Assembly (NCBI GenBank): GCA_024743115.1
Contig: JANSXC010000001.1
Location: 181,628 to 245,627, forward strand
Length of the DNA: 64,000 bases
Direction: 5' to 3'
Source of the DNA: a bacterium
GTDB lineage: Bacteria; Planctomycetota; UBA1135; UBA2386
The position numbers were made by a program, and so were the translations under genes. Within the stretch, counting starts at the first letter, position 1. Each line of letters begins with the position of its first letter. The notes under the pieces were generated by a model that was not told where the DNA came from, ran no database searches, and was given only the letters and a program-made list of their open reading frames with translations. Shown here in pieces: positions 1-64,000 of the stretch.

Positions 1-2685
1 CGCGCCCAGGTGGGTGCGCGCGGTGATTGGTGACAGGGACAGATCGTTCAGATAGCCGTGACCTCGCACACCATGTTTCGTGCCCCGTGGGGCGAGCCAC
101 TCGCCGGTCTGCGACTGCATGACGTGGCGGTCGGGGTAGGCCTTGTTGTCGAGGCACCACTCGCGGAGGTTGCCGCGCATGTCGAACAGGCCGAAGCCGT
201 TGGGTGCGAAGCTGCCGACCGGGGCCGTGTAGATGAACCCGTCGCTCCCCGACAGTTCGTCCGCGGTGCTGCTCATACCCTTCGCGCTCGCGTCGAAGAG
301 GTTCTCGACGAGTTCCGCCGCATCGAGCAGCGGGACCTCCTGGTCGCGGTGTTCGACGGCGCGCGCCGCGTACTCCCATTGCGCCTCCGTGGGCAGCGTC
401 AGGCCTGACCGGGCGAGGACGTCCATGGCATCTTCCCATGACACCTGATCGACCGGGTGCTGCAATGTCGTGCCACGATGGGGAACGGGCCAGAAGCTGT
501 CGTCGCGGCCGCCGAGGTGGAGCCACTGCCGGCGCGTCATCTCGTGCTTGGCGATCAGGAACGGTGCCAGGGAGATTTCGACGAGGTAGTTCTCGGTGTC
601 GCGCAGTCGACCGTCGTAGCGATGACCCTTCGAATTCGTTCGCTGGGCGCCGATCCACTGTGGTCCGCCCGGCAACAGGACGAAGACGATTCCCGTGCCA
701 TCGTTGCAGACGAGTTCCCCGTCTTCGTTGCGCCGCGGTGGCGAGCCGGATCGCAGGTGCGCGAACTCGTAGAGTCCGGAGTGGGGATCGACGCCGAGTG
801 GTTGCAGGCCGGGCTGTGGCGTGATCGGCAGGCCGTCATAGAGCTCTGCGATCTGTTCGATCGCGCGATCCCACGAGACCTTCGCCGTGTCGATGCTGGC
901 CAGCTCACGAACGAGCTTGCGATACCTGCCGCCCTCGTCACGAAAGCGATCGAGATCGGCGAGGTAGCGATCACACGAGTCATGGAGCAGCTGGTCGAGT
1001 GAATCCTCGAACACCCAGCGCCGTAGGGCGTCGAGATTCGCTCGCAGTGCGGCGGCTTGTTGTCGATCGTCATCGGCCTGCTCGCGCAGCTTCTCGAGTG
1101 TGTCGGCCCGACCCAACCCTTCACCGATCGCCTGCTGCACCCGTTCGAGTCGGTCCAGTTCGCGTTCGATCGCGAGGCCCTTGGCGAGTCGAACGGCGCC
1201 GCTCGGGTGTCCGGTCTTGCGCAGCTCGTTGCGCAGCCCGACCGCTTCCGCGCGCCGATCCATCAAGGCCTCGGCGCGCGCTCGCCAGCGTACTGCCTCG
1301 TCGACGTTGGCCGCGATCGGCTGCAACCGATCGTATTCGGACTGCAAGCTCGCGAGTTCTTCGCGCATGTGCATCAGTCTGTTCTCGCGCGCGCTGGCGG
1401 CGGCCTTTCCGGCGAGAACCGTGCCTGCTACGGCGGCGGCAAAGAGCACGCCGGCCATCGCGAACCACCATGGGTTGCGCTGGGTGAATCGGACCGTGCG
1501 CAGCAAGAGACCTGGCGGTTCAGCGAGGATCGGATGCAGCTCGCACATCCGTCGCAGGTCCTCGGCGAACGCGGCCGCCGACGGGTAGCGGCGTGCCGGA
1601 TTCGGGTCCATCGCCTTGCCCACGACGATCGAGAACTCGCGCGGCAGGCTGCGGACGATGCGGCGCGGATCCGGTACGTGACCGTTGAGGATCTGCCGCA
1701 TCGTCGTGTCCTCGTTGGGGCCGCCGAACACACGTTCGCCGGTGATGGCCTCGTAGAACGTCGCGCCGAGGGCCCAGACGTCCGCCGTCGGGCCGACCGG
1801 TTCGCCCCGGCATTGTTCCGGCGCCATGTAGGACGGTGTTCCGAACACATCGCCGCTCTGCGTCAACGTGATGCCGTCCCGCAGATCGTCGGCCGCCAGC
1901 CCGAAGTCGAGGACGACCCCCGTGCCGTCGGGCTGGACCATGAGGTTGCCCGGCTTGACATCGCGATGCGTGATGCCCGCCTCGTGGGCCGAGTGCAGAG
2001 CCTCGGCGATGCTCTCGAACAAGCGCAGCGTGGCGCGCCACGGGCGCAGATGGCGACCGCCGGACTGGCTTCGTTCCATCGCCGTGGAGTCGTTCGACAC
2101 CAGTTCGAGGGTGTAGTCACCGCCGTCGATTCGCGACTTTGCGTTGGCGATGAGTTCGGCCAGGGTGTGGCCTTCGACGTGCCGCATCGCGAGGTACAGG
2201 TGATCACCATCTTCGCCGATCTCGTAGACGGGGCAGACGCCGGGGTGATCGAGGCGCGAGGTGGTTGCCGCCTCGGCGCGAAAGCGCTGCTCTCTGAACT
2301 GCGTGCGAAAGATGTCGGCCTGCAGCACCTTGAGCGCGACCTTGCGGCCCAGCTCGGTGTCGGTGGCGGCGAACACGACGGCCTGACCGCCGCGTCCTAG
2401 TCGGCGGTCGATTCGGTACTTGCCGAGCCGGCGACCGGCGTCCGGATCGTCGGCTGCTGGTTCGCCCTCGTCGCCCGGGCCGCTCTCGCCCTCAGTAGCA
2501 GACGGGTCCGCTGCGCTCGACTCGGGTTCGGCCGGCTCTGGCATGGCCAGCAGCGCGTCCATGAGCTGGTCGGCCGCCTCGGGGAACTCGCCGATGAGAT
2601 CGGCCAGCGGGCGCGGCACACTCGCGGAGTTCGCGAGGAGTGCCCGCGCCAGGGCGTCGAGTTCCGAGTCCTTCGGCTCAGCCAT
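1..2685 (-). CDS. Ser/Thr protein kinase with C-terminal FGE-like domain (partial)
   Basis: The frame is open for 895 codons from ATG 2685 to the left window edge, so the C-terminus is missing. Residues about 85-370 form a PknB-type kinase: glycine-rich loop LGRGGQAVVFA, VALKVL lysine, HRDVKPGNLM near residue 240 and DFGL near 260. A hydrophobic helix follows at about 403-425 (WWFAMAGVLFAAAVAG), then a charged, coiled-coil-like stretch, then from about 670 an FGE-sulfatase (SUMF1-type) fold with LPTEAQWEYAAR and FDMRGNLREWC. The kinase is expected in the cytoplasm and the FGE-like part across the membrane. Whether the FGE part keeps its catalytic cysteines cannot be seen. The start lies 4 bp after the stop of the PKD gene, so the two are probably cotranscribed. 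Kinase call is firm; the sensor role is inference. Confidence 0.9.
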   Translation of the reverse strand, partial: MAEPKDSELDALARALLANSASVPRPLADLIGEFPEAADQLMDALLAMPEPAEPESSAADPSATEGESGPGDEGEPAADDPDAGRRLGKYRIDRRLGRGGQAVVFAATDTELGRKVALKVLQADIFRTQFREQRFRAEAATTSRLDHPGVCPVYEIGEDGDHLYLAMRHVEGHTLAELIANAKSRIDGGDYTLELVSNDSTAMERSQSGGRHLRPWRATLRLFESIAEALHSAHEAGITHRDVKPGNLMVQPDGTGVVLDFGLAADDLRDGITLTQSGDVFGTPSYMAPEQCRGEPVGPTADVWALGATFYEAITGERVFGGPNEDTTMRQILNGHVPDPRRIVRSLPREFSIVVGKAMDPNPARRYPSAAAFAEDLRRMCELHPILAEPPGLLLRTVRFTQRNPWWFAMAGVLFAAAVAGTVLAGKAAASARENRLMHMREELASLQSEYDRLQPIAANVDEAVRWRARAEALMDRRAEAVGLRNELRKTGHPSGAVRLAKGLAIERELDRLERVQQAIGEGLGRADTLEKLREQADDDRQQAAALRANLDALRRWVFEDSLDQLLHDSCDRYLADLDRFRDEGGRYRKLVRELASIDTAKVSWDRAIEQIAELYDGLPITPQPGLQPLGVDPHSGLYEFAHLRSGSPPRRNEDGELVCNDGTGIVFVLLPGGPQWIGAQRTNSKGHRYDGRLRDTENYLVEISLAPFLIAKHEMTRRQWLHLGGRDDSFWPVPHRGTTLQHPVDQVSWEDAMDVLARSGLTLPTEAQWEYAARAVEHRDQEVPLLDAAELVENLFDASAKGMSSTADELSGSDGFIYTAPVGSFAPNGFGLFDMRGNLREWCLDNKAYPDRHVMQSQTGEWLAPRGTKHGVRGHGYLNDLSLSPITARTHLGA

Positions 2686-2689
2686 GGTG

Positions 2690-5600
2690 TCAGCGAATCG
2701 TGACCGTGCGGCGGTTCGAGGTCCGCAAGCCGAGCGGATTGTAGCTCAGGTCGAGGACGGCCCATTGCGATTCGAATGACAAACCGATGGGCAGCGGGCC
2801 GGCCGGCAGGGTCGTCGTCGAGAGCACGGGGCCCGGGCCCGGTAGCGCAACGAACGTCGTCGCGAGCGGTATGACCAGGGCCGCGCACGTCGGGGCACCG
2901 AACGGGTCGAGCGGCAGGAACTGCTGACTGAATCCGAGCATGTGAACGGCCGCGAGCGGGGCCGGGTTGGCGTAAGTGACCGAGAAGTCGATCGTCGGCA
3001 TGTCGACGGTCTCGTCCGTGTTGGCGTCGGCGATGATGTCGGAAGAGTCATCGGCGCACGACCAGGTCCACGCGAAGGTGTCGGTGGCAAAGGCGCCATA
3101 GCTCGACGCACCGTGCGGCTGCGCGCGGTAGCGGGCTGTTTCGAGCCCGCTCCCCGCGACGATCGGCGGGCGCATCGTGTCGTCGAGTTCGAGCACGAGG
3201 AAGAAGTCGGCGCCGCTGGTGTGCGTGTAGTTGAAGTTCGCGATCCACCAGTCGAGGCCGTCGGCATCCAGGCTGTGGGTTTGTGTGAGGGCGCCGCCGG
3301 GAAGTTCGTTGCCCGTCGGACCGGTGACGGCATGAAGCGTCACGCGCGGTGGGGTTGCGGTACCGCTCTTGAACGGGGCCATGTAGAAGCAGAGCTGGCT
3401 CGAACTCCACCCGAGCGAGTTGTTGGGGACGTAGATGGCGTACTTGGTGTTCGCCGGCGCGGTGCTGCGGTCCAGCTTGCGGGGGCGCGGATTCAACGGC
3501 GGACAGTTACCGCTGCAGCCGGCGCCCGAGGTGTCGTGGCTGTTCCACGACGCGTCCACCGTTACGCCGTCGAGGCGCAGACCGAATGGTTGGGTGGTCG
3601 ACTTGCGCACGCCGATGTAGACACCGCCGTAGGCATCGTAGTGCGGCCACTCCATGTCGTCGGCGAATGGCGAGCCCAATCGGATGTTGAGGCTCTCCGG
3701 TGCAACCCCGAGACCGAGGAAGTACCACTGCGAATTGCTGAACTCCGTGGACCAGAGCACGACGTGGTCGGTGCCGCCGGCTTCGTTGTCGACGAGTGAC
3801 AGTCGGCCGACCGGCGTTGATGTCGAGCTGGCGCGCGTTACCTCGAACGTCCACGCGACGCCGGTGTCCCCGTTCTTGTCGGGTCCGGCGACTTCCCGCC
3901 ACGGATCCGGGAACTCGTATTCCGAGTCGGTCGTACCGCAGACGCCCATCGACCAGGCGCACCGTTCGCCCGGGGCCAGGCCCGAGGGGATGTCGAGCCA
4001 CACCCAGCCGTTGAGCTTGAAGTTGTCGGCGGCCGCGGTCTCGAAGTAGTAGCTGCGACCGCTGCCGGGACTCGGCGCGTCGAAGAAGACGTGCCCGCCG
4101 CCGTCCGGAGACGCCGGGACCGGTGGCGATGCCTGGTTCACCGGCGGGGCCTGGCAGCCGCGCCAGAAGGACACTCCGCCCGTGCCGGGCAGGCCGTAGC
4201 TCTCGGCGATGTCGGACTTGTTGTTCGGCAAGTGATTCGTGGCCCCGGGGGTCGCCGTCGCGATCCGCCACTCGAAGCCGTTGTTCGATACCGGTCCGGT
4301 GCCGAAGTCGCTGATGAAGCCATCGTCCTGGCGGGTCCAGGAGGTCGCGACGCCCGGATGCCCGATGTGTGCACCGAACAGCGGGTTGCCCTGGTAGGAA
4401 GCTGCCGGCAAGGCGCCGTCGGCCGCTTCGTAGGCGAGTCGGTCGATGACCATTCCGCCCTGGTCCCTGAGCTCGATGCTCGCAGCGCCCGTCGGTAACG
4501 GTGTGGAGAGCTGGTGGGGGCCGGCGGCGTCGAACACGAAGTAGCCGCCGGGCGCGATGCCTCCCGAGCTGACCGTCGCGAAGACGATAGGGACCGATTG
4601 GTTCGGCGTGACCCCGACGATCTGCCAGCCAGCCAGGCTGATCGAGTTGCTGGTGCGGTTGAACAGCTCGATGAAGCGATCGCTCGCAGGTGCGTCGTAG
4701 ACGAGCTCGTTGAACACGACATCGCCCGACATGCCGATGGCGCTGACCGCCGCAGGCTGCAGCACGGTGCTCGGTGGCGTCACAGTCGTGTGAATCGTCA
4801 GTCTGATGTCGTGAACCCCGGCACCGAAGGTGTGCGTCGGGTTTTGGAGCTGACTGTCGGTCGTACCGTCGTTGTCGAAATCCCATTCCCAGCCGGTGAT
4901 GGACGTGCCCGTCACGCTGGACGTGTCGGTGAACGAGACGGTGAGGGGTGCCGTGCCCGCGGCCGGGTTGGCCACGAAGCTGGCCTGGGCATTTGCGCTC
5001 ACGACCAGACCCGGTTGGATCAAGGTCGATGGTGGCGAAATGCCGTTGCTGACCGTGAGTCGGACGTCGTAGGTGCCGGGGCCGTACGTGTGACTCGGAT
5101 TCGCCTGATTGCTGTCGACGATGCCGTCGTTCTCGAAGTCCCACTCCCAAAGCGTGATGGGCGCGCCGATCGTGATCGACTGGTCGACGAAGTTGACCGT
5201 CAGTGGCGCCGCGCCGGTCGTGGGGGCACCACTGAAGTTTGCTTGCAGGAACGCGGCCGCGATGAAGTTCGGCTGGACGATCGTGGATGGTGCCGTCACA
5301 CCGTTGCTGACGGTGAGCGCGACGTCGTAGCTGCCCTGGGCGAAGGTGTGGCTCGGGTTCTGCAGCGTACTGTCGATGATGCCGTCGTTCTCGAAGTCCC
5401 ATTGCCAGCTCGTGATCGGCAAGCCCGTGGCCGTCGACGTGTCCGTGAAGTTGACGACCAACGGAGCGTTGCCGGCGGTGGGGCTGGCCGTGAAACCGGC
5501 TTGCAGCGTTGCGGCGATCTGGTTGATCGCCAGGGTGAACGAGCCCGTTTGGCCCGACGCGCCACCGACTCGCACGTAGACGACTTGCAGCGCCGAGAGC

Positions 5601-6493
5601 GCGAGCGTAATGCGAGACTGCGCTCCACAGTCGTTGTCGCTGCAACCCAGCGAGGTCAAGCCGCCGCTGCAGCTCCCGCTGAACACTTCGAGCAGAGTGT
5701 CCAGTCCGGAGCCACACGTATTGAACTCGAACGACGCGGTTACGGGGGCGACGAAACGGAACCATCGATCGCTGCCACCGACGCCGCAGGGCCAGCTCGG
5801 AGCTGACGCAGTGTAACCGCTGTTCGTGTAGGTGCCGTTGGTGCCGGTCGTGACGAAACCGGCGCCGTTGCAGTTGTCGTCGGGCCGCGAGATCGCGCCG
5901 ACGAGATACCAGAGCCGTAGGTTTGCCACGCGCTGTTGAAACAACGACGGTGTGAACGGCTGATTCGAGGCTTCGCCCGCTGACAGCAGGAGATTGGGGT
6001 CCGAGTACGTTTGGTTCGATCCGTTCCCGTTCGTGTAGGCGAAGCTCACCCCATTGGCGACGAGAGCGATGCCAACCGTGCTCGAGAGCGCGAACGACTG
6101 TGTGGTGACCTGAGTCGGCAGCCCCGGTCCTGCTGCCGTGCACGCGCCGCTCGCGAGCAGCAGCCAGGCGGCCGGGTTGGTCTGCTGGCCGGAACGGGTT
6201 CCCGGAGTGACATAGACGTCGACCGAGCCGGTCGTGCCCGCCGGGCTGTTGAGGTTGACCTCGAGTCCGACGATCGTGACCGCGGGAGCGCTGACGGCGA
6301 GGTCGAAGTACACCGCGCCGTTCGGCGCGCCATTGTTGTTGTTCGCGAACGTCGTCGTCAGTGACGACTGGGCTCGCGCCGCGTCGTGGAGCTGCAGGAG
6401 TGTGAGCGCGGCGAGAACGAGCGCCGAGCGCAGAAGTGCGGGCACGGTGGTGGACCAGCGGGCAGCGGAGAGGGGATCGGTGAGCCGCTTCAT
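2690..6493 (-). CDS. Secreted PKD/lamin-tail domain surface protein
   Basis: This 1267-residue protein starts MKRLTDPLSAARWS and has a signal peptide ending near DAARAQ. I preferred ATG 6493 over an upstream TTG at 6559 because it puts the basic residues at the N-terminus. An N-terminal beta-rich part is followed by three tandem PKD domains of 85 residues (roughly 5507-4740), each with the WDFxNDGxxDSxxxNPxHT signature. A lamin-tail (LTD) domain follows (FNELVYDAPASDRFIELFN). The last 110 residues (about 3030-2693) carry the module shared with eight other proteins here (LDPFGAPTCAALV). PKD and LTD domains are common in large exported proteins and mediate adhesion or stability. No enzyme motif is visible. 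It is the middle gene of an ECF - PKD - kinase run. Confidence 0.85.
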   Translation of the reverse strand: MKRLTDPLSAARWSTTVPALLRSALVLAALTLLQLHDAARAQSSLTTTFANNNNGAPNGAVYFDLAVSAPAVTIVGLEVNLNSPAGTTGSVDVYVTPGTRSGQQTNPAAWLLLASGACTAAGPGLPTQVTTQSFALSSTVGIALVANGVSFAYTNGNGSNQTYSDPNLLLSAGEASNQPFTPSLFQQRVANLRLWYLVGAISRPDDNCNGAGFVTTGTNGTYTNSGYTASAPSWPCGVGGSDRWFRFVAPVTASFEFNTCGSGLDTLLEVFSGSCSGGLTSLGCSDNDCGAQSRITLALSALQVVYVRVGGASGQTGSFTLAINQIAATLQAGFTASPTAGNAPLVVNFTDTSTATGLPITSWQWDFENDGIIDSTLQNPSHTFAQGSYDVALTVSNGVTAPSTIVQPNFIAAAFLQANFSGAPTTGAAPLTVNFVDQSITIGAPITLWEWDFENDGIVDSNQANPSHTYGPGTYDVRLTVSNGISPPSTLIQPGLVVSANAQASFVANPAAGTAPLTVSFTDTSSVTGTSITGWEWDFDNDGTTDSQLQNPTHTFGAGVHDIRLTIHTTVTPPSTVLQPAAVSAIGMSGDVVFNELVYDAPASDRFIELFNRTSNSISLAGWQIVGVTPNQSVPIVFATVSSGGIAPGGYFVFDAAGPHQLSTPLPTGAASIELRDQGGMVIDRLAYEAADGALPAASYQGNPLFGAHIGHPGVATSWTRQDDGFISDFGTGPVSNNGFEWRIATATPGATNHLPNNKSDIAESYGLPGTGGVSFWRGCQAPPVNQASPPVPASPDGGGHVFFDAPSPGSGRSYYFETAAADNFKLNGWVWLDIPSGLAPGERCAWSMGVCGTTDSEYEFPDPWREVAGPDKNGDTGVAWTFEVTRASSTSTPVGRLSLVDNEAGGTDHVVLWSTEFSNSQWYFLGLGVAPESLNIRLGSPFADDMEWPHYDAYGGVYIGVRKSTTQPFGLRLDGVTVDASWNSHDTSGAGCSGNCPPLNPRPRKLDRSTAPANTKYAIYVPNNSLGWSSSQLCFYMAPFKSGTATPPRVTLHAVTGPTGNELPGGALTQTHSLDADGLDWWIANFNYTHTSGADFFLVLELDDTMRPPIVAGSGLETARYRAQPHGASSYGAFATDTFAWTWSCADDSSDIIADANTDETVDMPTIDFSVTYANPAPLAAVHMLGFSQQFLPLDPFGAPTCAALVIPLATTFVALPGPGPVLSTTTLPAGPLPIGLSFESQWAVLDLSYNPLGLRTSNRRTVTIR

Positions 6494-6587
6494 GGACAGG
6501 TGACGGTGGAGGAGGTGGTTCACACTCTCGAATGGCCGCTCGGCGATGGATTCGGACAAAGTGATCGAGGTTTTCTTCTAGGACCGC

Positions 6588-7145
6588 TCATTCGACCAAC
6601 CACGCTGCACGCTCTCGCAGACTCGCCCGCAGTCGTGACCAGCGTTTCGTTACGGCTGCTTCTGACATACCGAGCTGGGTGGCCGCAATTCGGCAGGGCC
6701 TCTGCTCCATGCCGCACAGCACCGCGATCGTGCGGTCCGTTTCGCCGAGTTCGTCGACGATTTCGAGCGTGTTGCGGAGGTCTTCGCGTTTCGCGACCCG
6801 CCGGGTCAGCGTCGTCATGTCGGCGGCAATCTGTCCCATCTGATGAACCAGTGTCGAACGGCCCTGCGGCGTGCGGATGCGGCGCTCCTTACGAACCCGG
6901 CGGAAGTGCTCCATGAGAACGTGTTTGCCGATTGCGAAGACCCATGCTGCAAGATTGCCGCCCTGGAACGAGTCGAGTCGCATCAGGGCGCGACACAGGG
7001 TTTCCTGGGTAAGGTCCTCGGCGCCGGGTTGCCCCTGCAGCCGCATATGGCTCCAGACCAGGAGTCTGGGCGTCAGCTGTTCGAGTTGTTGCCGCAGGTC
7101 GACGTCGTCGCGAGGCGGCTGGCTCGATTCGGGCGTGTTCTTCAT
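6588..7145 (-). CDS. ECF-type RNA polymerase sigma factor
   Basis: A protein of about 185 residues with the two conserved sigma regions. Region 2 is seen as LTQETLCRALMRLDSFQGGNLAAWVFAI, including the AEDLTQET core, and region 4 as the helix-turn-helix RIAATQLGMSEAAVTKRWSRLRASL near the C-terminus. I set the start at ATG 7145 (MKNTPESSQPP); no clear Shine-Dalgarno precedes it and the frame stays open upstream, so the start is uncertain. No anti-sigma factor gene is adjacent. Instead the next genes downstream are a large secreted PKD protein and a membrane kinase, so a kinase may regulate it, but that is inference. Assignment to the sigma-70 ECF class is confident; the exact ECF group is not determined. 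Confidence 0.9.
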   Translation of the reverse strand: MKNTPESSQPPRDDVDLRQQLEQLTPRLLVWSHMRLQGQPGAEDLTQETLCRALMRLDSFQGGNLAAWVFAIGKHVLMEHFRRVRKERRIRTPQGRSTLVHQMGQIAADMTTLTRRVAKREDLRNTLEIVDELGETDRTIAVLCGMEQRPCRIAATQLGMSEAAVTKRWSRLRASLRERAAWLVE

Positions 7146-7204
7146 GAGCGTCGCGGCGTGCGGGTGCGTATCGCTGCGCGCGCTTCGGTCTTCCCCGTGA
7201 AAGC

Positions 7205-7224
7205 TCCGACTCTTCGGAGTCGGA
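7205..7224. other. Stable UUCG-tetraloop hairpin
   Basis: An 8-bp perfect stem (TCCGACTC / GAGTCGGA) closed by a C(TTCG)G loop, which is a known extra-stable RNA tetraloop. It sits 60 bp upstream of the ECF start at 7145 and downstream of the gene ending at 7370. No T-run follows on either strand, so it could be an RNA-stability or leader structure rather than a terminator. Confidence 0.6.
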
Positions 7225-7332
7225 TCTCCGTTGCGGCGAGCCCGCGTCGGCGGAATGACGAAGTTCGCCGACTTTGGCGGCGGAGTCAACCGCATCGGCC
7301 GAATGTGGGGCGGCCCGAACGACCGAGGTGAA

Positions 7333-7355
7333 GCGGCGCCGAAAGCCGGCGCCGC
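7333..7355 (-). terminator. GC-rich hairpin after the 7370-8662 gene
   Basis: An 8-bp perfect stem (GCGGCGCC / GGCGCCGC) with a 7-nt loop begins 14 nt after the stop codon of the minus-strand gene. Only a short TT follows, so it is at best a weak intrinsic terminator. Confidence 0.45.
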
Positions 7356-7369
7356 CTTACAGCAAGCCC

Positions 7370-8662
7370 TTACAGGCACGAGTATTCGATCACCGTCTTG
7401 CCACCCGCGCTCAGGATGATGCAGTTCGGGTCGAGCGGTTCGACGCTGATCTCGTTGGTGACGAAGTCGGTCTTCACGACGAACTCGCCGGGGTACTTGT
7501 CGTTCAACTGGTTCTGGATCTGCGCCGCGTGGAAGCTCAGCGCGAGAACCCGATCGAGGCCGCCGGCCGGCATGACCGTCACCGCCTTCATGAAGAAGTC
7601 GTAGTGCTTGAAGAGGTCGTCGCACTGCATGTTGAAGTGGATGTCCGTGAGGAACGTCCAGCCCTGGCGGTAGAAGGGAACCGGCGCCAGGGGGCAGAGC
7701 GGCGTGGCCGGGAACGTGCCGACGACCACGGGGATGTCCGTAGCGCCCACCCCGTAGGTCACGTAGTGACGTTGTCCGCTCACCGGGGGCACCGTCAGCT
7801 GCACCTGCGTCATGACGCGATTGTCGAGGCGGTCGGTGCCGGTCCAGGCCCAGCTTTCCCCCGGGGCACTCAGCGCGACGGCGCTTCCACCGATCGGCTG
7901 GTTCTGGGCACCGTCGCCACGGAAGACGCCGAGGGTGGCCGGCTGGCCGAAGTTGTGCGGCTGTGGCATCGAGCCGAGCCGGGCCACGACCGTCTGGCCG
8001 TTCGGCGTCTGCTGAACCGCCTGCGCGATCAGCACGGCGGTGTCCCCGTCGGGCCACATGAGCCGCCAGCAGGTGTTGGCCGGGTCAGGGTCGACGTTGC
8101 GTGCGGTGAACGAGACCGTTCCGCCGACCGCGACGGTCGTGCTGCTCGCCCCCGTGACGACCATCGGCGTGTGTTGGCCGATCGTGCACTTCGCGCCATT
8201 GGTCACCGTCGCACCTAGCTGGTTCGCGGGTGGGTCGATCACGAAGAACTGGGCATGGAACGGCAGGCCGATCAGCGCCGTGTTGTTGGCGAGCGGCAGG
8301 CCGAAGGAGCCGGCTCCGGCCGCCGAGGTCTGCAGCAGGCCGAGTGCGAGTTCGGCCGAGTTGCGCCAGATGCAGCCCGGCGCGCCGAACGGCGCGAGGG
8401 GCAGCGGCAGCGGGCCGGCCGGTGAGGTGGTGTCGGACAGCCCGGCGCGGAGCAGTGCGATCGTCGAGCTGGGCGCGTTGGCCAGGTCCATCCAGAACCT
8501 CTGCCCGATGGTGGGCACCCCGCTCGACGACAGGGTCGGCGTTCCGTTGGAGCCCGGGCAACCGGCGCCGACGGTCGAGAACCGCTGCGATTGCGCGGCC
8601 GCGGCGGACAGCAGTGAGAAAGCAGTCAGAAGAGCAAAGGAGGTCGTGCGAATGTGGAACAT
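7370..8662 (-). CDS. Secreted protein with N-terminal shared module
   Basis: A 430-residue exported protein. ATG 8662 gives MFHIRTTSFALLTAFSLL, a typical signal peptide ending at AAAQS; a TTG two codons upstream is possible. Residues about 25-135 are the shared module (VGAGCPGSNGTP, PFGAPGCIW, GLPFHAQFFVIDP), here placed directly after the signal peptide rather than at the C-terminus. The next segment, from PMVVTGASSTTVAVGG, reads like an immunoglobulin-like IPT/TIG strand set. The C-terminal 200 residues are unrecognised and contain several cysteines, ending VIEYSCL. No catalytic motif was found. The gene is followed by a GC hairpin. Confidence 0.8.
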   Translation of the reverse strand: MFHIRTTSFALLTAFSLLSAAAAQSQRFSTVGAGCPGSNGTPTLSSSGVPTIGQRFWMDLANAPSSTIALLRAGLSDTTSPAGPLPLPLAPFGAPGCIWRNSAELALGLLQTSAAGAGSFGLPLANNTALIGLPFHAQFFVIDPPANQLGATVTNGAKCTIGQHTPMVVTGASSTTVAVGGTVSFTARNVDPDPANTCWRLMWPDGDTAVLIAQAVQQTPNGQTVVARLGSMPQPHNFGQPATLGVFRGDGAQNQPIGGSAVALSAPGESWAWTGTDRLDNRVMTQVQLTVPPVSGQRHYVTYGVGATDIPVVVGTFPATPLCPLAPVPFYRQGWTFLTDIHFNMQCDDLFKHYDFFMKAVTVMPAGGLDRVLALSFHAAQIQNQLNDKYPGEFVVKTDFVTNEISVEPLDPNCIILSAGGKTVIEYSCL

Positions 8663-8845
8663 CGTCAAGGAGTCTCGCCAGCTCCTTCGGCCACGACGTG
8701 TGCCCGATTCCCGGCTGGCGAGTTCTCCATGACGACCCGTCGCCGGAACCGGACACGGTTTCCTTCGGCGATTGCCGCGGGCTGCAATCAGCCTCCTGGC
8801 CGTGGCGCCCGCGGTTCGCTGTCGGCGCCCGGTTCAGCGGTCAGC

Positions 8846-11800
8846 TCACGGCCGCACGAGCATGCGGTAGACCTCGCTGAAGTTGCCGACCGCGAAGTTG
8901 CCGGTCGGGAACGTGAGGCACTGAAAGCACAGGACCGTGCCCGGGATCCACGGCAGGTTGGGCACGTTGATGTCCATCGCAGTGCCAACCGGGACCGCGG
9001 CGTGGATCACCGCGACGCCGCCGCTCGGACCCGAGAACAGGATGCCGTAGGGCTGGAGCAGCGAGGCGCCGCCGGCCGGGTCGAGGCCGACAGTGAGCAG
9101 TGACGAGCCTGCCTGGCCCTGCATCGTCATCGATACCGTCTCGCCGGGGCGGACATCGAGGTTCGTGACACCCATCGTCCAGTTGCCGAACTCGTACGCG
9201 CCCATGTCGGGGTCTGCCGGTCCGGACATGCTGTCGGAGAGTAGCCGCGAGTTCTCGAGGTGGTCCTCGACGGTCATGATACCGAACGTCGGATCGGCGG
9301 CGCCGATGCATGGCGAGCCGGCCTGTAGCGTCAGGTCGCCGTTGCTGGCGTCGACGAACAGTGGGTCGGCATTGAGGTTGCCGTTCATGCCGGCGAAGTC
9401 CCCGTTGCTGTTGAGCACGTTGCCGGACGTCAGGCCCGTGTAGTTGGAGCCATTGTCCCAGCTGCAGCTGTTGATGACGTTGCCGGTCCAGCTCGCAGCC
9501 GCGCGGATGCCGTCGCTGCTGCTGCCGTTGACGGTTGCGTGGATGATGTCGAATGAGCCGTTTGCAAGGTCGATGCCGCGACCACAGTCCCAGGCCACGA
9601 GGTTGGTCGGGGAGAGTCCGAGGTTCTGGAGCTGGAAACCATCGTCCTGGGCGTTGTCGACGCGGACCGAGCGCAGCACGGTGTTGGCGTTTTCGACCGT
9701 AAGGCCGCTGAAGTTGCTGCGGCCGGCATATCGCAGCCGCACGTTCCGGAGCACGGCGCCGCCGCTGGCGACCGGTACGCGCAGCCAGAACCAGGAGCCC
9801 GCGGACCCAGTGGTCGGACCATTGCCGGTGCTGTCGCCGCCGAACGAATCGTCTTCGGCGTCCGTGATCACGACGGGTTCGTAGGCGGTGCCTTCGAACT
9901 GCGCGGTGCTGTTGACGATGATCTGCAGTGCGCCGATCAACTTGATGATGCAACCCTGCTCGACCCGGAGGTTGCCCGGGGCGTTCACCTGGATGTTGGC
10001 GGAGAAGAGGAACGCACCACCGAGCATCGATTGGGTGCCGATCCGCAGGTCGCTGACGATGGTCGCGGCCGTGATCCGCATGCAGTTCGAGTCGTTTCCC
10101 GACGCGGTGTTGTACTCGAAACCCGGAATCGCAGTGGCCGGCACGTTGTCGACGGCCTGGCCCTGGTTGTCGTTGAAGGCGCAAGTCGTCACCGTCGGAT
10201 GCGAATTGCCGTTCAGGGACAGGCCCCTTTCCTGGCAGTCACTCACCGTGCAGTTCGTCATCGTGATGTCGGCCGTGTAGAGGTCGACGCCCGAGAAGTT
10301 GCTGCGACCGGCGAAGCGCACCTCGGTGTAGGTGAGCGTGCTCGCATCCGAGGTGTCGTTGCAGCGGAGGTAGAACCACTTGCCGACGGCGCCGGTGCTT
10401 GCCCCGTCGTTGTTGCTGTCGCCGCCGATCGTGTCGTCGGCGTCGTCGGTGAAGACGACGGGCTCGACCGCGGTGCCCTGGCAGTCGAGCGTGCCGTCGA
10501 TGAGGACCTGCCGCGCGCCCACCATCTTGAGATTGACGCCCGCCTGGACGGTCAGCGTCACCCCGAGGGGAACGGTCAGGTTGGTCGCCATCAGGAACGC
10601 GCCGTCGATCATCGACTGCGTGCCGATCGTCAGGTTGCCAGTGACCGCTCCCGTAGTGATGCGAATCGCGTCGAGAGTGTTGCCGGTCGCCGTGTTGTTG
10701 GTGATGCTCGGCAGCGCATTGATGGCGACGTTGTCGATTGCGTTGCCGTTGCAGTCGCTGATGGTCGTGTTCGTGATCGTCGGGAATGATCCGTTGTTCA
10801 GGCTGATGCCGCGTTCCTGGCAGTCGCGCACGGTGCAGTTCGCCATTGCGATGTCGGCGGTGTAGAGGTCGACGGCGGAGAAGTCGCTGCGGCCTGCGAA
10901 GCGGATCTCGGTGTAATCGAGCGTGCTCGCATCCGAGGTGCCGTTGCAGCGGAGGTAGAACCACTTGCCGGGATTGCCGACGCTCGGGCCGTTGTTGTCG
11001 CTGTCACCGCCGATGCTGTCGTCGCCCGAATCGGTGAAGACCACCGGCGCGACCGCGGTGCCCTGGCAATCGAGCGTGCCGTCGATGAGGACCTGCTGGG
11101 CGCCGGTCATCTTGAGGTTCACGCCGGCCTGCAGGGTCAACGTCACGCCCGTAGGCACGGTGACGTTCGCCGCCATGAGGAAGGCGCCGTCGAGCATCGA
11201 TTGCGTCCCGATCGTCAGGTTGCCGGTGACACCGCCGACGGTGACGATCACCGCGTCGAGCGCATTGCCCGAGGTCGTGTTGTTCGTGAGGCCGGGGATC
11301 GCCCGGATCGCCACGGTGTCGATGGCGTTGCTGCCGCAGTTGGTCACCGTCGAATCACTGATGGTCGGGAACGAACCGCCGTTCAGGTTGATCCCGTCAG
11401 CCTGGCAGTCGCGCACCGTGCAGTTCGTCATCGCGACGTCGGCGGTGTAGAGGTCGACGGCGGAAAAGTTGCTGCGGCCCGCGAACCGCACTTCGGTGTA
11501 GTCGAACGTGCTGGCGTCCGAGCCGTCATTGCAGCGCAGGTAGAACCATGCGCCCGGCGAGCCGGTGCTCGGACCGTTCGCATTCGTGTCCCCACCGGCG
11601 CTGTCATCCTGGATGTCGGTCAGGATCACCGGGTTGGCGGCCGTACCGTTGCTGATCAGCGTGCCGCTGACGTTGAGTTGATTGGCGCCGGTGAACTTGA
11701 TGATCACGCCGGCGTCCAGGGTCAGCGTCTGGCCGGCATCGACCGTCAGGTTGGTCGCGTGGTAGACACCCGCGGTCAGGGTGCCGGACTGTGAGCCGGA

Positions 11801-11896
11801 GATCGGTGTCTGGGCAGAGGCAAAAGAGGCGAGAAGCCCGGCGGCGAGGCCAGGCAGGGCGAGGCGCCGGGTGACGACAGAGATCGATTGATACAT
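8846..11896 (-). CDS. Secreted parallel beta-helix (right-handed) repeat protein
   Basis: A 1016-residue exported protein starting MYQSISVVTRRLALPG with cleavage likely after FASA. Four tandem blocks of about 193 residues follow (boundaries near 11160, 10580 and 10000). Each has a beta-helix opening (LTLQAGVNLKMTGAQQVLI), a QGTAVxPVVFTD turn, an acidic GGDSxxNGPS loop, WFYLRCN, and a FAGRSxFSxVDLYTAD stretch. This is the pectate-lyase-like beta-helix architecture; the repeated asparagine/threonine ladders support it. The last 85 residues (8849-9200) form a beta-sandwich that I read as a divergent copy of the shared module. No lyase active site was recognised, so an adhesin or structural role is as likely as polysaccharide binding. 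The start is 197 bp from the divergent neighbour. Confidence 0.85.
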   Translation of the reverse strand: MYQSISVVTRRLALPGLAAGLLASFASAQTPISGSQSGTLTAGVYHATNLTVDAGQTLTLDAGVIIKFTGANQLNVSGTLISNGTAANPVILTDIQDDSAGGDTNANGPSTGSPGAWFYLRCNDGSDASTFDYTEVRFAGRSNFSAVDLYTADVAMTNCTVRDCQADGINLNGGSFPTISDSTVTNCGSNAIDTVAIRAIPGLTNNTTSGNALDAVIVTVGGVTGNLTIGTQSMLDGAFLMAANVTVPTGVTLTLQAGVNLKMTGAQQVLIDGTLDCQGTAVAPVVFTDSGDDSIGGDSDNNGPSVGNPGKWFYLRCNGTSDASTLDYTEIRFAGRSDFSAVDLYTADIAMANCTVRDCQERGISLNNGSFPTITNTTISDCNGNAIDNVAINALPSITNNTATGNTLDAIRITTGAVTGNLTIGTQSMIDGAFLMATNLTVPLGVTLTVQAGVNLKMVGARQVLIDGTLDCQGTAVEPVVFTDDADDTIGGDSNNDGASTGAVGKWFYLRCNDTSDASTLTYTEVRFAGRSNFSGVDLYTADITMTNCTVSDCQERGLSLNGNSHPTVTTCAFNDNQGQAVDNVPATAIPGFEYNTASGNDSNCMRITAATIVSDLRIGTQSMLGGAFLFSANIQVNAPGNLRVEQGCIIKLIGALQIIVNSTAQFEGTAYEPVVITDAEDDSFGGDSTGNGPTTGSAGSWFWLRVPVASGGAVLRNVRLRYAGRSNFSGLTVENANTVLRSVRVDNAQDDGFQLQNLGLSPTNLVAWDCGRGIDLANGSFDIIHATVNGSSSDGIRAAASWTGNVINSCSWDNGSNYTGLTSGNVLNSNGDFAGMNGNLNADPLFVDASNGDLTLQAGSPCIGAADPTFGIMTVEDHLENSRLLSDSMSGPADPDMGAYEFGNWTMGVTNLDVRPGETVSMTMQGQAGSSLLTVGLDPAGGASLLQPYGILFSGPSGGVAVIHAAVPVGTAMDINVPNLPWIPGTVLCFQCLTFPTGNFAVGNFSEVYRMLVRP

Positions 11897-12093
11897 GGTT
11901 GTTGTGGGGATCGGCGAGCGTGCTGCAAGCAGACACCCGAAAGACGTCTGGGCGCTGCTTCGTTCCCTTGCGAGAGGGCGCAGCCTACGGGTCGCGAAAA
12001 ATCGGAATAGCCCCCTGGAACCGTGAGTTCGGCCCACAGTACGGATCGGCATTTCCTGTCTCCCGCACCAGGGCGAGGACATCGGTGCCCACG

Positions 12094-14616
12094 ATGTGCA
12101 ATGTCCTCCCGCGGCTCTGCCGTTTCGTTCTCCTGTTCCTGACCGTGCTCCCGTGCACGATCGTGGCCGATCTCGCTGGGCAGAGTCGGGTGGCATGGGC
12201 CCTGGTCGCTCCGGCGGGTCAGAGCAGTCCGTTCACGCCGTTCTCCGGCTATCAGTACTCGCCGTCCGGCGCGAGCATCACCGTGACCCGGAGTTCTGTG
12301 AGCCATCGCTTCACGGTCACGATCCCCGATGTCTCCGCGGCTGCGGGCGGCTGTGTGCATGCGACCCCGTTCGGCGGCAACCACACTGCGGTCGTCGAGG
12401 GTTGGAGCAGCGGCAACGGGAACGTGTCCATCACGATTGCGCTGTTCGATGTCGACGGCAATCCGGCGCCCGATACGGCGTTTACGGTGCACTGGCGCGA
12501 CGACGGTCCGGTATCGCGGCGGGACGGCTACGTCTGGGCTCACTTGCCGACAGCCTCGAGCTACACGGCGTCGTCGACCTACGCCTGGAACGGCAACCGC
12601 GGCGCGCCGACGATCCAACGGAACGGCACTGGCGCCTATGAGGTCGTATTTCCCGGCCTCGGCCCGTCCGGCGCAAAGAAGGGGCAGGTGCAGGTCTCGC
12701 CCTATGGCTTCACTCCGACGCGCGCGAAGGTGTCGTCCTGGGCAAACTATGGTGGCGACCTGCACGTCTTCGTGCGCACCGTCGACATGACCGGGGGGCC
12801 TGTCGATGCGCGCTTCACCTGTTCGTACAACGAGTCCGCGGGCCCGATCCATCCGGCGTTCGGCTCGGGTGCACATGTGTGGGCCAACGAACCGACGACC
12901 GATTACTACGCGCCACACGCGTCGTACACCGACGGCAATGGCCACGAAGGGCCGGCTGACAACGAGACGGTGACCCGGCTCGGCACGGGCACGTATCGCG
13001 TCAGTCTGCCGAGCATGGCGCCATCGTCGAGTTCGACTGTGCAGGTCACGGCACAGGGTACGAGTGCGGAGTTCGCCGCGATCCAGTCTTGGCTCGGTGA
13101 CGGCAAGGGCGGAACGAACGTGACCGTTCGCACCTACGACGCGAGTGGCGTGCCGGCCGACGCCCGGTTCTGTCTGAAGTACCTGACCAGCCGGCCTGGT
13201 GCCCGCCCCGAGATGGCGTGGGCCTGGGTCAACACCGTCGGCCTCGCGCCCGGTCAGTCCTACACGCCGTCGCTGAGCTATCAGCACACGAACTCGGGTC
13301 AGCCCATCACGGTGACGCGGCATCCGACGTCGACCAACGTCTACGAGATCGCACTGCCGGGGATCGCGGGCGTGCACGGTGAGAACGTGCAGATCACGCC
13401 GCACAACGGTGATCATCTGATGTTCGTGGGCCACATCATCGCCGGGCTCGTGCCGAAGATGTACGTGCACATGTACGATCGGCTCGGCAACCCGACTTCG
13501 GGCAAGGCGTTCACCGTGCTCTATATGTCGCCGACGATCGACCAGCGTCGCGGCTTCGCCTATGTGCGCGCGGTCGGGCCGCATCCGACCCGACTCGATG
13601 AGGATCACACCTGGAACGGGAATCGCGGCGCACCGTCGCTCGATGTGCTCGGGGTCGGCAGCTATCGCATCACGTTCCCCGGTCTCGCGCCGAGCGGCCC
13701 GGAGAAGGGGACGGCGCTCGCGACCGCGGCGTTCGCACCCGTGCGGCGTGCGAAGATCGTTACGTGGAATGCCAATGGCAACGACCTCGAGGTCTATGTG
13801 GCCATGACAGACCCGGGTGGCGTGCCCACGGATGGCAACGTCTACGTCTACTACCAGGAAACGGCGACGGCGATGCTGCCGCAGCACGGGTCGGGCGCGC
13901 ACGTGTGGGGCAACCATCCGACGTTCGTCACCTACACGCCGCACCCCGAGTTCACGCACAGCAACGGGGACGTCGGACCGGCCGGGAGCGAGACGATCGA
14001 TCGGGTCGGGACCGGGCGCTATCGCGTCAACCTGCCGAACATGAAACCGAGCGGGAGCTCGATTGCAGTTGCTACGGGCTTCGGGGCGGATGGCACCTAC
14101 GCCACGATCGACTACTGGACTGCCGGCGCGTCGACGGGGACCCGGGTCTATGTCGAGACCTGGGATCTGGCCGGCAACCCGACGGATGCGCGGTTCACGC
14201 TGCTCTATCAGACCACCGATCCGATCACGACGGCGGCGACGAACACGAGTCTCGGCACCGGCTGCCACGGCGTCGCGTTGACCGCCCCGACGAGACCGCT
14301 GCTCGGCCGGGACTGGAACCTCGCCCTGCGAAGCGTGCCGGGGGGAGCGTTGCTCGGATTCGTGCAGGTCGACCTCGTCGGCACGACCTATCCGCTCGGT
14401 GTCAATGCGCCCGGCTGCACGGCCTACACCGGCGGTGCCGTTTCCCAGCTCGTGCTGTTGCCAGCGGCCAACCCGGCCTACTCGCTGGCGATTCCGAACG
14501 ATCCGGGGTTCGTCGGACTGAGTGTCTACGCCCAAGGTGGCGCGCTCGTGCCGAATCTCAATCCGTACTCGGTCGCGGTGTCGAACGGTATGCGGGGTGA
14601 CGTTGGCGACTTCTGA
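12094..14616 (+). CDS. Secreted protein of tandem ~120-residue repeats plus shared module
   Basis: An 840-residue protein beginning MCNVLPRLCRFVLLFL, with a signal peptide ending near LAGQS. The body consists of about six repeats of 100-120 residues. Each opens with an alanine/tryptophan strand (GAHVWANEPTTDYYAP), then an NGxxGPAxxETVxRxGTGxY strand pair, then LPxMxPSxSS and a segment ending in DARF(T/C). I do not recognise this repeat as a named family; it looks all-beta. The last 125 residues (14230-14613) are the shared module (NAPGCTAYTGGAVSQ, GFVGLSVYAQGG). A 919-codon frame also runs on the other strand, but it lacks any signal peptide or module and is Arg-rich, so the plus strand is the coding one. 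The gene ends 15 bp from its convergent neighbour. Confidence 0.8.
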   Translation: MCNVLPRLCRFVLLFLTVLPCTIVADLAGQSRVAWALVAPAGQSSPFTPFSGYQYSPSGASITVTRSSVSHRFTVTIPDVSAAAGGCVHATPFGGNHTAVVEGWSSGNGNVSITIALFDVDGNPAPDTAFTVHWRDDGPVSRRDGYVWAHLPTASSYTASSTYAWNGNRGAPTIQRNGTGAYEVVFPGLGPSGAKKGQVQVSPYGFTPTRAKVSSWANYGGDLHVFVRTVDMTGGPVDARFTCSYNESAGPIHPAFGSGAHVWANEPTTDYYAPHASYTDGNGHEGPADNETVTRLGTGTYRVSLPSMAPSSSSTVQVTAQGTSAEFAAIQSWLGDGKGGTNVTVRTYDASGVPADARFCLKYLTSRPGARPEMAWAWVNTVGLAPGQSYTPSLSYQHTNSGQPITVTRHPTSTNVYEIALPGIAGVHGENVQITPHNGDHLMFVGHIIAGLVPKMYVHMYDRLGNPTSGKAFTVLYMSPTIDQRRGFAYVRAVGPHPTRLDEDHTWNGNRGAPSLDVLGVGSYRITFPGLAPSGPEKGTALATAAFAPVRRAKIVTWNANGNDLEVYVAMTDPGGVPTDGNVYVYYQETATAMLPQHGSGAHVWGNHPTFVTYTPHPEFTHSNGDVGPAGSETIDRVGTGRYRVNLPNMKPSGSSIAVATGFGADGTYATIDYWTAGASTGTRVYVETWDLAGNPTDARFTLLYQTTDPITTAATNTSLGTGCHGVALTAPTRPLLGRDWNLALRSVPGGALLGFVQVDLVGTTYPLGVNAPGCTAYTGGAVSQLVLLPAANPAYSLAIPNDPGFVGLSVYAQGGALVPNLNPYSVAVSNGMRGDVGDF

Positions 14617-14631
14617 CCTGAAATCACACCA

Positions 14632-17600
14632 CTACTGTAGAACGACGGATGCGGTGCGGTTGGCGATGATCTGCACGTCGGCCAGGCGCTTCCAGTTCTC
14701 GACGTAGGTGCGATCGTTCTCGCGTCGCCGGAGTTCCGCGTTGCCAGCCGGCAGAGCCGTGGAGCGATGGGCCCCGCTGCCATCGGGGTCGAACCGGTAG
14801 GTGAACTCGGGGCGGTCGCCGCTCGCCGGCCAGACCAGCGCATAGCCCTCGGTTCGATCTTCCTTCGGCGGTGCCGCGGAAGGCGGCACGCCGAGCAGTT
14901 CGAGTCCGCCGGCCGGGATCTCGAGGTCGGCCGTGTTGTGACCGTCGACGAGCGTGAGTCGCCGCTTCACCCGCAGTTCGCCACCGGCCGGCAGGCGGGA
15001 GAAGAAGTAGATCGTCGTCTTGCCGGCCGCCGCGTGGAGCTCGAACCGCCCGTCGTCGTCGGTCTTCGTGAACAGGTACTCACCGTCGCGCCACAGGCTG
15101 ACCCGCCAACCACCGCACGGTGTACCGGCCATGGTGAGGCGGCCGGCGACGGCGGCGCTGGTGCGCGCTCGGAGGTCGATGTCGAACGTCGCGTCCTGGC
15201 CGGGCGCGAGCTCAATGTCGACCGGCAGGGTCTTGACCTGGTATTCCGGCCACGTGCGGGCCATGCGAAGCCACTCGAGGTCGTCCGTCTGGCAGATCCG
15301 AACCTGCCAGCCGCCGGGGGCGAGGCGTGTGAACCGAAAGCGGCCCTCGTCGTCGGTGACCTCGGCCTGAACGTGCCCGTCGCCGCGGGTCGCTGCGACG
15401 ATTCGGCCTTCGACGCTCTCGCCAGCACCGGCGAGCACCCGACCCGTGATGGTCCCGGGCATGGTCAGCGCAATGGTGACAGGCGCGGCCTGCCCCTTCG
15501 CGGCGAGTGTCAGCTCGGTGGTCGAGCCACGGCCATGGCCGTCGGCATCGGCATGCAGGACGTACTGACCATCGCGGTGCACATCGAGTGTGAAGCTGCC
15601 CGTAGCGTCCGTGGTGGTCTGGCCACTGCTGCGACCGAGCCGTGTGTAGACCTTGTGCGCGAACCGGTGCATCGGCTGGCGCGGGTCGACGAAGTGCGCT
15701 CGAATCACGGCGCCCGCGACCGGGCGTCCGTTCGCCAGAACCCGGCCCGTGATCGTTCCGGCGCGTTCCAGTCGGGCCTCGATCCGGGCGGGCACCTTGC
15801 CGGGCTGAAACGGTCCGAGCCGCTTCTCGAGATGCCCGCGAGCGCGGACGAGCAGCGTGAACGTCTGGTTCGGAGCTAGCGGGATGCGCTCGCCGTTCTC
15901 TCCCTGCTCGAAGCCGAGGTCGAGGTAGCGATCGTTTTCGTCGTAGGCGAAGGCGCCTGTCGGTTTCAGTCTTTCACCGTCGGGGCCGGTCAGAACGAGC
16001 TCGAAACGCCGCGCAGCTTCGAACTGCAGGACGACGTCGAGTGAGCCGGCTGCGATGTCGTGCTTCAGCAGGCGTCGCCGCGCCGCGCCCCGGAGCGTGA
16101 CCTCTAGCGTGTACTGTTGCCCCGACATGACGGTCAACGCGAACGCGCCGTCCTGGCCGGCCGTGGCCATCGTCATCGAGTCGATGTTGCGCGGGCCGCG
16201 GTTCTCGAACACCGCGATCCGGGCACCCGGCAGTGCTCGGCCGTCCGAGTCGCGCACGTGGCCGCGGATCGCGTTCTGTTCCGGTACCTCCGCGAGCCGC
16301 AGCTCAGGCGCTCGGGCCTTCTGGCCGGCGAGGAGTTCGATCGGAGCGGTGTAGGCGCAGAGTCGACCCGGGTGCCGCGCGACGACGGAGACCGAGCCGA
16401 CCGGCAGGCCGTCGAACTCGTAGTTCCCCGTCGCATCCGTGTTGGTCCACGCCCACACGCCATGGCCGAGTCCCCGGAAGCCGCGGGCATTCACGAGGCG
16501 GGCCTCCTCGACTGCGCCGTTCGCCGGTTGGGTGCCTCGCGCGACCCAGATCCTCGCATCCGCGAGCGGTGAGCCGTCCGTGTCACGCACCAGGCCGCTG
16601 AGGGCGGCGCCCGGGCCGAGCACGAGGTCGCCGAGCGCGAGCGCGACCTTGCCCTTGCCCTGAACCCGTTCCTGGCGTGACAGCACGATGCGACGTTCGG
16701 CGGTGGCTTCGAGAACCAGCCAGTGCCGGTTGCCCTCGGTCAGTTTCGCGGGCCAGGGAACCTCGAGCGTGACACGGCCGGATTCGTCCGTCACGGCCTG
16801 GGGCCGGTCGACGACCTGCGATGCGGTGAGCTTCGCGTTCGCGATCGGCCGCCCGTTCTCGTCGAGGCAGCGTGCGGTGACGACGAGCGTGGTGTCGGTG
16901 ACGGGTTTCGGTTGGGCGGTCGTGGGGCGCGGAGTCGATACCGCGGTCCGGTCGTTCTCCGAACTCGGCGTGGTCGCTGTCTGCTCCGCGTGCTCATCGA
17001 TCGATGTCGCGGCAACGGACGGGGAAGGTGTGGGGGCACCGTTCGGTGAGGGGTCGGTCGCGCGGTCGGTCCAGGTCCATGCGAACGTTGCCGTGATGGC
17101 GATCGCGAGGGTGGCGAGCGCGGTCTTGCCTGCTGCATTCATGATCAACGTTCCAGTCAGAAGGGAGGGGCCGGTCGGTAGAGGTGTGGGCGTCGCCACC
17201 AAGGGCTCGACGAGCGGCAGGAGTGTCAGGGCGAGCGCACGCCGGTCGTTGTCGCGAGCGCCGAGGCGCGTTCGTAGCACGTCGAGTGCGCGCGACAGGC
17301 GGCTCCGGACCGCGGAGTTCGTGGTGCCGAGCCGCTTCGCGATTGCACGCGGTGGCAGGTCCTCGAGGAAGCGGAGGACCACGACTTCGCGATCCGCTGC
17401 GGGCAGGGTCATGAGGGCCGCGAGCAGTCGTTGCTGCGCGATCACGGGCTCGTCGAAGGATTGTGAAGGTGGCCCGGCCGCAGCCGCGCCGGCAACCTCA
17501 CGTTCCCGCGCCCGCCGGCGCGACTCACTGCGGTGCCGCATCCGCGCCGCATTGTGCGCGACCGTCGCCAGCCAGCGGCGCAGTCGACCGACCTGATGCC

Positions 17601-17766
17601 CGGCCCCCGCTTCGGAGCCGGTCGATTCGGGGGGGCGTTCGAGCGCCGCGAGCCACGTGTCCTGCACGACGTCCTCGGCGACGTGTGGATCGCCGACGAG
17701 CCGGGTCGCCAGTCGGCGCAGCCACGCCGTCTGGGACAACAGGAGTTTGGGATCGACGCTCGACAT
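14632..17766 (-). CDS. ECF sigma factor fused to membrane segment and carboxypeptidase-regulatory-like repeats
   Basis: One frame of 1044 residues. Residues about 10-170 are an ECF sigma factor: region 2 has HVAEDVVQDTWLAAL and region 4 has VVLRFLEDLPPRAIAKRL followed by SAVRSRLSRALDVL. At about 210-232 a single hydrophobic helix (KTALATLAIAITATFAW) begins, followed by a Pro/Ser/Thr-rich linker. From about 290 to 1000 there are several carboxypeptidase-regulatory-like beta-sandwich units (ITGRVLANGRPVAGA, ITGRVLAGAGESVEG, SGLVRDTDGSPLADA). ECF factors with long C-terminal membrane extensions are known in Planctomycetota; release of the sigma part would need proteolysis, which is inference. 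ATG 17766 was chosen over an upstream TTG at 17808. It may follow the 17848-20400 gene in one transcript, 81 bp away. Confidence 0.88.
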   Translation of the reverse strand: MSSVDPKLLLSQTAWLRRLATRLVGDPHVAEDVVQDTWLAALERPPESTGSEAGAGHQVGRLRRWLATVAHNAARMRHRSESRRRAREREVAGAAAAGPPSQSFDEPVIAQQRLLAALMTLPAADREVVVLRFLEDLPPRAIAKRLGTTNSAVRSRLSRALDVLRTRLGARDNDRRALALTLLPLVEPLVATPTPLPTGPSLLTGTLIMNAAGKTALATLAIAITATFAWTWTDRATDPSPNGAPTPSPSVAATSIDEHAEQTATTPSSENDRTAVSTPRPTTAQPKPVTDTTLVVTARCLDENGRPIANAKLTASQVVDRPQAVTDESGRVTLEVPWPAKLTEGNRHWLVLEATAERRIVLSRQERVQGKGKVALALGDLVLGPGAALSGLVRDTDGSPLADARIWVARGTQPANGAVEEARLVNARGFRGLGHGVWAWTNTDATGNYEFDGLPVGSVSVVARHPGRLCAYTAPIELLAGQKARAPELRLAEVPEQNAIRGHVRDSDGRALPGARIAVFENRGPRNIDSMTMATAGQDGAFALTVMSGQQYTLEVTLRGAARRRLLKHDIAAGSLDVVLQFEAARRFELVLTGPDGERLKPTGAFAYDENDRYLDLGFEQGENGERIPLAPNQTFTLLVRARGHLEKRLGPFQPGKVPARIEARLERAGTITGRVLANGRPVAGAVIRAHFVDPRQPMHRFAHKVYTRLGRSSGQTTTDATGSFTLDVHRDGQYVLHADADGHGRGSTTELTLAAKGQAAPVTIALTMPGTITGRVLAGAGESVEGRIVAATRGDGHVQAEVTDDEGRFRFTRLAPGGWQVRICQTDDLEWLRMARTWPEYQVKTLPVDIELAPGQDATFDIDLRARTSAAVAGRLTMAGTPCGGWRVSLWRDGEYLFTKTDDDGRFELHAAAGKTTIYFFSRLPAGGELRVKRRLTLVDGHNTADLEIPAGGLELLGVPPSAAPPKEDRTEGYALVWPASGDRPEFTYRFDPDGSGAHRSTALPAGNAELRRRENDRTYVENWKRLADVQIIANRTASVVLQ

Positions 17767-17847
17767 CGCGGTATCCCAGTAGATGCCGCGACGAGCAAAT
17801 CGTCGCAAAAACCCGCGACGGATCCGCGGCGGTGCCGGTCCGAGCGT

Positions 17848-20400
17848 TCAGCGCACGAGCCGCGAGTAGCGATATGGCGACTGCAGCGTCAGGACGCAGA
17901 GCGCCGTCGTAGTCGCACGGCATGCGGTTGCGTTCAGCTGCCACGACCCGCGGTCGGGGCCCGAATCGACCTGCCGATGTGCGAGCACCGCCAGGTTCTC
18001 ACGCCATTCGGGCCAGTTCTTGCCGCCGGCCTGGAACAGGCAGTGGCTCGTCCAGACCAGACCCCACGGGTCGTTACAGTCGGTCGCCGTCAGCAGGCCA
18101 TTCGTGATCGCGGCGAGTCGTGCCTCGCGCTTGGGGTTCTGTTTGACGAAGAACCGGGAGAATAGTTCGGCAGCCTGGTCGGTCGCGGTTGCGGCCTGGC
18201 GGTCGCCAGTGTCGCGATCGAACCACGCGGCGACGTCGGCCGCGGCGATCGGGGTCTCGACCCGAAAGAACTCGGCCGTGGCCAGTGCCATGATCACGGC
18301 TGCGCTAGATGCCGTGTCGCTCGGGGCCCCACGAACGCCGTTGCTGAACCCGCCGTCGTCCTGGCGCTCATGCGCCAGCCACGCAACCGCGTCATCGAGG
18401 CTGCCGCGGACCACGAGGTCGAAGGACATGCCGAAGGCCTCGGCGACGGCCCAGGTCCCGAGCGCGTGGTGTCGCAGATAGGCGGGGCCGTACTCGGCGT
18501 AGCAGCCGTCGTCGCGTTGCTGGTCGAGAAGCCAGCCGATGCCGCGGTTGAGCGTCGTGGCACTGACGTCGTCCTCGGAGTTGAGTCGCACACCGTTGGC
18601 GAGCAGAGCGAGCATCGCGAGGGCCGTTGCTTCGAGGTCGGGGCGACCGTCGGTGCCGAGCAGGCTGCCGTCCGGTTGCTGGGCTGCGGCGAGCCAGCGG
18701 AGACCGGCCGCGATGTGCTCGGCTGGATTCCACTCGACGCCGTTCTCGTCGACGAGGATTCGGTTGATCGGGCGTCGCGACCCGAACCGCCCGCCTGCGC
18801 CACCGTCCGTTCGCTTGGGGATGTTGGCCGTAGCTGCGGTCGTGCAGCCAACGACGTCGACCGGCCTTTCGGCTGGTTCGGTTCGCATCGCACGCGGGCG
18901 GAACGTGATCCGGGGTCGCGGGCCGAGATCGATCGCGAGGGCCCCAGGCCGCGACGTTGGCGCGCTGTCCGGGTCGTCGTTCACGGCCTTCGTGCTACGG
19001 AACAGCAGGCTCGTCACAGCGGCGGCGTTGGCCGCCGCTGCGACGCGCAGGACCGACTCGAACTCAGCATCGGCGGGAGCGTTGATCGCGACCGCGAAAG
19101 GTTCGGGATAGCGCTGCAGCTTTTCCTCCGGCGTGAGCCAGTCAATCTGTGAGACCATCTGTTCATGGCCGCGGACGATCCGGCGCAGAACCGGCACGAT
19201 GCTCCGGGCCGGGACACCGGCCCGCTCGCGGTGTAGCCGGAGCTCGACCACGCCCTCGGTCACGGCTGCGGGCGGAACCGCGACTGCGAACGTTCCACGT
19301 TCTCCGTTCGGCAGGCTGGCGGCGAAGTGCACCGTCTTCGTGCCGCGCCGTTCCAGCTCGGCGAGCACCGCGGCCACGACGTGCCAGGGGGCCCGGCGGT
19401 CGACCTCCAAGATCAGCTCCCGCGCGGTTGCAGTGGGTATGCCTGGCGGCGCGCGGTGACCCTCCGCGTCGATCGTGAGCGCGACCGAGTTTGCAGGGAT
19501 CGCACCGACATGGAACAGGCGCGGTGGTTCGGTGCTCAGCGACGAGCGTGTTGCGGTAGCGACTGGCACGCGTTGCGGGTCTTGGCGCGCGCTCGCCTTG
19601 GCCGAGCTCCGCACTGTCGGCTGGGTTGCCGGCACGTTCGGGACGGGCTGCGCGGATCGGGCTGCGGCCGACCAGAGGGTGAGCGTTGTGAGAGCGACTG
19701 CGAGCGCGCCGCCGGCGACGACGAGTGACTTGATCGTCGCGCCATTCGTTGCGGTCGTCGACAGCGCGCTGGTCGGTGCACTTCCAGCGGCGCTGAGAAC
19801 GTTGCGGCGCACGTTCGCCAGTGCGCCAGGGGTGGTTGCCAACGCGGCGGCCATGCCGGTCGCGAAACCCGCCGGCAGGCGTTGCCGCAGCAGGTCGAGC
19901 GCCCGCATCAACTGGGTCCGCACCGTGCCGGCCGGCCGTTCGAGCCGGGCGGCGATCTCCTTGCAGTTGAGCCCGGTTTGCAGGTGGAGCTGTAGCACGT
20001 CGCAGTAGGGTTGGCCGATGCGCTCGCCGATCGAACTCACGGTCGCGTCGAGTTCGCGCGCGATGACCGTGGCCTCGGGATCGGCGATCTGATCCGCGCC
20101 TGGCCGGAGCGCCGCGGTGCGATCGCGTTCACGCCGTTGGCGCCGCGCCTCGTTGCCGAGCAGGCCCATCAGCCAAGGCAGCACCGGCTCACCACGCCGG
20201 AACTTGTGCCGGGTCTCGATCGCTTTCAAGAACGTGCGCTGTAGCAGATCCTCCGCATCATTGCGGTTCCCGCTCAGCCAGATCGCGACGCGACTCAGGT
20301 GCCCTGCAGTCTGATCGAAGACGTCGCCGAGTGCTTCGGGGTCGCCAGTTTCGCAGAAGCGTTGAAAGTGGAGATCCGCTGGGTCGTGGTCGGTAGTCAT
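17848..20400 (-). CDS. ECF sigma factor fused to ExbD-like and squalene-cyclase-like domains
   Basis: One frame of 850 residues (ATG 20400; GTG 20403 also possible). Residues about 25-180 are an ECF sigma factor, with region 2 RNDAEDLLQRTFLKAIE and region 4 NCKEIAARLERPAGTVRTQL. A transmembrane helix lies near 222-247 (SLVVAGGALAVALTTLTLW). Residues about 305-360 resemble the periplasmic fold of ExbD/TolR (VALTIDAEGH, ILEVDRRAPWHVVAAVLAEL). Residues about 555-845 are alpha-toroid repeats of the prenyltransferase/squalene-cyclase type (AGLRWLAAAQQPDGS, RGIGWLLDQQRDDG, DDAVAWLAHERQDDGG). The DxDD acid motif of true cyclases is absent, so a binding or sensing role is more likely than catalysis. 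The combination is unusual. The sigma, membrane and toroid parts are firm; the ExbD-like reading is tentative. Confidence 0.87.
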   Translation of the reverse strand: MTTDHDPADLHFQRFCETGDPEALGDVFDQTAGHLSRVAIWLSGNRNDAEDLLQRTFLKAIETRHKFRRGEPVLPWLMGLLGNEARRQRRERDRTAALRPGADQIADPEATVIARELDATVSSIGERIGQPYCDVLQLHLQTGLNCKEIAARLERPAGTVRTQLMRALDLLRQRLPAGFATGMAAALATTPGALANVRRNVLSAAGSAPTSALSTTATNGATIKSLVVAGGALAVALTTLTLWSAAARSAQPVPNVPATQPTVRSSAKASARQDPQRVPVATATRSSLSTEPPRLFHVGAIPANSVALTIDAEGHRAPPGIPTATARELILEVDRRAPWHVVAAVLAELERRGTKTVHFAASLPNGERGTFAVAVPPAAVTEGVVELRLHRERAGVPARSIVPVLRRIVRGHEQMVSQIDWLTPEEKLQRYPEPFAVAINAPADAEFESVLRVAAAANAAAVTSLLFRSTKAVNDDPDSAPTSRPGALAIDLGPRPRITFRPRAMRTEPAERPVDVVGCTTAATANIPKRTDGGAGGRFGSRRPINRILVDENGVEWNPAEHIAAGLRWLAAAQQPDGSLLGTDGRPDLEATALAMLALLANGVRLNSEDDVSATTLNRGIGWLLDQQRDDGCYAEYGPAYLRHHALGTWAVAEAFGMSFDLVVRGSLDDAVAWLAHERQDDGGFSNGVRGAPSDTASSAAVIMALATAEFFRVETPIAAADVAAWFDRDTGDRQAATATDQAAELFSRFFVKQNPKREARLAAITNGLLTATDCNDPWGLVWTSHCLFQAGGKNWPEWRENLAVLAHRQVDSGPDRGSWQLNATACRATTTALCVLTLQSPYRYSRLVR

Positions 20401-20692
20401 CACGGGAATCGCCCGGAAGCGGGTCTCATGCTACGTGAGATCCGCGTTTTTGGAGCCGGCCAGGGTCAGTCGCCCGTGACGTTCGCGCGTGCGACTCGCA
20501 GCTGGTCCGCGGACCGGCACAGTTCCGCGCTCTCGTCGTCGTCGAGGCGGGCGACCAGAATGCGGCTCGCGCCATGGCGGCCGATAACTTCGGCAGCGAC
20601 AGCGCGACCGGTTCGTTGCCGAGCAGTTTCCACGAGGTCGCCGCCTTCGTGAACGGTCGAGACGGTGTGGACCCGGCGATCGTCGAAGGCCG
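20401..20692. other. Intergenic gap with a possible coding remnant
   Basis: Between two minus-strand genes. A minus frame ending at 20466 reads through about 75 codons with fair third-position GC (LVETARQRTGRAVAAEVIG, then HGASRILVARLDDDESAEL). It has no convincing start or ribosome binding site. The string faintly recalls C-termini of hydroxymethylbilane-synthase-like proteins, but the evidence is too weak to name a gene. Confidence 0.25.
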
Positions 20693-21250
20693 CTACAGCC
20701 AACCGGCCGCTGCCGCCTCGACCAGGATCGAACGCGCCGTGTCCTCCGCGAGGCCGGTCATCCCGACTCCGGCGAAAGGGGCGGCCAGCAGGAAGACCCA
20801 ACCAACCCAGGTTGCACTGGTGACCGATCGTTCGATCACTCCGAGTTCCTCGCCCGCGCGATCGAGCACGGTGGCTCGCACGTCGAATTGATTGGCGGCG
20901 CGCGCCGGCAGGATGCCGGCCGTGAGTGCGCAGAGGTACATGAACGTGCGTGTCCAACGAATGTCCGGCCGTGAGTGCGCGAACTCGAAACGCAACCGGC
21001 GATCGACAGCTTCGCCAGCGCCCGCGCGAGTCACGCTCGTGAACAACTGTGAGTCTTCGAGCACGCCGACGAACACCCGTTGCCATCCGGCATCGAACTT
21101 GGGCGGCAGTCCGGCGAACTCGACGGCGAGACTGCGCGCAATGCTGGTGGGTGGTGGTGGCCAATCCTCGAGTCCCGGTAGTTCGCCGGATTCGAAGGTC
21201 GCGCACGCCGTGAGCATGGGGACGAGGAGCATGGCGAGGAATCGTCGCAT
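20693..21250 (-). CDS. Small lipoprotein of unknown function
   Basis: A 185-residue protein starting MRRFLAMLLVPMLTAC, with a clear lipobox (LTAC, Cys 16), so it is predicted to be lipid-anchored. The mature part has a region rich in alternating hydrophobic residues (RLRFEFAHSRPDIRW) and a central hydrophobic stretch (YLCALTAGILPARAA), then a second near the C-terminus (WVGWVFLLAAPFAGVGMTG) that could be membrane-embedded. I do not recognise the family. It is divergent from the kinase gene at 21421 with 170 bp between the starts, so the two may share a control region. The real start could lie a little upstream, but the signal sequence fits ATG 21250 well. Confidence 0.75.
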   Translation of the reverse strand: MRRFLAMLLVPMLTACATFESGELPGLEDWPPPPTSIARSLAVEFAGLPPKFDAGWQRVFVGVLEDSQLFTSVTRAGAGEAVDRRLRFEFAHSRPDIRWTRTFMYLCALTAGILPARAANQFDVRATVLDRAGEELGVIERSVTSATWVGWVFLLAAPFAGVGMTGLAEDTARSILVEAAAAGWL

Positions 21251-21420
21251 CGTCGCGGCGAGCGTAGTCGATGCGGCGTCGGCGTGTGACCCCGAGCGGG
21301 GGGGCGGGCGCTTCGGGCGTGCACGCCCCGGACGGCAGGATTTGTTGTCCGGTCGCGGGCTCGACGGCGCTCTCGCCAGAGCCAGGAGACGACACTGCTC
21401 GTAAGATCCGGCCATCCGCC

Positions 21421-24303
21421 ATGACCGAACCCCAAGACCTGCCGCCCGATAACGACCTCGGCCCGGACCAGAGCCAGCGCGTGGAGCAGTTGGCCTCGGC
21501 TCTGGATGCGTTCCTCGAGTTCCGTGCCGAGCAGGACGCGGCAGATCGGGCTGACGACTTTCTCGATCGCCATGGTGCGCTACGCGAGCTGCTCGAACCA
21601 ATGGTCGCCGAGGCCTCGGCGGCTGGCAGCCTCGATGGCTCGGAGGCCGCGATCGCGAGTGGCCGGGCCCCGGACCCCGGCCAGCTGCTGGGGGACTACC
21701 GCATCCTGCGCGAGATCGGGCGTGGCGGTATGGGAACGGTGTACGAAGCCGAGCAGGTCTCTCTGCGGCGGCGCGTCGCACTGAAGCTGTTGCACGAACA
21801 CCTCACTTCGTCGCCCAAGTCGATCGCCCGATTTCGCCGCGAAGCCGCTGCGGCGTCGCGCTTGCAGCATCCGGGCATCGTACCGATCTACGAAGTCGGT
21901 GAGTGGCGCGGCAGGCACTATTTCACGATGGAGTTCCTCGAAGGCAAGCCGCTGCACCAGGCCATGCTGCAGCCTCGCCTGGGCGTTCGCGCCGACTGCA
22001 GCCCGGCTGCGGAAGCCGCCGAGCTGGTCGCGCGTGTCGGTGATGCCTTGCAGCACGCCCACGATCACGGCCTGGTCCATCGTGACGTCAAGCCGCACAA
22101 CATCATGGTCGGCGTTGACGGCAGCGTGCGACTGCTCGACTTCGGGCTGGTGAAGTTGGACGAACCCGGTGTCGACTCGGTCACGGCCGAGTTCCTCGGT
22201 ACGCCGTTCTACTGCAGTCCGGAGCAGGTGCTCGGCAAGCCGATCGGGCCCGTCAGCGACGTGTTCTCGCTCGGCGTCGTGCTCTACGAGCTGCTCGCCC
22301 GTCAACGCCCGTTCATCGGCAACTCGACGCGCGAGATCCTGCAGCGAATCGAGTCGGGGGACCATCCCGCCCTGGCTCGCGTTGCACCGAGCGCGCCGCG
22401 CGACCTGCGCACGATCTGTGAGAAAGCGATGGAGCACGTGCCGGCCGCGCGTTACGCCACGGCGGGCGCGATGGCGGCCGACATCCGCCGCTTCTTGCGC
22501 ATCGAGCCGATTCTCGCCACGCCACCGAGCACGATCGTGCGCTGCGGGAAATGGATGCGGCGACATCGCAGCCGCGTCATGCTCTGGGCCGCCGGGACGC
22601 TGTTGCTCGTCGGTGTGCCGGTCGGTTACGCGATCCATCAGCATCGCACGCGCGTCGCGGTCGAGGCCGAGAGAGAGCGCCTCGATGAAGCCGAGAAACT
22701 CGCCTTCCGCAGCATTCGGGAGACGCTCGTGATGCTCGACGACGACCTGCAGCGGCAACCTGGGCCGGGCAGCCGCAAACAGCCGCGGGTCGACGCCGTC
22801 GTGAGGCTCTGCGAAGAGTTCCTCTCGATGGGGCACGAGAGCCCTGTGCGCCGTACCCAGGTCGCGCAGGCCTACCGCAGCATTGCCAACATCAATCTGC
22901 ACCTCGGCAACCCTGGCGGCGCGTTGACGGCCTGCCACCGGGCCCTGGATCTGCTCGATCTCGCCGCCGACCGAGTCGATCCGAGGGTTTCCGAGCCGAT
23001 TCGCGGGCGCCTGTTGCGGCTCAAGATGCGAGCGCGGATGCAGGCGAACCCGCTGACGGCGGCCGAGGACTTCGAGGCGGCGACGGCGCTTTGGCGAGCC
23101 ATGGCCGAGAAGGCTGACTGCACGACTGAAACGATCGTCGAGTATGCCGAAACCCTGATCGTTCGGGCCACGGCGTTGGGCCAGATCACCAAGCGACGGC
23201 AGGAGTCGCATGAGTTGCTGGTGCGGGCTCTGGAACTGCTCACGCCCGAGCGCCGCGAAGAGCTCGAACATGCCGATTGGGTTGCGATCAACGCGACTCG
23301 ACTGCTCGCTAATGTCGAGTTCCAGTTCGGGAGGATCGCGAAGGCCAGAGAGCTGTTCGAAGAAGTGCTGGCTCACGCACCTCGCAAGCTGTCACCGGCG
23401 GTGGCGGCCGCTCGCATCATCGCCAGGGCCGGGCTCGGCTCTTGCATGGTCAAGCTCCGTGACACGGTTGCGGCCAAGGATCTGCTCGAGCAGGCGATCG
23501 CCGATGGCGTACGGTTCGCGCAGGAGTTCCCGGGTGCCTCGCAACTGAATCGGTCGGTACAACGCGCGCGGGTGCAGCTGGCGACCTTGCTGCTCGTCGA
23601 ACGTCGATACGAACGTGCCGAGTCCCTGCTCCGAGCAGCACGCGAGGCGATGACGAACGAGAGTATGGCCTGGCATGATCGTGCCATGCGGGCAGACATC
23701 GACGTTCTGCTCGCCAACGTGTTGATCGTTCGCACGAACGGCAAGTCCGAGAGCAACGAGCCCCGGGAGCTGTTGCATGGTGTTTGCGCTCAGCTGATCC
23801 GATTGCTCGAAGAACAACCAGGGCAGAATACGTACCGCGTGGAGCTCGGCGCGGCCTGGAACAACCTCGCTTCGCTAGCCAACGAGCAGCGTGACCACGC
23901 GAGCGCGCGCGACTTCGCGAACCGTGCGATCGTGGTCCAGCGTCGGGCCGTTGATCTCGAGCCGGGGAATCGGCGGGCCCGCGGCTTCCTTGGGCTGCAT
24001 CACAGCCAGCTGGCGTTTGCCCTGGCTCACCTCGGCGAGGCCGACGGCGCGGTAAAGGCCGCGGCAACGGCGATCGAGCTGTTCCCGAACCAGGTCGGGG
24101 TGATGCGGTTGGCCGCCGAGGCGGCCACGGTGGCGGCCGGAATCTCGGTCGACGAGGAACATGCCAAGACGGCGGTCGATGCGCTTGCCCAGATGGCGCG
24201 CTTCCATCCGGATCAGGCCCGTCGATGGCTCGGTGACGGGCGTTTCGCGTCGTTGCGCGAACGCGCTGACTTCAAGGAACTCGCGTCTCGATTGGACAAA
24301 TGA
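21421..24303 (+). CDS. Ser/Thr protein kinase with transmembrane helix and TPR-like region
   Basis: A 960-residue protein. Residues about 95-360 form a complete PknB-type kinase domain: GRGGMGTVYEAEQ loop, VALKLL lysine, HRDVKPHNIMV at 220, DFGLVK at 240, FLGTPFYCSPEQ activation segment and SDVFSLGVVLYELL. A transmembrane helix follows at about 386-406 (VMLWAAGTLLLVGVPVGYA). The remaining 550 residues are helical with TPR-like repeats (AQAYRSIANINLHLGNPGGA; LAFALAHLGEADGAVKAA), probably a protein-interaction sensor outside the membrane. The stop overlaps the start of an ECF gene by ATGA, so the two are translationally coupled and likely act together. An acidic N-terminal 90 residues precede the kinase domain. 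Confidence 0.92.
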   Translation: MTEPQDLPPDNDLGPDQSQRVEQLASALDAFLEFRAEQDAADRADDFLDRHGALRELLEPMVAEASAAGSLDGSEAAIASGRAPDPGQLLGDYRILREIGRGGMGTVYEAEQVSLRRRVALKLLHEHLTSSPKSIARFRREAAAASRLQHPGIVPIYEVGEWRGRHYFTMEFLEGKPLHQAMLQPRLGVRADCSPAAEAAELVARVGDALQHAHDHGLVHRDVKPHNIMVGVDGSVRLLDFGLVKLDEPGVDSVTAEFLGTPFYCSPEQVLGKPIGPVSDVFSLGVVLYELLARQRPFIGNSTREILQRIESGDHPALARVAPSAPRDLRTICEKAMEHVPAARYATAGAMAADIRRFLRIEPILATPPSTIVRCGKWMRRHRSRVMLWAAGTLLLVGVPVGYAIHQHRTRVAVEAERERLDEAEKLAFRSIRETLVMLDDDLQRQPGPGSRKQPRVDAVVRLCEEFLSMGHESPVRRTQVAQAYRSIANINLHLGNPGGALTACHRALDLLDLAADRVDPRVSEPIRGRLLRLKMRARMQANPLTAAEDFEAATALWRAMAEKADCTTETIVEYAETLIVRATALGQITKRRQESHELLVRALELLTPERREELEHADWVAINATRLLANVEFQFGRIAKARELFEEVLAHAPRKLSPAVAAARIIARAGLGSCMVKLRDTVAAKDLLEQAIADGVRFAQEFPGASQLNRSVQRARVQLATLLLVERRYERAESLLRAAREAMTNESMAWHDRAMRADIDVLLANVLIVRTNGKSESNEPRELLHGVCAQLIRLLEEQPGQNTYRVELGAAWNNLASLANEQRDHASARDFANRAIVVQRRAVDLEPGNRRARGFLGLHHSQLAFALAHLGEADGAVKAAATAIELFPNQVGVMRLAAEAATVAAGISVDEEHAKTAVDALAQMARFHPDQARRWLGDGRFASLRERADFKELASRLDK

Positions 24304-24950
24304 TCATGAGCGACGGCACGGACGGCTCCATCACGCAGCAGGTGCTGTTGGTCCATCGGGGCGATCAGCAGGCATTGCAGCGGCTCGTGACCGAGCATCT
24401 GCCATGGATCGAACGCCACGTACGTAAGAAGCTGACGGGAATCATGCGGCGCGATGGTGATACGCACGATTTCGTGCAGGAGGCCATGCTCGAGGTGCTG
24501 CGCGATGGGCCTCGGTTCACGATCGAGAATCGTGCTGCGTTCCGAGCGCTGTTGGCGCGGATCGTCGAGAACAACTTGCGTGACCGATTCCGTCACATGC
24601 ACCGTGACCGCCGCGACGTGCGCAGGCAGCGCGCGTTGCCGACCGACTCGGTGTTGGTGCTCGATTCGCCGGCGCGCACGGTTACGGAGCCGCCGACTCA
24701 CGTCGAACGCAACGAGCGTACGGCCTGGACGCGCCTCGCGCTCGAGCTGCTCGCACCCGATGACCGCGAGGTCATTCGACTCCGGGTGTGGGAGGGCAAG
24801 ACCTTCGCCGAGATCGGCACTGCACTGAATCTCGGCGACGAGGCCGTGCGCAAGCGGTTCCGCCGCGCGTTGCCGCGACTCGCCGACAAGCTGGCCTCGC
24901 TGCGTGAGGGCGATTGGCGTCACTCGCTCGACGGCGATCCGGTCGCGTAG
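24300..24950 (+). CDS. ECF-type RNA polymerase sigma factor coupled to kinase
   Basis: A 216-residue sigma factor. Region 2 includes THDFVQEAMLEVLRDGPRF and FRALLARIVENNLRDRFR; region 4 includes LLAPDDREVIRLRVWEGKTF and the helix-turn-helix FAEIGTALNLGDEAVRKRFRR. The ATG at 24300 lies in the kinase stop codon (ATGA); a second in-frame ATG at 24306 is close by. No anti-sigma gene is adjacent, and kinase-ECF pairs like this one are a recurring planctomycete arrangement in which phosphorylation may replace an anti-sigma factor; that is inference here. The sequence TEHLPWIERHVRKKL at the N-terminus resembles the RpoE-like groups that lack zinc anti-sigmas. Confidence 0.92.
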   Translation: MIMSDGTDGSITQQVLLVHRGDQQALQRLVTEHLPWIERHVRKKLTGIMRRDGDTHDFVQEAMLEVLRDGPRFTIENRAAFRALLARIVENNLRDRFRHMHRDRRDVRRQRALPTDSVLVLDSPARTVTEPPTHVERNERTAWTRLALELLAPDDREVIRLRVWEGKTFAEIGTALNLGDEAVRKRFRRALPRLADKLASLREGDWRHSLDGDPVA

Positions 24951-25151
24951 TTCTCGAGTCTGGCCGCGCTTCGCGGATCGCCAGCTGCCGATGCTTGGCT
25001 CGGTCCCGAACATCCTCGAGCGTTTGGTCGGCCAGGGCATTGACTGATCTGTTTGCTGTGCCGCAATTCTTGTCGCTGGCGTGTCCGCTCCGGCGTGGCG
25101 GCGACGATTCCTTGGGAGCAGTCCTTCATGACTATCACGAGGAATCGAACA

Positions 25152-26852
25152 ATGAACCAATTGCTTCTACGGTCCGCGACGATCTGCGCGGCTCTCGGTC
25201 TGGCCCTTCCGGGTTCGGCCCAAGACGACAACTCGGCTCAGCCGTACCGGACCCTGTCTGGCGGCCGGTTGCCGGTCAATCATGCCCTCACTCCTATCCA
25301 TACGGGGGTCGGTGAAGAAGGCATCTCGTACGGCATCTGGGGTGCCGGCGACCGCTACAAGGTGTCGTTTCACGATGGCGCGACGTTCGTGCCGTATCTG
25401 GGCCGTGACTATCCGACGAACCAGCCGCTGCGCTGGCGCACGCTGTCGGCCAAGGTGGGCGACCAGGAGCTCGCGACCGTGACGCAGCCACGGGTGACCT
25501 ACGACGGCTTGCGGGCCGAGTACGAGCTCGGCGCGATCGTCGAGGCCTACGATATCCGCGCCGAGGGCCTCGAGCAGACGTTCGTCATCTCGGCCCGCCC
25601 CGAGGTCCCCGGCGACCTGGTGATTCGGGGCACGTTGGATACCGCGTTGGTTGCCGACCCCCGCGGTCCCGAGCATGCCGGTATCGAGTTCCGTGACACG
25701 GCCGGCGTGCCGATCCTGAGCTACGGTGCGGCGACCGCGATCGACGCGGCGGGGCGGTCGGTGACGATGACGACCGCGTTCGAGGACGGCCAGGTCACGT
25801 TGCGCCTGGACGCCGGTTTCGTCGAGACCGCGACCTACCCGCTGGTAGTCGATCCTCTACTCGGCGTGATCTACTCGATCGGCGGCAGTGAAATCGAGAG
25901 TGTCGACCTGGTACGCGACCCGTTCGGGGCCAGCCGCAACGTCTGGCGTGCGGCTGCGCGGTTCTCTTCGGCGAACGACGGCGACCTGTACCTGCGCCGT
26001 TTCAACGACGACGGCTCGAGCGATCTCGCCATGTTCTCGGATCTGTCGACCAGCTGGTCGTCCGTCGAGGTCAGCCTCGGCAAACACGTCGACACCGGCA
26101 AGATCTTGCTGGGGTTCACGCGCCTGACCACCACTGGTAACAGCTACGCGCGGCTCCACCTGGACCGCCGCAACAACGTCACCTTCGGGTCTTCGATTCT
26201 CAGCATTCCGACGGGTGCGGGGCACAACTGGCGCACCGATGTCGCCAGCGAACTCGGCACGGCGTTCGTTGCGGACTATCTTCTGGTCGTCTACCAGCGC
26301 GACGTCGCGTCGTCGTTCGCAAACACTCAGACGAGCCAGATCTGGGGCGTCGCCGTGGATGTCTCGGGGAACGGTTCGGTGGGAACGCCGTTCGCGATCG
26401 CCGATGAGCCGTTCGAGGACTACGAGCGCCCGACGGTTGGAAACCACCGCTTCGGCCAGCAGGAATGGGCCGTCGCCAACCAGGTCATCGGCAACAGCCC
26501 GGCCCTGAGCCCGCATGTCAATTGGGACATCGAATTGCGGGTCGTCGAGCGGACCGGTGGCGTCAGCGTGCCGACCAACATCGGTGTCGGCGACTCGCAG
26601 CACCAGATGGCGCCGCGGCTCGCTGGTGTCAACGACCTGCAGTTCGTGGCCTACACCCGGTCGGCCGAGTCCGTCGTGGGCCCGCGTCCCGCCGGCGACA
26701 ACGGTATGGCCGTGATCACCGAACGCCGTGAATGGAACGGCACCTCTTTCGTCAAGCCATACGGCGGCTACATGCACGCGGCGAATCAGGATCCGCGCGT
26801 CGTCCTGACCGGCATCGACTTTACAGCGAGACGCAGAGCCACTGTGTCATGA
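25152..26852 (+). CDS. Secreted surface protein, N-terminal part (frameshifted gene)
   Basis: Starts MNQLLLRSATICAALGLAL with a signal peptide ending at GSAQ; GAGGA lies 7-8 nt upstream of ATG 25152, and an in-frame ATG at 25128 is an alternative. Residues about 45-235 (GISYGIWGAGDRYKVSF through TYPLVVDPLLG) match the same region of the protein at 53496-55793, giving a paralogous all-beta N-terminal domain. A long beta-rich region follows that may form a propeller (SSANDGDLYLRRFNDDG). The frame ends at TGA 26852 after a change to ARRRATVS, but a shift of one base at about 26820 (GACTTTACAGC) restores a continuous protein into the next entry. So the natural gene is probably 25152-27463. Confidence 0.8.
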   Translation: MNQLLLRSATICAALGLALPGSAQDDNSAQPYRTLSGGRLPVNHALTPIHTGVGEEGISYGIWGAGDRYKVSFHDGATFVPYLGRDYPTNQPLRWRTLSAKVGDQELATVTQPRVTYDGLRAEYELGAIVEAYDIRAEGLEQTFVISARPEVPGDLVIRGTLDTALVADPRGPEHAGIEFRDTAGVPILSYGAATAIDAAGRSVTMTTAFEDGQVTLRLDAGFVETATYPLVVDPLLGVIYSIGGSEIESVDLVRDPFGASRNVWRAAARFSSANDGDLYLRRFNDDGSSDLAMFSDLSTSWSSVEVSLGKHVDTGKILLGFTRLTTTGNSYARLHLDRRNNVTFGSSILSIPTGAGHNWRTDVASELGTAFVADYLLVVYQRDVASSFANTQTSQIWGVAVDVSGNGSVGTPFAIADEPFEDYERPTVGNHRFGQQEWAVANQVIGNSPALSPHVNWDIELRVVERTGGVSVPTNIGVGDSQHQMAPRLAGVNDLQFVAYTRSAESVVGPRPAGDNGMAVITERREWNGTSFVKPYGGYMHAANQDPRVVLTGIDFTARRRATVS

Positions 26853-27463
26853 CCTACCGCAGCAACGTGACCGAGAGAGTCTACGTTCGAAGCCTGGGCT
26901 ACCGCGCGCATCGCACGCGGCAAGAGACGGTCTACGCACCGTCGCCCGGTGAGGTGACTCTCAGCGGCGCAGTTGCCTTTGACGCGGACGCGAACCGTTT
27001 TCTGCTGGCCTACGGCGTCAATGGCAGCTTCCCCGGTGGGCTGACCCAGGTCGACGTGTTTGAGCACCCGGCCCAGATCCCGCCGGTCCTCGGCGGTCTC
27101 GGCTGCAGCTCGGCGACGATTGCATGGGGCGGCAGTACGCTGATCGGCGATGACGACTGTGGAGTCGAGCTGTCGGGGCTGCCTGCTGGCGCATTGACGA
27201 CCGTGATGGTGGCGACCCAGCCGTTCGCGAGCCTGCTGACCGGCACGCCGATGGTGCATCCGGGCTGCTGGCTGCTGGTGCCGAACACCGGTGCCAATTC
27301 GATCGGCACGCTGCCGATCGCATTCGGTCCGAACGTTCGCTACCAAGTCGATCTGCCAGAGTGGCTCGGCCCGATGACCCTGCACTTCCAGGGTGTGCAC
27401 TTCGATGCGGCCGCGACCGAGGTGTTCACGACGCAGCGCCTGTCGGTCAGCTTCGTCAAGTAG
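26849..27463 (+). CDS. C-terminal part of the frameshifted surface protein, with shared module
   Basis: The ATG at 26849 overlaps the TGA of the preceding frame, but the protein has no signal peptide and its homology continues upstream of that ATG (YSETQSHCV from about 26822). It therefore looks like the continuation of the 25152 gene rather than a separate gene. The last 125 residues (27075-27460) are the shared module (GGLGCSSATIAWGG, VHPGCWLLVPNTGAN, GVHFDAAATEVFTTQ). The reading is GC-rich in third positions throughout. Either a real frameshift mutation or a one-base sequence error separates the two halves. A perfect hairpin follows 21 bp after the stop. Confidence 0.7.
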   Translation: MTYRSNVTERVYVRSLGYRAHRTRQETVYAPSPGEVTLSGAVAFDADANRFLLAYGVNGSFPGGLTQVDVFEHPAQIPPVLGGLGCSSATIAWGGSTLIGDDDCGVELSGLPAGALTTVMVATQPFASLLTGTPMVHPGCWLLVPNTGANSIGTLPIAFGPNVRYQVDLPEWLGPMTLHFQGVHFDAAATEVFTTQRLSVSFVK

Positions 27464-27484
27464 CTACGTTCGGCGTGGGCCGGC

Positions 27485-27515
27485 GCTGGTTTGCTCGCGA
27501 AGCGAGCAAACCAGC
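27485..27515. terminator. Perfect bidirectional hairpin between convergent genes
   Basis: A 14-bp perfect stem (GCTGGTTTGCTCGC / GCGAGCAAACCAGC) with a 3-nt loop occupies most of the 52-bp gap between the stops at 27463 (plus) and 27516 (minus). No long T-run follows, but position and perfect pairing suggest a terminator serving both strands. Confidence 0.75.
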
Positions 27516-29981
27516 TCAGAACCGGACCCGTTCGTGGATCGGGGCCGAGAGCCTGGGGGCGAAACCCGTGAACAGTGCCTGGGCGTAGAGGTCGATGCCG
27601 GCCAGCGCCGGGTCGGCGGGAATCGGCACGACGTAATGCGGTTGGCTCGAGTGCACGGTCACGGTGGCCCCGCCGCTGGGGTCGACGAACGCGGTTCCCA
27701 GGCTCCCGAACGACACCGGCGTCGCGAGTTTGGTCGTCGAGACGATGACGAAGGAGAAGGACGCGCTGGTCTCGGAGAGGACCTCGAGCGACAGATTGCC
27801 ACCAAGTCGTGGCACGTAGCGCGCCCGGAAGTGGCGGCGGTTGTTCGTCAGGACATAGCGGCTGTGCGAGCCGACGATGTCCAGGTCGCCGTCGTCATCG
27901 ATGTCCTGGAAGCGCGTGCTGATCGAGTCAAACGGCGAGTCGATGAGGTTGCGCGGTTCCTGGACCTCCTGCGGGATCGAAGTGAGCTGACCCGAACCGT
28001 CGTTGCGCAGCAGTTCCGCTTCGAACAACGGGCTGAGCGGGGACTCCCAGAGTCGCATCACATCGACGTCGCCATCGGCGTCGAAGTCCACGAGGGCCGC
28101 CCACTGCATCATGCTCGTCGACGTGACGGTTGATCCGACCGAGAACATGCCCTGCCCGTCGTTGAGGAACAGGATCTCACGCACCGCCGGTGGGCCGGAG
28201 TGCGGGCTGCCGAAGTAGGGGGTTACGAGATCAGTGTCGCCATCGCCATCGACATCCCCGACGAGCACCTCGCTCGGCGAGCGACCCAGGGTCGGCGACT
28301 GCGGCGGAATGGCGCTCGGCGAGAGCGTCATCTTGCCCAGGCCGTTGTTGAGGTAGAGTTGCGCGTCCGTGCCCTGGACGATGAGGTCGAGGTCGCCGTC
28401 GTTGTCCGCGTCCAGAACCTCGCCGCTGCGAGCCGACGAACTCTGCAGCGCGGACACGATCCACGTCGACGGCTCGGTGAAGCCGCCCTGCCCGTCGTTC
28501 TGCATGAACTTCCAGGCCCGCGAGCCCGATTGCGTGGCGATGAGATCGAGGTCACCGTCCCCGTCGAGATCGACGGTGCGGTGCCAGCCGATGCCACTTG
28601 CGATCGGCGTTCCGCTCGCCACGGTAAAGTTGCCCGAGCCGTCGTTGAACGCGACGTGCAGCGGCAGGTTGATGATACCGCTCACGAGCAGGTCCTTGTC
28701 GCCGTCGTTGTCCAGGTCGGCGCTCGAGTAGATGGCCGGCGCGGCCAGGGTTTGCAGGTTGGGTGTTTGCTGGAATCCGCCGAAGCCGTCGCCGCGCCTC
28801 AGGTAGTAGCGGTTGCCAATACGTGTCAGGCTGTCGGTGACGCCGTCGCCGTTGAAGTCGTCGAACAGCAGGTCGTTCGTGCGGCCCGGGCTCATATCGA
28901 CGAACTCACCGTTCGGCTGTCCGAGCAGCACCGAGATGTCGTCCTCGACGGCGAGCACGTCGAGCCAGCCGTCGCCGTCGACATCGGTCAACTCGACGTG
29001 GTCGACCGATCGAGCGATTCGCGGGATCCGAAACTGTGGGGCGAACGGAATCGTGCCGCCATCATTGCGGAACCAGAGCGGCCAGCGGCCGCCGTAGTCC
29101 ACCCAGGCGTCGATGTCGCCGTCGCCGTCGATGTCGCCGCCGCGAACGTGCGTGGCGCCGTTGCTGAAGCCGAAGTAGGGGATCGCGGCGAGCACGAAGG
29201 ACGTGCCCTGGCGGAGCAGCACCTCGCCGTCCTTGACGACGAGATCCTCGTGGCCATCGCTGTTGACGTCGAATCGTCCGATGATCCGCTCGGAGCCAGG
29301 GGGGAAGAAGTTCGTTTGCGTCGCGTTGAAGACGCCGCCGCCCTGGTTGGGCCACAGGACCAGCTGGTTCGTCCGCGCGTCGAGGAACGCCAGATCCATG
29401 TCGCCATCGAGGTCGGCATCGAGCGACCACATGTCGCTGATGGCCTGGAGGCTGCCCTGCATGCGCGCTGCGGTGACATCCGTGAAGTTGCCGCTGCCGT
29501 CATTGGCAATTTGCCACGTACCGCCGAACGGAATGGCGAACAGGATGTCGAGGTCGCCGTCGCCGTCGAAGTCCGCGACCGTGCTGCTGCCGATCTGCGA
29601 GAAGCTGATGTTCGGAAAGGTCGTCGAGGCCTGGAACGGCTGCGGCAGGCGATTGAGAAGCACCGTGGGGTCGTTCGAGACGCCGCCGAACGCGTCCAGG
29701 CGACCGTCCCCGTCGAAGTCACCGGTCGCGAGGATCTCGTACGGGCCCAGCTGCGGGCCGTACGCGGCGAAGTCGCCGAGGTAGTTCAGTATGAGCTGGC
29801 CGCGGCCGAACACGTCGACATCGCCGTCGCCATCGAAGTCGGCCAGGTAGCCGCGGTACAGCCGTTCGAGCGAACGATCGACGTGGTCTTTGCCCGCGCG
29901 CTCGAACAGGTTCTGCGCGCAGAGGATCGAGGACAGTACGAGAGCGCTCGTGAGAGCGGCGGTAGTGGGAAGACGTTTCAC
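27516..29981 (-). CDS. Secreted FG-GAP/VCBS repeat protein
   Basis: About 821 residues. The GTG at 29981 gives VKRLPTTAALTSALVLSSIL followed by CAQ, a plausible signal peptide; frames upstream of it lack one. The body is made of many FG-GAP/VCBS-type repeats, each with a calcium-binding-like DxDxDGDxD loop (DFDGDGDVDVFG, DLDGDGDLDLI, DVDGDGWLDVLAVED), which form beta-propellers in integrin-like and adhesin proteins. At least fifteen such loops are visible. The last 95 residues (about 27810-27519) are a version of the shared module (VPIPADPALAGIDLYAQAL). The likely role is adhesion or ligand binding at the cell surface. The stop is adjacent to the hairpin at 27485. Confidence 0.87.
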   Translation of the reverse strand: MKRLPTTAALTSALVLSSILCAQNLFERAGKDHVDRSLERLYRGYLADFDGDGDVDVFGRGQLILNYLGDFAAYGPQLGPYEILATGDFDGDGRLDAFGGVSNDPTVLLNRLPQPFQASTTFPNISFSQIGSSTVADFDGDGDLDILFAIPFGGTWQIANDGSGNFTDVTAARMQGSLQAISDMWSLDADLDGDMDLAFLDARTNQLVLWPNQGGGVFNATQTNFFPPGSERIIGRFDVNSDGHEDLVVKDGEVLLRQGTSFVLAAIPYFGFSNGATHVRGGDIDGDGDIDAWVDYGGRWPLWFRNDGGTIPFAPQFRIPRIARSVDHVELTDVDGDGWLDVLAVEDDISVLLGQPNGEFVDMSPGRTNDLLFDDFNGDGVTDSLTRIGNRYYLRRGDGFGGFQQTPNLQTLAAPAIYSSADLDNDGDKDLLVSGIINLPLHVAFNDGSGNFTVASGTPIASGIGWHRTVDLDGDGDLDLIATQSGSRAWKFMQNDGQGGFTEPSTWIVSALQSSSARSGEVLDADNDGDLDLIVQGTDAQLYLNNGLGKMTLSPSAIPPQSPTLGRSPSEVLVGDVDGDGDTDLVTPYFGSPHSGPPAVREILFLNDGQGMFSVGSTVTSTSMMQWAALVDFDADGDVDVMRLWESPLSPLFEAELLRNDGSGQLTSIPQEVQEPRNLIDSPFDSISTRFQDIDDDGDLDIVGSHSRYVLTNNRRHFRARYVPRLGGNLSLEVLSETSASFSFVIVSTTKLATPVSFGSLGTAFVDPSGGATVTVHSSQPHYVVPIPADPALAGIDLYAQALFTGFAPRLSAPIHERVRF

Positions 29982-30174
29982 GGAGGACTCGGTGCTGCGA
30001 TCACCGCGGGGGCGGGTCGCGATACGGCTTGGAGGCACTGTCAGGGTGCCGAGGCCGCCCGCGGATAACACGGAATCCGGGAACCGACCCAGTGCCTGGC
30101 CCGGGCGACGTTCGTTGGCCGTGAGGAGAAGAACCGGAGTTCACCGTGCGGAGGGGGCTTCCGGACCAAGACCG

Positions 30175-32859
30175 CTACCAGCCGACCGTCATGGCCAGTG
30201 GTCGCGTGGTGACGAAGCCGGCCGGGTTGGCGTTCGGTTCGGCGGCAAATGCCTGGGCGTAGAGCGGGAGCCCGAGGAAGCCCGGGGACGCGGGCATCGG
30301 CAGGCTCCACTGCGCTTCGCCGGCGGCGGAGATCGGAGACATGAGCGCGGCCTCGACGCTGGTCTGCAGTGCGCAACCCGTCATGCCGAATGCGTCGAGT
30401 GGATGCGGCAACGTGCCGCCGGACCACGTGGTGTTCGACAGGCCGAGCGCGACCCAGGCACCGGGTTGGCCCGCGAGCAAGCCGGTCGCGGCCAGCGTCA
30501 GCATGCGGCCGATACGCGCCGGCTGCAGTGGGTCGACGTCGAGCTGCGGCGGTGTGGCGTGGCCCGCACAAGCGGTGCCGAACGGCGCCGCGGTCGGTAG
30601 CACGACGTCCGCAGTCCACATGCCACGGCCGAGCGTCGCGAGTACGAGCCGGCGCGGGCCAGTACCGTGCGCGAACGTGACTTCTTCGCAAACGACGTTG
30701 GCGGGGCCCTCATTGTTCGTCGACCAGTTCACGCCGCCATCGCCCGACGCGAACAGGCCGACCTCGGTCGCCGCATACAACACGTCACCGTCGTCGGGAT
30801 GCACCGCGAGGCCGTAGACCGGTGCCGCGGGCAGAGCGAGCGGCCCCGTGCCGGTTACTGCCGTCCACGTCAGGCCGGCGTCGGCCGAACGCCAGACGTT
30901 GTCCGCGGCGAATCCGCCGAAACAGGCATAGACCTGGTTCGGGTTCGATGGATCGACAACGAGCCGCGTGACCACGCGGTCGGGCAATGGGTCATTGCCG
31001 GCGTTGTCGTCGATCGCGGTCCAGGTCGGCGAACCCGACGTGCCGTTGGTCGTGCGGTAGAGGCGGCCGTCGTTGTGGCCGACGAAGACGCGGTTGGGCA
31101 CGCCCGGCGTGACCGCGATGGACGCGATCAGGCTGCCGACGTTGCCCTTGATCGCGGACCAGTTGGCGCCCGTGCGGGCGTTCGAGGTGCGCCAGAGACT
31201 GCGGCCGCCGGCATACAAACGGTTGGGCTCGTTGGGGTCGAGCTTCAAAGGCGCAATGAAGTTCGAGCGCCCGGAGCCGACATCCCCGAGCCCCGTCGTG
31301 ATCGTCGACGCCGAGCTGCCGCCGTTGGTCGAGCGGTGCACGCCGAGATACTGATACTCGCCGTAGCTGTAATTGGGATTGGTCGGATCGATCTGCACGT
31401 GGCCGCCGTCGCCACCGAACACGAGATTGGCCGACGGGCTCGCGCCGGTGACCCGCAGCGTGCCGTTGTCCTGCGTGCCGCCGATCAGCTTGTCGCCGCT
31501 GTGATGACCCGCGGCGGCGTAGAACTGGGTCGACCGCATCGTTCGTTCGAGAGTCGTCCAGCCGCTGTTTCTCGACACCGTCAGGTAGTCGGCTGCGACA
31601 TCGACGCCGCCGTCGGTGGCGACATAGACGCGCCGATTGGACGTGCCGTTGAAACCCGGATCCGGCACGAATGCGTGGATGTCCGGGTGGGGCTCCGTCG
31701 TCAGGATGTAGCCGTTTGCTATCGTCGTGAACGACTGCCCGCCGTTCGTGCTGCGGCGGATGCGAACCCCGCCGACGAGCAGGCGGTCACTGTCCGTCGG
31801 ATCGACCCAGAACGCGTTGTAGTAGTACGACGTGCCCGTGTTCGTGCTGCCGGTGCGCTGCACCCAGGTCCCTCCGTCATCGGTCGAGCGCCAGATCTTG
31901 CCGCTCGAACCGACCGACGCGTAGACCATGCCGGGGTCGGCTGCGGCGTAGGCGAGCTCGATGCGCGAGAACTCGCCGGCGACGCTGTTCAAACCCGAAC
32001 TCGCGAACTGCCAGGTCTGGCCGCCGTCCGTCGAGCGGATTACGTGATGACTGGTCACCGACGCGGGCGCGAGGTGGGCCACGGCCTTGCTGTTGTCGTT
32101 GGGGTCGAACAGCACCTGAAACGAGAACGGGTTTGCGACCAGACCGCCGGCGACGTCGGTCCACGTCTGCCCGCCGTCGGTTGATCGCGCGATGCCTCCG
32201 GGCCGGCGCGACGCGAGAATCAGGTTTGGGTTGCTCTCGGAAATCGCGATCCGCGTGATGTGCTGCCAGCTCGCGGTGCCCGGCACCTGGGTCCACGTCG
32301 CACCGCCGTCGAGGCTCTCGAACATGCCCGCGCCGCGAACGAAGTGCGAGAAGCTGCGCTGCAGGTGGGCGAGCGACCAGAACCCTTCGCCCGTGCCGAC
32401 CCGGATGTGGTTCGGATTCTGCGGGTGCAGCGCGATGCAGCCGACCGACAGGTTGCTCCACCAGTCGTCGACGAGCGTCCACGTCGAACCGCCGTCCTCG
32501 CTCTTCCACAAGCCACCGCTGACCGCGCCGACCCAGATCCGCTGTGGGTTGGTCGGGTCGATCGCGATCGAGCGCGTGCGCCCGGCGACGTTGTCCGGCC
32601 CGCGCTGCGTCCACGCCTGCGGGCTGACGCCGGCACCGTTGTCGAGCGTCGCGGTCGCGGTGACGGTCCGTTCACGTGCCGCAATTGCCTGCTCCCAGGC
32701 CCGTGCCGGGATCCCGCCATGCTCATCGAGGTAGCGTTCATAACGCCACTTCGCTGCCTCATTGGGGAACGTCAGTGGCTCGCCGTGATCGCTGGTCGGC
32801 AACGAGCAGGCGGCAGTGAGGAGCAGCAGGGAGAGTGGCAGGCGCGCGGAGCTCGGCAT
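30175..32859 (-). CDS. Lipoprotein with sortilin/BNR-type beta-propeller repeats and shared module
   Basis: An 894-residue protein. ATG 32859 gives MPSSARLPLSLLLLTAAC, a lipoprotein-type signal with Cys 18; longer upstream starts lack it. From about residue 70 there are many BNR/Asp-box repeats of the VPS10/sortilin kind (STDGGQTWTDV, SEDGGSTWTLV, STNGGSSAST, SADAGLTWTAV), forming one or two propellers. Such proteins bind or hydrolyse glycans, or act as photosynthesis-stability-like scaffolds; no glycosidase catalytic residues were recognised. The last 135 residues (30590-30178) are a clear copy of the shared module (FGTACAGHATPPQL, AFGMTGCALQTS, GLPLYAQAFAAEPNANPAG). It is separated by 192 bp from the preceding minus-strand gene. 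Confidence 0.88.
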   Translation of the reverse strand: MPSSARLPLSLLLLTAACSLPTSDHGEPLTFPNEAAKWRYERYLDEHGGIPARAWEQAIAARERTVTATATLDNGAGVSPQAWTQRGPDNVAGRTRSIAIDPTNPQRIWVGAVSGGLWKSEDGGSTWTLVDDWWSNLSVGCIALHPQNPNHIRVGTGEGFWSLAHLQRSFSHFVRGAGMFESLDGGATWTQVPGTASWQHITRIAISESNPNLILASRRPGGIARSTDGGQTWTDVAGGLVANPFSFQVLFDPNDNSKAVAHLAPASVTSHHVIRSTDGGQTWQFASSGLNSVAGEFSRIELAYAAADPGMVYASVGSSGKIWRSTDDGGTWVQRTGSTNTGTSYYYNAFWVDPTDSDRLLVGGVRIRRSTNGGQSFTTIANGYILTTEPHPDIHAFVPDPGFNGTSNRRVYVATDGGVDVAADYLTVSRNSGWTTLERTMRSTQFYAAAGHHSGDKLIGGTQDNGTLRVTGASPSANLVFGGDGGHVQIDPTNPNYSYGEYQYLGVHRSTNGGSSASTITTGLGDVGSGRSNFIAPLKLDPNEPNRLYAGGRSLWRTSNARTGANWSAIKGNVGSLIASIAVTPGVPNRVFVGHNDGRLYRTTNGTSGSPTWTAIDDNAGNDPLPDRVVTRLVVDPSNPNQVYACFGGFAADNVWRSADAGLTWTAVTGTGPLALPAAPVYGLAVHPDDGDVLYAATEVGLFASGDGGVNWSTNNEGPANVVCEEVTFAHGTGPRRLVLATLGRGMWTADVVLPTAAPFGTACAGHATPPQLDVDPLQPARIGRMLTLAATGLLAGQPGAWVALGLSNTTWSGGTLPHPLDAFGMTGCALQTSVEAALMSPISAAGEAQWSLPMPASPGFLGLPLYAQAFAAEPNANPAGFVTTRPLAMTVGW

Positions 32860-33226
32860 CGGTGAATTCGCGGGGCGGCGGTAGCCGAATGGTAGCGGGT
32901 TGGGGATCGGCTGCGTGGTCGAGACGGCGTAGCGCGCTGCTCGCCGCATGCTTCCGGTTTCGCGGGCCCCGCCAGGAAGTCCCAAAACCCTGGCCGCGGC
33001 GGCTGGGGCATGGCGTTCCAGCTCATGTGCCGTGGATGAACGGATGTTCAGGGCACGCCTGCTACGCCGCCAATGACGAGCTGAGGCGGCAACCGAAGGA
33101 GACTCATGACCACTTCGAACAAGCTGGTCTCGCCGCCGTTGCGTGGCGAGTCACCGCTCCCCTCACCAGCGCGGTCTTGTCGCGGTGAAACGGGCCACTA
33201 CTTCTCTCGCAACGAGTACAACCGAA
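32860..33226. other. Divergent intergenic region with a strong RBS
   Basis: Lies between the minus lipoprotein start and the small plus-strand gene at 33227. AAGGAG at 33096-33101 is followed 4 nt later by ATG 33106, in the frame that much later becomes the outer-membrane protein. The peptide read from it has no recognisable character. No other feature was seen. Confidence 0.35.
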
Positions 33227-33532
33227 ATGAAAGAGTCCGAGGCCGTGCGGTTGATACACACCGCTTTCTATCGAGTCGTGCGCACAACGAAGCCCATGAC
33301 GTTCAAGCAGTTCATGGAATCGACGATCGAGTCGACCTGGCCGGAGGACACATCCCCTTCGGGGTGGCCCGATTTCTGGTGGGAGTCCGTTGCCCTCGAG
33401 ATTCAGAACGCGGTCGTCGCGCGACAGGAGTACCTGCGCGAGTTCGGCCGCAACTGGCTCAAGCAGAACAAGGCCAAGAAGTGGCAAGCTCTGCTCGCGC
33501 ACATGGCGCAGCACCTCGGTCCCTTGGCCTAG
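33227..33532 (+). CDS. Small protein of unknown function
   Basis: A 101-residue protein from ATG 33227 (MKESEAVRLIHTAFYRVVR). It looks real because codons are well composed, with tryptophans and aromatic residues spaced as in a folded helical domain (PSGWPDFWWESVALEIQNAV, then EYLREFGRNWLKQNK). A GTG at 33143 is a longer alternative. No signal peptide or membrane helix. The family was not recognised. The next gene, a predicted outer-membrane protein, begins inside its 3' end, so they may be cotranscribed. The neighbouring reading frame is also open here, which lowers certainty about which frame is translated, but this one has the more protein-like composition. Confidence 0.6.
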   Translation: MKESEAVRLIHTAFYRVVRTTKPMTFKQFMESTIESTWPEDTSPSGWPDFWWESVALEIQNAVVARQEYLREFGRNWLKQNKAKKWQALLAHMAQHLGPLA

Positions 33533-34677
33533 CGCTCATGCTGATGCTCGGCGGCGCGGCCGCGAGCCTCTCGGCTCAAACGGCTCAGTTGCACGAAACC
33601 TCGGATCAAGACCGTAGGAACCTGCACTACGCGACGCGGCTCTCGATTCAGGTCACCAGCATCGATCCGGCGATCTCCGCCCGCGACATCGCGGACTCTC
33701 GAACGTGGTCGGTTCTCGGTCCGGCCGGCCATCCAATCGCGGATATCACCGCGACATACAGTGGCTTTCAGGACGCCAACGGGAACTACAGCGCGGCTTC
33801 CCTCTGGAGCGATGCTCTGCGGCGGGGCGCCGTGTATCGCGTCGTCTTCACACCACCCGGCGGGCAGGTGAAGACACTCGACGTGGCCGAGCTTGCTCCC
33901 GATTCTTCGGATGGGTTCTCCCTCGAGTTCCTCACCGACCGCGTTTCGCTGGAGATCGAGGCGCTTGCGGTCGAGGCCGATGACGAGGTCGGGTTTCGTT
34001 ATGACCTCTCTGCGCGGCTCGGTTCGGTGGGCTCCGGAGGCGCGTGGACGTTCGACTTCCTGAGCCAGGGTGAGATCAGCACGAACACCGATAGCCTGGA
34101 CCTGCAGAACGCCGTCACCGCGGGCTTTGCCGCGGACTACCGGACTACCTGGGTCACGGATGGGATCCTCGGGGTCAGCGACCGCGAGGCGTCCTACCCC
34201 ATCGGGTTCCGACTCATGCCGGCTGACATCGAAGCCAGCAGCGACTTCGACACCGTGAACGTCTCGGTGAAGGCTCAGATCGCTGCCGCCGTGCCCGTGC
34301 TCGACGAACTCTTTCTCGGTTGGCACCAACTGACTGGCGTCGAACGCGCGTTCTTTCCGCCGACGTTGTTCGCTGGGTACGCCTTCGTCGACGAACTGAG
34401 GGATCGGCGCAACGCGCGGGTCGATGAGGATCACAGAGTCGATCTCGAGGCTCGATTCGTCTTCCCGCTGTCAGACCGGACGGACTGCAGTTTTCGGTGG
34501 CGAGGCTATCAACTGATTGATCAGAACCGATTCCTCGACCACGTCGAAGCGCGCCTGACGTTCTATACCTCCGAGTCGCGGTCCGCGGGATTCGACGTCT
34601 CCTACAGCGATGGCGCCTTGCCTCCCGAGTTCGACCGGACGTCTACGCTCACGGTCGGTTTCGTCAACAGATTCTGA
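33481..34677 (+). CDS. Predicted outer-membrane beta-barrel-like protein
   Basis: Mature protein of about 370-390 residues after a signal peptide (SLGLALMLMLGGAAASLSAQ). GTG 33481 gives the peptide a basic N-region but overlaps the previous gene by 52 bp; ATG 33538 avoids the overlap with a very short signal. The protein is rich in alternating hydrophobic and polar strands (VDLEARFVFPLSDRTDCSFR, FLDHVEARLTFYTSESRSAG) and ends in VGFVNRF. A C-terminal phenylalanine after a strand is the beta-signal of outer-membrane proteins. That, with the signal peptide, suggests an outer-membrane location; no specific function can be assigned. It precedes the AbgT-type transporter by 85 bp on the same strand. 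Confidence 0.65.
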   Translation: MASSARAHGAAPRSLGLALMLMLGGAAASLSAQTAQLHETSDQDRRNLHYATRLSIQVTSIDPAISARDIADSRTWSVLGPAGHPIADITATYSGFQDANGNYSAASLWSDALRRGAVYRVVFTPPGGQVKTLDVAELAPDSSDGFSLEFLTDRVSLEIEALAVEADDEVGFRYDLSARLGSVGSGGAWTFDFLSQGEISTNTDSLDLQNAVTAGFAADYRTTWVTDGILGVSDREASYPIGFRLMPADIEASSDFDTVNVSVKAQIAAAVPVLDELFLGWHQLTGVERAFFPPTLFAGYAFVDELRDRRNARVDEDHRVDLEARFVFPLSDRTDCSFRWRGYQLIDQNRFLDHVEARLTFYTSESRSAGFDVSYSDGALPPEFDRTSTLTVGFVNRF

Positions 34678-34762
34678 GCGGGTTCGGCGCCGGTGGGCCG
34701 GGCCGCGCATTCCTGAGCTTGCTATTTGCATCACGGGCCGTCGCCATCCAACCTGCGACGCC

Positions 34763-36319
<1,557 letters not shown>

Positions 36320-36322
36320 GGC

Positions 36323-36386
36323 GCGCCGAAGTCAGATTGCGCCGAAGTCAGATTGCGCCGAAGTCAGATCGCGCCGAGGTAGCGGG
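36323..36386. repeat. Tandem 16-bp direct repeat (3.5 copies)
   Basis: Three near-identical 16-bp units (GCGCCGAAGTCAGATT) at 36323, 36339 and 36355, the third ending in C, and a degraded fourth from 36371. It lies between convergent genes, 3 bp after the AbgT stop and 17 bp before the next stop. It is not a CRISPR array as there are no spacers. Confidence 0.85.
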
Positions 36387-36403
36387 CGCGGGTTCACGAG
36401 TGA

Positions 36404-38113
36404 CTACTCGACGCGAACCCGCACGAGCAACGCCCGCCCCGCTCCGAGGAACCCCGTCGCGACGCGCTGCAGTTCCGCGCCGCCGTTGTCGTCCAGCGCG
36501 AGTGCCGTGTCGAACGAGAAAACGCGCGTGACCGGTTGTTCGAGCGTGACCTCTTCCTTCGGCAGTTCGACTTTGGCGTCGCGCGTCGAGCCGACGAGTT
36601 CGGGGCTGAGGACGAGCGAGCGCCGGCGTAGCTCCGCGAGCACGATGGCGTCGAGATCCAGTTCGACGCGACGCACGCCGTGGACATCGGCGGGCATCAC
36701 CTTCGCCGTCGCGAACCACCCGTCCTCGACCAGACTGACCTTCGGATCGGGGATGCGCGCCGACTGCGCGACCTCCACGTCCCAGTCGCGCACGAAGCTC
36801 TGTTCCCGGCCGCTGCTGAAGCAGCTGGGCAGGCCGACGAGCACCGGGCCCGTAGCGCGCCACAACGGTTTGTCACTGGCGGGCGCGCCGCCCACGGCCA
36901 CGTCATGGACCTCGAGCGTGAGCTGCCGCATCGTCAGTAGCTCGTCGACACGCACGGCGATGCGCTGCGCCAGCTGTTCGCCGTCAGTGCCCGCGAAGTA
37001 CAGCGCCGCGGCCTCGTCGAGTTTACGCACCGGCACCTCGCCGCGATCGGCGGTCCACTCGAACTCTTCGTTGACGAAGTCCGCGACCGAGTAGAACTCG
37101 GTCGGTTCGTCGGGTTCCCCGGCGCGCGTGCCGCGGAAGCCGAGCACCGGTTCGCGCAGCAGCGGGGAGCACAGCAGCGGGGCGATCGGCGTCGGTTCGT
37201 CGCCGGGCCAGTCGACGCGGCACCGCAGGCGCAGGCTCGTGCCGTCGACCGCGGCCCATTCGTGCACGCTCTCGGCGCCGCGGTCGACGCGGAACGCCAG
37301 CCCGGCCTGATCGATCCGGCTGCAGATGCGATCGACCGCGCCGCTCACGTTCGCGCTCGGCATCGGGGTGGCTTCGAATGGCGCGACGGTTCTCGTCACG
37401 ACCTCGACGACCGCGGCGTGGCGACCCGGCAGCGGTCGGGCCCGGAGCAGTGCCGAGGCGCCCCGCGTTACCTCGACGACGACGGGGTTGCTCGTCATCG
37501 CGGACTGCGCGATCTCGACCTCGAGGTCGCTGATCAGCGTCGAGTGTTCGATGTCCCCGACCACGGCGACGTCACCGAAGCCTACCGATTCGACCGCGGA
37601 CAGCAGTGGCACCGCGCCGTCGGTCGTGACGCGTTCGAGCCACAGGGTCACCGTCACTTTCGGCGGAACCGCCTGACGGATCGTGCCGAGCCCGACCTCG
37701 AGCAGTTCGGGTGCTCGCCGGGCGCGAACGAAGTACGAAGGCCCCGCGCGGGTCACCCGGAAGGCGCCGTTGGCCGACGGCACGAGCGCCGCGAGAACCT
37801 CGAGCAGCGAGTCCTCGCCGTAGATCGCGCGCCGCGCGTCGTTGTCCGCCGTCCCCGCGCAGGCCAGCAGGTGTCCTTCTCCCGAGACAACGTGACGCAG
37901 GAACAGTTCGGAACTGTCGTACCACGCGCGAACGATCGGCGAATCCAGGCTGGCTGGCGCCGGCCGGACGACCGCCGAGTTGATCTCCCTGGCCCGCTGA
38001 GGAGGCGCTGCGAGCAGGTCCCCGACGGGGAACGCCGGGCCCTGGGCTGTGGCGGTGGTGGTGGCAGCGGAGAGCGTCAACAGCGCGACGACGAGCGGCA
38101 GGCACGACTTCAT
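36404..38113 (-). CDS. Secreted protein with internal duplication, function unknown
   Basis: 569 residues starting MKSCLPLVVALLTLSAAT with cleavage near ATAQ (ATG 38113; an ATG four codons upstream is possible). It contains two related halves: VGDIEHSTLISDLEVEIAQ then SAMTSNPVVVEVTRG in the first half and FVRDWDVEVAQSARIPDPKV in the second, with similar flanking patterns. The segment VELDLDAIVLAELRRRSLVL and the AQ-S-NPxV motif recall secretin-like or pilus-associated proteins found in planctomycetes, but I cannot name a family. No catalytic motif was seen. It is divergent from the VOC gene with a 285-bp gap. Confidence 0.7.
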   Translation of the reverse strand: MKSCLPLVVALLTLSAATTTATAQGPAFPVGDLLAAPPQRAREINSAVVRPAPASLDSPIVRAWYDSSELFLRHVVSGEGHLLACAGTADNDARRAIYGEDSLLEVLAALVPSANGAFRVTRAGPSYFVRARRAPELLEVGLGTIRQAVPPKVTVTLWLERVTTDGAVPLLSAVESVGFGDVAVVGDIEHSTLISDLEVEIAQSAMTSNPVVVEVTRGASALLRARPLPGRHAAVVEVVTRTVAPFEATPMPSANVSGAVDRICSRIDQAGLAFRVDRGAESVHEWAAVDGTSLRLRCRVDWPGDEPTPIAPLLCSPLLREPVLGFRGTRAGEPDEPTEFYSVADFVNEEFEWTADRGEVPVRKLDEAAALYFAGTDGEQLAQRIAVRVDELLTMRQLTLEVHDVAVGGAPASDKPLWRATGPVLVGLPSCFSSGREQSFVRDWDVEVAQSARIPDPKVSLVEDGWFATAKVMPADVHGVRRVELDLDAIVLAELRRRSLVLSPELVGSTRDAKVELPKEEVTLEQPVTRVFSFDTALALDDNGGAELQRVATGFLGAGRALLVRVRVE

Positions 38114-38398
38114 GGTGACGGGCACTGCAACTCGCGCGCCGTGTGGTCACATCTTGGTCGCAGGTCCTCGGGGGCCACGGGTCCGTCACGCGGCGATCGC
38201 CGAGCAGCAGGAACTCCGCGAGGCGGCGTTCCTGCGACTGTCACCGAGTATTCGAAGTGCTCACGTTGGGCGGAGTTCCGCCGCGGCTGCTCCAACGCGT
38301 TGCCGAAACGTCCAAGACCCGGGTGGCCGTGATCGCGAGAATCCCTGGATCGAGCGCGCTCCCTCGTTGTCGTCACCGGCGTTCGCCCAGGAATCCCT

Positions 38399-38845
38399 AT
38401 GAAGATCCACGAACTGTTTTCCTACATCTGTGTTTCCGATGCCGAGCGCGCGATCGCGTTCTATCAGCAGGCGTTCGGGGTGACCGAGAAGTTCCGGCTC
38501 GTCGGGCCGAACGGGCGCATCGGTCACGCCGAACTCGACTTCGGCGGCGCGATTCTGATGCTCGCCGACGAATTTCCCGAGTTCGGCGCGCATGCCCCGG
38601 CGCACTATGGCGGCACACCGACGATGCTCCACCTGCACGTCGACGACGCTGACGAGGCCATCCGCCGGGCCGTTGCGGCTGGCGCCGAGATCGAGCGGGA
38701 GCCGCAGGATCAATTCTACGGCGAGCGGTCCGGGACCATCCGCGATCCGTTCGGGCATCGCTGGAACATCGGCCACCACCTGGAGGACGTCAGCCCAGAG
38801 GAAATGCAGCGCCGCTACGAAAAGCTGTTCGAAAGTGGCACGTGA
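38399..38845 (+). CDS. VOC superfamily (glyoxalase/bleomycin-resistance-like) protein
   Basis: 148 residues from ATG 38399 (MKIHELFSYICVSDAERAIA). The fold shows the two beta-alpha-beta-beta-beta modules of the VOC superfamily: DAERAIAFYQQAFG, then GHAELDFGGAILMLAD, and in the second half TMLHLHVDDADEAIRRAV and DPFGHRWNIGHH. Such proteins include glyoxalases, dioxygenases and PhnB-like proteins; metal ligands in this copy could be the histidine and glutamate positions (GHAEL, LHLHVDD) but substrate cannot be told. Its 3' end overlaps the convergent AraC-type gene by 31 bp, so the two transcripts would form an antisense pair. Confidence 0.9.
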   Translation: MKIHELFSYICVSDAERAIAFYQQAFGVTEKFRLVGPNGRIGHAELDFGGAILMLADEFPEFGAHAPAHYGGTPTMLHLHVDDADEAIRRAVAAGAEIEREPQDQFYGERSGTIRDPFGHRWNIGHHLEDVSPEEMQRRYEKLFESGT

Positions 38846-39645
38846 TGCGCCCGCGGCGTCGCGAGTCGCAGGTATGTCGATGGTGTGAGACCGGTGAACT
38901 CGCGGAAGTCGCGGTTCAGATGCGGCTGGTCGCTGAAGCCGGATTCCAACGCGACGTCGGCGAGTGCGATCCGATCACTGCGCGCGAGCTCCAAGGTGCG
39001 CTGAAAGCGCGCGACCCGGCAGAACAGCTTGGGTGGCAGACCGACGTCGTCGCGAAACAGCGCCAGGAAGCGGCGGTGGCTGTAACCGGTTTCGCGCGCC
39101 ACGGTAGCGATCGAATTCGTCGACTCGAAGCGAACCAGCGCGTGCGCGACAGCGGGGTGTAGCGCCGGGTGGGGCGGCAGGCGCGCGGCGAGCAAGGACT
39201 CGAGTATCAGCAGAGCCTCGTTTGCGGTCCGTGCTTCGGCGAGCGCCTGCTCGCTTCGGCGTGTCATGGCCTCACCCCAGAGGTTCGCGAGCGGCGTGTG
39301 GCGTTGCGCGACTTCCCCGGCCGGCACGCCCGCGAGCGCACGGAGCGCCGCGGGCCGCAACATGGCCCCGACCGTCCACGTGTCGCCGCCGGTGAGTTTG
39401 TCGTAGTAGGTCGCGCGCGGGCCAGCGAGCACGGCGGTCGCTGCGGATGGGTGACCGTTGCCCTGATCATCGCCCTGACCATCGCCATCGAGCAGTCGAA
39501 TCCCGTCCGGACCGAGACTGAACACGACGTGCGCATCGCCGGTGGGCAGCACCCGCTCCGCCGAGACCGACCGTCGGCCTTTCGAATACCAGACGTTCGT
39601 GAGGAACGGTCGCAGGGGCGGGCTGGCGGGGCGGGTGACGAACAC
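38815..39645 (-). CDS. AraC-family transcriptional regulator
   Basis: 276 residues, GTG start at 39645. The C-terminal third is the AraC double helix-turn-helix: SIATVARETGYSHRRFLALF for the first and IALADVALESGFSDQPHLNR for the second, with the typical FREFTGLTPSTYLRL tail. The N-terminal part (RVLPTGDAHVVFSLGPDG) resembles the small-ligand or DUF6597-type domain found in this regulator group. The gene converges on a VOC-family gene and overlaps its end by 31 bp, which is suggestive of a local regulatory link but not proof. A long inverted repeat begins 18 bp upstream of its start. Confidence 0.9.
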   Translation of the reverse strand: MFVTRPASPPLRPFLTNVWYSKGRRSVSAERVLPTGDAHVVFSLGPDGIRLLDGDGQGDDQGNGHPSAATAVLAGPRATYYDKLTGGDTWTVGAMLRPAALRALAGVPAGEVAQRHTPLANLWGEAMTRRSEQALAEARTANEALLILESLLAARLPPHPALHPAVAHALVRFESTNSIATVARETGYSHRRFLALFRDDVGLPPKLFCRVARFQRTLELARSDRIALADVALESGFSDQPHLNRDFREFTGLTPSTYLRLATPRAHHVPLSNSFS

Positions 39646-39662
39646 GCGGCAAGTCTACCCTG

Positions 39663-39821
39663 GCAGGCCGTTGAACAATCTCCGCACGCGTCTGGCCCGC
39701 GCTCTCGCGCAGGTCGACCCGCGCAAGCCTCGCTGAATCGGTGGATTCGCCTACGCTTTCGCCGGCCAACCCGCACGAGAATCACGACCCCGCCGCATCC
39801 GCGGATTGTTCAACGGCCTGC
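39663..39821. repeat. 18-bp perfect inverted repeat flanking a 123-bp core
   Basis: Arms at 39663-39680 (GCAGGCCGTTGAACAATC) and 39804-39821 are exact reverse complements. The 123-bp interior holds no ORF. The arm resembles the terminal repeats of some insertion sequences, so this could be a MITE or IS remnant, between the AraC start and the HEAT-like gene end. No clear target-site duplication was seen. Confidence 0.6.
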
Positions 39822-39870
39822 TAGCTCGGGTAGCTCGGTTGCCAGCTCCAGGCAGCTGGCGCCCCGGCGC

Positions 39871-42429
39871 TCAGAAGCGCATCTCGTAGCGCGCGTCCAC
39901 CGGTTCGCTGGCAGGGGCCTCGAGCGCGCGCAGCAGCGCCGTGCTGAAGTCGTCGTAGTGCTGACGCTCGCCGGCGATGTGACGCACACCTGCGCCGGTG
40001 GTGTTGCCGAGGCCGCGGCGACCGGCGTGGACCGAGTGGGAATAGCTGACGGAGTTGCCGTCGCCGCGCGTGCCCTTGCCAAAGGTGAATTCGAGGACGA
40101 CGCCCGTGCCGTCGTCGGCGCGGGTCACGAGCAGCTGCAGGCTGTCGGGGGCGTCCGTTGCGGCGCCGCCGAACGCGGTCAGCGTCCCGACGAGGGCTTG
40201 AACGTCGAGGCGTCGGCCTGCGAGCGTCTTGGCCTGCTGTTCGATGGCCTCGGGGAACGGAGCCGAAGTCTTCGAGAGCCGGATGGCGCGTACACGCGAC
40301 GCAATGCGGCTGCCGAGTTCGCGCCACTCGAGTTGCCGGGTCGGTTCGCGCGCCGAGACGGCCTGTTCGTTCACCGTCGGCAGGGCACCGAGGCCGAGTG
40401 CCTCGATCTTCGCGAGGGTCTTCGCCCGTGCCTCTGGCGAACGCTCGATCCGCGCGCTGGTCAGCAACCGATCGAGTTGGGCCGGGTCCGCGGGCGGTAT
40501 GTGCGGCTGCGCCGGGCGCGGCAGGGGGGCGAGGCCCTTGCGCTCACGCCATTCGTTGGTCACGGCCAACAGTGTGCGGCGACGCTGCTGGAGCGGGGCT
40601 TCGAAGTCGAAGTCGTAGAGCTTCGGGAAGCGGGTATGCAGCGCGGCCGCGGCGAAGTCGCGTAGCTCGGGATCGGTCGTGCCGTTGAAGTTGCCGCGGA
40701 ACCTGCGTTCGTCTCCGAGCAGGCTGCCGAGTAGTTCTTCGATTGCCCCTGCCGTGTCGTCGTTGGCCTCGCCGAGTGCAACGTGGCCACCGTGCCGTGA
40801 GCCGTCGAGCAGCCGCACGGAATCGAACCAGGCCTTCCCGGTGCCGAGTGCGCGCACGGTCCGGTAGTCGAGTCGATCCGGGTCGGCGGCGAGGGCTGCG
40901 ATCGCTCGCTGCTCGCCGCAGGTCGCCAGAAACGCCGCCAGCGGTTCGGCAGCGGATCTCGCGGCGCCGGAGTTCCAGAGCTCGATCATCGCGTCGACGG
41001 CCACCGCGCGATCGCCGCGCAAGAACAGCGCGCGCGCGGCGGTTGCGCGGGCGCCCGCTGCCTTTGCCAGCTCGGCGCGCAGCAAGGCGGATGCCTCTGC
41101 ACCGGGCACGCCGGCCAGCACGGCGACCAGCGACCGGCGGGCATGGTCGTCCAGCCCTCCTGCCAGCGCCTTGCGGGCCGCCGGCCGCACGTCGGCCGGG
41201 TAGCGCTCGAGCAGGCGTTCGAGGTGCACTGCGCTACCCTGCGCCGCGGACTCGATCAGGATCGTGCGCTCGCCCTTGTTTTGGTACGCCTGCCAGAGTT
41301 TCTCGGCGTCCGCCCGGCTGCCGCAGGGCTCACCCGTGATGCGCCGGCCGATCGCCGCCGCGACGTCGCGCACGCGGAGCACCCGGTGCGAGAAGTAGAA
41401 GTTGCGGTGGAAGCCGACGCAGCGCGTGAACGAGTCGTCGTCAAACGCGGGGAGCAGGGCCGGCAGCGCCTGGTAGCCGCGCGCGACGATTCGAGCGGCG
41501 GGGCTGTCGTCACCGCGCGGGTCCGCGAAGACGTCGCAAGCGCCTGGCTGGCTCCATTGGTGACCGTTCTGCTCGCGCAGCCGGAACACGAGATCCGCGA
41601 GTTCCGCTGCGTCAGCGGCGTCGACCGCGAGCGGAGCGCGCTCGCGTTCTTCTCGAAGCATTTGCGCGAGCAGATCGCGAGTCGTTCGAGCCCGTTCGAC
41701 CTGGGCGCTGTCGGGGAACCGGCTCAGGAGACGTTGGCAGTCCGACAACAGATCGGTCAGCGGGCGCTCGGGGTCGCCGAAGTCGACGATCAACTGCCAC
41801 ATCGCGACGTGGCTCAGGTCGGCGGCGAGTCCGTCTTGCAGGGAGGCCGTTCGTTCGTCTTGTTGGCTTCGCGCGAACCCCGCGAGCTCCAGGGCGAGCT
41901 CGTCGTCCCCGAGCTTCTCGCACGCCCATGCAAGCACGAAGAGGTGAGTGCCGGGACCGTGCCCGGGCCCGTAGGTCAGCGACCGGAAACGGTCGGGAGG
42001 GTCGTTCTGTGCGCGCAGCCTCGCGAGCCGGGCTCGGCAGTGCGCGCGCAGCGATTCGACGACAAAGCCGACGCGCTCGTGCTCGGGAGTGCCCTTGGCC
42101 GTGCGCTCGAACTTCTCGGTCTTCAGGTCGACGGTGAGCACGCGGAACTCGCGGCCGTCGTCACTCAAGAGGAAGCCGGCGAGGAACGTGTTCTGCTTCG
42201 GCTCGTTGCCGTGCTGGGACCACCTGCCGGTGGCGATCCGGACGAATGGTTGGTCGCCGACAGCGGGGTAACCCAGGTTGTCGAACCAGGTGACCGCTTC
42301 ATTGAACTCGGAATCAGGGATCTCGGGCTGAGCACGAACTCCGGTAGCTGCGAGCAGAGTGGCCAGGAGGAGGGTACGGGCGCCACTGGTCGTTGGTCGC
42401 GGGCGGTGCCCGATGAAAGGGTCTGCCAT
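39871..42429 (-). CDS. Secreted HEAT/armadillo-like helical repeat protein
   Basis: 852 residues starting MADPFIGHRPRPTTSGART, with a hydrophobic signal-like stretch (LLLATLLAATGVRAQ) ending in an AQ cleavage site. Most of the protein is alpha-helical with Ala/Leu/Arg-rich repeats of HEAT type (AKAAGARATAARALFLRGDR, and ALLAFLATC-like helices around residue 480-560). A C-terminal beta-rich segment (SLQLLVTRADDGTGVVLEF then GDGNSVSYSHSVHAG) follows, ending YEMRF. No enzyme motif was recognised; such repeats usually serve as scaffolds. The gene stands alone on the minus strand between the inverted repeat and a decayed gene remnant. Confidence 0.75.
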   Translation of the reverse strand: MADPFIGHRPRPTTSGARTLLLATLLAATGVRAQPEIPDSEFNEAVTWFDNLGYPAVGDQPFVRIATGRWSQHGNEPKQNTFLAGFLLSDDGREFRVLTVDLKTEKFERTAKGTPEHERVGFVVESLRAHCRARLARLRAQNDPPDRFRSLTYGPGHGPGTHLFVLAWACEKLGDDELALELAGFARSQQDERTASLQDGLAADLSHVAMWQLIVDFGDPERPLTDLLSDCQRLLSRFPDSAQVERARTTRDLLAQMLREERERAPLAVDAADAAELADLVFRLREQNGHQWSQPGACDVFADPRGDDSPAARIVARGYQALPALLPAFDDDSFTRCVGFHRNFYFSHRVLRVRDVAAAIGRRITGEPCGSRADAEKLWQAYQNKGERTILIESAAQGSAVHLERLLERYPADVRPAARKALAGGLDDHARRSLVAVLAGVPGAEASALLRAELAKAAGARATAARALFLRGDRAVAVDAMIELWNSGAARSAAEPLAAFLATCGEQRAIAALAADPDRLDYRTVRALGTGKAWFDSVRLLDGSRHGGHVALGEANDDTAGAIEELLGSLLGDERRFRGNFNGTTDPELRDFAAAALHTRFPKLYDFDFEAPLQQRRRTLLAVTNEWRERKGLAPLPRPAQPHIPPADPAQLDRLLTSARIERSPEARAKTLAKIEALGLGALPTVNEQAVSAREPTRQLEWRELGSRIASRVRAIRLSKTSAPFPEAIEQQAKTLAGRRLDVQALVGTLTAFGGAATDAPDSLQLLVTRADDGTGVVLEFTFGKGTRGDGNSVSYSHSVHAGRRGLGNTTGAGVRHIAGERQHYDDFSTALLRALEAPASEPVDARYEMRF

Positions 42430-42529
42430 GCTCGGATTCTACTGGGATGCCGATGTCTCGACCGATGGAGTGTCGCCCGGTCCGCGGTGCGCTCGAAGGG
42501 CAGGGGCACGTACTCCGACGAGGCGTCGA

Positions 42530-42730
42530 GATCACGAGCCGGCGCGACGCATGGACCTGGTCGATCAGATACTCGAGTTCGTAGCGGCAGCCCTGGTTGT
42601 CCTGCGTCAGACCACACGGATCGATGGCGATGACGTCGACCGCCATGAGGAGTCTTGCCAGGGCGGACTGCCATGTCGAGCCACTGCATTGCTGGGTGTT
42701 GCGGGGCGGGTACGACCCGAACCCATCCGT
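42530..42730 (-). pseudogene. Decayed gene remnant (TIR/SLOG-like fold?)
   Basis: On the minus strand one frame reads TDGFGSYPPRNTQQCSG then STWQSALARLLMAVDVIAID, PCGLTQDNQGCRYELEYLID and QVHASRRLVI with a clean high-GC third position. It has no start or stop that fits: upstream and downstream the frame loses protein character. The pattern (tryptophan-helix, hydrophobic VDVIAID strand, C-rich loop, RYELEYLID helix) resembles nucleotide-binding or TIR-like domains of large planctomycete or myxobacterial proteins. I infer a gene fragment left by deletion. Confidence 0.5.
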
Positions 42731-42801
42731 GGCGATCGGAGATTCGGTCCGCTTCCGAAGTCGTTGGCGCTTCGCTGGAATCGTCTGGCGGTGGCTGAGG
42801 C

Positions 42802-43197
42802 GTGCAGGATCGAACGCTTGATTTCGAGTTCGTGGCTGGCATCACGATGTGGGTTCGGCTCGAGCAGGTCGAAGAGGGCGCGGTGCCGGAGCGCTGCGCT
42901 GGCTCGCTCTCGGCCGGAACGGTCGCTGCCCTGCGCGAACTGTTGCATGCCGTTCGCGATGAGCCCGATGCGGACAACGCGATCTGCTTCCACGGCGCAT
43001 CGGCGCTGGTTGGCGAGGCCGATGGTCGGCTTGAAGATGCCGTGCGACACCGCGAGACGGAGATCGCCATGATCCTGAAGCTGTACGAAGCCATGCGCGG
43101 GGAGCCGGCCAGCACAGTGGAATATGCGTTCCAGGGCTACGGTGCGGAGGATCTGGCGATTCGGCAGGAGCTTCTCCTTGCCGTGCAGCAGGGTTGA
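42802..43197 (+). CDS. Small helical protein of unknown function
   Basis: 131 residues from GTG 42802, or 116 from ATG 42847 (MWVRLEQVEEGAVPERCAG). The sequence is helix-rich and well composed (GTVAALRELLHAVRDEPDAD, GRLEDAVRHRETEIAMILKL). The pattern ASALVGEADGRLEDAVRHRE resembles a single TPR-like helix pair. No signal peptide or known motif. It ends 136 bp before the first of the tandem kinases and points in the same direction, so it could be part of that operon. Its 5' end overlaps nothing else convincing, although a decayed minus-strand fragment lies upstream. Confidence 0.6.
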   Translation: MQDRTLDFEFVAGITMWVRLEQVEEGAVPERCAGSLSAGTVAALRELLHAVRDEPDADNAICFHGASALVGEADGRLEDAVRHRETEIAMILKLYEAMRGEPASTVEYAFQGYGAEDLAIRQELLLAVQQG

Positions 43198-43332
43198 TGT
43201 AGGTGAACGGCGCAGGGAGCCGATGCGCTGGAGTTGACAACTGCATCGGGGCAGGTTGATGCGCTTGACGACCGGCTGCGAGGTAGAGTTCCGACTCGCT
43301 TCCTCGCCCAAGCGTGGCGATTGTCTCCCAAC

Positions 43333-46300
43333 GTGAGTGCCGACTTCATCCAGCAGGCCATGGACGTGTTCCTGGCTGCGATCGACCTTCCCGACTCGGA
43401 GCGGCGAAAGCTCGTAGCGCGGGAGTGCGGCGACGACGAGCAGCTGAAGGCGCGCGTCGACGAGCTACTACGGTATGCGAGAGACGACGGGGAGGCCAGG
43501 GCCGTCGCGCCTGGTTCGGCCGCGAACGGGCCGGCCGCTACCGGCATCGAGCTCGGCGACTTCAATCTGCTCGAGAAGCTCGGTTCGGGCGGCATGGGCG
43601 TCGTCTGGCTCGCGCAGCAGGAGAGCCTCGACCGGGAGGTCGCGCTCAAGCTCGTGCGGCCGAGTCTCGTAACGCCGGAGCTGTTGAAGCGACTCGATCG
43701 CGAGGCCGCGATCCTCGGGCGGTTGCAACACCCCGGTATCGCGAGCGTGTACGCGGTCGGGCGCGCGCGCATGGGCGGCGATGGGATCGTCGACGAACAG
43801 CACTTCTTCGCGATGGAGTATGTGCAGGGCGAGCCGATCGACAAGTACGTGGAGCGCCACGGCATCGACACCGACGGCCGGCTCGAGCTGCTCGCTAAGA
43901 TCTGCGACGCGGTCGCGCACGCGCACGACAAGGGTGTCGTGCACCGCGATCTAAAGCCCGACAACATCCTCGTGACCGAGGGCGGCACCCCGAAGGTGCT
44001 CGATTTCGGCATCGCGCGCGCGATGAGCTCGGACGCGAGGACGATGACGATGCAGACCGCAGTCGGGCAGGTCGTCGGCACGGTGCCCTATATGTCACCC
44101 GAGCAGGTCCTCGGTGACTCGTCGCAAATCGACGCGCGCTCCGACGTTTACGCGCTCGGTGCCTTGCTCTACAGGTTGCTCAGCGGCCGCCTGCCGGCCG
44201 AGGTGTCGGGGCGGTCGATGCCCGAAGCAGCGCGCATCATCCGGGACGACGAGCCGACGCGGCTCGGCACGGTGTCGACGTCGCTGCGCGGCGACATCGA
44301 GACCCTCGTGCACAAGGCACTCGAGAAGGACCGCGAACGGCGCTATCAATCGGCCGGCGCGCTCGCTGCCGATATCCGCCGCTACCTCGCGAGCGAGCCG
44401 ATCGTGGCCAGACCCACGACGACGCTCTATCAGGTCCGCAAGTTCGCACGCCGGCACAAGGGGCTCGTGGGCGGCCTCGTCGCGGCGTTCGTCGTGCTCG
44501 TCGTGGGTGTCGTCGTGTCGGTGTTGTTCGCGATCGAAGCCAGCCACACAGCCGCGGCGCTCGAGCGTACGTCCTACTCGCAGGGGTTGCTCATCGCATC
44601 GAACGCCATCGACACGCGCGAGGTGGCGGTCGCCGAAGGGGCGCTCGAGCGCGCTCCGGAGCAGCTTCGTGGTTGGGAGTGGCAGCATCTCTCGAGCCGA
44701 CTCGATATGAGCATGCTGCAGTTGCAGCTGCCGGTGGGAGCTTCTAGTTACGACGCGCGGCCGTGCTTCTCCGACGACGACACGGTGTTGTCGATGTGGG
44801 TTGGATACGGCGATCCCGAGGCCGACGAAGAAGGACGTGTGAGGCTGGTACGCTGGCGTCTGCCGACCGGCGAGCTGCTCGAGCCGGGCGTCGGGATCTA
44901 TCCCTTCGACCGGAACGATGCGCTGCCGCCACAGCCCGACAACGACTGGGGGCGTCGCATTGGCGATGAGTACACGTGGTTTCGCTCGGCATCTCATCCA
45001 CCGATCCGGATCCCGTGGGCGGACTTCGACGTGCCGGGCAAACAGGTCGGCAGTGTCCGCGTCGCGCCAGGTGGAACTCGCGTCACCTGGTGCGCTTCGC
45101 CGCCCCGTGACCTCACGGAGGGACAGAGTCGGAGCCTTCCTGGCCACGAGACGTGGCTCGCGGAGGTGACCCCGACCGGGCTTTCGAATGCGCGCAAGAT
45201 CGGACCGGGCACACCCGCGCTGATCAGCGACGACGGGCGCCACGTAGTCCTACGGACGGACCAGCTGGGAGCCATGCTCGTCTGGTCCGAGGCCGGGGGG
45301 ACTGTGGGGCTCGAAGGCCACACGAACCTCGTGCGGATGGTCAGGAACACCACGGATTGGCGAGTGCTCGCGACGGCCTCGTTCGACGGTACGGTGCGGA
45401 CCTGGGACCGCGCCACGGGGAAGCTCATCGCGAGCACGGAGCCTGGTGCGATCGTCACGTCGTGTGCGATCCGGGCCGCTGGTCAGGCGGTCGTTTCGGG
45501 TGGGAGGGATGGTCTGTTGCGCATCTGGAATGGTCGCGAGCTCGCGCCCGGGCCGGTCCTGCACGGCCCTCGCACGAAGGATCCCAGCGTGCTGTCGTGG
45601 TCCGAAGACGGTTCCATGATCGCGTCCGTTGCATGGATGAGCGATCGATGGGTGCGCGTGTGGGATGCGCACGTCGAGGCCGACCCGTGGCAGTTGCGCG
45701 GGCACGAGAGTTACGTTTACGCGTTGGCGGTCAGCCCGGACGGCGGGTTCGTCGCGTCAGGCAGCTGGGACAACACGGTGCGGCTGTGGGATGCCTGCAC
45801 GCTCGAGGAGGTCGCGACGTTCACGGGCCACGACGACTACCTGCAGAACGTCGCGTTCAGCCCGGACGGCCGTACACTCGCGTCGGTCGACAGCCGGCAG
45901 CGCATGAAGCTCTGGGACGTGGCGAGTCGCAGTCACGTGCGAGACGTGCCGGACTACGGGCTCGACCCGAACACGCCGATCACGTGGCACCCCGACGGTG
46001 TGCGGCTGCTCGCCGCCATGAGCGGGGACGGGCTGCAGCTGCTGGACTCGCGTGACGGTCGAATGCAGCAGGAAACGTGCGCACTGCTCGGCGAGTTTCG
46101 ATCCGGCATCGTCAGCGGTGACGGGACGCGGTTCGTCCGCGTCGAGTACGTGGAACGGCGCCATCAAGGCTGGGGCTACAAATGGGTCGTGCTCTGCGCC
46201 ACGGACACCGGCCGCGAGCTCGCGCGTGTGAACGCCGGCAACAACCACCTCAAGTTCGCGTTTTCGAACGTCGGCTCGGGGCCGCTGCGACTCGTCTCGC

Positions 46301-46650
46301 CGCTCGAGGTTCGGCAGGGCACCGAAGTCAGGCACGGTTGGTCTCTGCTGAACGCCGAAACGGGCGCGACGCTGGCCGAGCAGGCCATGGGCGAATCGCG
46401 GATCATGGCGGTCGCGTTCTCGCCCGACGGCAAACGGTTCATGACGGGCGGCTACGAGAACTCGATCAGCGTCTGGGACGCCGAGACGTTCGACGAGCTG
46501 CTGCGCCTGAACGGACACAACGACTACGTGTTCCGGATGGCGTTCAGTCCGGATGGCAAGCGGTTGTACTCGGCGTCGGGAGATCACAGCGTGCGGGTGT
46601 GGGGGACCGAGCCGCTGTCCGAGGTGCTGCTCGCGCGGCGGCGGAAGTAG
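43333..46650 (+). CDS. Ser/Thr protein kinase with C-terminal WD40 repeats (paralogue 1)
   Basis: 1105 residues from GTG 43333 (VSADFIQQAMDVFLAAID); the start matches the other two paralogues. Residues about 75-345 are a complete PknB-type kinase: GSGGMGVVWLAQQ loop, VALKLVRPS lysine 106, HRDLKPDNILV at 204 and DFGIARAM at 224, then GTVPYMSPEQVLGD. A transmembrane helix is at about 378-400 (GLVAAFVVLVVGVVVSVLF). The C-terminal half contains WD40 repeats (LRGHESYVYALAVSPDGG, FTGHDDYLQNVAFSPDGR, LNGHNDYVFRMAFSPDGK), forming a propeller on the far side of the membrane. The WD40 domain probably senses a partner that sets kinase activity. It is first of three tandem copies with 28 and 27 bp gaps. 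Confidence 0.93.
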   Translation: MSADFIQQAMDVFLAAIDLPDSERRKLVARECGDDEQLKARVDELLRYARDDGEARAVAPGSAANGPAATGIELGDFNLLEKLGSGGMGVVWLAQQESLDREVALKLVRPSLVTPELLKRLDREAAILGRLQHPGIASVYAVGRARMGGDGIVDEQHFFAMEYVQGEPIDKYVERHGIDTDGRLELLAKICDAVAHAHDKGVVHRDLKPDNILVTEGGTPKVLDFGIARAMSSDARTMTMQTAVGQVVGTVPYMSPEQVLGDSSQIDARSDVYALGALLYRLLSGRLPAEVSGRSMPEAARIIRDDEPTRLGTVSTSLRGDIETLVHKALEKDRERRYQSAGALAADIRRYLASEPIVARPTTTLYQVRKFARRHKGLVGGLVAAFVVLVVGVVVSVLFAIEASHTAAALERTSYSQGLLIASNAIDTREVAVAEGALERAPEQLRGWEWQHLSSRLDMSMLQLQLPVGASSYDARPCFSDDDTVLSMWVGYGDPEADEEGRVRLVRWRLPTGELLEPGVGIYPFDRNDALPPQPDNDWGRRIGDEYTWFRSASHPPIRIPWADFDVPGKQVGSVRVAPGGTRVTWCASPPRDLTEGQSRSLPGHETWLAEVTPTGLSNARKIGPGTPALISDDGRHVVLRTDQLGAMLVWSEAGGTVGLEGHTNLVRMVRNTTDWRVLATASFDGTVRTWDRATGKLIASTEPGAIVTSCAIRAAGQAVVSGGRDGLLRIWNGRELAPGPVLHGPRTKDPSVLSWSEDGSMIASVAWMSDRWVRVWDAHVEADPWQLRGHESYVYALAVSPDGGFVASGSWDNTVRLWDACTLEEVATFTGHDDYLQNVAFSPDGRTLASVDSRQRMKLWDVASRSHVRDVPDYGLDPNTPITWHPDGVRLLAAMSGDGLQLLDSRDGRMQQETCALLGEFRSGIVSGDGTRFVRVEYVERRHQGWGYKWVVLCATDTGRELARVNAGNNHLKFAFSNVGSGPLRLVSPLEVRQGTEVRHGWSLLNAETGATLAEQAMGESRIMAVAFSPDGKRFMTGGYENSISVWDAETFDELLRLNGHNDYVFRMAFSPDGKRLYSASGDHSVRVWGTEPLSEVLLARRRK

Positions 46651-46678
46651 CGTGCCCCCCTACCATCACGAGCCGAAC

Positions 46679-49600
46679 GTGAACGACGAGTTCATCCAGC
46701 AAGCCATGGACGTGTTCCTCGCCGCTGTCGAGCTGCGCGGCTCGGAGCAGCGTGAGTTTGTCGTGCGGGAGTGCGGTGACGACGAGGCGCTGCGCGCGCG
46801 CGTCGAGGAGCTGCTGCGGCACGCTGCCGACGACGAGACCGTGGGGCGGGCCTCGGCGGTGTCCGAAGCGAACGCGCCCGCGACTGCCGGCATCGGGTTC
46901 GGCGACTTCGTCCTGCTCGAGAAGCTCGGTCATGGCGGCATGGGCGTGGTCTGGCTCGCCGAGCAGCGCAGCCTGAGTCGCCGCGTCGCGCTCAAGCTCG
47001 TGCGGCCCAGCCTCGCGACGCCGGAGTTGTTGCGGCGGCTCGAACGCGAAGCCGCGATCCTCGGGCGGTTGCAGCATCCCGGTATCGCGAGCGTGTACGC
47101 AGTCGGGCGCGCGCCGATGGGGGGCGACGGGCTTGCGGACGAGCAGCACTACTTCGCGATGGAGTACGTACAGGGCGAGCCGCTCGACACGTTCGTCGAA
47201 CGTCACGACGTCGACACCGACGGTCGGCTCGAGCTGCTTGCGAAGATCTGTGACGCGGTCATGCACGCGCACGACAAAGGCGTCGTGCACCGTGATCTCA
47301 AGCCCGACAACATCCTCGTGACCCCAGACGGGGTCCCGAAGGTGCTCGACTTCGGCATTGCGCGTGCGACGAGCTCGGACGTGATGACGATGACGATGCA
47401 GACTGCGGTTGGTCAGGTCGTCGGCACGGTGCCTTACATGTCGCCCGAACAGGTTCTTGGCGACTCACAGCAGATCGACGCGCGCTCGGACGTCTACTCG
47501 CTCGGTGCCCTGCTCTACAAGCTGCTAGGCGGCCGGCTGCCGGCCGAGGTCTCCGGCCGCTCGATACCTGAAGCTGCGCGCATCATCCGCGACGACGAGC
47601 CGACGCGGCTCGGCACGGTGTCGACTGCGTTCCGTGGCGACATCGAGACGATCGTGCACAAGGCGCTCGAAAAGGAACGCGAGCGCCGCTACCAGTCCGC
47701 GGGCGCGCTCGCGGCCGATATCCGGCGCTACCTCGTGCACGAGCCGATCGTGGCGCGGCCGACGACGACGCTCTACCAGGTCCGCAAGTTCGCGCGCCGG
47801 CACAAGGGGCTGGTCAGCGGTCTCGTCGCGACGTTCGTCGTACTCGTCGTGGGTGTCGTCGTGTCGCTGATGTTTGCGATCGAAGCCGAGCGCAATGCCG
47901 CGGCGCTCGAGCGCACGTCCTACTCGCAGGGGCTGCTCATTGCGTCGAATGCGATCGACATGCGCGAGGTGGCCGCCGCGGAGGAAGCGCTGCAGCGAGT
48001 TCCGGAGCGGTTTCGCGGATGGGAATGGCACCATCTGGTGAGCCGGCTCGACTTGAGCCTGCTGAGGTTGCCGATGCCCGCGGGGGCATCGAGCGACGCC
48101 GCGCGGCCGTGCTTCTCCGAAGACGGCACCATGTTGTCGATGTGGGTCGAGTACGTCGATCCTGAGGCCAAAGAGGGCGGGCGTGCGGCGCTCGCGCGTT
48201 GGCGCCTGCCGAGTGGAGAACTGCTGGAGCCGGGTGCCGTGATCGAAGACTTCGATCGCAACGACGCTGCGATCTGGCAGCCCGAGAATGGCTGGGGCCA
48301 TCTCGAGGGTGAAGTCTACACGTGGTTCGGCGCGGCCGCCGCCGAACCGATCCGGATCGCCTGGACTGACTTCGACGTTCCGGGCAAGAACGCCGGCAGC
48401 CTTCGATTTACGCCGACCGGAACTCACGTCACGTGGTGCGCTTCGGTGCCCGGAGGGCTCCCGAAGTCGGCGCTGAGCCGCAGCCTTCCCGATCACGAGA
48501 CCTGGCTCGCGGAGGTGACTCCTGCCGGACTCAGCAACGCGCGCAGGATCGGGCCGGGCATTCCCGAGCGAATCAGCGACGACGGCCGCCACGTGATCAT
48601 CCGAGTGGACAACGCCGGTGCCACGCTCGTCTGGTCCGAAGCCGCAGGGACCGTCGAGCTCACGGGTCATACCGACTTCGTTCGGGGGTTTGCGTGCAGT
48701 GCGGATTGGAGTGTGCTGGCGACTGCGTCGTTCGACGGCACGGTTCGAACCTGGGATCGTGCTACGGGAGAGCTGCGCGCCAGCACAGAGTTCGATGGCA
48801 GTGTCGTCACGTCATGCGCGATCCGCGCTGACGGGCAGGTGGTCGTTTCGGCCGGCAGGGACGGCTTGCTGCGTATCTGGAACGGCCCGGCGTTGACGCC
48901 GGGGCCAGTCCTGCACGGTCATCGTACGAAGGACCCGAGCATGTTGGCGTGGTCCGAAGACGAGTCGATGATCGCGTCAGTCGCCTGGTTGGGGCATCGG
49001 TGGGTGCGGGTGTGGGACGCAACTGTCGAAGCCGACCCGTGGCAGTTGCGCGGGCACGAGAGTTACGTGTACGCGTTGGCGGTCAGCCCGGACGGCGGGC
49101 TCATCGCGTCAGGCAGCTGGGACAACACGGTGCGGCTGTGGGATGCCCGCACGCTCGAGGAGATCGCGACCCTCGCGGGCCACGACGACTACATTCAGAA
49201 CGTCGCGTTCAGCCCGGATGGCCGCACGCTCGCTTCGGTCGATGCCCGGCGCCGCTTGAAGCTCTGGGACGTCACTAGCCGAAGTCGTGCGCGCGACGTG
49301 GCGGACTACGGCCTCGATCCGAACACGCCGATCACCTGGCATCCCGACGGCGTGCGGCTGCTCACGGGCATGAGCGACGACGAGCTGCAGCTGTTGGATT
49401 CGCGTAGCGGTCAGATCCAGGCCGTGCCACGCGCGCTGCTCGGGGAGTTCCGCTCGGGCATCGTCAGTGGGGACGGCACGCGGTTCGTCCGGGTCGAGTC
49501 CGTGGAGCGACGCCACCAAGGGTGGAGTTACCACTGGCTCGTGCTCTGCACCACCGACACAGGCCGCGAGCTCGCGCGGGTGAACGCTGGCAACAACTAC

Positions 49601-50002
49601 CTCAAATTCGCGTTCTCGGCGGCGGGATCGGGGCCGCTGCGCCTGCTGTCGCCGCTGGCGGTCCGGCAAGGCGCCGAAGTCTCGCACGGCTGGTGCCTGC
49701 TGGACGCGGAGACGGGAGCAACGCTGGCCGAACAGGCCATGGGGGGATCGCGAATCATGGCGGTCGCGTTCTCGCCCGACGGCAAACGGTTCATGACGGG
49801 CGGCTACGAGAACTCGGTCAGCGTCTGGGACGCCGAGACGTTCGACGAGCTGCTGCGATTGAACGGGCACACCGACTACGTGTTCCGGATGGCGTTCAGT
49901 CCGGACGGCAAGCGGTTGTACTCGGCGTCGGGGGATCACAGCGTGCGGGTGTGGGGGACGGCGCCGTTGTCCGAGGTGTTGAAGTCGCGGCGGTGGAAGT
50001 AG
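46679..50002 (+). CDS. Ser/Thr protein kinase with C-terminal WD40 repeats (paralogue 2)
   Basis: 1107 residues from GTG 46679 (VNDEFIQQAMDVFLAAVEL), 28 bp after the stop of paralogue 1. Kinase motifs are intact: GHGGMGVVWLAEQ, VALKLVRPS, HRDLKPDNILV at residue 204, DFGIARATSS, SPEQVLGDSQQ. The transmembrane helix is GLVATFVVLVVGVVVSLMF. WD40 repeats near the C-terminus (LRGHESYVYALAVSPDGG; LAGHDDYIQNVAFSPDGR; LNGHTDYVFRMAFSPDGK). It is close to paralogues 1 and 3 at both protein and DNA level, which points to recent tandem duplication. The central region between membrane helix and propeller (ASSDAARPCFSEDGTMLSMW) differs most among copies and may carry the specificity. Confidence 0.93.
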   Translation: MNDEFIQQAMDVFLAAVELRGSEQREFVVRECGDDEALRARVEELLRHAADDETVGRASAVSEANAPATAGIGFGDFVLLEKLGHGGMGVVWLAEQRSLSRRVALKLVRPSLATPELLRRLEREAAILGRLQHPGIASVYAVGRAPMGGDGLADEQHYFAMEYVQGEPLDTFVERHDVDTDGRLELLAKICDAVMHAHDKGVVHRDLKPDNILVTPDGVPKVLDFGIARATSSDVMTMTMQTAVGQVVGTVPYMSPEQVLGDSQQIDARSDVYSLGALLYKLLGGRLPAEVSGRSIPEAARIIRDDEPTRLGTVSTAFRGDIETIVHKALEKERERRYQSAGALAADIRRYLVHEPIVARPTTTLYQVRKFARRHKGLVSGLVATFVVLVVGVVVSLMFAIEAERNAAALERTSYSQGLLIASNAIDMREVAAAEEALQRVPERFRGWEWHHLVSRLDLSLLRLPMPAGASSDAARPCFSEDGTMLSMWVEYVDPEAKEGGRAALARWRLPSGELLEPGAVIEDFDRNDAAIWQPENGWGHLEGEVYTWFGAAAAEPIRIAWTDFDVPGKNAGSLRFTPTGTHVTWCASVPGGLPKSALSRSLPDHETWLAEVTPAGLSNARRIGPGIPERISDDGRHVIIRVDNAGATLVWSEAAGTVELTGHTDFVRGFACSADWSVLATASFDGTVRTWDRATGELRASTEFDGSVVTSCAIRADGQVVVSAGRDGLLRIWNGPALTPGPVLHGHRTKDPSMLAWSEDESMIASVAWLGHRWVRVWDATVEADPWQLRGHESYVYALAVSPDGGLIASGSWDNTVRLWDARTLEEIATLAGHDDYIQNVAFSPDGRTLASVDARRRLKLWDVTSRSRARDVADYGLDPNTPITWHPDGVRLLTGMSDDELQLLDSRSGQIQAVPRALLGEFRSGIVSGDGTRFVRVESVERRHQGWSYHWLVLCTTDTGRELARVNAGNNYLKFAFSAAGSGPLRLLSPLAVRQGAEVSHGWCLLDAETGATLAEQAMGGSRIMAVAFSPDGKRFMTGGYENSVSVWDAETFDELLRLNGHTDYVFRMAFSPDGKRLYSASGDHSVRVWGTAPLSEVLKSRRWK

Positions 50003-50029
50003 CGTGTACTCTTTGCTCGCGAACCGAAC

Positions 50030-53000
50030 GTGAACAACGAGTTCATCCAACAAGCCATGGACGTGTTCCTGGCCGCGGTCGAGCTGCACGGCGTCGAGCA
50101 GCGTGCGTTCGTCGCGCGGGAGTGCGGTGACGACGAGCCGCTGCGCGCGCGCGTCGAGGAGCTGCTCCGGCATGCTGCCGACGACGGGGCCGTAGGGTTG
50201 GCCACAGCAGCCTCCGAGGCGAGCCGAGCGGCGAGCGCCGGCATCGAACTCGGTGACTTCGTGCTGCGGGAGAAGCTCGGTCATGGCGGCATGGGCGTCG
50301 TCTGGCTCGCGCAGCAGAAGAGCCTCGATCGTGAGGTCGCGCTCAAGCTCGTGCGGCCGAGCCTTGTGACGCCGGAGCTGTTGAAGCGACTCGAGCGCGA
50401 GGCTGCGATCCTCGGGCGGTTGCAGCACCCCGGGATCGCCAGCGTCTACGCGGTCGGGCGTGCGCCGGTCGGCGGTGTGGGGCTCGCGGACGAGCAGCAC
50501 TTCTTTGCGATGGAGTACGTGCAGGGTGAACCGATCGACACGTTCGTCGAGCGTCACGGCGTGGACATCGACGGCCGTCTCGAGCTACTCGCGAAGATCG
50601 GTGACGCGGTCGCGCACGCGCACGACAAGGGCGTCGTGCACCGCGACCTCAAGCCCGACAACATTCTCGTCACCGCAGATGGCGTGCCCAAGGTGCTCGA
50701 CTTCGGCATTGCGCGCGCGACGAGCTCGGACGTGATGACGATGACGATGCAGACCGCGGTCGGTCAGGTCGTCGGGACGGTGCCGTACATGTCACCCGAG
50801 CAGGTGCTCGGCGACTCGTCCCAGATCGACGCGCGTTCCGACGTCTACTCGCTCGGCGCGCTGCTCTACAAGCTGCTCAGCGGTCGACTACCGGCCGAGG
50901 TCTCGGGGCGTTCGATGCCCGAGGCTGCGCGCATCATCCGCGACGACGAGCCCACCAGGATCGGCACGATCGCGACCTCGCTGCGTGGTGACATCGAGAC
51001 GATCGTGCACAAGGCGCTCGAGAAGGACCGCGCGGGCCGCTACCAATCGGCCGGCGCGCTCGCTGCCGACATCCGTCGCTTCCTGGCGCACGAGCCGATC
51101 GTCGCGCGACCGACGACGACGCTGTATCAGGTGCGCAAGTTTGCGCGCCGGCACAAGGGTCTCGTCGGCGGGCTCGTCGCGACGTTCGTCGTGCTCGTCA
51201 TGGGCGTCGCGGTTTCGCTGATGCTCGCGATCGAGGCCAACCGCAGCGCGGCGGCCGTCGAGCGCACGGCGTATTCACAGGGCCTCTTCATCGCGTCGAA
51301 CGCCCTCGAGGACCACGAAGTAGCCGTCGCCGAGAAGGCGTTGCTGCGAGTTCCGGAGCGGCTGCGCGGCTGGGAGTGGCACCATCTGGCGAGCCGGCTC
51401 GACATGAGCCTCCTCGTGTTGCCGTTGCCCGCCGGCGCGACCAACTACGCCTCGCCACCGTGGTTCTCGGATGACGACCGCGTGTTGTCGATGTGGGTTC
51501 GATACTTCGATGCCGAGATCGAGGGGCGCGAGCGCTGCGTCGTTGCGCGCTGGGCGTTGCCGAGTGGTGAGCCGCTCGAGCCGGGCGCCGTGATCGAAGG
51601 TCTCGCTTGGAGCGACGTGGCGGTCGCGCGGCCCGAAGCCGGCTGGGGCCGCCGAGAAGGTGACGTGTTCACCTGGTTCGGTTCGACCGCCGGCGAATCA
51701 GTTCGAATCCCTTGGGCGGATTTCGAGGTTCGTGGTGAGCACGCCGGCAACATTCACGTCACGCCGGGTGGAACGCACGTCGCCTGGAACGTGGTGCCGC
51801 CCGACGCGGAGGCGGAGCCGAGTCGTGCCCTGGCTGGCTGGGAGACCTGGTTCGCGCAGGTGACGCCGACCGGGCTCGCGAACGCGCGCAAGATCGGGCC
51901 TGGCCTGCCCGAGCTGCTCGCGGATGACGGCCGGCACGTGGTCATGCGTGTGAACGATCTGGGCGGCACGCTGATCTGGTCCGCAGCCGGCGGGACCGTG
52001 GAGCTGAATGGCCATACGGATCTCGTGCGAGCGTTCGCCAGCAGCGCCGACTGGAGTGTGCTCGCGACCACTTCGTACGACGGCACGGTTCGCCTCTGGG
52101 ACGTCGCCACGGGGCAGCTTGTCGCGAGCACGGAGTCCCGCGGTAGCAGAGTCAGCTCGTGCGTGATCACCGCCGACGGCCAGACGGTCGTCTCGGCCGA
52201 CAAGAGCGGACTCCTGCGCATCTGGAACGGTCGCGAGCTCGATCCAGGCCCGGTCCTGCACGGTCACCGCGACAAGGAGACGAGCCTGCTTGCGTGGTCC
52301 GAGGACGAGTCCATGCTCGCGTCCGCCATGTACCTGTCCAATCGGGTCGTGCGCGTGTGGGATGCGAACACCCGTGCCGATCCGTGGCAGCTGACCGGAC
52401 ACGACAGCTACGTCTACGCGTTGGCCGTCAGCCCGGACGGCGGGCTCGTCGCGTCGGGGAGCTGGGACAACATGGTGCGGTTGTGGAATACCCGCACGCT
52501 CGAGGAGGTCAGAACGCTCGCGGAACACGACGACCACCTCGTCGACGTCGCGTTCAGCCCGGACGGCCGAACGCTCGCATCGGTCGACCGCCGGCAGCAC
52601 ATGGTGCTATGGGACGTCGCGAGCGGAGCGCGCGAAGCGGTCGTGCCGGGCTATGAGCTCGACGCCCGCACGCCGATCACCTGGCACCCCGACGGCGCGC
52701 GGCTGCTGGTCGCCATGAGCGACGACGAAGTGCGGCTGTTCGATCGCCGCGACGGTCGCACGGTCACGGCACCGATCACGCTCCTCCAGGAGTTTCGCTC
52801 GGGGATCGTCAGTGGCGACGGCACGCGGTTCGTCCGCGCCGAACACGTGAGCTTGTGGCCAGTGCAGAAGGACTACTGCTGGCTCGCCCTTTGCGCGACC
52901 GACACCGGCCGCGAGCTCGCGCGCGTACGCGCCGGCAACAACTACCTCAAGATCGCGTTCTCACCGGTCGGCGCGGGTCCGTTGCGGCTGCTTACGCCGC

Positions 53001-53347
53001 TCGAGCATCGACAGGGCGCCGAAGTCGAGTTCGGCTGGTGTCTGCTCGATGCCACGACGGGTGCACGGCTGGCGGAGCACGCCGCGGGTCTCTCGCTGAC
53101 GATGGCCGTGGCGTTCTCTCCGGACGGCACGCGCTTCATGACCGCCGGCTACGAGAACTCGATCAGCGTGTGGGACGCCGAGACCTTCGACGAGCTCGTG
53201 CGACTGAACGGGCACACCGACTACGTGTATCGGCTCGCGTTCGGCCCGGATGGCAAGCGGTTGTACTCGGCGTCCGGGGATCACAGCGTGCGGGTGTGGG
53301 GGACGAAGCCGTTGTCCGAGGTGTTGATGGCGCGGCGGCGGCAGTAG
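50030..53347 (+). CDS. Ser/Thr protein kinase with C-terminal WD40 repeats (paralogue 3)
   Basis: 1105 residues from GTG 50030 (VNNEFIQQAMDVFLAAVEL), 27 bp after paralogue 2. The kinase domain has GHGGMGVVWLAQQ, VALKLVRPS, HRDLKPDNILV at 204 and DFGIARATSS. The membrane helix is GLVATFVVLVMGVAVSLML. The WD40 region includes LTGHDSYVYALAVSPDGG, LAEHDDHLVDVAFSPDGR and LNGHTDYVYRLAFGPDGK. This is the most divergent of the three in the propeller, so ligands may differ. With the other two it forms a likely operon of paralogous receptors; no ECF gene lies next to it. The only other copy of this N-terminal pattern nearby is the fragment at 60540-60629. Confidence 0.93.
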   Translation: MNNEFIQQAMDVFLAAVELHGVEQRAFVARECGDDEPLRARVEELLRHAADDGAVGLATAASEASRAASAGIELGDFVLREKLGHGGMGVVWLAQQKSLDREVALKLVRPSLVTPELLKRLEREAAILGRLQHPGIASVYAVGRAPVGGVGLADEQHFFAMEYVQGEPIDTFVERHGVDIDGRLELLAKIGDAVAHAHDKGVVHRDLKPDNILVTADGVPKVLDFGIARATSSDVMTMTMQTAVGQVVGTVPYMSPEQVLGDSSQIDARSDVYSLGALLYKLLSGRLPAEVSGRSMPEAARIIRDDEPTRIGTIATSLRGDIETIVHKALEKDRAGRYQSAGALAADIRRFLAHEPIVARPTTTLYQVRKFARRHKGLVGGLVATFVVLVMGVAVSLMLAIEANRSAAAVERTAYSQGLFIASNALEDHEVAVAEKALLRVPERLRGWEWHHLASRLDMSLLVLPLPAGATNYASPPWFSDDDRVLSMWVRYFDAEIEGRERCVVARWALPSGEPLEPGAVIEGLAWSDVAVARPEAGWGRREGDVFTWFGSTAGESVRIPWADFEVRGEHAGNIHVTPGGTHVAWNVVPPDAEAEPSRALAGWETWFAQVTPTGLANARKIGPGLPELLADDGRHVVMRVNDLGGTLIWSAAGGTVELNGHTDLVRAFASSADWSVLATTSYDGTVRLWDVATGQLVASTESRGSRVSSCVITADGQTVVSADKSGLLRIWNGRELDPGPVLHGHRDKETSLLAWSEDESMLASAMYLSNRVVRVWDANTRADPWQLTGHDSYVYALAVSPDGGLVASGSWDNMVRLWNTRTLEEVRTLAEHDDHLVDVAFSPDGRTLASVDRRQHMVLWDVASGAREAVVPGYELDARTPITWHPDGARLLVAMSDDEVRLFDRRDGRTVTAPITLLQEFRSGIVSGDGTRFVRAEHVSLWPVQKDYCWLALCATDTGRELARVRAGNNYLKIAFSPVGAGPLRLLTPLEHRQGAEVEFGWCLLDATTGARLAEHAAGLSLTMAVAFSPDGTRFMTAGYENSISVWDAETFDELVRLNGHTDYVYRLAFGPDGKRLYSASGDHSVRVWGTKPLSEVLMARRRQ

Positions 53348-53451
53348 CTCGCGCTGGGACAACGGTCGGCCCTGAGGCGATAGATCGTCCGTGGGCGTCC
53401 GCTTTGCTTTCGCACTTGTTGCACTGCCGCCGAGAGAAGCAGAAGAGACTA

Positions 53452-53467
53452 TCACTCAGAAGAGTGA
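53452..53467. terminator. Weak hairpin between convergent genes
   Basis: A 6-bp stem TCACTC/GAGTGA with a 4-nt loop in the 148-bp gap between the third kinase and the convergent gene ending at 53496. No T-run. It could be a weak bidirectional terminator or chance. Confidence 0.25.
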
Positions 53468-53495
53468 CAGCCCCTGTTGGCGAACGCTCTCCTCG

Positions 53496-55793
53496 CTAGT
53501 TTCCGAGGGTGATGCGAATGGCGTTCGACGCGTGCAGTTGCGGTGACCATGAGCACCCGCCTGCCGCATTCGAGATCACGATCCACTGCGTATCGATTTC
53601 AAAGCCGAAAAAGGCGGGGCTGCAGGGCAACGGCAGCGGCCAGCGCGCGGAACCGCCGCTCAACGGGATGAAAGCCTGCACCAGCGGGAAGATGGCACGA
53701 CAGGTGCTGCCGGCACAGCCCGCGTTCAGGGGCTGGCGGGTCACGTCGGCCCGCCAGAACGCGGCCATGGCGTTGGTGTCGGCGCCCGACAACGTGATCC
53801 CGAATCCCTGGTTGCCGATCGACGCGGGGCCGTCCGTTCCGGTGGCGCCGCCGGCGCCGCACCCGGGGGCGCCGGGGATCTGAGTGACCGTGCCACCAGC
53901 GAATGCTTCCCAGCGTCGGCCGTCGATCTGCGCTTCATCGGCGGACCACACAACCATCGCCGATCCGTTCGCTCCAGCGGCTACCGCATTGAACGTGTTG
54001 TCGGTGGCGCCAGAGGCAGTCTGATCCCTGGGGCCACAGGTATGCCAGGGGCTGCCCGTCAGCTTTAGGCTCCAGAGTGCGTGGGGACCACTGACAGGAC
54101 CTTCCCCGTAGGTCACGAGCCAAAGCGGAGATCCCCAGGAGGTCGGGTAGAGCATCGTGACGGATGGGTTCGCGTCGTCGCTCGTAGAGTTCCGTACGAT
54201 TGACTTACGCCCGATGCTGACCGGATTCGTCGAGCTGACGGGGTCGCTGTCGAAGATGTCCACTGCCCAGATGTCGCCCGAGCTCGATTGAATCTGCTCG
54301 TAGGCAATCAAGAATCGATCGCCGTCGCCATCGACTTCGGGGTTGGCGACGTTGTCGCTATTGGTGCTCGAGATCAACACGGTGTCCGTCGCGGGCGAAC
54401 CATCTCGCCGGATGATTCGCGCGCCCAGATCGTCGAAACCATTTGCGTCTTCCCAGGCGACGCACCGATTCCCGCCCGCCGAGCGGGCGCTCTTCGAGAT
54501 CGAAGGATCCCGCAGGTCAGAGCCGGACGCGATGGTCTGCTCGACGAAGGGCTGCACGCTGTATCCGCCGCCAACGGTCAGTCCGACGGGCTTGCCGTAG
54601 ATGCCAGAGCCGACTTTGCGATACACCACGTAGACGTCCTCCGACGTGAGCGTCAACTCGCCGCTCACGTCGGGTTCGACGTTGTCGTCGAACAAAAAGC
54701 CGCCCGTCACCAGCGTCTTGGCATCCGGGGAGCCGCTACCGGACGGGATCGAGCGGCCTTGGATCTCCCAGCCAGAAACCAGATCTTCCTGCCAGGCGAC
54801 GAAGAACTTGCGGCGCAGCGCGTTGTAGCCGACCTGGGGTTTGCGTTCGACGTTGCTTGTATAAGCGACCTGCAGGACGCTGCCCGAGGTCGAGCCGGAG
54901 GGCAAGACTCGAATCGCGCGCACGTCGCGATCGCTGGACGAGTAGACGTTCTCCCAGACGACCAGGTAGACCTGGAAGAAGCCGCCGTAGGCGATGTCGG
55001 GCTGGATGTCGTCCCCCGACAGGGTCCCGATAGGGAATACGCTGCCGATGGGCGGATCGAGCTCGAGCGGATAGGACGCGTTGCTTACGAACGAGTCGCT
55101 GAGCACGAGTTCGAGGTGGCGGCCGTCCCAGTTCATCGACCCTTTCGCGCGCCGACCGCCGGCGTCGACGCCGACGACCGCTCCGATGTCGACGCCGCCG
55201 AACTGGCTGTCGAGGCGCAGGCCGTCGAGGCCTTGCCCGATCGAGGCTTCGAGCTCGGTGTCGAGCTGCAGGCGCACGATCAGGTCGCCGGAGCCGGCGG
55301 GCTGCTGGGCGAACACGAAGCTCTGCTTCAGGTGGTCGGCAGTTGCGTCGTAGCGCTCGACTATGCCAGCGCCGCGCTCGAAGCGGACGGTGTTGCCCGA
55401 TGCCTGCGCGACTGCGCGCTGTTCAGCGGGCGGCGCAGTGAATACGCGGTCCTCGCCACGGCGGATCGATTCGAGTGTGAAGTTCACCGGCAGGTTGTGC
55501 GGGGCCTGCGCACCGAGCGCGGGCGTGAACTCGACGGTGCCGCGACCGAAGATGGCCTTGTAGTCGGGGCCCGCGGCCCAAGTGACACCGTCGGTGTGGC
55601 CAGCGCCGAAGGCCTGTGAGATCGCTGATTGCGGTGCGACCGCTGGTGCCGGGGCTGTGGTGTCTGTGTCGCGGGAGGCCGACTGAGCGACCAGGGAGAC
55701 AGTGAACGCCACAATGGCGACGGTGGGCGTCAGGCCACGGAACGGCTGTGCGCCGCTTCGACTGGGGTGGGAGGAACCCTGCGAGAGGTTCAT
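53496..55793 (-). CDS. Secreted surface protein with N-terminal domain paralogous to the 25152 gene
   Basis: About 765 residues from ATG 55793 (MNLSQGSSHPSRSGAQPFRG), preceded by AAGGAG 7 nt upstream, with a signal peptide ending at VSLVAQS. Residues about 65-250 (VTWAAGPDYKAIFGRGTVEF through ASYPLELDPP) correspond to the N-terminal domain of the frameshifted gene at 25152-27463. A long beta-rich part follows with repeats recalling beta-propellers (VYLVVWENVYSSSDRDVRAI, KFFVAWQEDLVSG). The last 130 residues (53890-53499) are the shared module (GAPGCGAGGATGTDGPA, GCAGSTCRAIFPLVQAFIPL). No enzyme motif. So two of the nine module proteins also share an N-terminal domain. Confidence 0.85.
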   Translation of the reverse strand: MNLSQGSSHPSRSGAQPFRGLTPTVAIVAFTVSLVAQSASRDTDTTAPAPAVAPQSAISQAFGAGHTDGVTWAAGPDYKAIFGRGTVEFTPALGAQAPHNLPVNFTLESIRRGEDRVFTAPPAEQRAVAQASGNTVRFERGAGIVERYDATADHLKQSFVFAQQPAGSGDLIVRLQLDTELEASIGQGLDGLRLDSQFGGVDIGAVVGVDAGGRRAKGSMNWDGRHLELVLSDSFVSNASYPLELDPPIGSVFPIGTLSGDDIQPDIAYGGFFQVYLVVWENVYSSSDRDVRAIRVLPSGSTSGSVLQVAYTSNVERKPQVGYNALRRKFFVAWQEDLVSGWEIQGRSIPSGSGSPDAKTLVTGGFLFDDNVEPDVSGELTLTSEDVYVVYRKVGSGIYGKPVGLTVGGGYSVQPFVEQTIASGSDLRDPSISKSARSAGGNRCVAWEDANGFDDLGARIIRRDGSPATDTVLISSTNSDNVANPEVDGDGDRFLIAYEQIQSSSGDIWAVDIFDSDPVSSTNPVSIGRKSIVRNSTSDDANPSVTMLYPTSWGSPLWLVTYGEGPVSGPHALWSLKLTGSPWHTCGPRDQTASGATDNTFNAVAAGANGSAMVVWSADEAQIDGRRWEAFAGGTVTQIPGAPGCGAGGATGTDGPASIGNQGFGITLSGADTNAMAAFWRADVTRQPLNAGCAGSTCRAIFPLVQAFIPLSGGSARWPLPLPCSPAFFGFEIDTQWIVISNAAGGCSWSPQLHASNAIRITLGN

Positions 55794-55800
55794 TGGATTA

Positions 55801-55806
55801 CTCCTT
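55801..55806 (-). promoter_or_regulatory. Shine-Dalgarno site for the 55793 start
   Basis: Reads AAGGAG on the minus strand, 7 nt upstream of ATG 55793. It is one of the best ribosome binding sites in the window and fixes that start against the longer frame reaching 55928. Confidence 0.8.
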
Positions 55807-56160
55807 CGTAGGTTGAACGGGTAGCGAATCGCCGGCGACGATTCATCACGCGCCGGACTCTGCGGGGCGCGCCGGGACATGCGCCGTCCGGAGTCGGGGC
55901 CCGTCAACAAATCCAAGAAAAGCAACATCCCGTTGTTTCACCAGGGGCTGGAGTCATGGCACCGAGACTCGCCGCCAAGGCGAACATGCGCTTGGGCTGC
56001 CTGGGTCCGACGCCCAGAGTCCGGAAGCTATGCCGCGAATCCGTGGGGCCTCCATGACGTGCGAGTTTGACCCGCACATTCGTGAGCATTTCTGACTGTC
56101 CGCGGTTCCGGTTGGCGCATGGGCCGGCGAATCAACCGGAACCCAACCCCCCAGGAACCC
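55807..56160. other. Divergent control region of two secreted-protein genes
   Basis: Lies between starts at 55793 (minus) and 56161 (plus). No ORF of note. An AGGA element just before ATG 56161 fits a ribosome binding site. Promoters for both genes are expected here but no clear box could be assigned. Confidence 0.4.
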
Positions 56161-59100
56161 ATGCGCACCTCACTTCCCCGCCTCTGTGGCTTCGCCGCTT
56201 TCGCCATGACGGCTTCGCTCGCGGCCCAGGCCCAAGGCCCGATCTTCTCCACTTTCGGCGCCGGCTGTTCCGGAACAATGCCGCCTGCGGAGTTCACGCT
56301 GACGGGTTCGCCGGTGGCTGGTACGAACTTGCAGTTCGAACTGAATAACTTGCCGGACAACGCCGCGCTCTTGATCTTCGGCTTCAGCAACACGACGTCG
56401 ATCTTCGGCCCGCTGCCCGGTCCGATCGGCAACACGCCCGGCTGCATGCTGCACATCAGCCCGGATATCACGCGGTTCTACCTCACGAGTGGCAATGTGC
56501 TCAGCTACTCGAAGTCGTTGCCGAGTGGAACCGGGGTCCTCGGCACGCGGATTTTCTTTCAGGCGCTCGTCTTCGACAGCGGGCACACTCCGGATGGGTT
56601 CGTCATGTCGGACGCGTTGGAGACGGAGGTCGGTACGACGGGCTGGCCGGCCGCGCACACGGTGGCGAACATGCAGCCCGTCGCGCCGGGCAGCTTCACG
56701 ATGGGCTCGAACACGGCGTTCTATGCCTACGAGCGCCCGGCCCACGCCGTGAACCTCACCGACCCGTACTGGATCGGCCGCTACGAGGTCACGCAGGCCG
56801 AATACGAAGCCGTGATGGGCAACAACCCGTCGTTCCACCAGGGTGGATCGTACGGCAATACAGACGACCGCCCGGTCGAGAACGTGTCATGGACCGACGC
56901 GATGCAGTACTGCGCCGAGCTGACCGATCGCGAGCGGGCTGCGGGTCGTCTGCCGGCGGGCTATGTGTACCGGCTGCCGACCGAGGCGGAGTGGGAATAC
57001 GCATGCCGATCGGGCTCCGGGACCGCGTGGTACTTCGGCAACCAGGGCAGCCTGAACTGTGGGCTCGTAAACACCTCCAACTGCGTCGGCCAGACCCGCG
57101 AGGCCGGCACCTATCCGGCGAACGCGTGGAATCTGCACGAGATGCACGGCAACGTCGGCGAGTGGTGCCTCGATCGCTGGGATAGCAGCGCCAACTACCC
57201 GAGCACCGCGGTCACGGATCCGTACGTCACCGTGGGGGCGGACCGCGTCTACCGTGGCGGCAGCTTCAACATCTCGCTACCGCTGAGCAAGTCGTACACC
57301 CGCCTTCGTCAGCCGCCGACGACGACTCGTTCAGACATCGGCTTCCGTATCGCGCTAGCGCCGGCCAAGGTGCTCGAGACGATGGTGCCGTTGCCGAACG
57401 GCGCGTTCTCCATTGGCTCGAACACGGCCTTCTACGTCGAAGAACGTCCGGCCCACACCGTGAACCTTACGGACACCTACTGGATCGGTCGCTACGAGGT
57501 CACGCAGGCCGAATACCTGGCGCTCATGGGCAACAACCCGTCGTTCCACCAGAGCGGCAACACCAGTAACCGCCCGGTCGAGAACGTGTCGTGGCACGAC
57601 GCGATGGCGTACTGCGCGGCGCTGACGGCACAGGAAGCCGCGGCGGGTCGCTTGCCGGATGGCTACGAGTATCGGCTCCCGACCGAAGCGGAGTGGGAGA
57701 TCGCGTGTCGTTCGGGCACGGGGACCGCGTGGTTCTTCGGGAACCAGGCCAGTGTGAACTGCGGCCTCGTGAACCACAGCAACTGCGTGCAGGGGACGCG
57801 CGACGTCGGGTACTACCCGCCGAACGCCTGGGGGATCCACGAGATGCACGGCAACGTGCGCGAGTGGTGCCTCGACAGCTGGGACGGTAGCGCCAACTAC
57901 CCGAGCGGCGCGATCACGGACCCGTTCGTCGTCGAGGGCACCGACCGCGTCAATCGCGGCGGTGGCTGGCTCTCCCAGCTGCCGTTCACCAAGTCGCACA
58001 CGCGCTCACGCCAGGACCCGTCCACCACGCGTTCCGACACCGGCTTCCGCGTTGCTCTCGCGCCGATCGCGTTGGGTGTTGCCAACATGACCCGTATCCA
58101 GCCCGGCACGTTCCAGATGGGCTCTACCCAGGGCGATCCTGACGAGCAGCCGGTGCACTCCGTGACGATCTCGGAACCGTTCTGGATGGGGCAGTTCGAG
58201 GTCACGCAGGCGGAATACCAGGCCGTCATGGGCACCAACCCATCGTCAGTGATCGGCGCTGATCTGCCCGTCGACAGCATCAACTGGAACCTCGCGATGG
58301 GCTACTGCGCGGCGGTCAACGCGCGCGAAGCGCGGGCAGGCCGGTTGCCCGATGGCTACGAGTACTGCCTGCCGACCGAGGCCGAATGGGAGTATTGCTG
58401 CCGCGCGGGCACCACGACCGAGTGGATCACCGGCACGAGCCTCAATGCCACCCAGGCCAATATCAGTGGTGGGGCCGGCCCGGGTCAGCCCGTCGGCTCC
58501 TACGCGCCGAACCCGTGGGGACTCTACGACATGCACGGCAACGTCGAAGAGATCGTGTTGGATGGCTACGACGGCAACAACTACCCCAGTGGCCCGGTCA
58601 CGGATCCGTACGTTCTCGACGGAATCGGCATGATCGTTCGGGGTGGGAGCTACGGCGCCAACTCGTACAGCGCGCGATCAGCAGAACGCAACGCACGCAG
58701 CTTCTGGAGCACGTTCTTCGCCACGGGCTTTCGCATCGTGCTCGCGCCCAAGCAGGGCGTCGACGGCATGGTGCGAGTTCAGAGCGGAGTGTTCGACATG
58801 GGGTCTGCCGCGGTAGGTGGCGCCGCTGTTCCGGTCCACGGTGTGTCGATCCTTCAACCGTTTTGGATTGGCCAGCATGAGGTCACGCAGGCCGACTACG
58901 AGGCCTTGATGGGCACGAATCCTTCGTTCCATCAAGGGGCCTCGTTCCCCGGCGATGCCAAGCGCCCCGTCGAGCAGGTGAACTGGCACGGGGCGCTGGC
59001 GTATTGCGAAGCGCTGACGGCGCAAGAGGCTGCGGCCGGGCGTCTACCGGACGGCTACGTCTACCGTCTGCCCACGGAAGCGGAATGGGAGTACGGTTGC

Positions 59101-60375
59101 CGCGCTGGCACGACAACGGAATGGAGCACAGGCGTCGCCCTGAACAGCAGCCAGGCCAACTTCGGAAACAACACCGGCGAGACGACTACGGTAGGTAGTT
59201 ACCCGGCGAACCTCTGGGGCCTCTTCGACATGCACGGCAACGTGTTCGAGTGGTGTTTCGACAGCTGGGACCTCAGTCACAACTATCCAGCGGGGCCGGT
59301 CTCGAATCCCTATGTCACCATCGGCGCCAACCGGATCTACCGGGGTGGCAGTTACTACGCCAACCCGGACCTTTGTCGCTCCGCGAGCCGGCAGAGTATC
59401 CATCCCGCGACCAGCGACTACGGCCTGGGATTCCGAGTGGTGCTCGCCCCGCCCCTCTTCAACGACGGTGGGGCGCAGGCGGGTACCGTTGATGCGACCG
59501 GCCAGCCAGGCCACGGCATGGGCTTCACGAGCGAGAAGTCTGGGACCGGTCGCTACCGCGTCACACTCGCGCTGGCGTTCTCTGAACGGCCAGTGGTGAT
59601 CGCGACGATCCTGGGCAACGAGGACAACGCGATCTCGGTGGATGTGCTCGGTGGCAACGTGTTCGAGGTCTATTGCTACGACGTGTCACCGACCACGAAT
59701 CTGAACGCTCAGGACTCGAGCTTCTCGTTTGTCGCGGTTCCGCCTGGCGCTGAGGACCCCCCTTTCGTTGCGGCGGAGAGTGGCGAGGTCGCTGCCTCAG
59801 GAACGAGCGCCGCGAGCAACTTCCAAAGCTTGAGAACCTCAGAGGGCCGCTACCGGTTGAATCAGTTCTCCTCCAGCACTCACGGAATGGTCACTCTGGC
59901 GACGGTGTCGGGCAACGAAGACAACACGATCGCGACGATCCCTGACCCGGTCTTCGCCTCCGAGTACGAGTTCCAGAGCTACGACGTGCATCCGGATATC
60001 GACGAGTATGAACAGGATGCCGGCTTCATGTTCGTTCACGACACCCACTCCACCCGGTTCTGGGGGGTGCCGAAGGTGTCGGGCGTGGTCGATACCAGCG
60101 GTGCGATCATCTCGCCCCCGTTCCCGACCGGGCCGTTCGGCCAACAGTTCACGTGCCAACACGTCGGGACCGGGCACTACCGCATTACTCTCGATCCGGT
60201 TCTCTCGGGCACGCCGGTGATGGTCGCCTCGATCTACAGTGATCAGGACAACGTCATCTCGGTGGAGCCGATCAGCGCGACGGTATTCGATGTCTATTCG
60301 CGCGACGTGGATCCGGACAACAACTTCGTGTCAGAGGACTGCAGGTTCGGATTCATCGCGGTCAGCCTGGAGTAG
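56161..60375 (+). CDS. Secreted protein with shared module, four tandem FGE-like domains and three C-terminal repeats
   Basis: 1404 residues from ATG 56161 (MRTSLPRLCGFAAFAMTASL), signal peptide ending near AAQAQ. Residues about 25-160 are the shared module (FSTFGAGCSGTMPPAEF, NTPGCMLHI). Four FGE-sulfatase (SUMF1-type) domains follow, beginning near residues 170, 404, 639 and 866; each has MGSN or MGS, EVTQAEY, RLPTEAEWEYxCR, MHGNVxEW and RGGS. The two cysteines that bind copper and do catalysis in true FGE, expected just after RGGS, are missing in domains 1-3; domain 4 has only the second (RGGSYYANPDLCRSASR). So these are probably binding domains. Residues 1108-1404 are three 90-residue beta repeats (GTGRYRVTLALAFSERPVV). 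Secreted scaffold or lectin-like role is inferred. Confidence 0.88.
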   Translation: MRTSLPRLCGFAAFAMTASLAAQAQGPIFSTFGAGCSGTMPPAEFTLTGSPVAGTNLQFELNNLPDNAALLIFGFSNTTSIFGPLPGPIGNTPGCMLHISPDITRFYLTSGNVLSYSKSLPSGTGVLGTRIFFQALVFDSGHTPDGFVMSDALETEVGTTGWPAAHTVANMQPVAPGSFTMGSNTAFYAYERPAHAVNLTDPYWIGRYEVTQAEYEAVMGNNPSFHQGGSYGNTDDRPVENVSWTDAMQYCAELTDRERAAGRLPAGYVYRLPTEAEWEYACRSGSGTAWYFGNQGSLNCGLVNTSNCVGQTREAGTYPANAWNLHEMHGNVGEWCLDRWDSSANYPSTAVTDPYVTVGADRVYRGGSFNISLPLSKSYTRLRQPPTTTRSDIGFRIALAPAKVLETMVPLPNGAFSIGSNTAFYVEERPAHTVNLTDTYWIGRYEVTQAEYLALMGNNPSFHQSGNTSNRPVENVSWHDAMAYCAALTAQEAAAGRLPDGYEYRLPTEAEWEIACRSGTGTAWFFGNQASVNCGLVNHSNCVQGTRDVGYYPPNAWGIHEMHGNVREWCLDSWDGSANYPSGAITDPFVVEGTDRVNRGGGWLSQLPFTKSHTRSRQDPSTTRSDTGFRVALAPIALGVANMTRIQPGTFQMGSTQGDPDEQPVHSVTISEPFWMGQFEVTQAEYQAVMGTNPSSVIGADLPVDSINWNLAMGYCAAVNAREARAGRLPDGYEYCLPTEAEWEYCCRAGTTTEWITGTSLNATQANISGGAGPGQPVGSYAPNPWGLYDMHGNVEEIVLDGYDGNNYPSGPVTDPYVLDGIGMIVRGGSYGANSYSARSAERNARSFWSTFFATGFRIVLAPKQGVDGMVRVQSGVFDMGSAAVGGAAVPVHGVSILQPFWIGQHEVTQADYEALMGTNPSFHQGASFPGDAKRPVEQVNWHGALAYCEALTAQEAAAGRLPDGYVYRLPTEAEWEYGCRAGTTTEWSTGVALNSSQANFGNNTGETTTVGSYPANLWGLFDMHGNVFEWCFDSWDLSHNYPAGPVSNPYVTIGANRIYRGGSYYANPDLCRSASRQSIHPATSDYGLGFRVVLAPPLFNDGGAQAGTVDATGQPGHGMGFTSEKSGTGRYRVTLALAFSERPVVIATILGNEDNAISVDVLGGNVFEVYCYDVSPTTNLNAQDSSFSFVAVPPGAEDPPFVAAESGEVAASGTSAASNFQSLRTSEGRYRLNQFSSSTHGMVTLATVSGNEDNTIATIPDPVFASEYEFQSYDVHPDIDEYEQDAGFMFVHDTHSTRFWGVPKVSGVVDTSGAIISPPFPTGPFGQQFTCQHVGTGHYRITLDPVLSGTPVMVASIYSDQDNVISVEPISATVFDVYSRDVDPDNNFVSEDCRFGFIAVSLE

Positions 60376-60539
60376 GCGGGGAGTCGGAGTCCGAAGAGTG
60401 GAGCCCTGGCCGCTCGAGCTCGTGCGGCCGGTGCTCGCGATGTCCGAGCTGCTTCGCCGCCTCGCAAGCGGGCCGTGGTGACCGCGACCGCAGCTGGCAA
60501 CGGACACAGCACGATCTCGGCGTTGTTGATCCGTACGAT

Positions 60540-60629
60540 GGTCACGACGTACCTGGCCTGTTCGGCTGCCGGCAGACCGACGGCGCCGATGGAGAGGGTC
60601 ATGGCCTGTTCGATGAAGTCGCTCTTCAC
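60540..60629 (-). pseudogene. Orphan fragment of the kinase N-terminus
   Basis: From GTG 60629 the minus strand reads VKSDFIEQAMTLSIGAVGLP then AAEQARYVVTIV. This matches the first 30 residues of the three tandem kinases (DFIQQAMDVFLAAVEL, then RxxVxREC), including the GTG start. Beyond about 30 codons the similarity ends and the frame becomes low-complexity Arg/Ala-rich sequence, stopping at 60294. No kinase domain follows. It faces away from the ECF gene at 60740, as if a kinase once paired with it was deleted. Confidence 0.6.
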
Positions 60630-60739
60630 GGTCCGGAGTACGCCTTCTCGGCAGGCGGACTGAGGAGTGTAACCGGCGCCGAGTGCGGGTCCGCCTTCCA
60701 AGGCGGGGCCTGGTTCGCTAACCTGCGCGCCGCACGACG

Positions 60740-61306
60740 ATGAGTGCCGCCGAGGGATCCGGGCTTCCGCGTATGTTGCAGTCACTCGCTTCCGGCGAGC
60801 GGCTCGATACGAGTGATGAGCTGCTGATGCTGGTCTATGACGAGCTGCGCGATGTTGCGCGCGGCATGATCAAGAACGAGCGCCCGGGTCACACGCTGCA
60901 GCCGACTGCGCTCGTGCACGAGGCCTACCTGCGCGTTGCCGGAGGCGACGATCCGCAGTGGCAAGGCCGCCGGCACTTCTTCGCGGCAGCGACCGAAGCG
61001 ATGCGCCGTATCCTCATCGAGCAGGCCCGACGTAAGTCGCGCAAGAAGCGTGGCGGCGACGTCGTGCGCGTGCAGCTCGACTTCGAGGTCGCGATGGAAG
61101 AGCCGAACGACGACGTCGTGCGCGTCGACGAGGTGCTGCAGAAGCTCGAGGCCGCGAAGCCCCACTTGCGCGAACTGGTCAATCTGCGCTACTTCGGCGA
61201 GTTCTCACTCGCCGAGACTGCCGAGTTGCTCGGGCGGTCCGAATCGACGGTCACGCGCGAGTGGCGGTTCGTTCGGGCGTGGCTCAAGCAGGAACTCGCG
61301 GACTGA
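60740..61306 (+). CDS. ECF-type sigma factor, TIGR02999-like
   Basis: 188 residues. The sequence has the hallmark of the planctomycete TIGR02999-type ECF group: LLMLVYDELRDVARGMIKNE, QPTALVHEAYLRV, FFAAATEAMRRILIEQARRK and C-terminal LVNLRYFGEFSLAETAELLG with HTH SESTVTREWRFVRAWLKQEL. In such genomes genes of this group often sit next to Ser/Thr kinases that are thought to control them; here the kinase side is reduced to a fragment on the opposite strand 110 bp away. The start ATG 60740 (MSAAEGSGLPRML) has no strong ribosome binding site; a start at ATG 60771 is possible. The sigma assignment is firm. Confidence 0.92.
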   Translation: MSAAEGSGLPRMLQSLASGERLDTSDELLMLVYDELRDVARGMIKNERPGHTLQPTALVHEAYLRVAGGDDPQWQGRRHFFAAATEAMRRILIEQARRKSRKKRGGDVVRVQLDFEVAMEEPNDDVVRVDEVLQKLEAAKPHLRELVNLRYFGEFSLAETAELLGRSESTVTREWRFVRAWLKQELAD

Positions 61307-61898
61307 GGACGTCAGGCGAGAAGGATGCCGGCCCGAGAGGCTCTGGTCGCCTCTGTCACGCATTCCACCCAGGGAGGTTCCGGGGGCGGAGGTCCGGTCA
61401 CGCCGAATAGCTGCCGCGACCCCGAGTTCGGCTTGAATCGGGGAAATGGTGGCCCTCTTGGCCTCATTCTCGTTCCCGCACGAGCTGCCGCGAATTGGCC
61501 GGTCGTGACAGCCGCGGGGGACAGTCAGAGTTGCAGTTGCGAGTGCGCTGTGCCAAAGGCTTGTCGAGCGCGGAGGGGGGGGCTGCTCGCCCGGTTTCGG
61601 TGAGAGACGTGGTCCTTTGCCCGTCGTCGGCCTATGCTGCGCGATCACCCGGCCGGCTCGTTGAAGACGAGTCGTGCCAAGCTCTGCAGCCCCATCGATC
61701 TCGCGTGATCGCGCGGCGGCGCCTGTGGCCCCTCAGGGTCTCGGGCCTTCTCGGTTTCGGCCTTTCTTGGGTCTCGGTCTTTCTGGGCCGTCGAGTTGTC
61801 GGATTCGTCCGGTCCCCTGTGCGAAGCACTGTCGCCGCGTCGGCGACGGCACCGGTCTCGAAGTCGCAGCAAGCAAGAGACCGAGGACTGAAATCACG
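61307..61898. other. Long intergenic region with pyrimidine-rich leader upstream of the RRM gene
   Basis: No convincing gene. The stretch at about 61735-61800 repeats CTTTCTxGG-like pyrimidine/G patterns (TCGGCCTTTCTT, TCGGTCTTTCTG) just ahead of the RNA-binding protein gene. An open frame at 61495-61902 lacks protein character. The leader may be transcribed with the RRM gene. Confidence 0.4.
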
Positions 61899-62225
61899 AT
61901 GACAGCCAGACTCTACGTTGGCAATCTCTCCTTCCAGACCACCGAAGACTCGCTCCGGAGTGAGTTCGAGCAGGATTCCCGCCAGGTGAAGGAGGTCAAG
62001 CTCATGCTGGATCGCGACACCGGCAGGTCGCGTGGCTTCGCGTTCGTCGAGATGGCGACGGAGGCCGAGGCCCAGGCCGCGATCGAGGCGATGAACGGCG
62101 TGATCCTGGACGGCCGTGAACTGCGCGTCAACGAGGCGCAGGAACGCCAGCCTCGCAGCGGCGGTGGCGGCGGTGGCGGCGGCGGGCATCGCGGCGGTGG
62201 GGGCGGGCGACGCGAGCGCTGGTAG
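61899..62225 (+). CDS. Glycine-rich RRM RNA-binding protein
   Basis: 108 residues from ATG 61899 ([20 protein letters not shown]). Residues 1-80 form one RNA recognition motif: RNP2 LYVGNL and RNP1 RGFAFVEM, with the [20 protein letters not shown] helix-strand between. The tail (about 88-108) is Gly/Arg-rich ([15 protein letters not shown]). This architecture matches the small bacterial Rbp proteins known from cyanobacteria and also found in planctomycetes, which bind single-stranded RNA and often respond to cold. A GAGGA lies 14-18 nt upstream of the start. The 590-bp gap before it is unusually long. The tail ends beside a four-copy 16-bp repeat. Confidence 0.93.
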
Positions 62226-62237
62226 GCTGGCCCGCCA

Positions 62238-62295
62238 GCACGCTAGGCCCCAGCACGCTAGGCCACTGGCACGCTAGGCCAGCGGCACGCTAGCC
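62238..62295. repeat. Tandem ~16-bp direct repeat (4 copies)
   Basis: Core GCACGCTAGGCC at 62238, 62253 and 62269 and a shortened copy at 62285, at 15-16 bp spacing. It lies between the convergent RRM and lpxA genes, and its fourth copy supplies the TAG stop of lpxA (62290-62292). Same unit length and position type as the repeat at 36323. Confidence 0.85.
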
Positions 62296-63096
62296 ACGCC
62301 CTCGCGGCGTGCGCTGCCGTGCGAAACCGCGCCGACCGGTGTCGAAGAACTCCAGGAAGCGCCGGCCTTCGGGCTCCACACCGCAGCCATTCGAGGCACG
62401 AGCCGCGGCTGCCAGTTCTCGGATGTTGCCGCGGCTGCGAAACACTGCGTGGAAGCAGCGCTTCAAGTCGGCGAGGGCGCCCGATGCCACGCCGCGGCGG
62501 CGGATGCCAACTAGGTTGAGGCCGCAGATCTCGTTGCGTTCGGCCGCGATCGCATAGGGTGGCACGTCGTAGCTGATCGACGCGTTGCCGCCGATCATCG
62601 CAGATTCACCGATTCGCACGAACTGATGCACGCCAGCGCCGCCGCCTAGGACCACGAAGTCGCCGATGGTCACATGGCCGGCGAGCATGACGTTGTTCGC
62701 CAGCGTGACGGAAGCGCCGACGACACAATCGTGACCGACGTGGCTCTGCGCCATCAGGTAGCAATCCTCGCCGATGGCGGTCACGCCGTCCGGCTTGCTC
62801 GGTTGGTTGATCGTCACGCCTTCGCGCACGACTGTTCGGTCGCCGATGCGAACACCGGCACTTGCGGCGTCGCAGCCGTGGATTTGCGGCAGGCCACCGA
62901 TCACTGCGAAGCTGTCCACGCTGACACCGTGGCCGAGCTCGGTGTTGCCGTGGATCATCGAGTGCGGCGCGAGCCGGCAGTCATCGCCGATCCGGGTTCC
63001 CGCTGCGACGATCGCGTAGGCGCCGATTTCGACGTTGGAACCGATCCTGGCGCCGTGTTCGACGACTGCGGTCGGATGAATGCGGGGCTGGCTCAC
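62290..63096 (-). CDS. lpxA: UDP-N-acetylglucosamine acyltransferase LpxA
   Basis: 268 residues from GTG 63096 (VSQPRIHPTAVVEHGARIG), matching the usual ~262. Hexapeptide repeats fill the first two thirds. The catalytic pair is present in QSHVGHDCVVG (His119 and His122, equivalent to E. coli 122 and 125), followed by LANNVMLAGHVTIGDF, GAGVHQFVRIG and the C-terminal DVPPYAIAAERNEICGLNLV and GIRRRG segment. It transfers the 3-hydroxyacyl chain from ACP to UDP-GlcNAc in the first step of lipid A synthesis in the cytoplasm. Here it stands alone without fabZ, lpxD or lpxB nearby. Its presence shows an outer membrane with lipid A-like molecules. The longer frame reaching 63669 is not used. Confidence 0.95.
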   Translation of the reverse strand: MSQPRIHPTAVVEHGARIGSNVEIGAYAIVAAGTRIGDDCRLAPHSMIHGNTELGHGVSVDSFAVIGGLPQIHGCDAASAGVRIGDRTVVREGVTINQPSKPDGVTAIGEDCYLMAQSHVGHDCVVGASVTLANNVMLAGHVTIGDFVVLGGGAGVHQFVRIGESAMIGGNASISYDVPPYAIAAERNEICGLNLVGIRRRGVASGALADLKRCFHAVFRSRGNIRELAAAARASNGCGVEPEGRRFLEFFDTGRRGFARQRTPRGRG

Positions 63097-63345
63097 GTTG
63101 GTGACGGTGTCTCTTGCCGACCTGACGTGGCCGATCCACAGCAAACTGCGGGCTCGTAGTCTACGCGTTCGTGGCTCGGTGTCGCCGAACTCCGGGGCAA
63201 TCGTCGCCACGAACGTCGCTGCCGGCACCGCTGCGGTGCCCGGCGGTTGCTTACGGCGTTGAAAAGAGCTGACCCTGACAGGACCCGGAGTCGGGCTCAC
63301 GGCATTCTCTGAACCGGTTCTGTGATCGGCGGCAATTTGTCTGCG

Positions 63346-64000
63346 ATGAACGAAACGGAGCTCATTCGGGCCCTGATGGGCGAATCGACGTGGCTTGGAC
63401 GCTTCTCGAGCGCCCTCGTTGCTGGCGCCAGTGCGGACGACCTGGCACAGGAAACCGTGCTGGTCACTCTTCGGCAGCAGGGCGACGGGGGGAGCACTCA
63501 CCGGGCCAACGCCGGGGGCGAGTTGCGACCATGGCTGGCGGGGGTCGCACGCCGGCTTCACCTCAGCCATCGCCGGAGCGAGGCTCGTCGCGGCGCGCGT
63601 GAGCGCGCGGTGGCGAAAGCCGAGGCCACCGCGGCGACTGCCGACGTCGTCATGCAAGCGGAGACCCACCAGCGCGTCGTCAACGCGGTCATGTCGCTGT
63701 CCGAGCCGGCGCGCACGACGATCTTGCTGCGGTTCTGGGACAACCTGCCGCCGCGCGAGGTCGCCGTGCGTATGGGCGTGCCGGTCGAGACCGTGCGGAC
63801 CCGGACGAAGCGCGCACTCGAAACGCTACGAGGCAAGCTCGACGACTCCTTTGGCGATCGCCGTGCGTGGCTCTTGCCGCTGGCTGCGATCGCGCAGCTG
63901 CCGCGAGGCGACGCGGATCACCTCGCAACGAGCTCGAAGGCCGCTACCGTGCCTTCGAAGGGGGCCGCCGCGCTGCTCGTCGGCGGCCTGCTCGGGGTCG
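63346..64000 (+). CDS. ECF sigma factor, probably a membrane fusion (partial)
   Basis: Open from ATG 63346 (MNETELIRALMGESTWLGR) to the right edge. Region 2 includes ASADDLAQETVLVTLRQQ; region 4 includes MSLSEPARTTILLRFWDN and LPPREVAVRMGVPVETVRTR. The last visible residues (KGAAALLVGGLLGV) begin a hydrophobic helix, like the membrane segments of the fused ECF proteins at 14632 and 17848, so it probably continues into an extracytoplasmic extension outside the window. It is divergent from lpxA with 249 bp between starts. The sigma assignment is firm; the fusion is a prediction. Confidence 0.85.
   Translation, partial: MNETELIRALMGESTWLGRFSSALVAGASADDLAQETVLVTLRQQGDGGSTHRANAGGELRPWLAGVARRLHLSHRRSEARRGARERAVAKAEATAATADVVMQAETHQRVVNAVMSLSEPARTTILLRFWDNLPPREVAVRMGVPVETVRTRTKRALETLRGKLDDSFGDRRAWLLPLAAIAQLPRGDADHLATSSKAATVPSKGAAALLVGGLLGV

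Follow-up and report, generated by a model that had tools for sequence, protein, structure and literature searches.

The question raised by this locus is whether the all-beta segments carried by otherwise unrelated exported proteins are copies of one module and, if they are, what that module does for its carriers. In the window, the whole 64,000-nucleotide stretch of Planctomycetota DNA analysed here, a first-pass annotation had described one module in nine proteins, C-terminal in seven and directly after the signal peptide in two, and had suggested envelope anchoring or sorting as its role. Eight of the nine segments prove to be one homologous family, with the two N-terminal positions and six of the C-terminal ones confirmed; the exception is the tail of the gene at 8846. 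The segments are as follows.

2693..3088, minus strand: C-terminal module of PKD/LTD protein 2690-6559 (iE 1.7e-19)
8174..8590, minus strand: N-terminal module, immediately following the signal peptide in gene 7370-8668 (iE 2.4e-36, leave-window-out profile)
8849..9175, minus strand: C-terminal tail of beta-helix protein 8846-12196, membership not confirmed
14233..14610, plus strand: C-terminal module of gene 11899-14616, previously given as 12094 (iE 5.2e-26)
27080..27460, plus strand: C-terminal module of gene 25053-27463, with a frame break near 26815-26850 (iE 4.5e-11)
27540..27863, minus strand: C-terminal module of FG-GAP protein 27516-30071, without both conserved cysteines (iE 5.6e-08)
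30178..30600, minus strand: C-terminal module of BNR/Vps10 propeller protein 30175-32985, abutting the stop codon (iE 1.7e-31)
53499..53897, minus strand: C-terminal module of gene 53496-55928 (iE 2.7e-14)
56236..56637, plus strand: N-terminal module, immediately following the signal peptide in FGE-repeat protein 56119-60375 (iE 3.3e-28, leave-window-out profile)

The leave-window-out profile was built from 157 copies found in the same genome, with the window's own rows removed, and it separates the eight segments (2e-36 to 6e-08) from its best decoy, a reversed ORF at iE 0.41; the test is not fully independent, because these 157 copies were recruited by a seed holding the nine window segments. 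The tail at 8849-9175 has no match to this profile, is related to the other eight segments only by weak pairwise phmmer scores (the two best E values, in a nine-sequence set, are 0.0036 and 0.0092) and, modelled alone, gives no fold (pLDDT 41), so that its membership is supported neither by profile nor by single-sequence structure. The gene at 25152-27463 consists of two overlapping ORFs in different frames. Of the N-terminal carriers, the FGE-repeat protein has four FGE-sulfatase stretches, and for gene 7370-8668 there is a relative, P0002, in which the module occupies residues 23-161 of 428. The suggestion that most large secreted proteins of the window carry the module was somewhat overstated: genes 36404 and 39871 have signal-peptide starts, judged by eye, and look exported, yet are without the module by the same profile.

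The first-pass annotation knew of no named function for the module, and in Pfam and NCBIfam it corresponds to no named family. Scans of 52 modules against both collections, and of ten ORFs representing the window's nine genes, returned no family over the module and stray single-member matches alone (best E 0.014, with HMMER filters dropping most matches above about 0.1), and a known family in these collections is rejected as an explanation. A sequence search of the PDB gave chance-level matches alone (best E 0.21), and a literature search, judged by titles and opening abstract text, found no description of such a domain. More than 150 proteins in a single genome carry this domain, which has no Pfam or NCBIfam name.

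The motifs first noticed in the window are kept in the wider family alignment, in which Q108 (160/163 filled rows) and S/T124, within the last 15 residues (159/162), are near-invariant. Cys11 is present in 136 of 152 filled rows and Cys68 in 147 of 159; the two are usually retained or lost as a pair, and a disulfide between them is predicted. The expected all-beta character is borne out by AlphaFold2, which predicts an Ig-like beta sandwich for the copy at 30178-30600 (pLDDT 96.3), and we take this as the predicted fold of the module. The sole Foldseek match with E below 0.001, to the GM2 activator, is unconvincing as a specific fold match (TM 0.34), and the VIA structure comparison gave generic Ig-like matches; no sorting-domain (CTD) entry of the type IX secretion system (T9SS) was among the 50 structure matches listed, which is no argument against a likeness.

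A profile search of the same genome and of the phylum found many further copies. The genome itself holds at least 165 at 164 places (168 domains minus three with E above 1e-4), further places being listed beyond the stretches analysed, and 54 of 294 Planctomycetota genomes are positive, with from one to at least 150 copies each. Of 457 candidates 150 were scored, and at most 14 per genome in the search of the phylum; copy numbers are therefore lower bounds, and a genome with no match may hide a weak copy. In the genome, 152 of the 165 copies end within three residues of the stop codon, as do 148 of the 155 with E below 1e-10; some of the copies outside these 155 are fragments or alternative frames (e.g., L039, L112 and L113). 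N-terminal copies make up 13 of the 241 in the tree set, fall into six groups on the tree and retain the conserved motifs. By their sequences, the copies form one homologous family that has multiplied within parts of a single phylum, and the N-terminal copies arose several times. Location at the extreme C-terminus is shown to be dispensable by ten copies, two of them near-terminal.

The module is also portable, as proposed. Its partners in 143 scanned proteins are very different, largely unrelated domains (Pfam census of 143 of 157 ORFs, 14 short, partial or weak-frame ORFs being excluded, with family lists that run to 25). Its association with export likewise extends beyond the window: by a home-made heuristic, signal-peptide-like starts are found in 109 of 146 module proteins, the other 37 being without a call, versus 13 of 115 internal controls, and export of the module proteins by Sec signal peptides is predicted. 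By a simple hydropathy rule, only 3 of 152 C-terminal modules have a TM-like stretch within their final 40 residues; lipid or TM self-anchoring is not seen in most of these proteins. The 30175 protein has an early cysteine after a hydrophobic stretch, invariant in 11 aligned relatives, and might be a lipoprotein whose lipobox is non-canonical, in which case a module anchor would be redundant there.

We see the module as a portable domain, some 135 residues long, and favour, at about even chances, the reading that it labels exported proteins as destined for the cell surface and does so through docking at the envelope. The lines behind this reading, all of them indirect, are the terminal position, a slot in common with T9SS domains (in one protein family) and the scarcity of other anchors. 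Module proteins would first be exported through Sec; the folded module would then be recognised at the envelope by a putative receptor or translocon and, once recognised, would either retain its cargo on the outer surface or deliver it there. Since the conserved residues are also present in the N-terminal copies, what is recognised would be the folded module rather than a free C-terminal end. Several observations weigh against this reading. The slot comparison covers a single protein family, that of the 30175 BNR protein, with two module-bearing members; in another genome that has the module, L222, the distant BNR homologue carries neither the module nor a tail known to NCBIfam. Twelve homologues are tailless, three of them acidobacterial by title (Acidobacteria are diderm), and an actinobacterial homologue (L211) is long-tailed, so that tail and outer membrane are not strictly matched. 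To these are added the exported-looking genes 36404 and 39871 without the module, the possible lipoprotein nature of the 30175 protein, the ten copies away from the extreme C-terminus and the uncalled proteins of the signal-peptide heuristic.

A rival, which we consider unlikely, is that the module is a true T9SS-like export signal, its last strands read by a putative Planctomycetota-specific outer-membrane translocon, so that the C-terminal position would be required. The extreme C-terminal position of 152 of 165 copies and the near-invariant S/T so close to the end are consistent with this, as is the slot that the module fills in homologues of the 30175 BNR protein: the same C-terminal place is taken by the module in two Planctomycetota and, among the 63 homologues that have a tail, by a T9SS sorting domain in 25 (TIGR04183 in 25, PF18962 in 24), a comparison that covered 80 loci (L261 without an ORF and four with open frames). 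The broad Ig-like fold predicted for the module is shared too with the RgpB CTD (PMC4804311). Against a required C-terminus stand the 13 N-terminal copies in six tree groups with their motifs kept, and there is no sign of T9SS in the phylum: SprA (PF14349) was found in 0 of 294 genomes, several of them incomplete and the module's own included, and in 0 of 3 further module carriers (31 of 50 genomes in a positive-control set), and TIGR04189 had no match in the own genome, although another translocon would still be compatible.

Improbable too, in our view, is a role in binding extracellular ligands, such as the cell's own matrix or the polysaccharide of prey or algae, after the manner of the carbohydrate-binding modules of hydrolases and adhesins. 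An all-beta sandwich, terminal at either end and found on hydrolases and propellers, would suit such a role; its carriers, which include beta-lactamase-like, MauG, sulfatase and RCC1 proteins, are however without an obvious common substrate, and the family scans, binding families included, gave no match. That the module is a neutral folding cap without a common partner, which spread as a few genes for secreted proteins were duplicated, would fit the very high copy number in one lineage, the low identities among copies (25-41% relative to the first row of 52) and the presence of kelch propellers in 31 of the 143 proteins scanned (among the matches listed), but is very doubtful, since near-invariant Q108 and S/T124 and an almost always terminal position across many partner families are not expected of unconstrained spread.

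To our knowledge, little is known of protein transport across or onto the outer membrane in Planctomycetota. A broader reading of surface docking, which we put forward tentatively as somewhat less probable than not, is that these bacteria run an outer-surface sorting pathway of their own, independent of T9SS and exosortase, in which the Ig-like domain would serve as a common address label for dozens to more than 150 clients per genome, read at either protein end by a putative receptor or translocon. With over 150 proteins carrying it in one genome, the domain would define a client list, and the matching machinery would become a concrete object of search, with a receptor expected in every module-bearing genome. 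A model of a family lacking in Pfam and NCBIfam would be useful to annotators.

Several known systems invite comparison. PEP-CTERM is a C-terminal, multi-copy sorting tag, as the module is proposed to be, but consists of a short tail with a transmembrane stretch, and only 3 of 152 module tails look hydrophobic. Exosortase (PF09721), present in 111 of 294 phylum genomes and once in the own genome, is not significantly commoner in module-bearing genomes (23/54 versus 88/240 module-negative genomes, Fisher p 0.44), with no match in 31 module-positive ones, and is not supported as a partner of the module. The GC-type dockerin (NF041540) takes the same C-terminal slot in the 30175 homologues of L188 and L197 but is a 67-position model of different sequence, and dockerins have a calcium-binding helical fold. 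NCBIfam "choice-of-anchor" domains, found on exported proteins and named for use with various anchors, include the tail of one 30175 homologue (choice-of-anchor D, in L191); of the module, 0 of 52 members match any of them (e.g., NF012200).

There is a likeness too to the T9SS type A CTD (TIGR04183/PF18962, Por_Secre_tail), which, like most copies of the module, is C-terminal on exported proteins with unrelated partners, has the same broad fold in RgpB as predicted for the module, and in homologous proteins follows the same propeller in the slot that the module takes. The module differs in its length of about 135 residues (versus the 72-position TIGR04183 model), in its conserved cysteine pair, in its N-terminal copies, in that no SprA was found in the genomes searched, and in sequence, 0 of 52 members matching TIGR04183, PF18962 or PF13585 where a comparable scan detects TIGR04183 and PF18962 in the homologue tails. 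T9SS CTDs are cleaved by PorU with attachment to A-LPS, or bind the PorV shuttle. On our best reading, the module would be T9SS-CTD-like in role without itself belonging to the T9SS CTDs.

The first-pass annotation had claimed one all-beta module of 95-135 residues for nine of the window's exported proteins, seven times at the C-terminus and twice directly behind the signal peptide, and suggested a role as anchor or sorting tag. Most of the nine segments are already connected by pairwise phmmer, and a profile built from them gave at least 150 matches among 457 candidates in the same genome. We collected 113 stretches around matches outside the window; iterative profile searching of 551 kb of this genome, window included, then yielded 168 domains at E < 0.01 and 165 at E < 1e-4, the latter at 164 distinct places. 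Rebuilt without the window rows, from 157 training copies originally recruited with a window seed and hence of incomplete independence, the profile recovered eight window segments at iE 2.4e-36 to 5.6e-08 (best decoy, 0.41). The claim of homology thus holds for eight segments; the tail of the beta-helix gene at 8846 is unconfirmed by pairwise phmmer, by the leave-window-out profile and by the fold of the tail alone. The predicted fold is an Ig-like sandwich, with a predicted disulfide between Cys11 and Cys68. Other features of the window are as follows:

25053-27463, + strand: gene carrying the fifth module, as two overlapping ORFs in different frames, with the break at about 26815-26850
43234-53347, + strand: three tandem paralogous genes (1105-1149 residues), by eye serine/threonine kinase-like with WD40-like repeats at the end
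14632-20403, - strand: two neighbouring genes, by eye with sigma-factor-like N-termini

The frame break is either an assembly error or the mark of a decayed gene, the N-terminal half of which is similar by eye to the gene at 53496-55928. The three tandem paralogues have closely similar C-termini, and the 14632-20403 pair has long C-terminal regions that look carboxypeptidase-regulatory-like or prenyltransferase-like.

The Pfam scan covered 143 of 157 module ORFs, and its family counts are lower bounds: at least 31 ORFs with kelch repeats, 8 with PKD, 4 each with subtilase and Vps10/sortilin-like, 2 each with sulfatase, FGE, FG-GAP and RCC1, and 1 each with M14 peptidase, trypsin, beta-lactamase-like, MauG, sorbosone dehydrogenase and C-type lectin domains. 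From this census we take the partners to be unrelated as a whole, though kelch propellers are common. Export is predicted by a crude signal-peptide rule, positive at the N-terminus of 109/146 module proteins versus 13/115 internal starts (118 versus 32 at a looser threshold, 97 versus 9 at a stricter one). A canonical lipobox occurs in 2/146 module proteins and a hydrophobic C-tail in 3/152 C-terminal modules; for most module proteins, no further means of retention was detected. The BNR/Vps10 propeller protein at 30175 may be a counter-case, lipid-anchored via a non-canonical lipobox, because its early cysteine is invariant across it and ten relatives.

Extending the search to other Planctomycetota, as the first-pass annotation had proposed, showed it at a 1e-5 cut-off in 54 of 294 phylum genomes (no more than 14 candidates were scored in each): 21/22 in the window's order (own genome included, several with a single weak match only) and 33/272 among the others. 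In 17 genomes searched deeper, copies ranged from 1 to at least 150. Sampling outside the phylum comprised 50 locus-linked genomes and protein searches; three of the 50 are module carriers: two are Planctomycetota by title, with at least 82 and at least 47 copies, and the third is an "uncultured bacterium" with 65. None was found in two further genomes titled Planctomycetota or in the 45 others. All 16 database proteins with an organism in the name state Planctomycetes or Planctomycetota, which points to a planctomycete origin for the window itself. In the Planctomycetota genome CPC3, three module proteins in a row on one short contig (L183:227-7700) each carry it at the C-terminus.

Homologues of the 30175 protein occur across many phyla, and the sequence after the propeller was compared in 79 of 80 loci (four frames open). 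The module stands there in two Planctomycetota, L182 and L183, in the former with 158 more residues downstream. These two are among 63 homologues with closed tails of at least 40 residues, of which 25 match TIGR04183, the model for the type A sorting domain of T9SS, and 24 its Pfam equivalent; a GC-type dockerin fills the same slot at loci L188 and L197, and many remaining tails are long unrelated extensions. Twelve homologues are tailless, nine by title from Actinomycetota (two from one strain), which are not known to have an outer membrane, and three acidobacterial by title. In L222, the third genome that carries the module, the homologue is distant and has neither module nor recognised tail. 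The model SprA_N, for the T9SS translocon, is positive in 31 of the 50 locus-linked genomes and negative in all three module carriers among them and in all 294 phylum genomes. Slot sharing within this one protein family, together with the SprA_N distribution, suggests that the module may replace a sorting domain, as a stand-in, where T9SS is absent.

Such a stand-in might act as a T9SS-like signal dependent on a free C-terminus. Of 241 copies drawn from this genome, database proteins and relatives, 13 are N-terminal or well internal. The main counter-evidence is those 13, every one of which retains both cysteines, Gln108 and S/T124. On a FastTree tree they require at least 6 changes (11-13 with shuffled labels) and form six groups, two supported at 95 and 99; one, after a lectin-like region, may belong to a fused gene (L107). 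Four genomes of one other family (f44; L170, L175, L179, L181) encode long shared proteins with N-terminal modules that cluster on the tree, in open frames of 1283-1749 residues. Chiefly because the 13 copies keep the motifs, we favour recognition of the folded module itself. Cargo would first be exported by Sec; the module would then dock on a putative envelope receptor or translocon, placing the cargo at the cell surface. Co-occurrence speaks against exosortase as the partner (23/54 module-positive versus 88/240 module-negative genomes). Since the window's own genome encodes an exosortase-like protein (G000:C40:13770-14432, 844-residue frame), one or more other systems for C-terminal sorting may be present there as well.

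A literature search, with bioRxiv and most subscription journals outside its reach, found no published description of the module. According to PMC4804311, the RgpB CTD is an Ig-like sandwich and the last 22 residues of a CTD suffice for reporter export; PMC12618676 divides CTDs into types A and B, with different shuttles. Unlike the T9SS CTD family, the module has no profile match to it, no SprA was found with it, and N-terminal copies exist, for which reasons we do not class it as a member. On the reading favoured here, it would nevertheless do the job of a terminal anchor or of a T9SS sorting domain.
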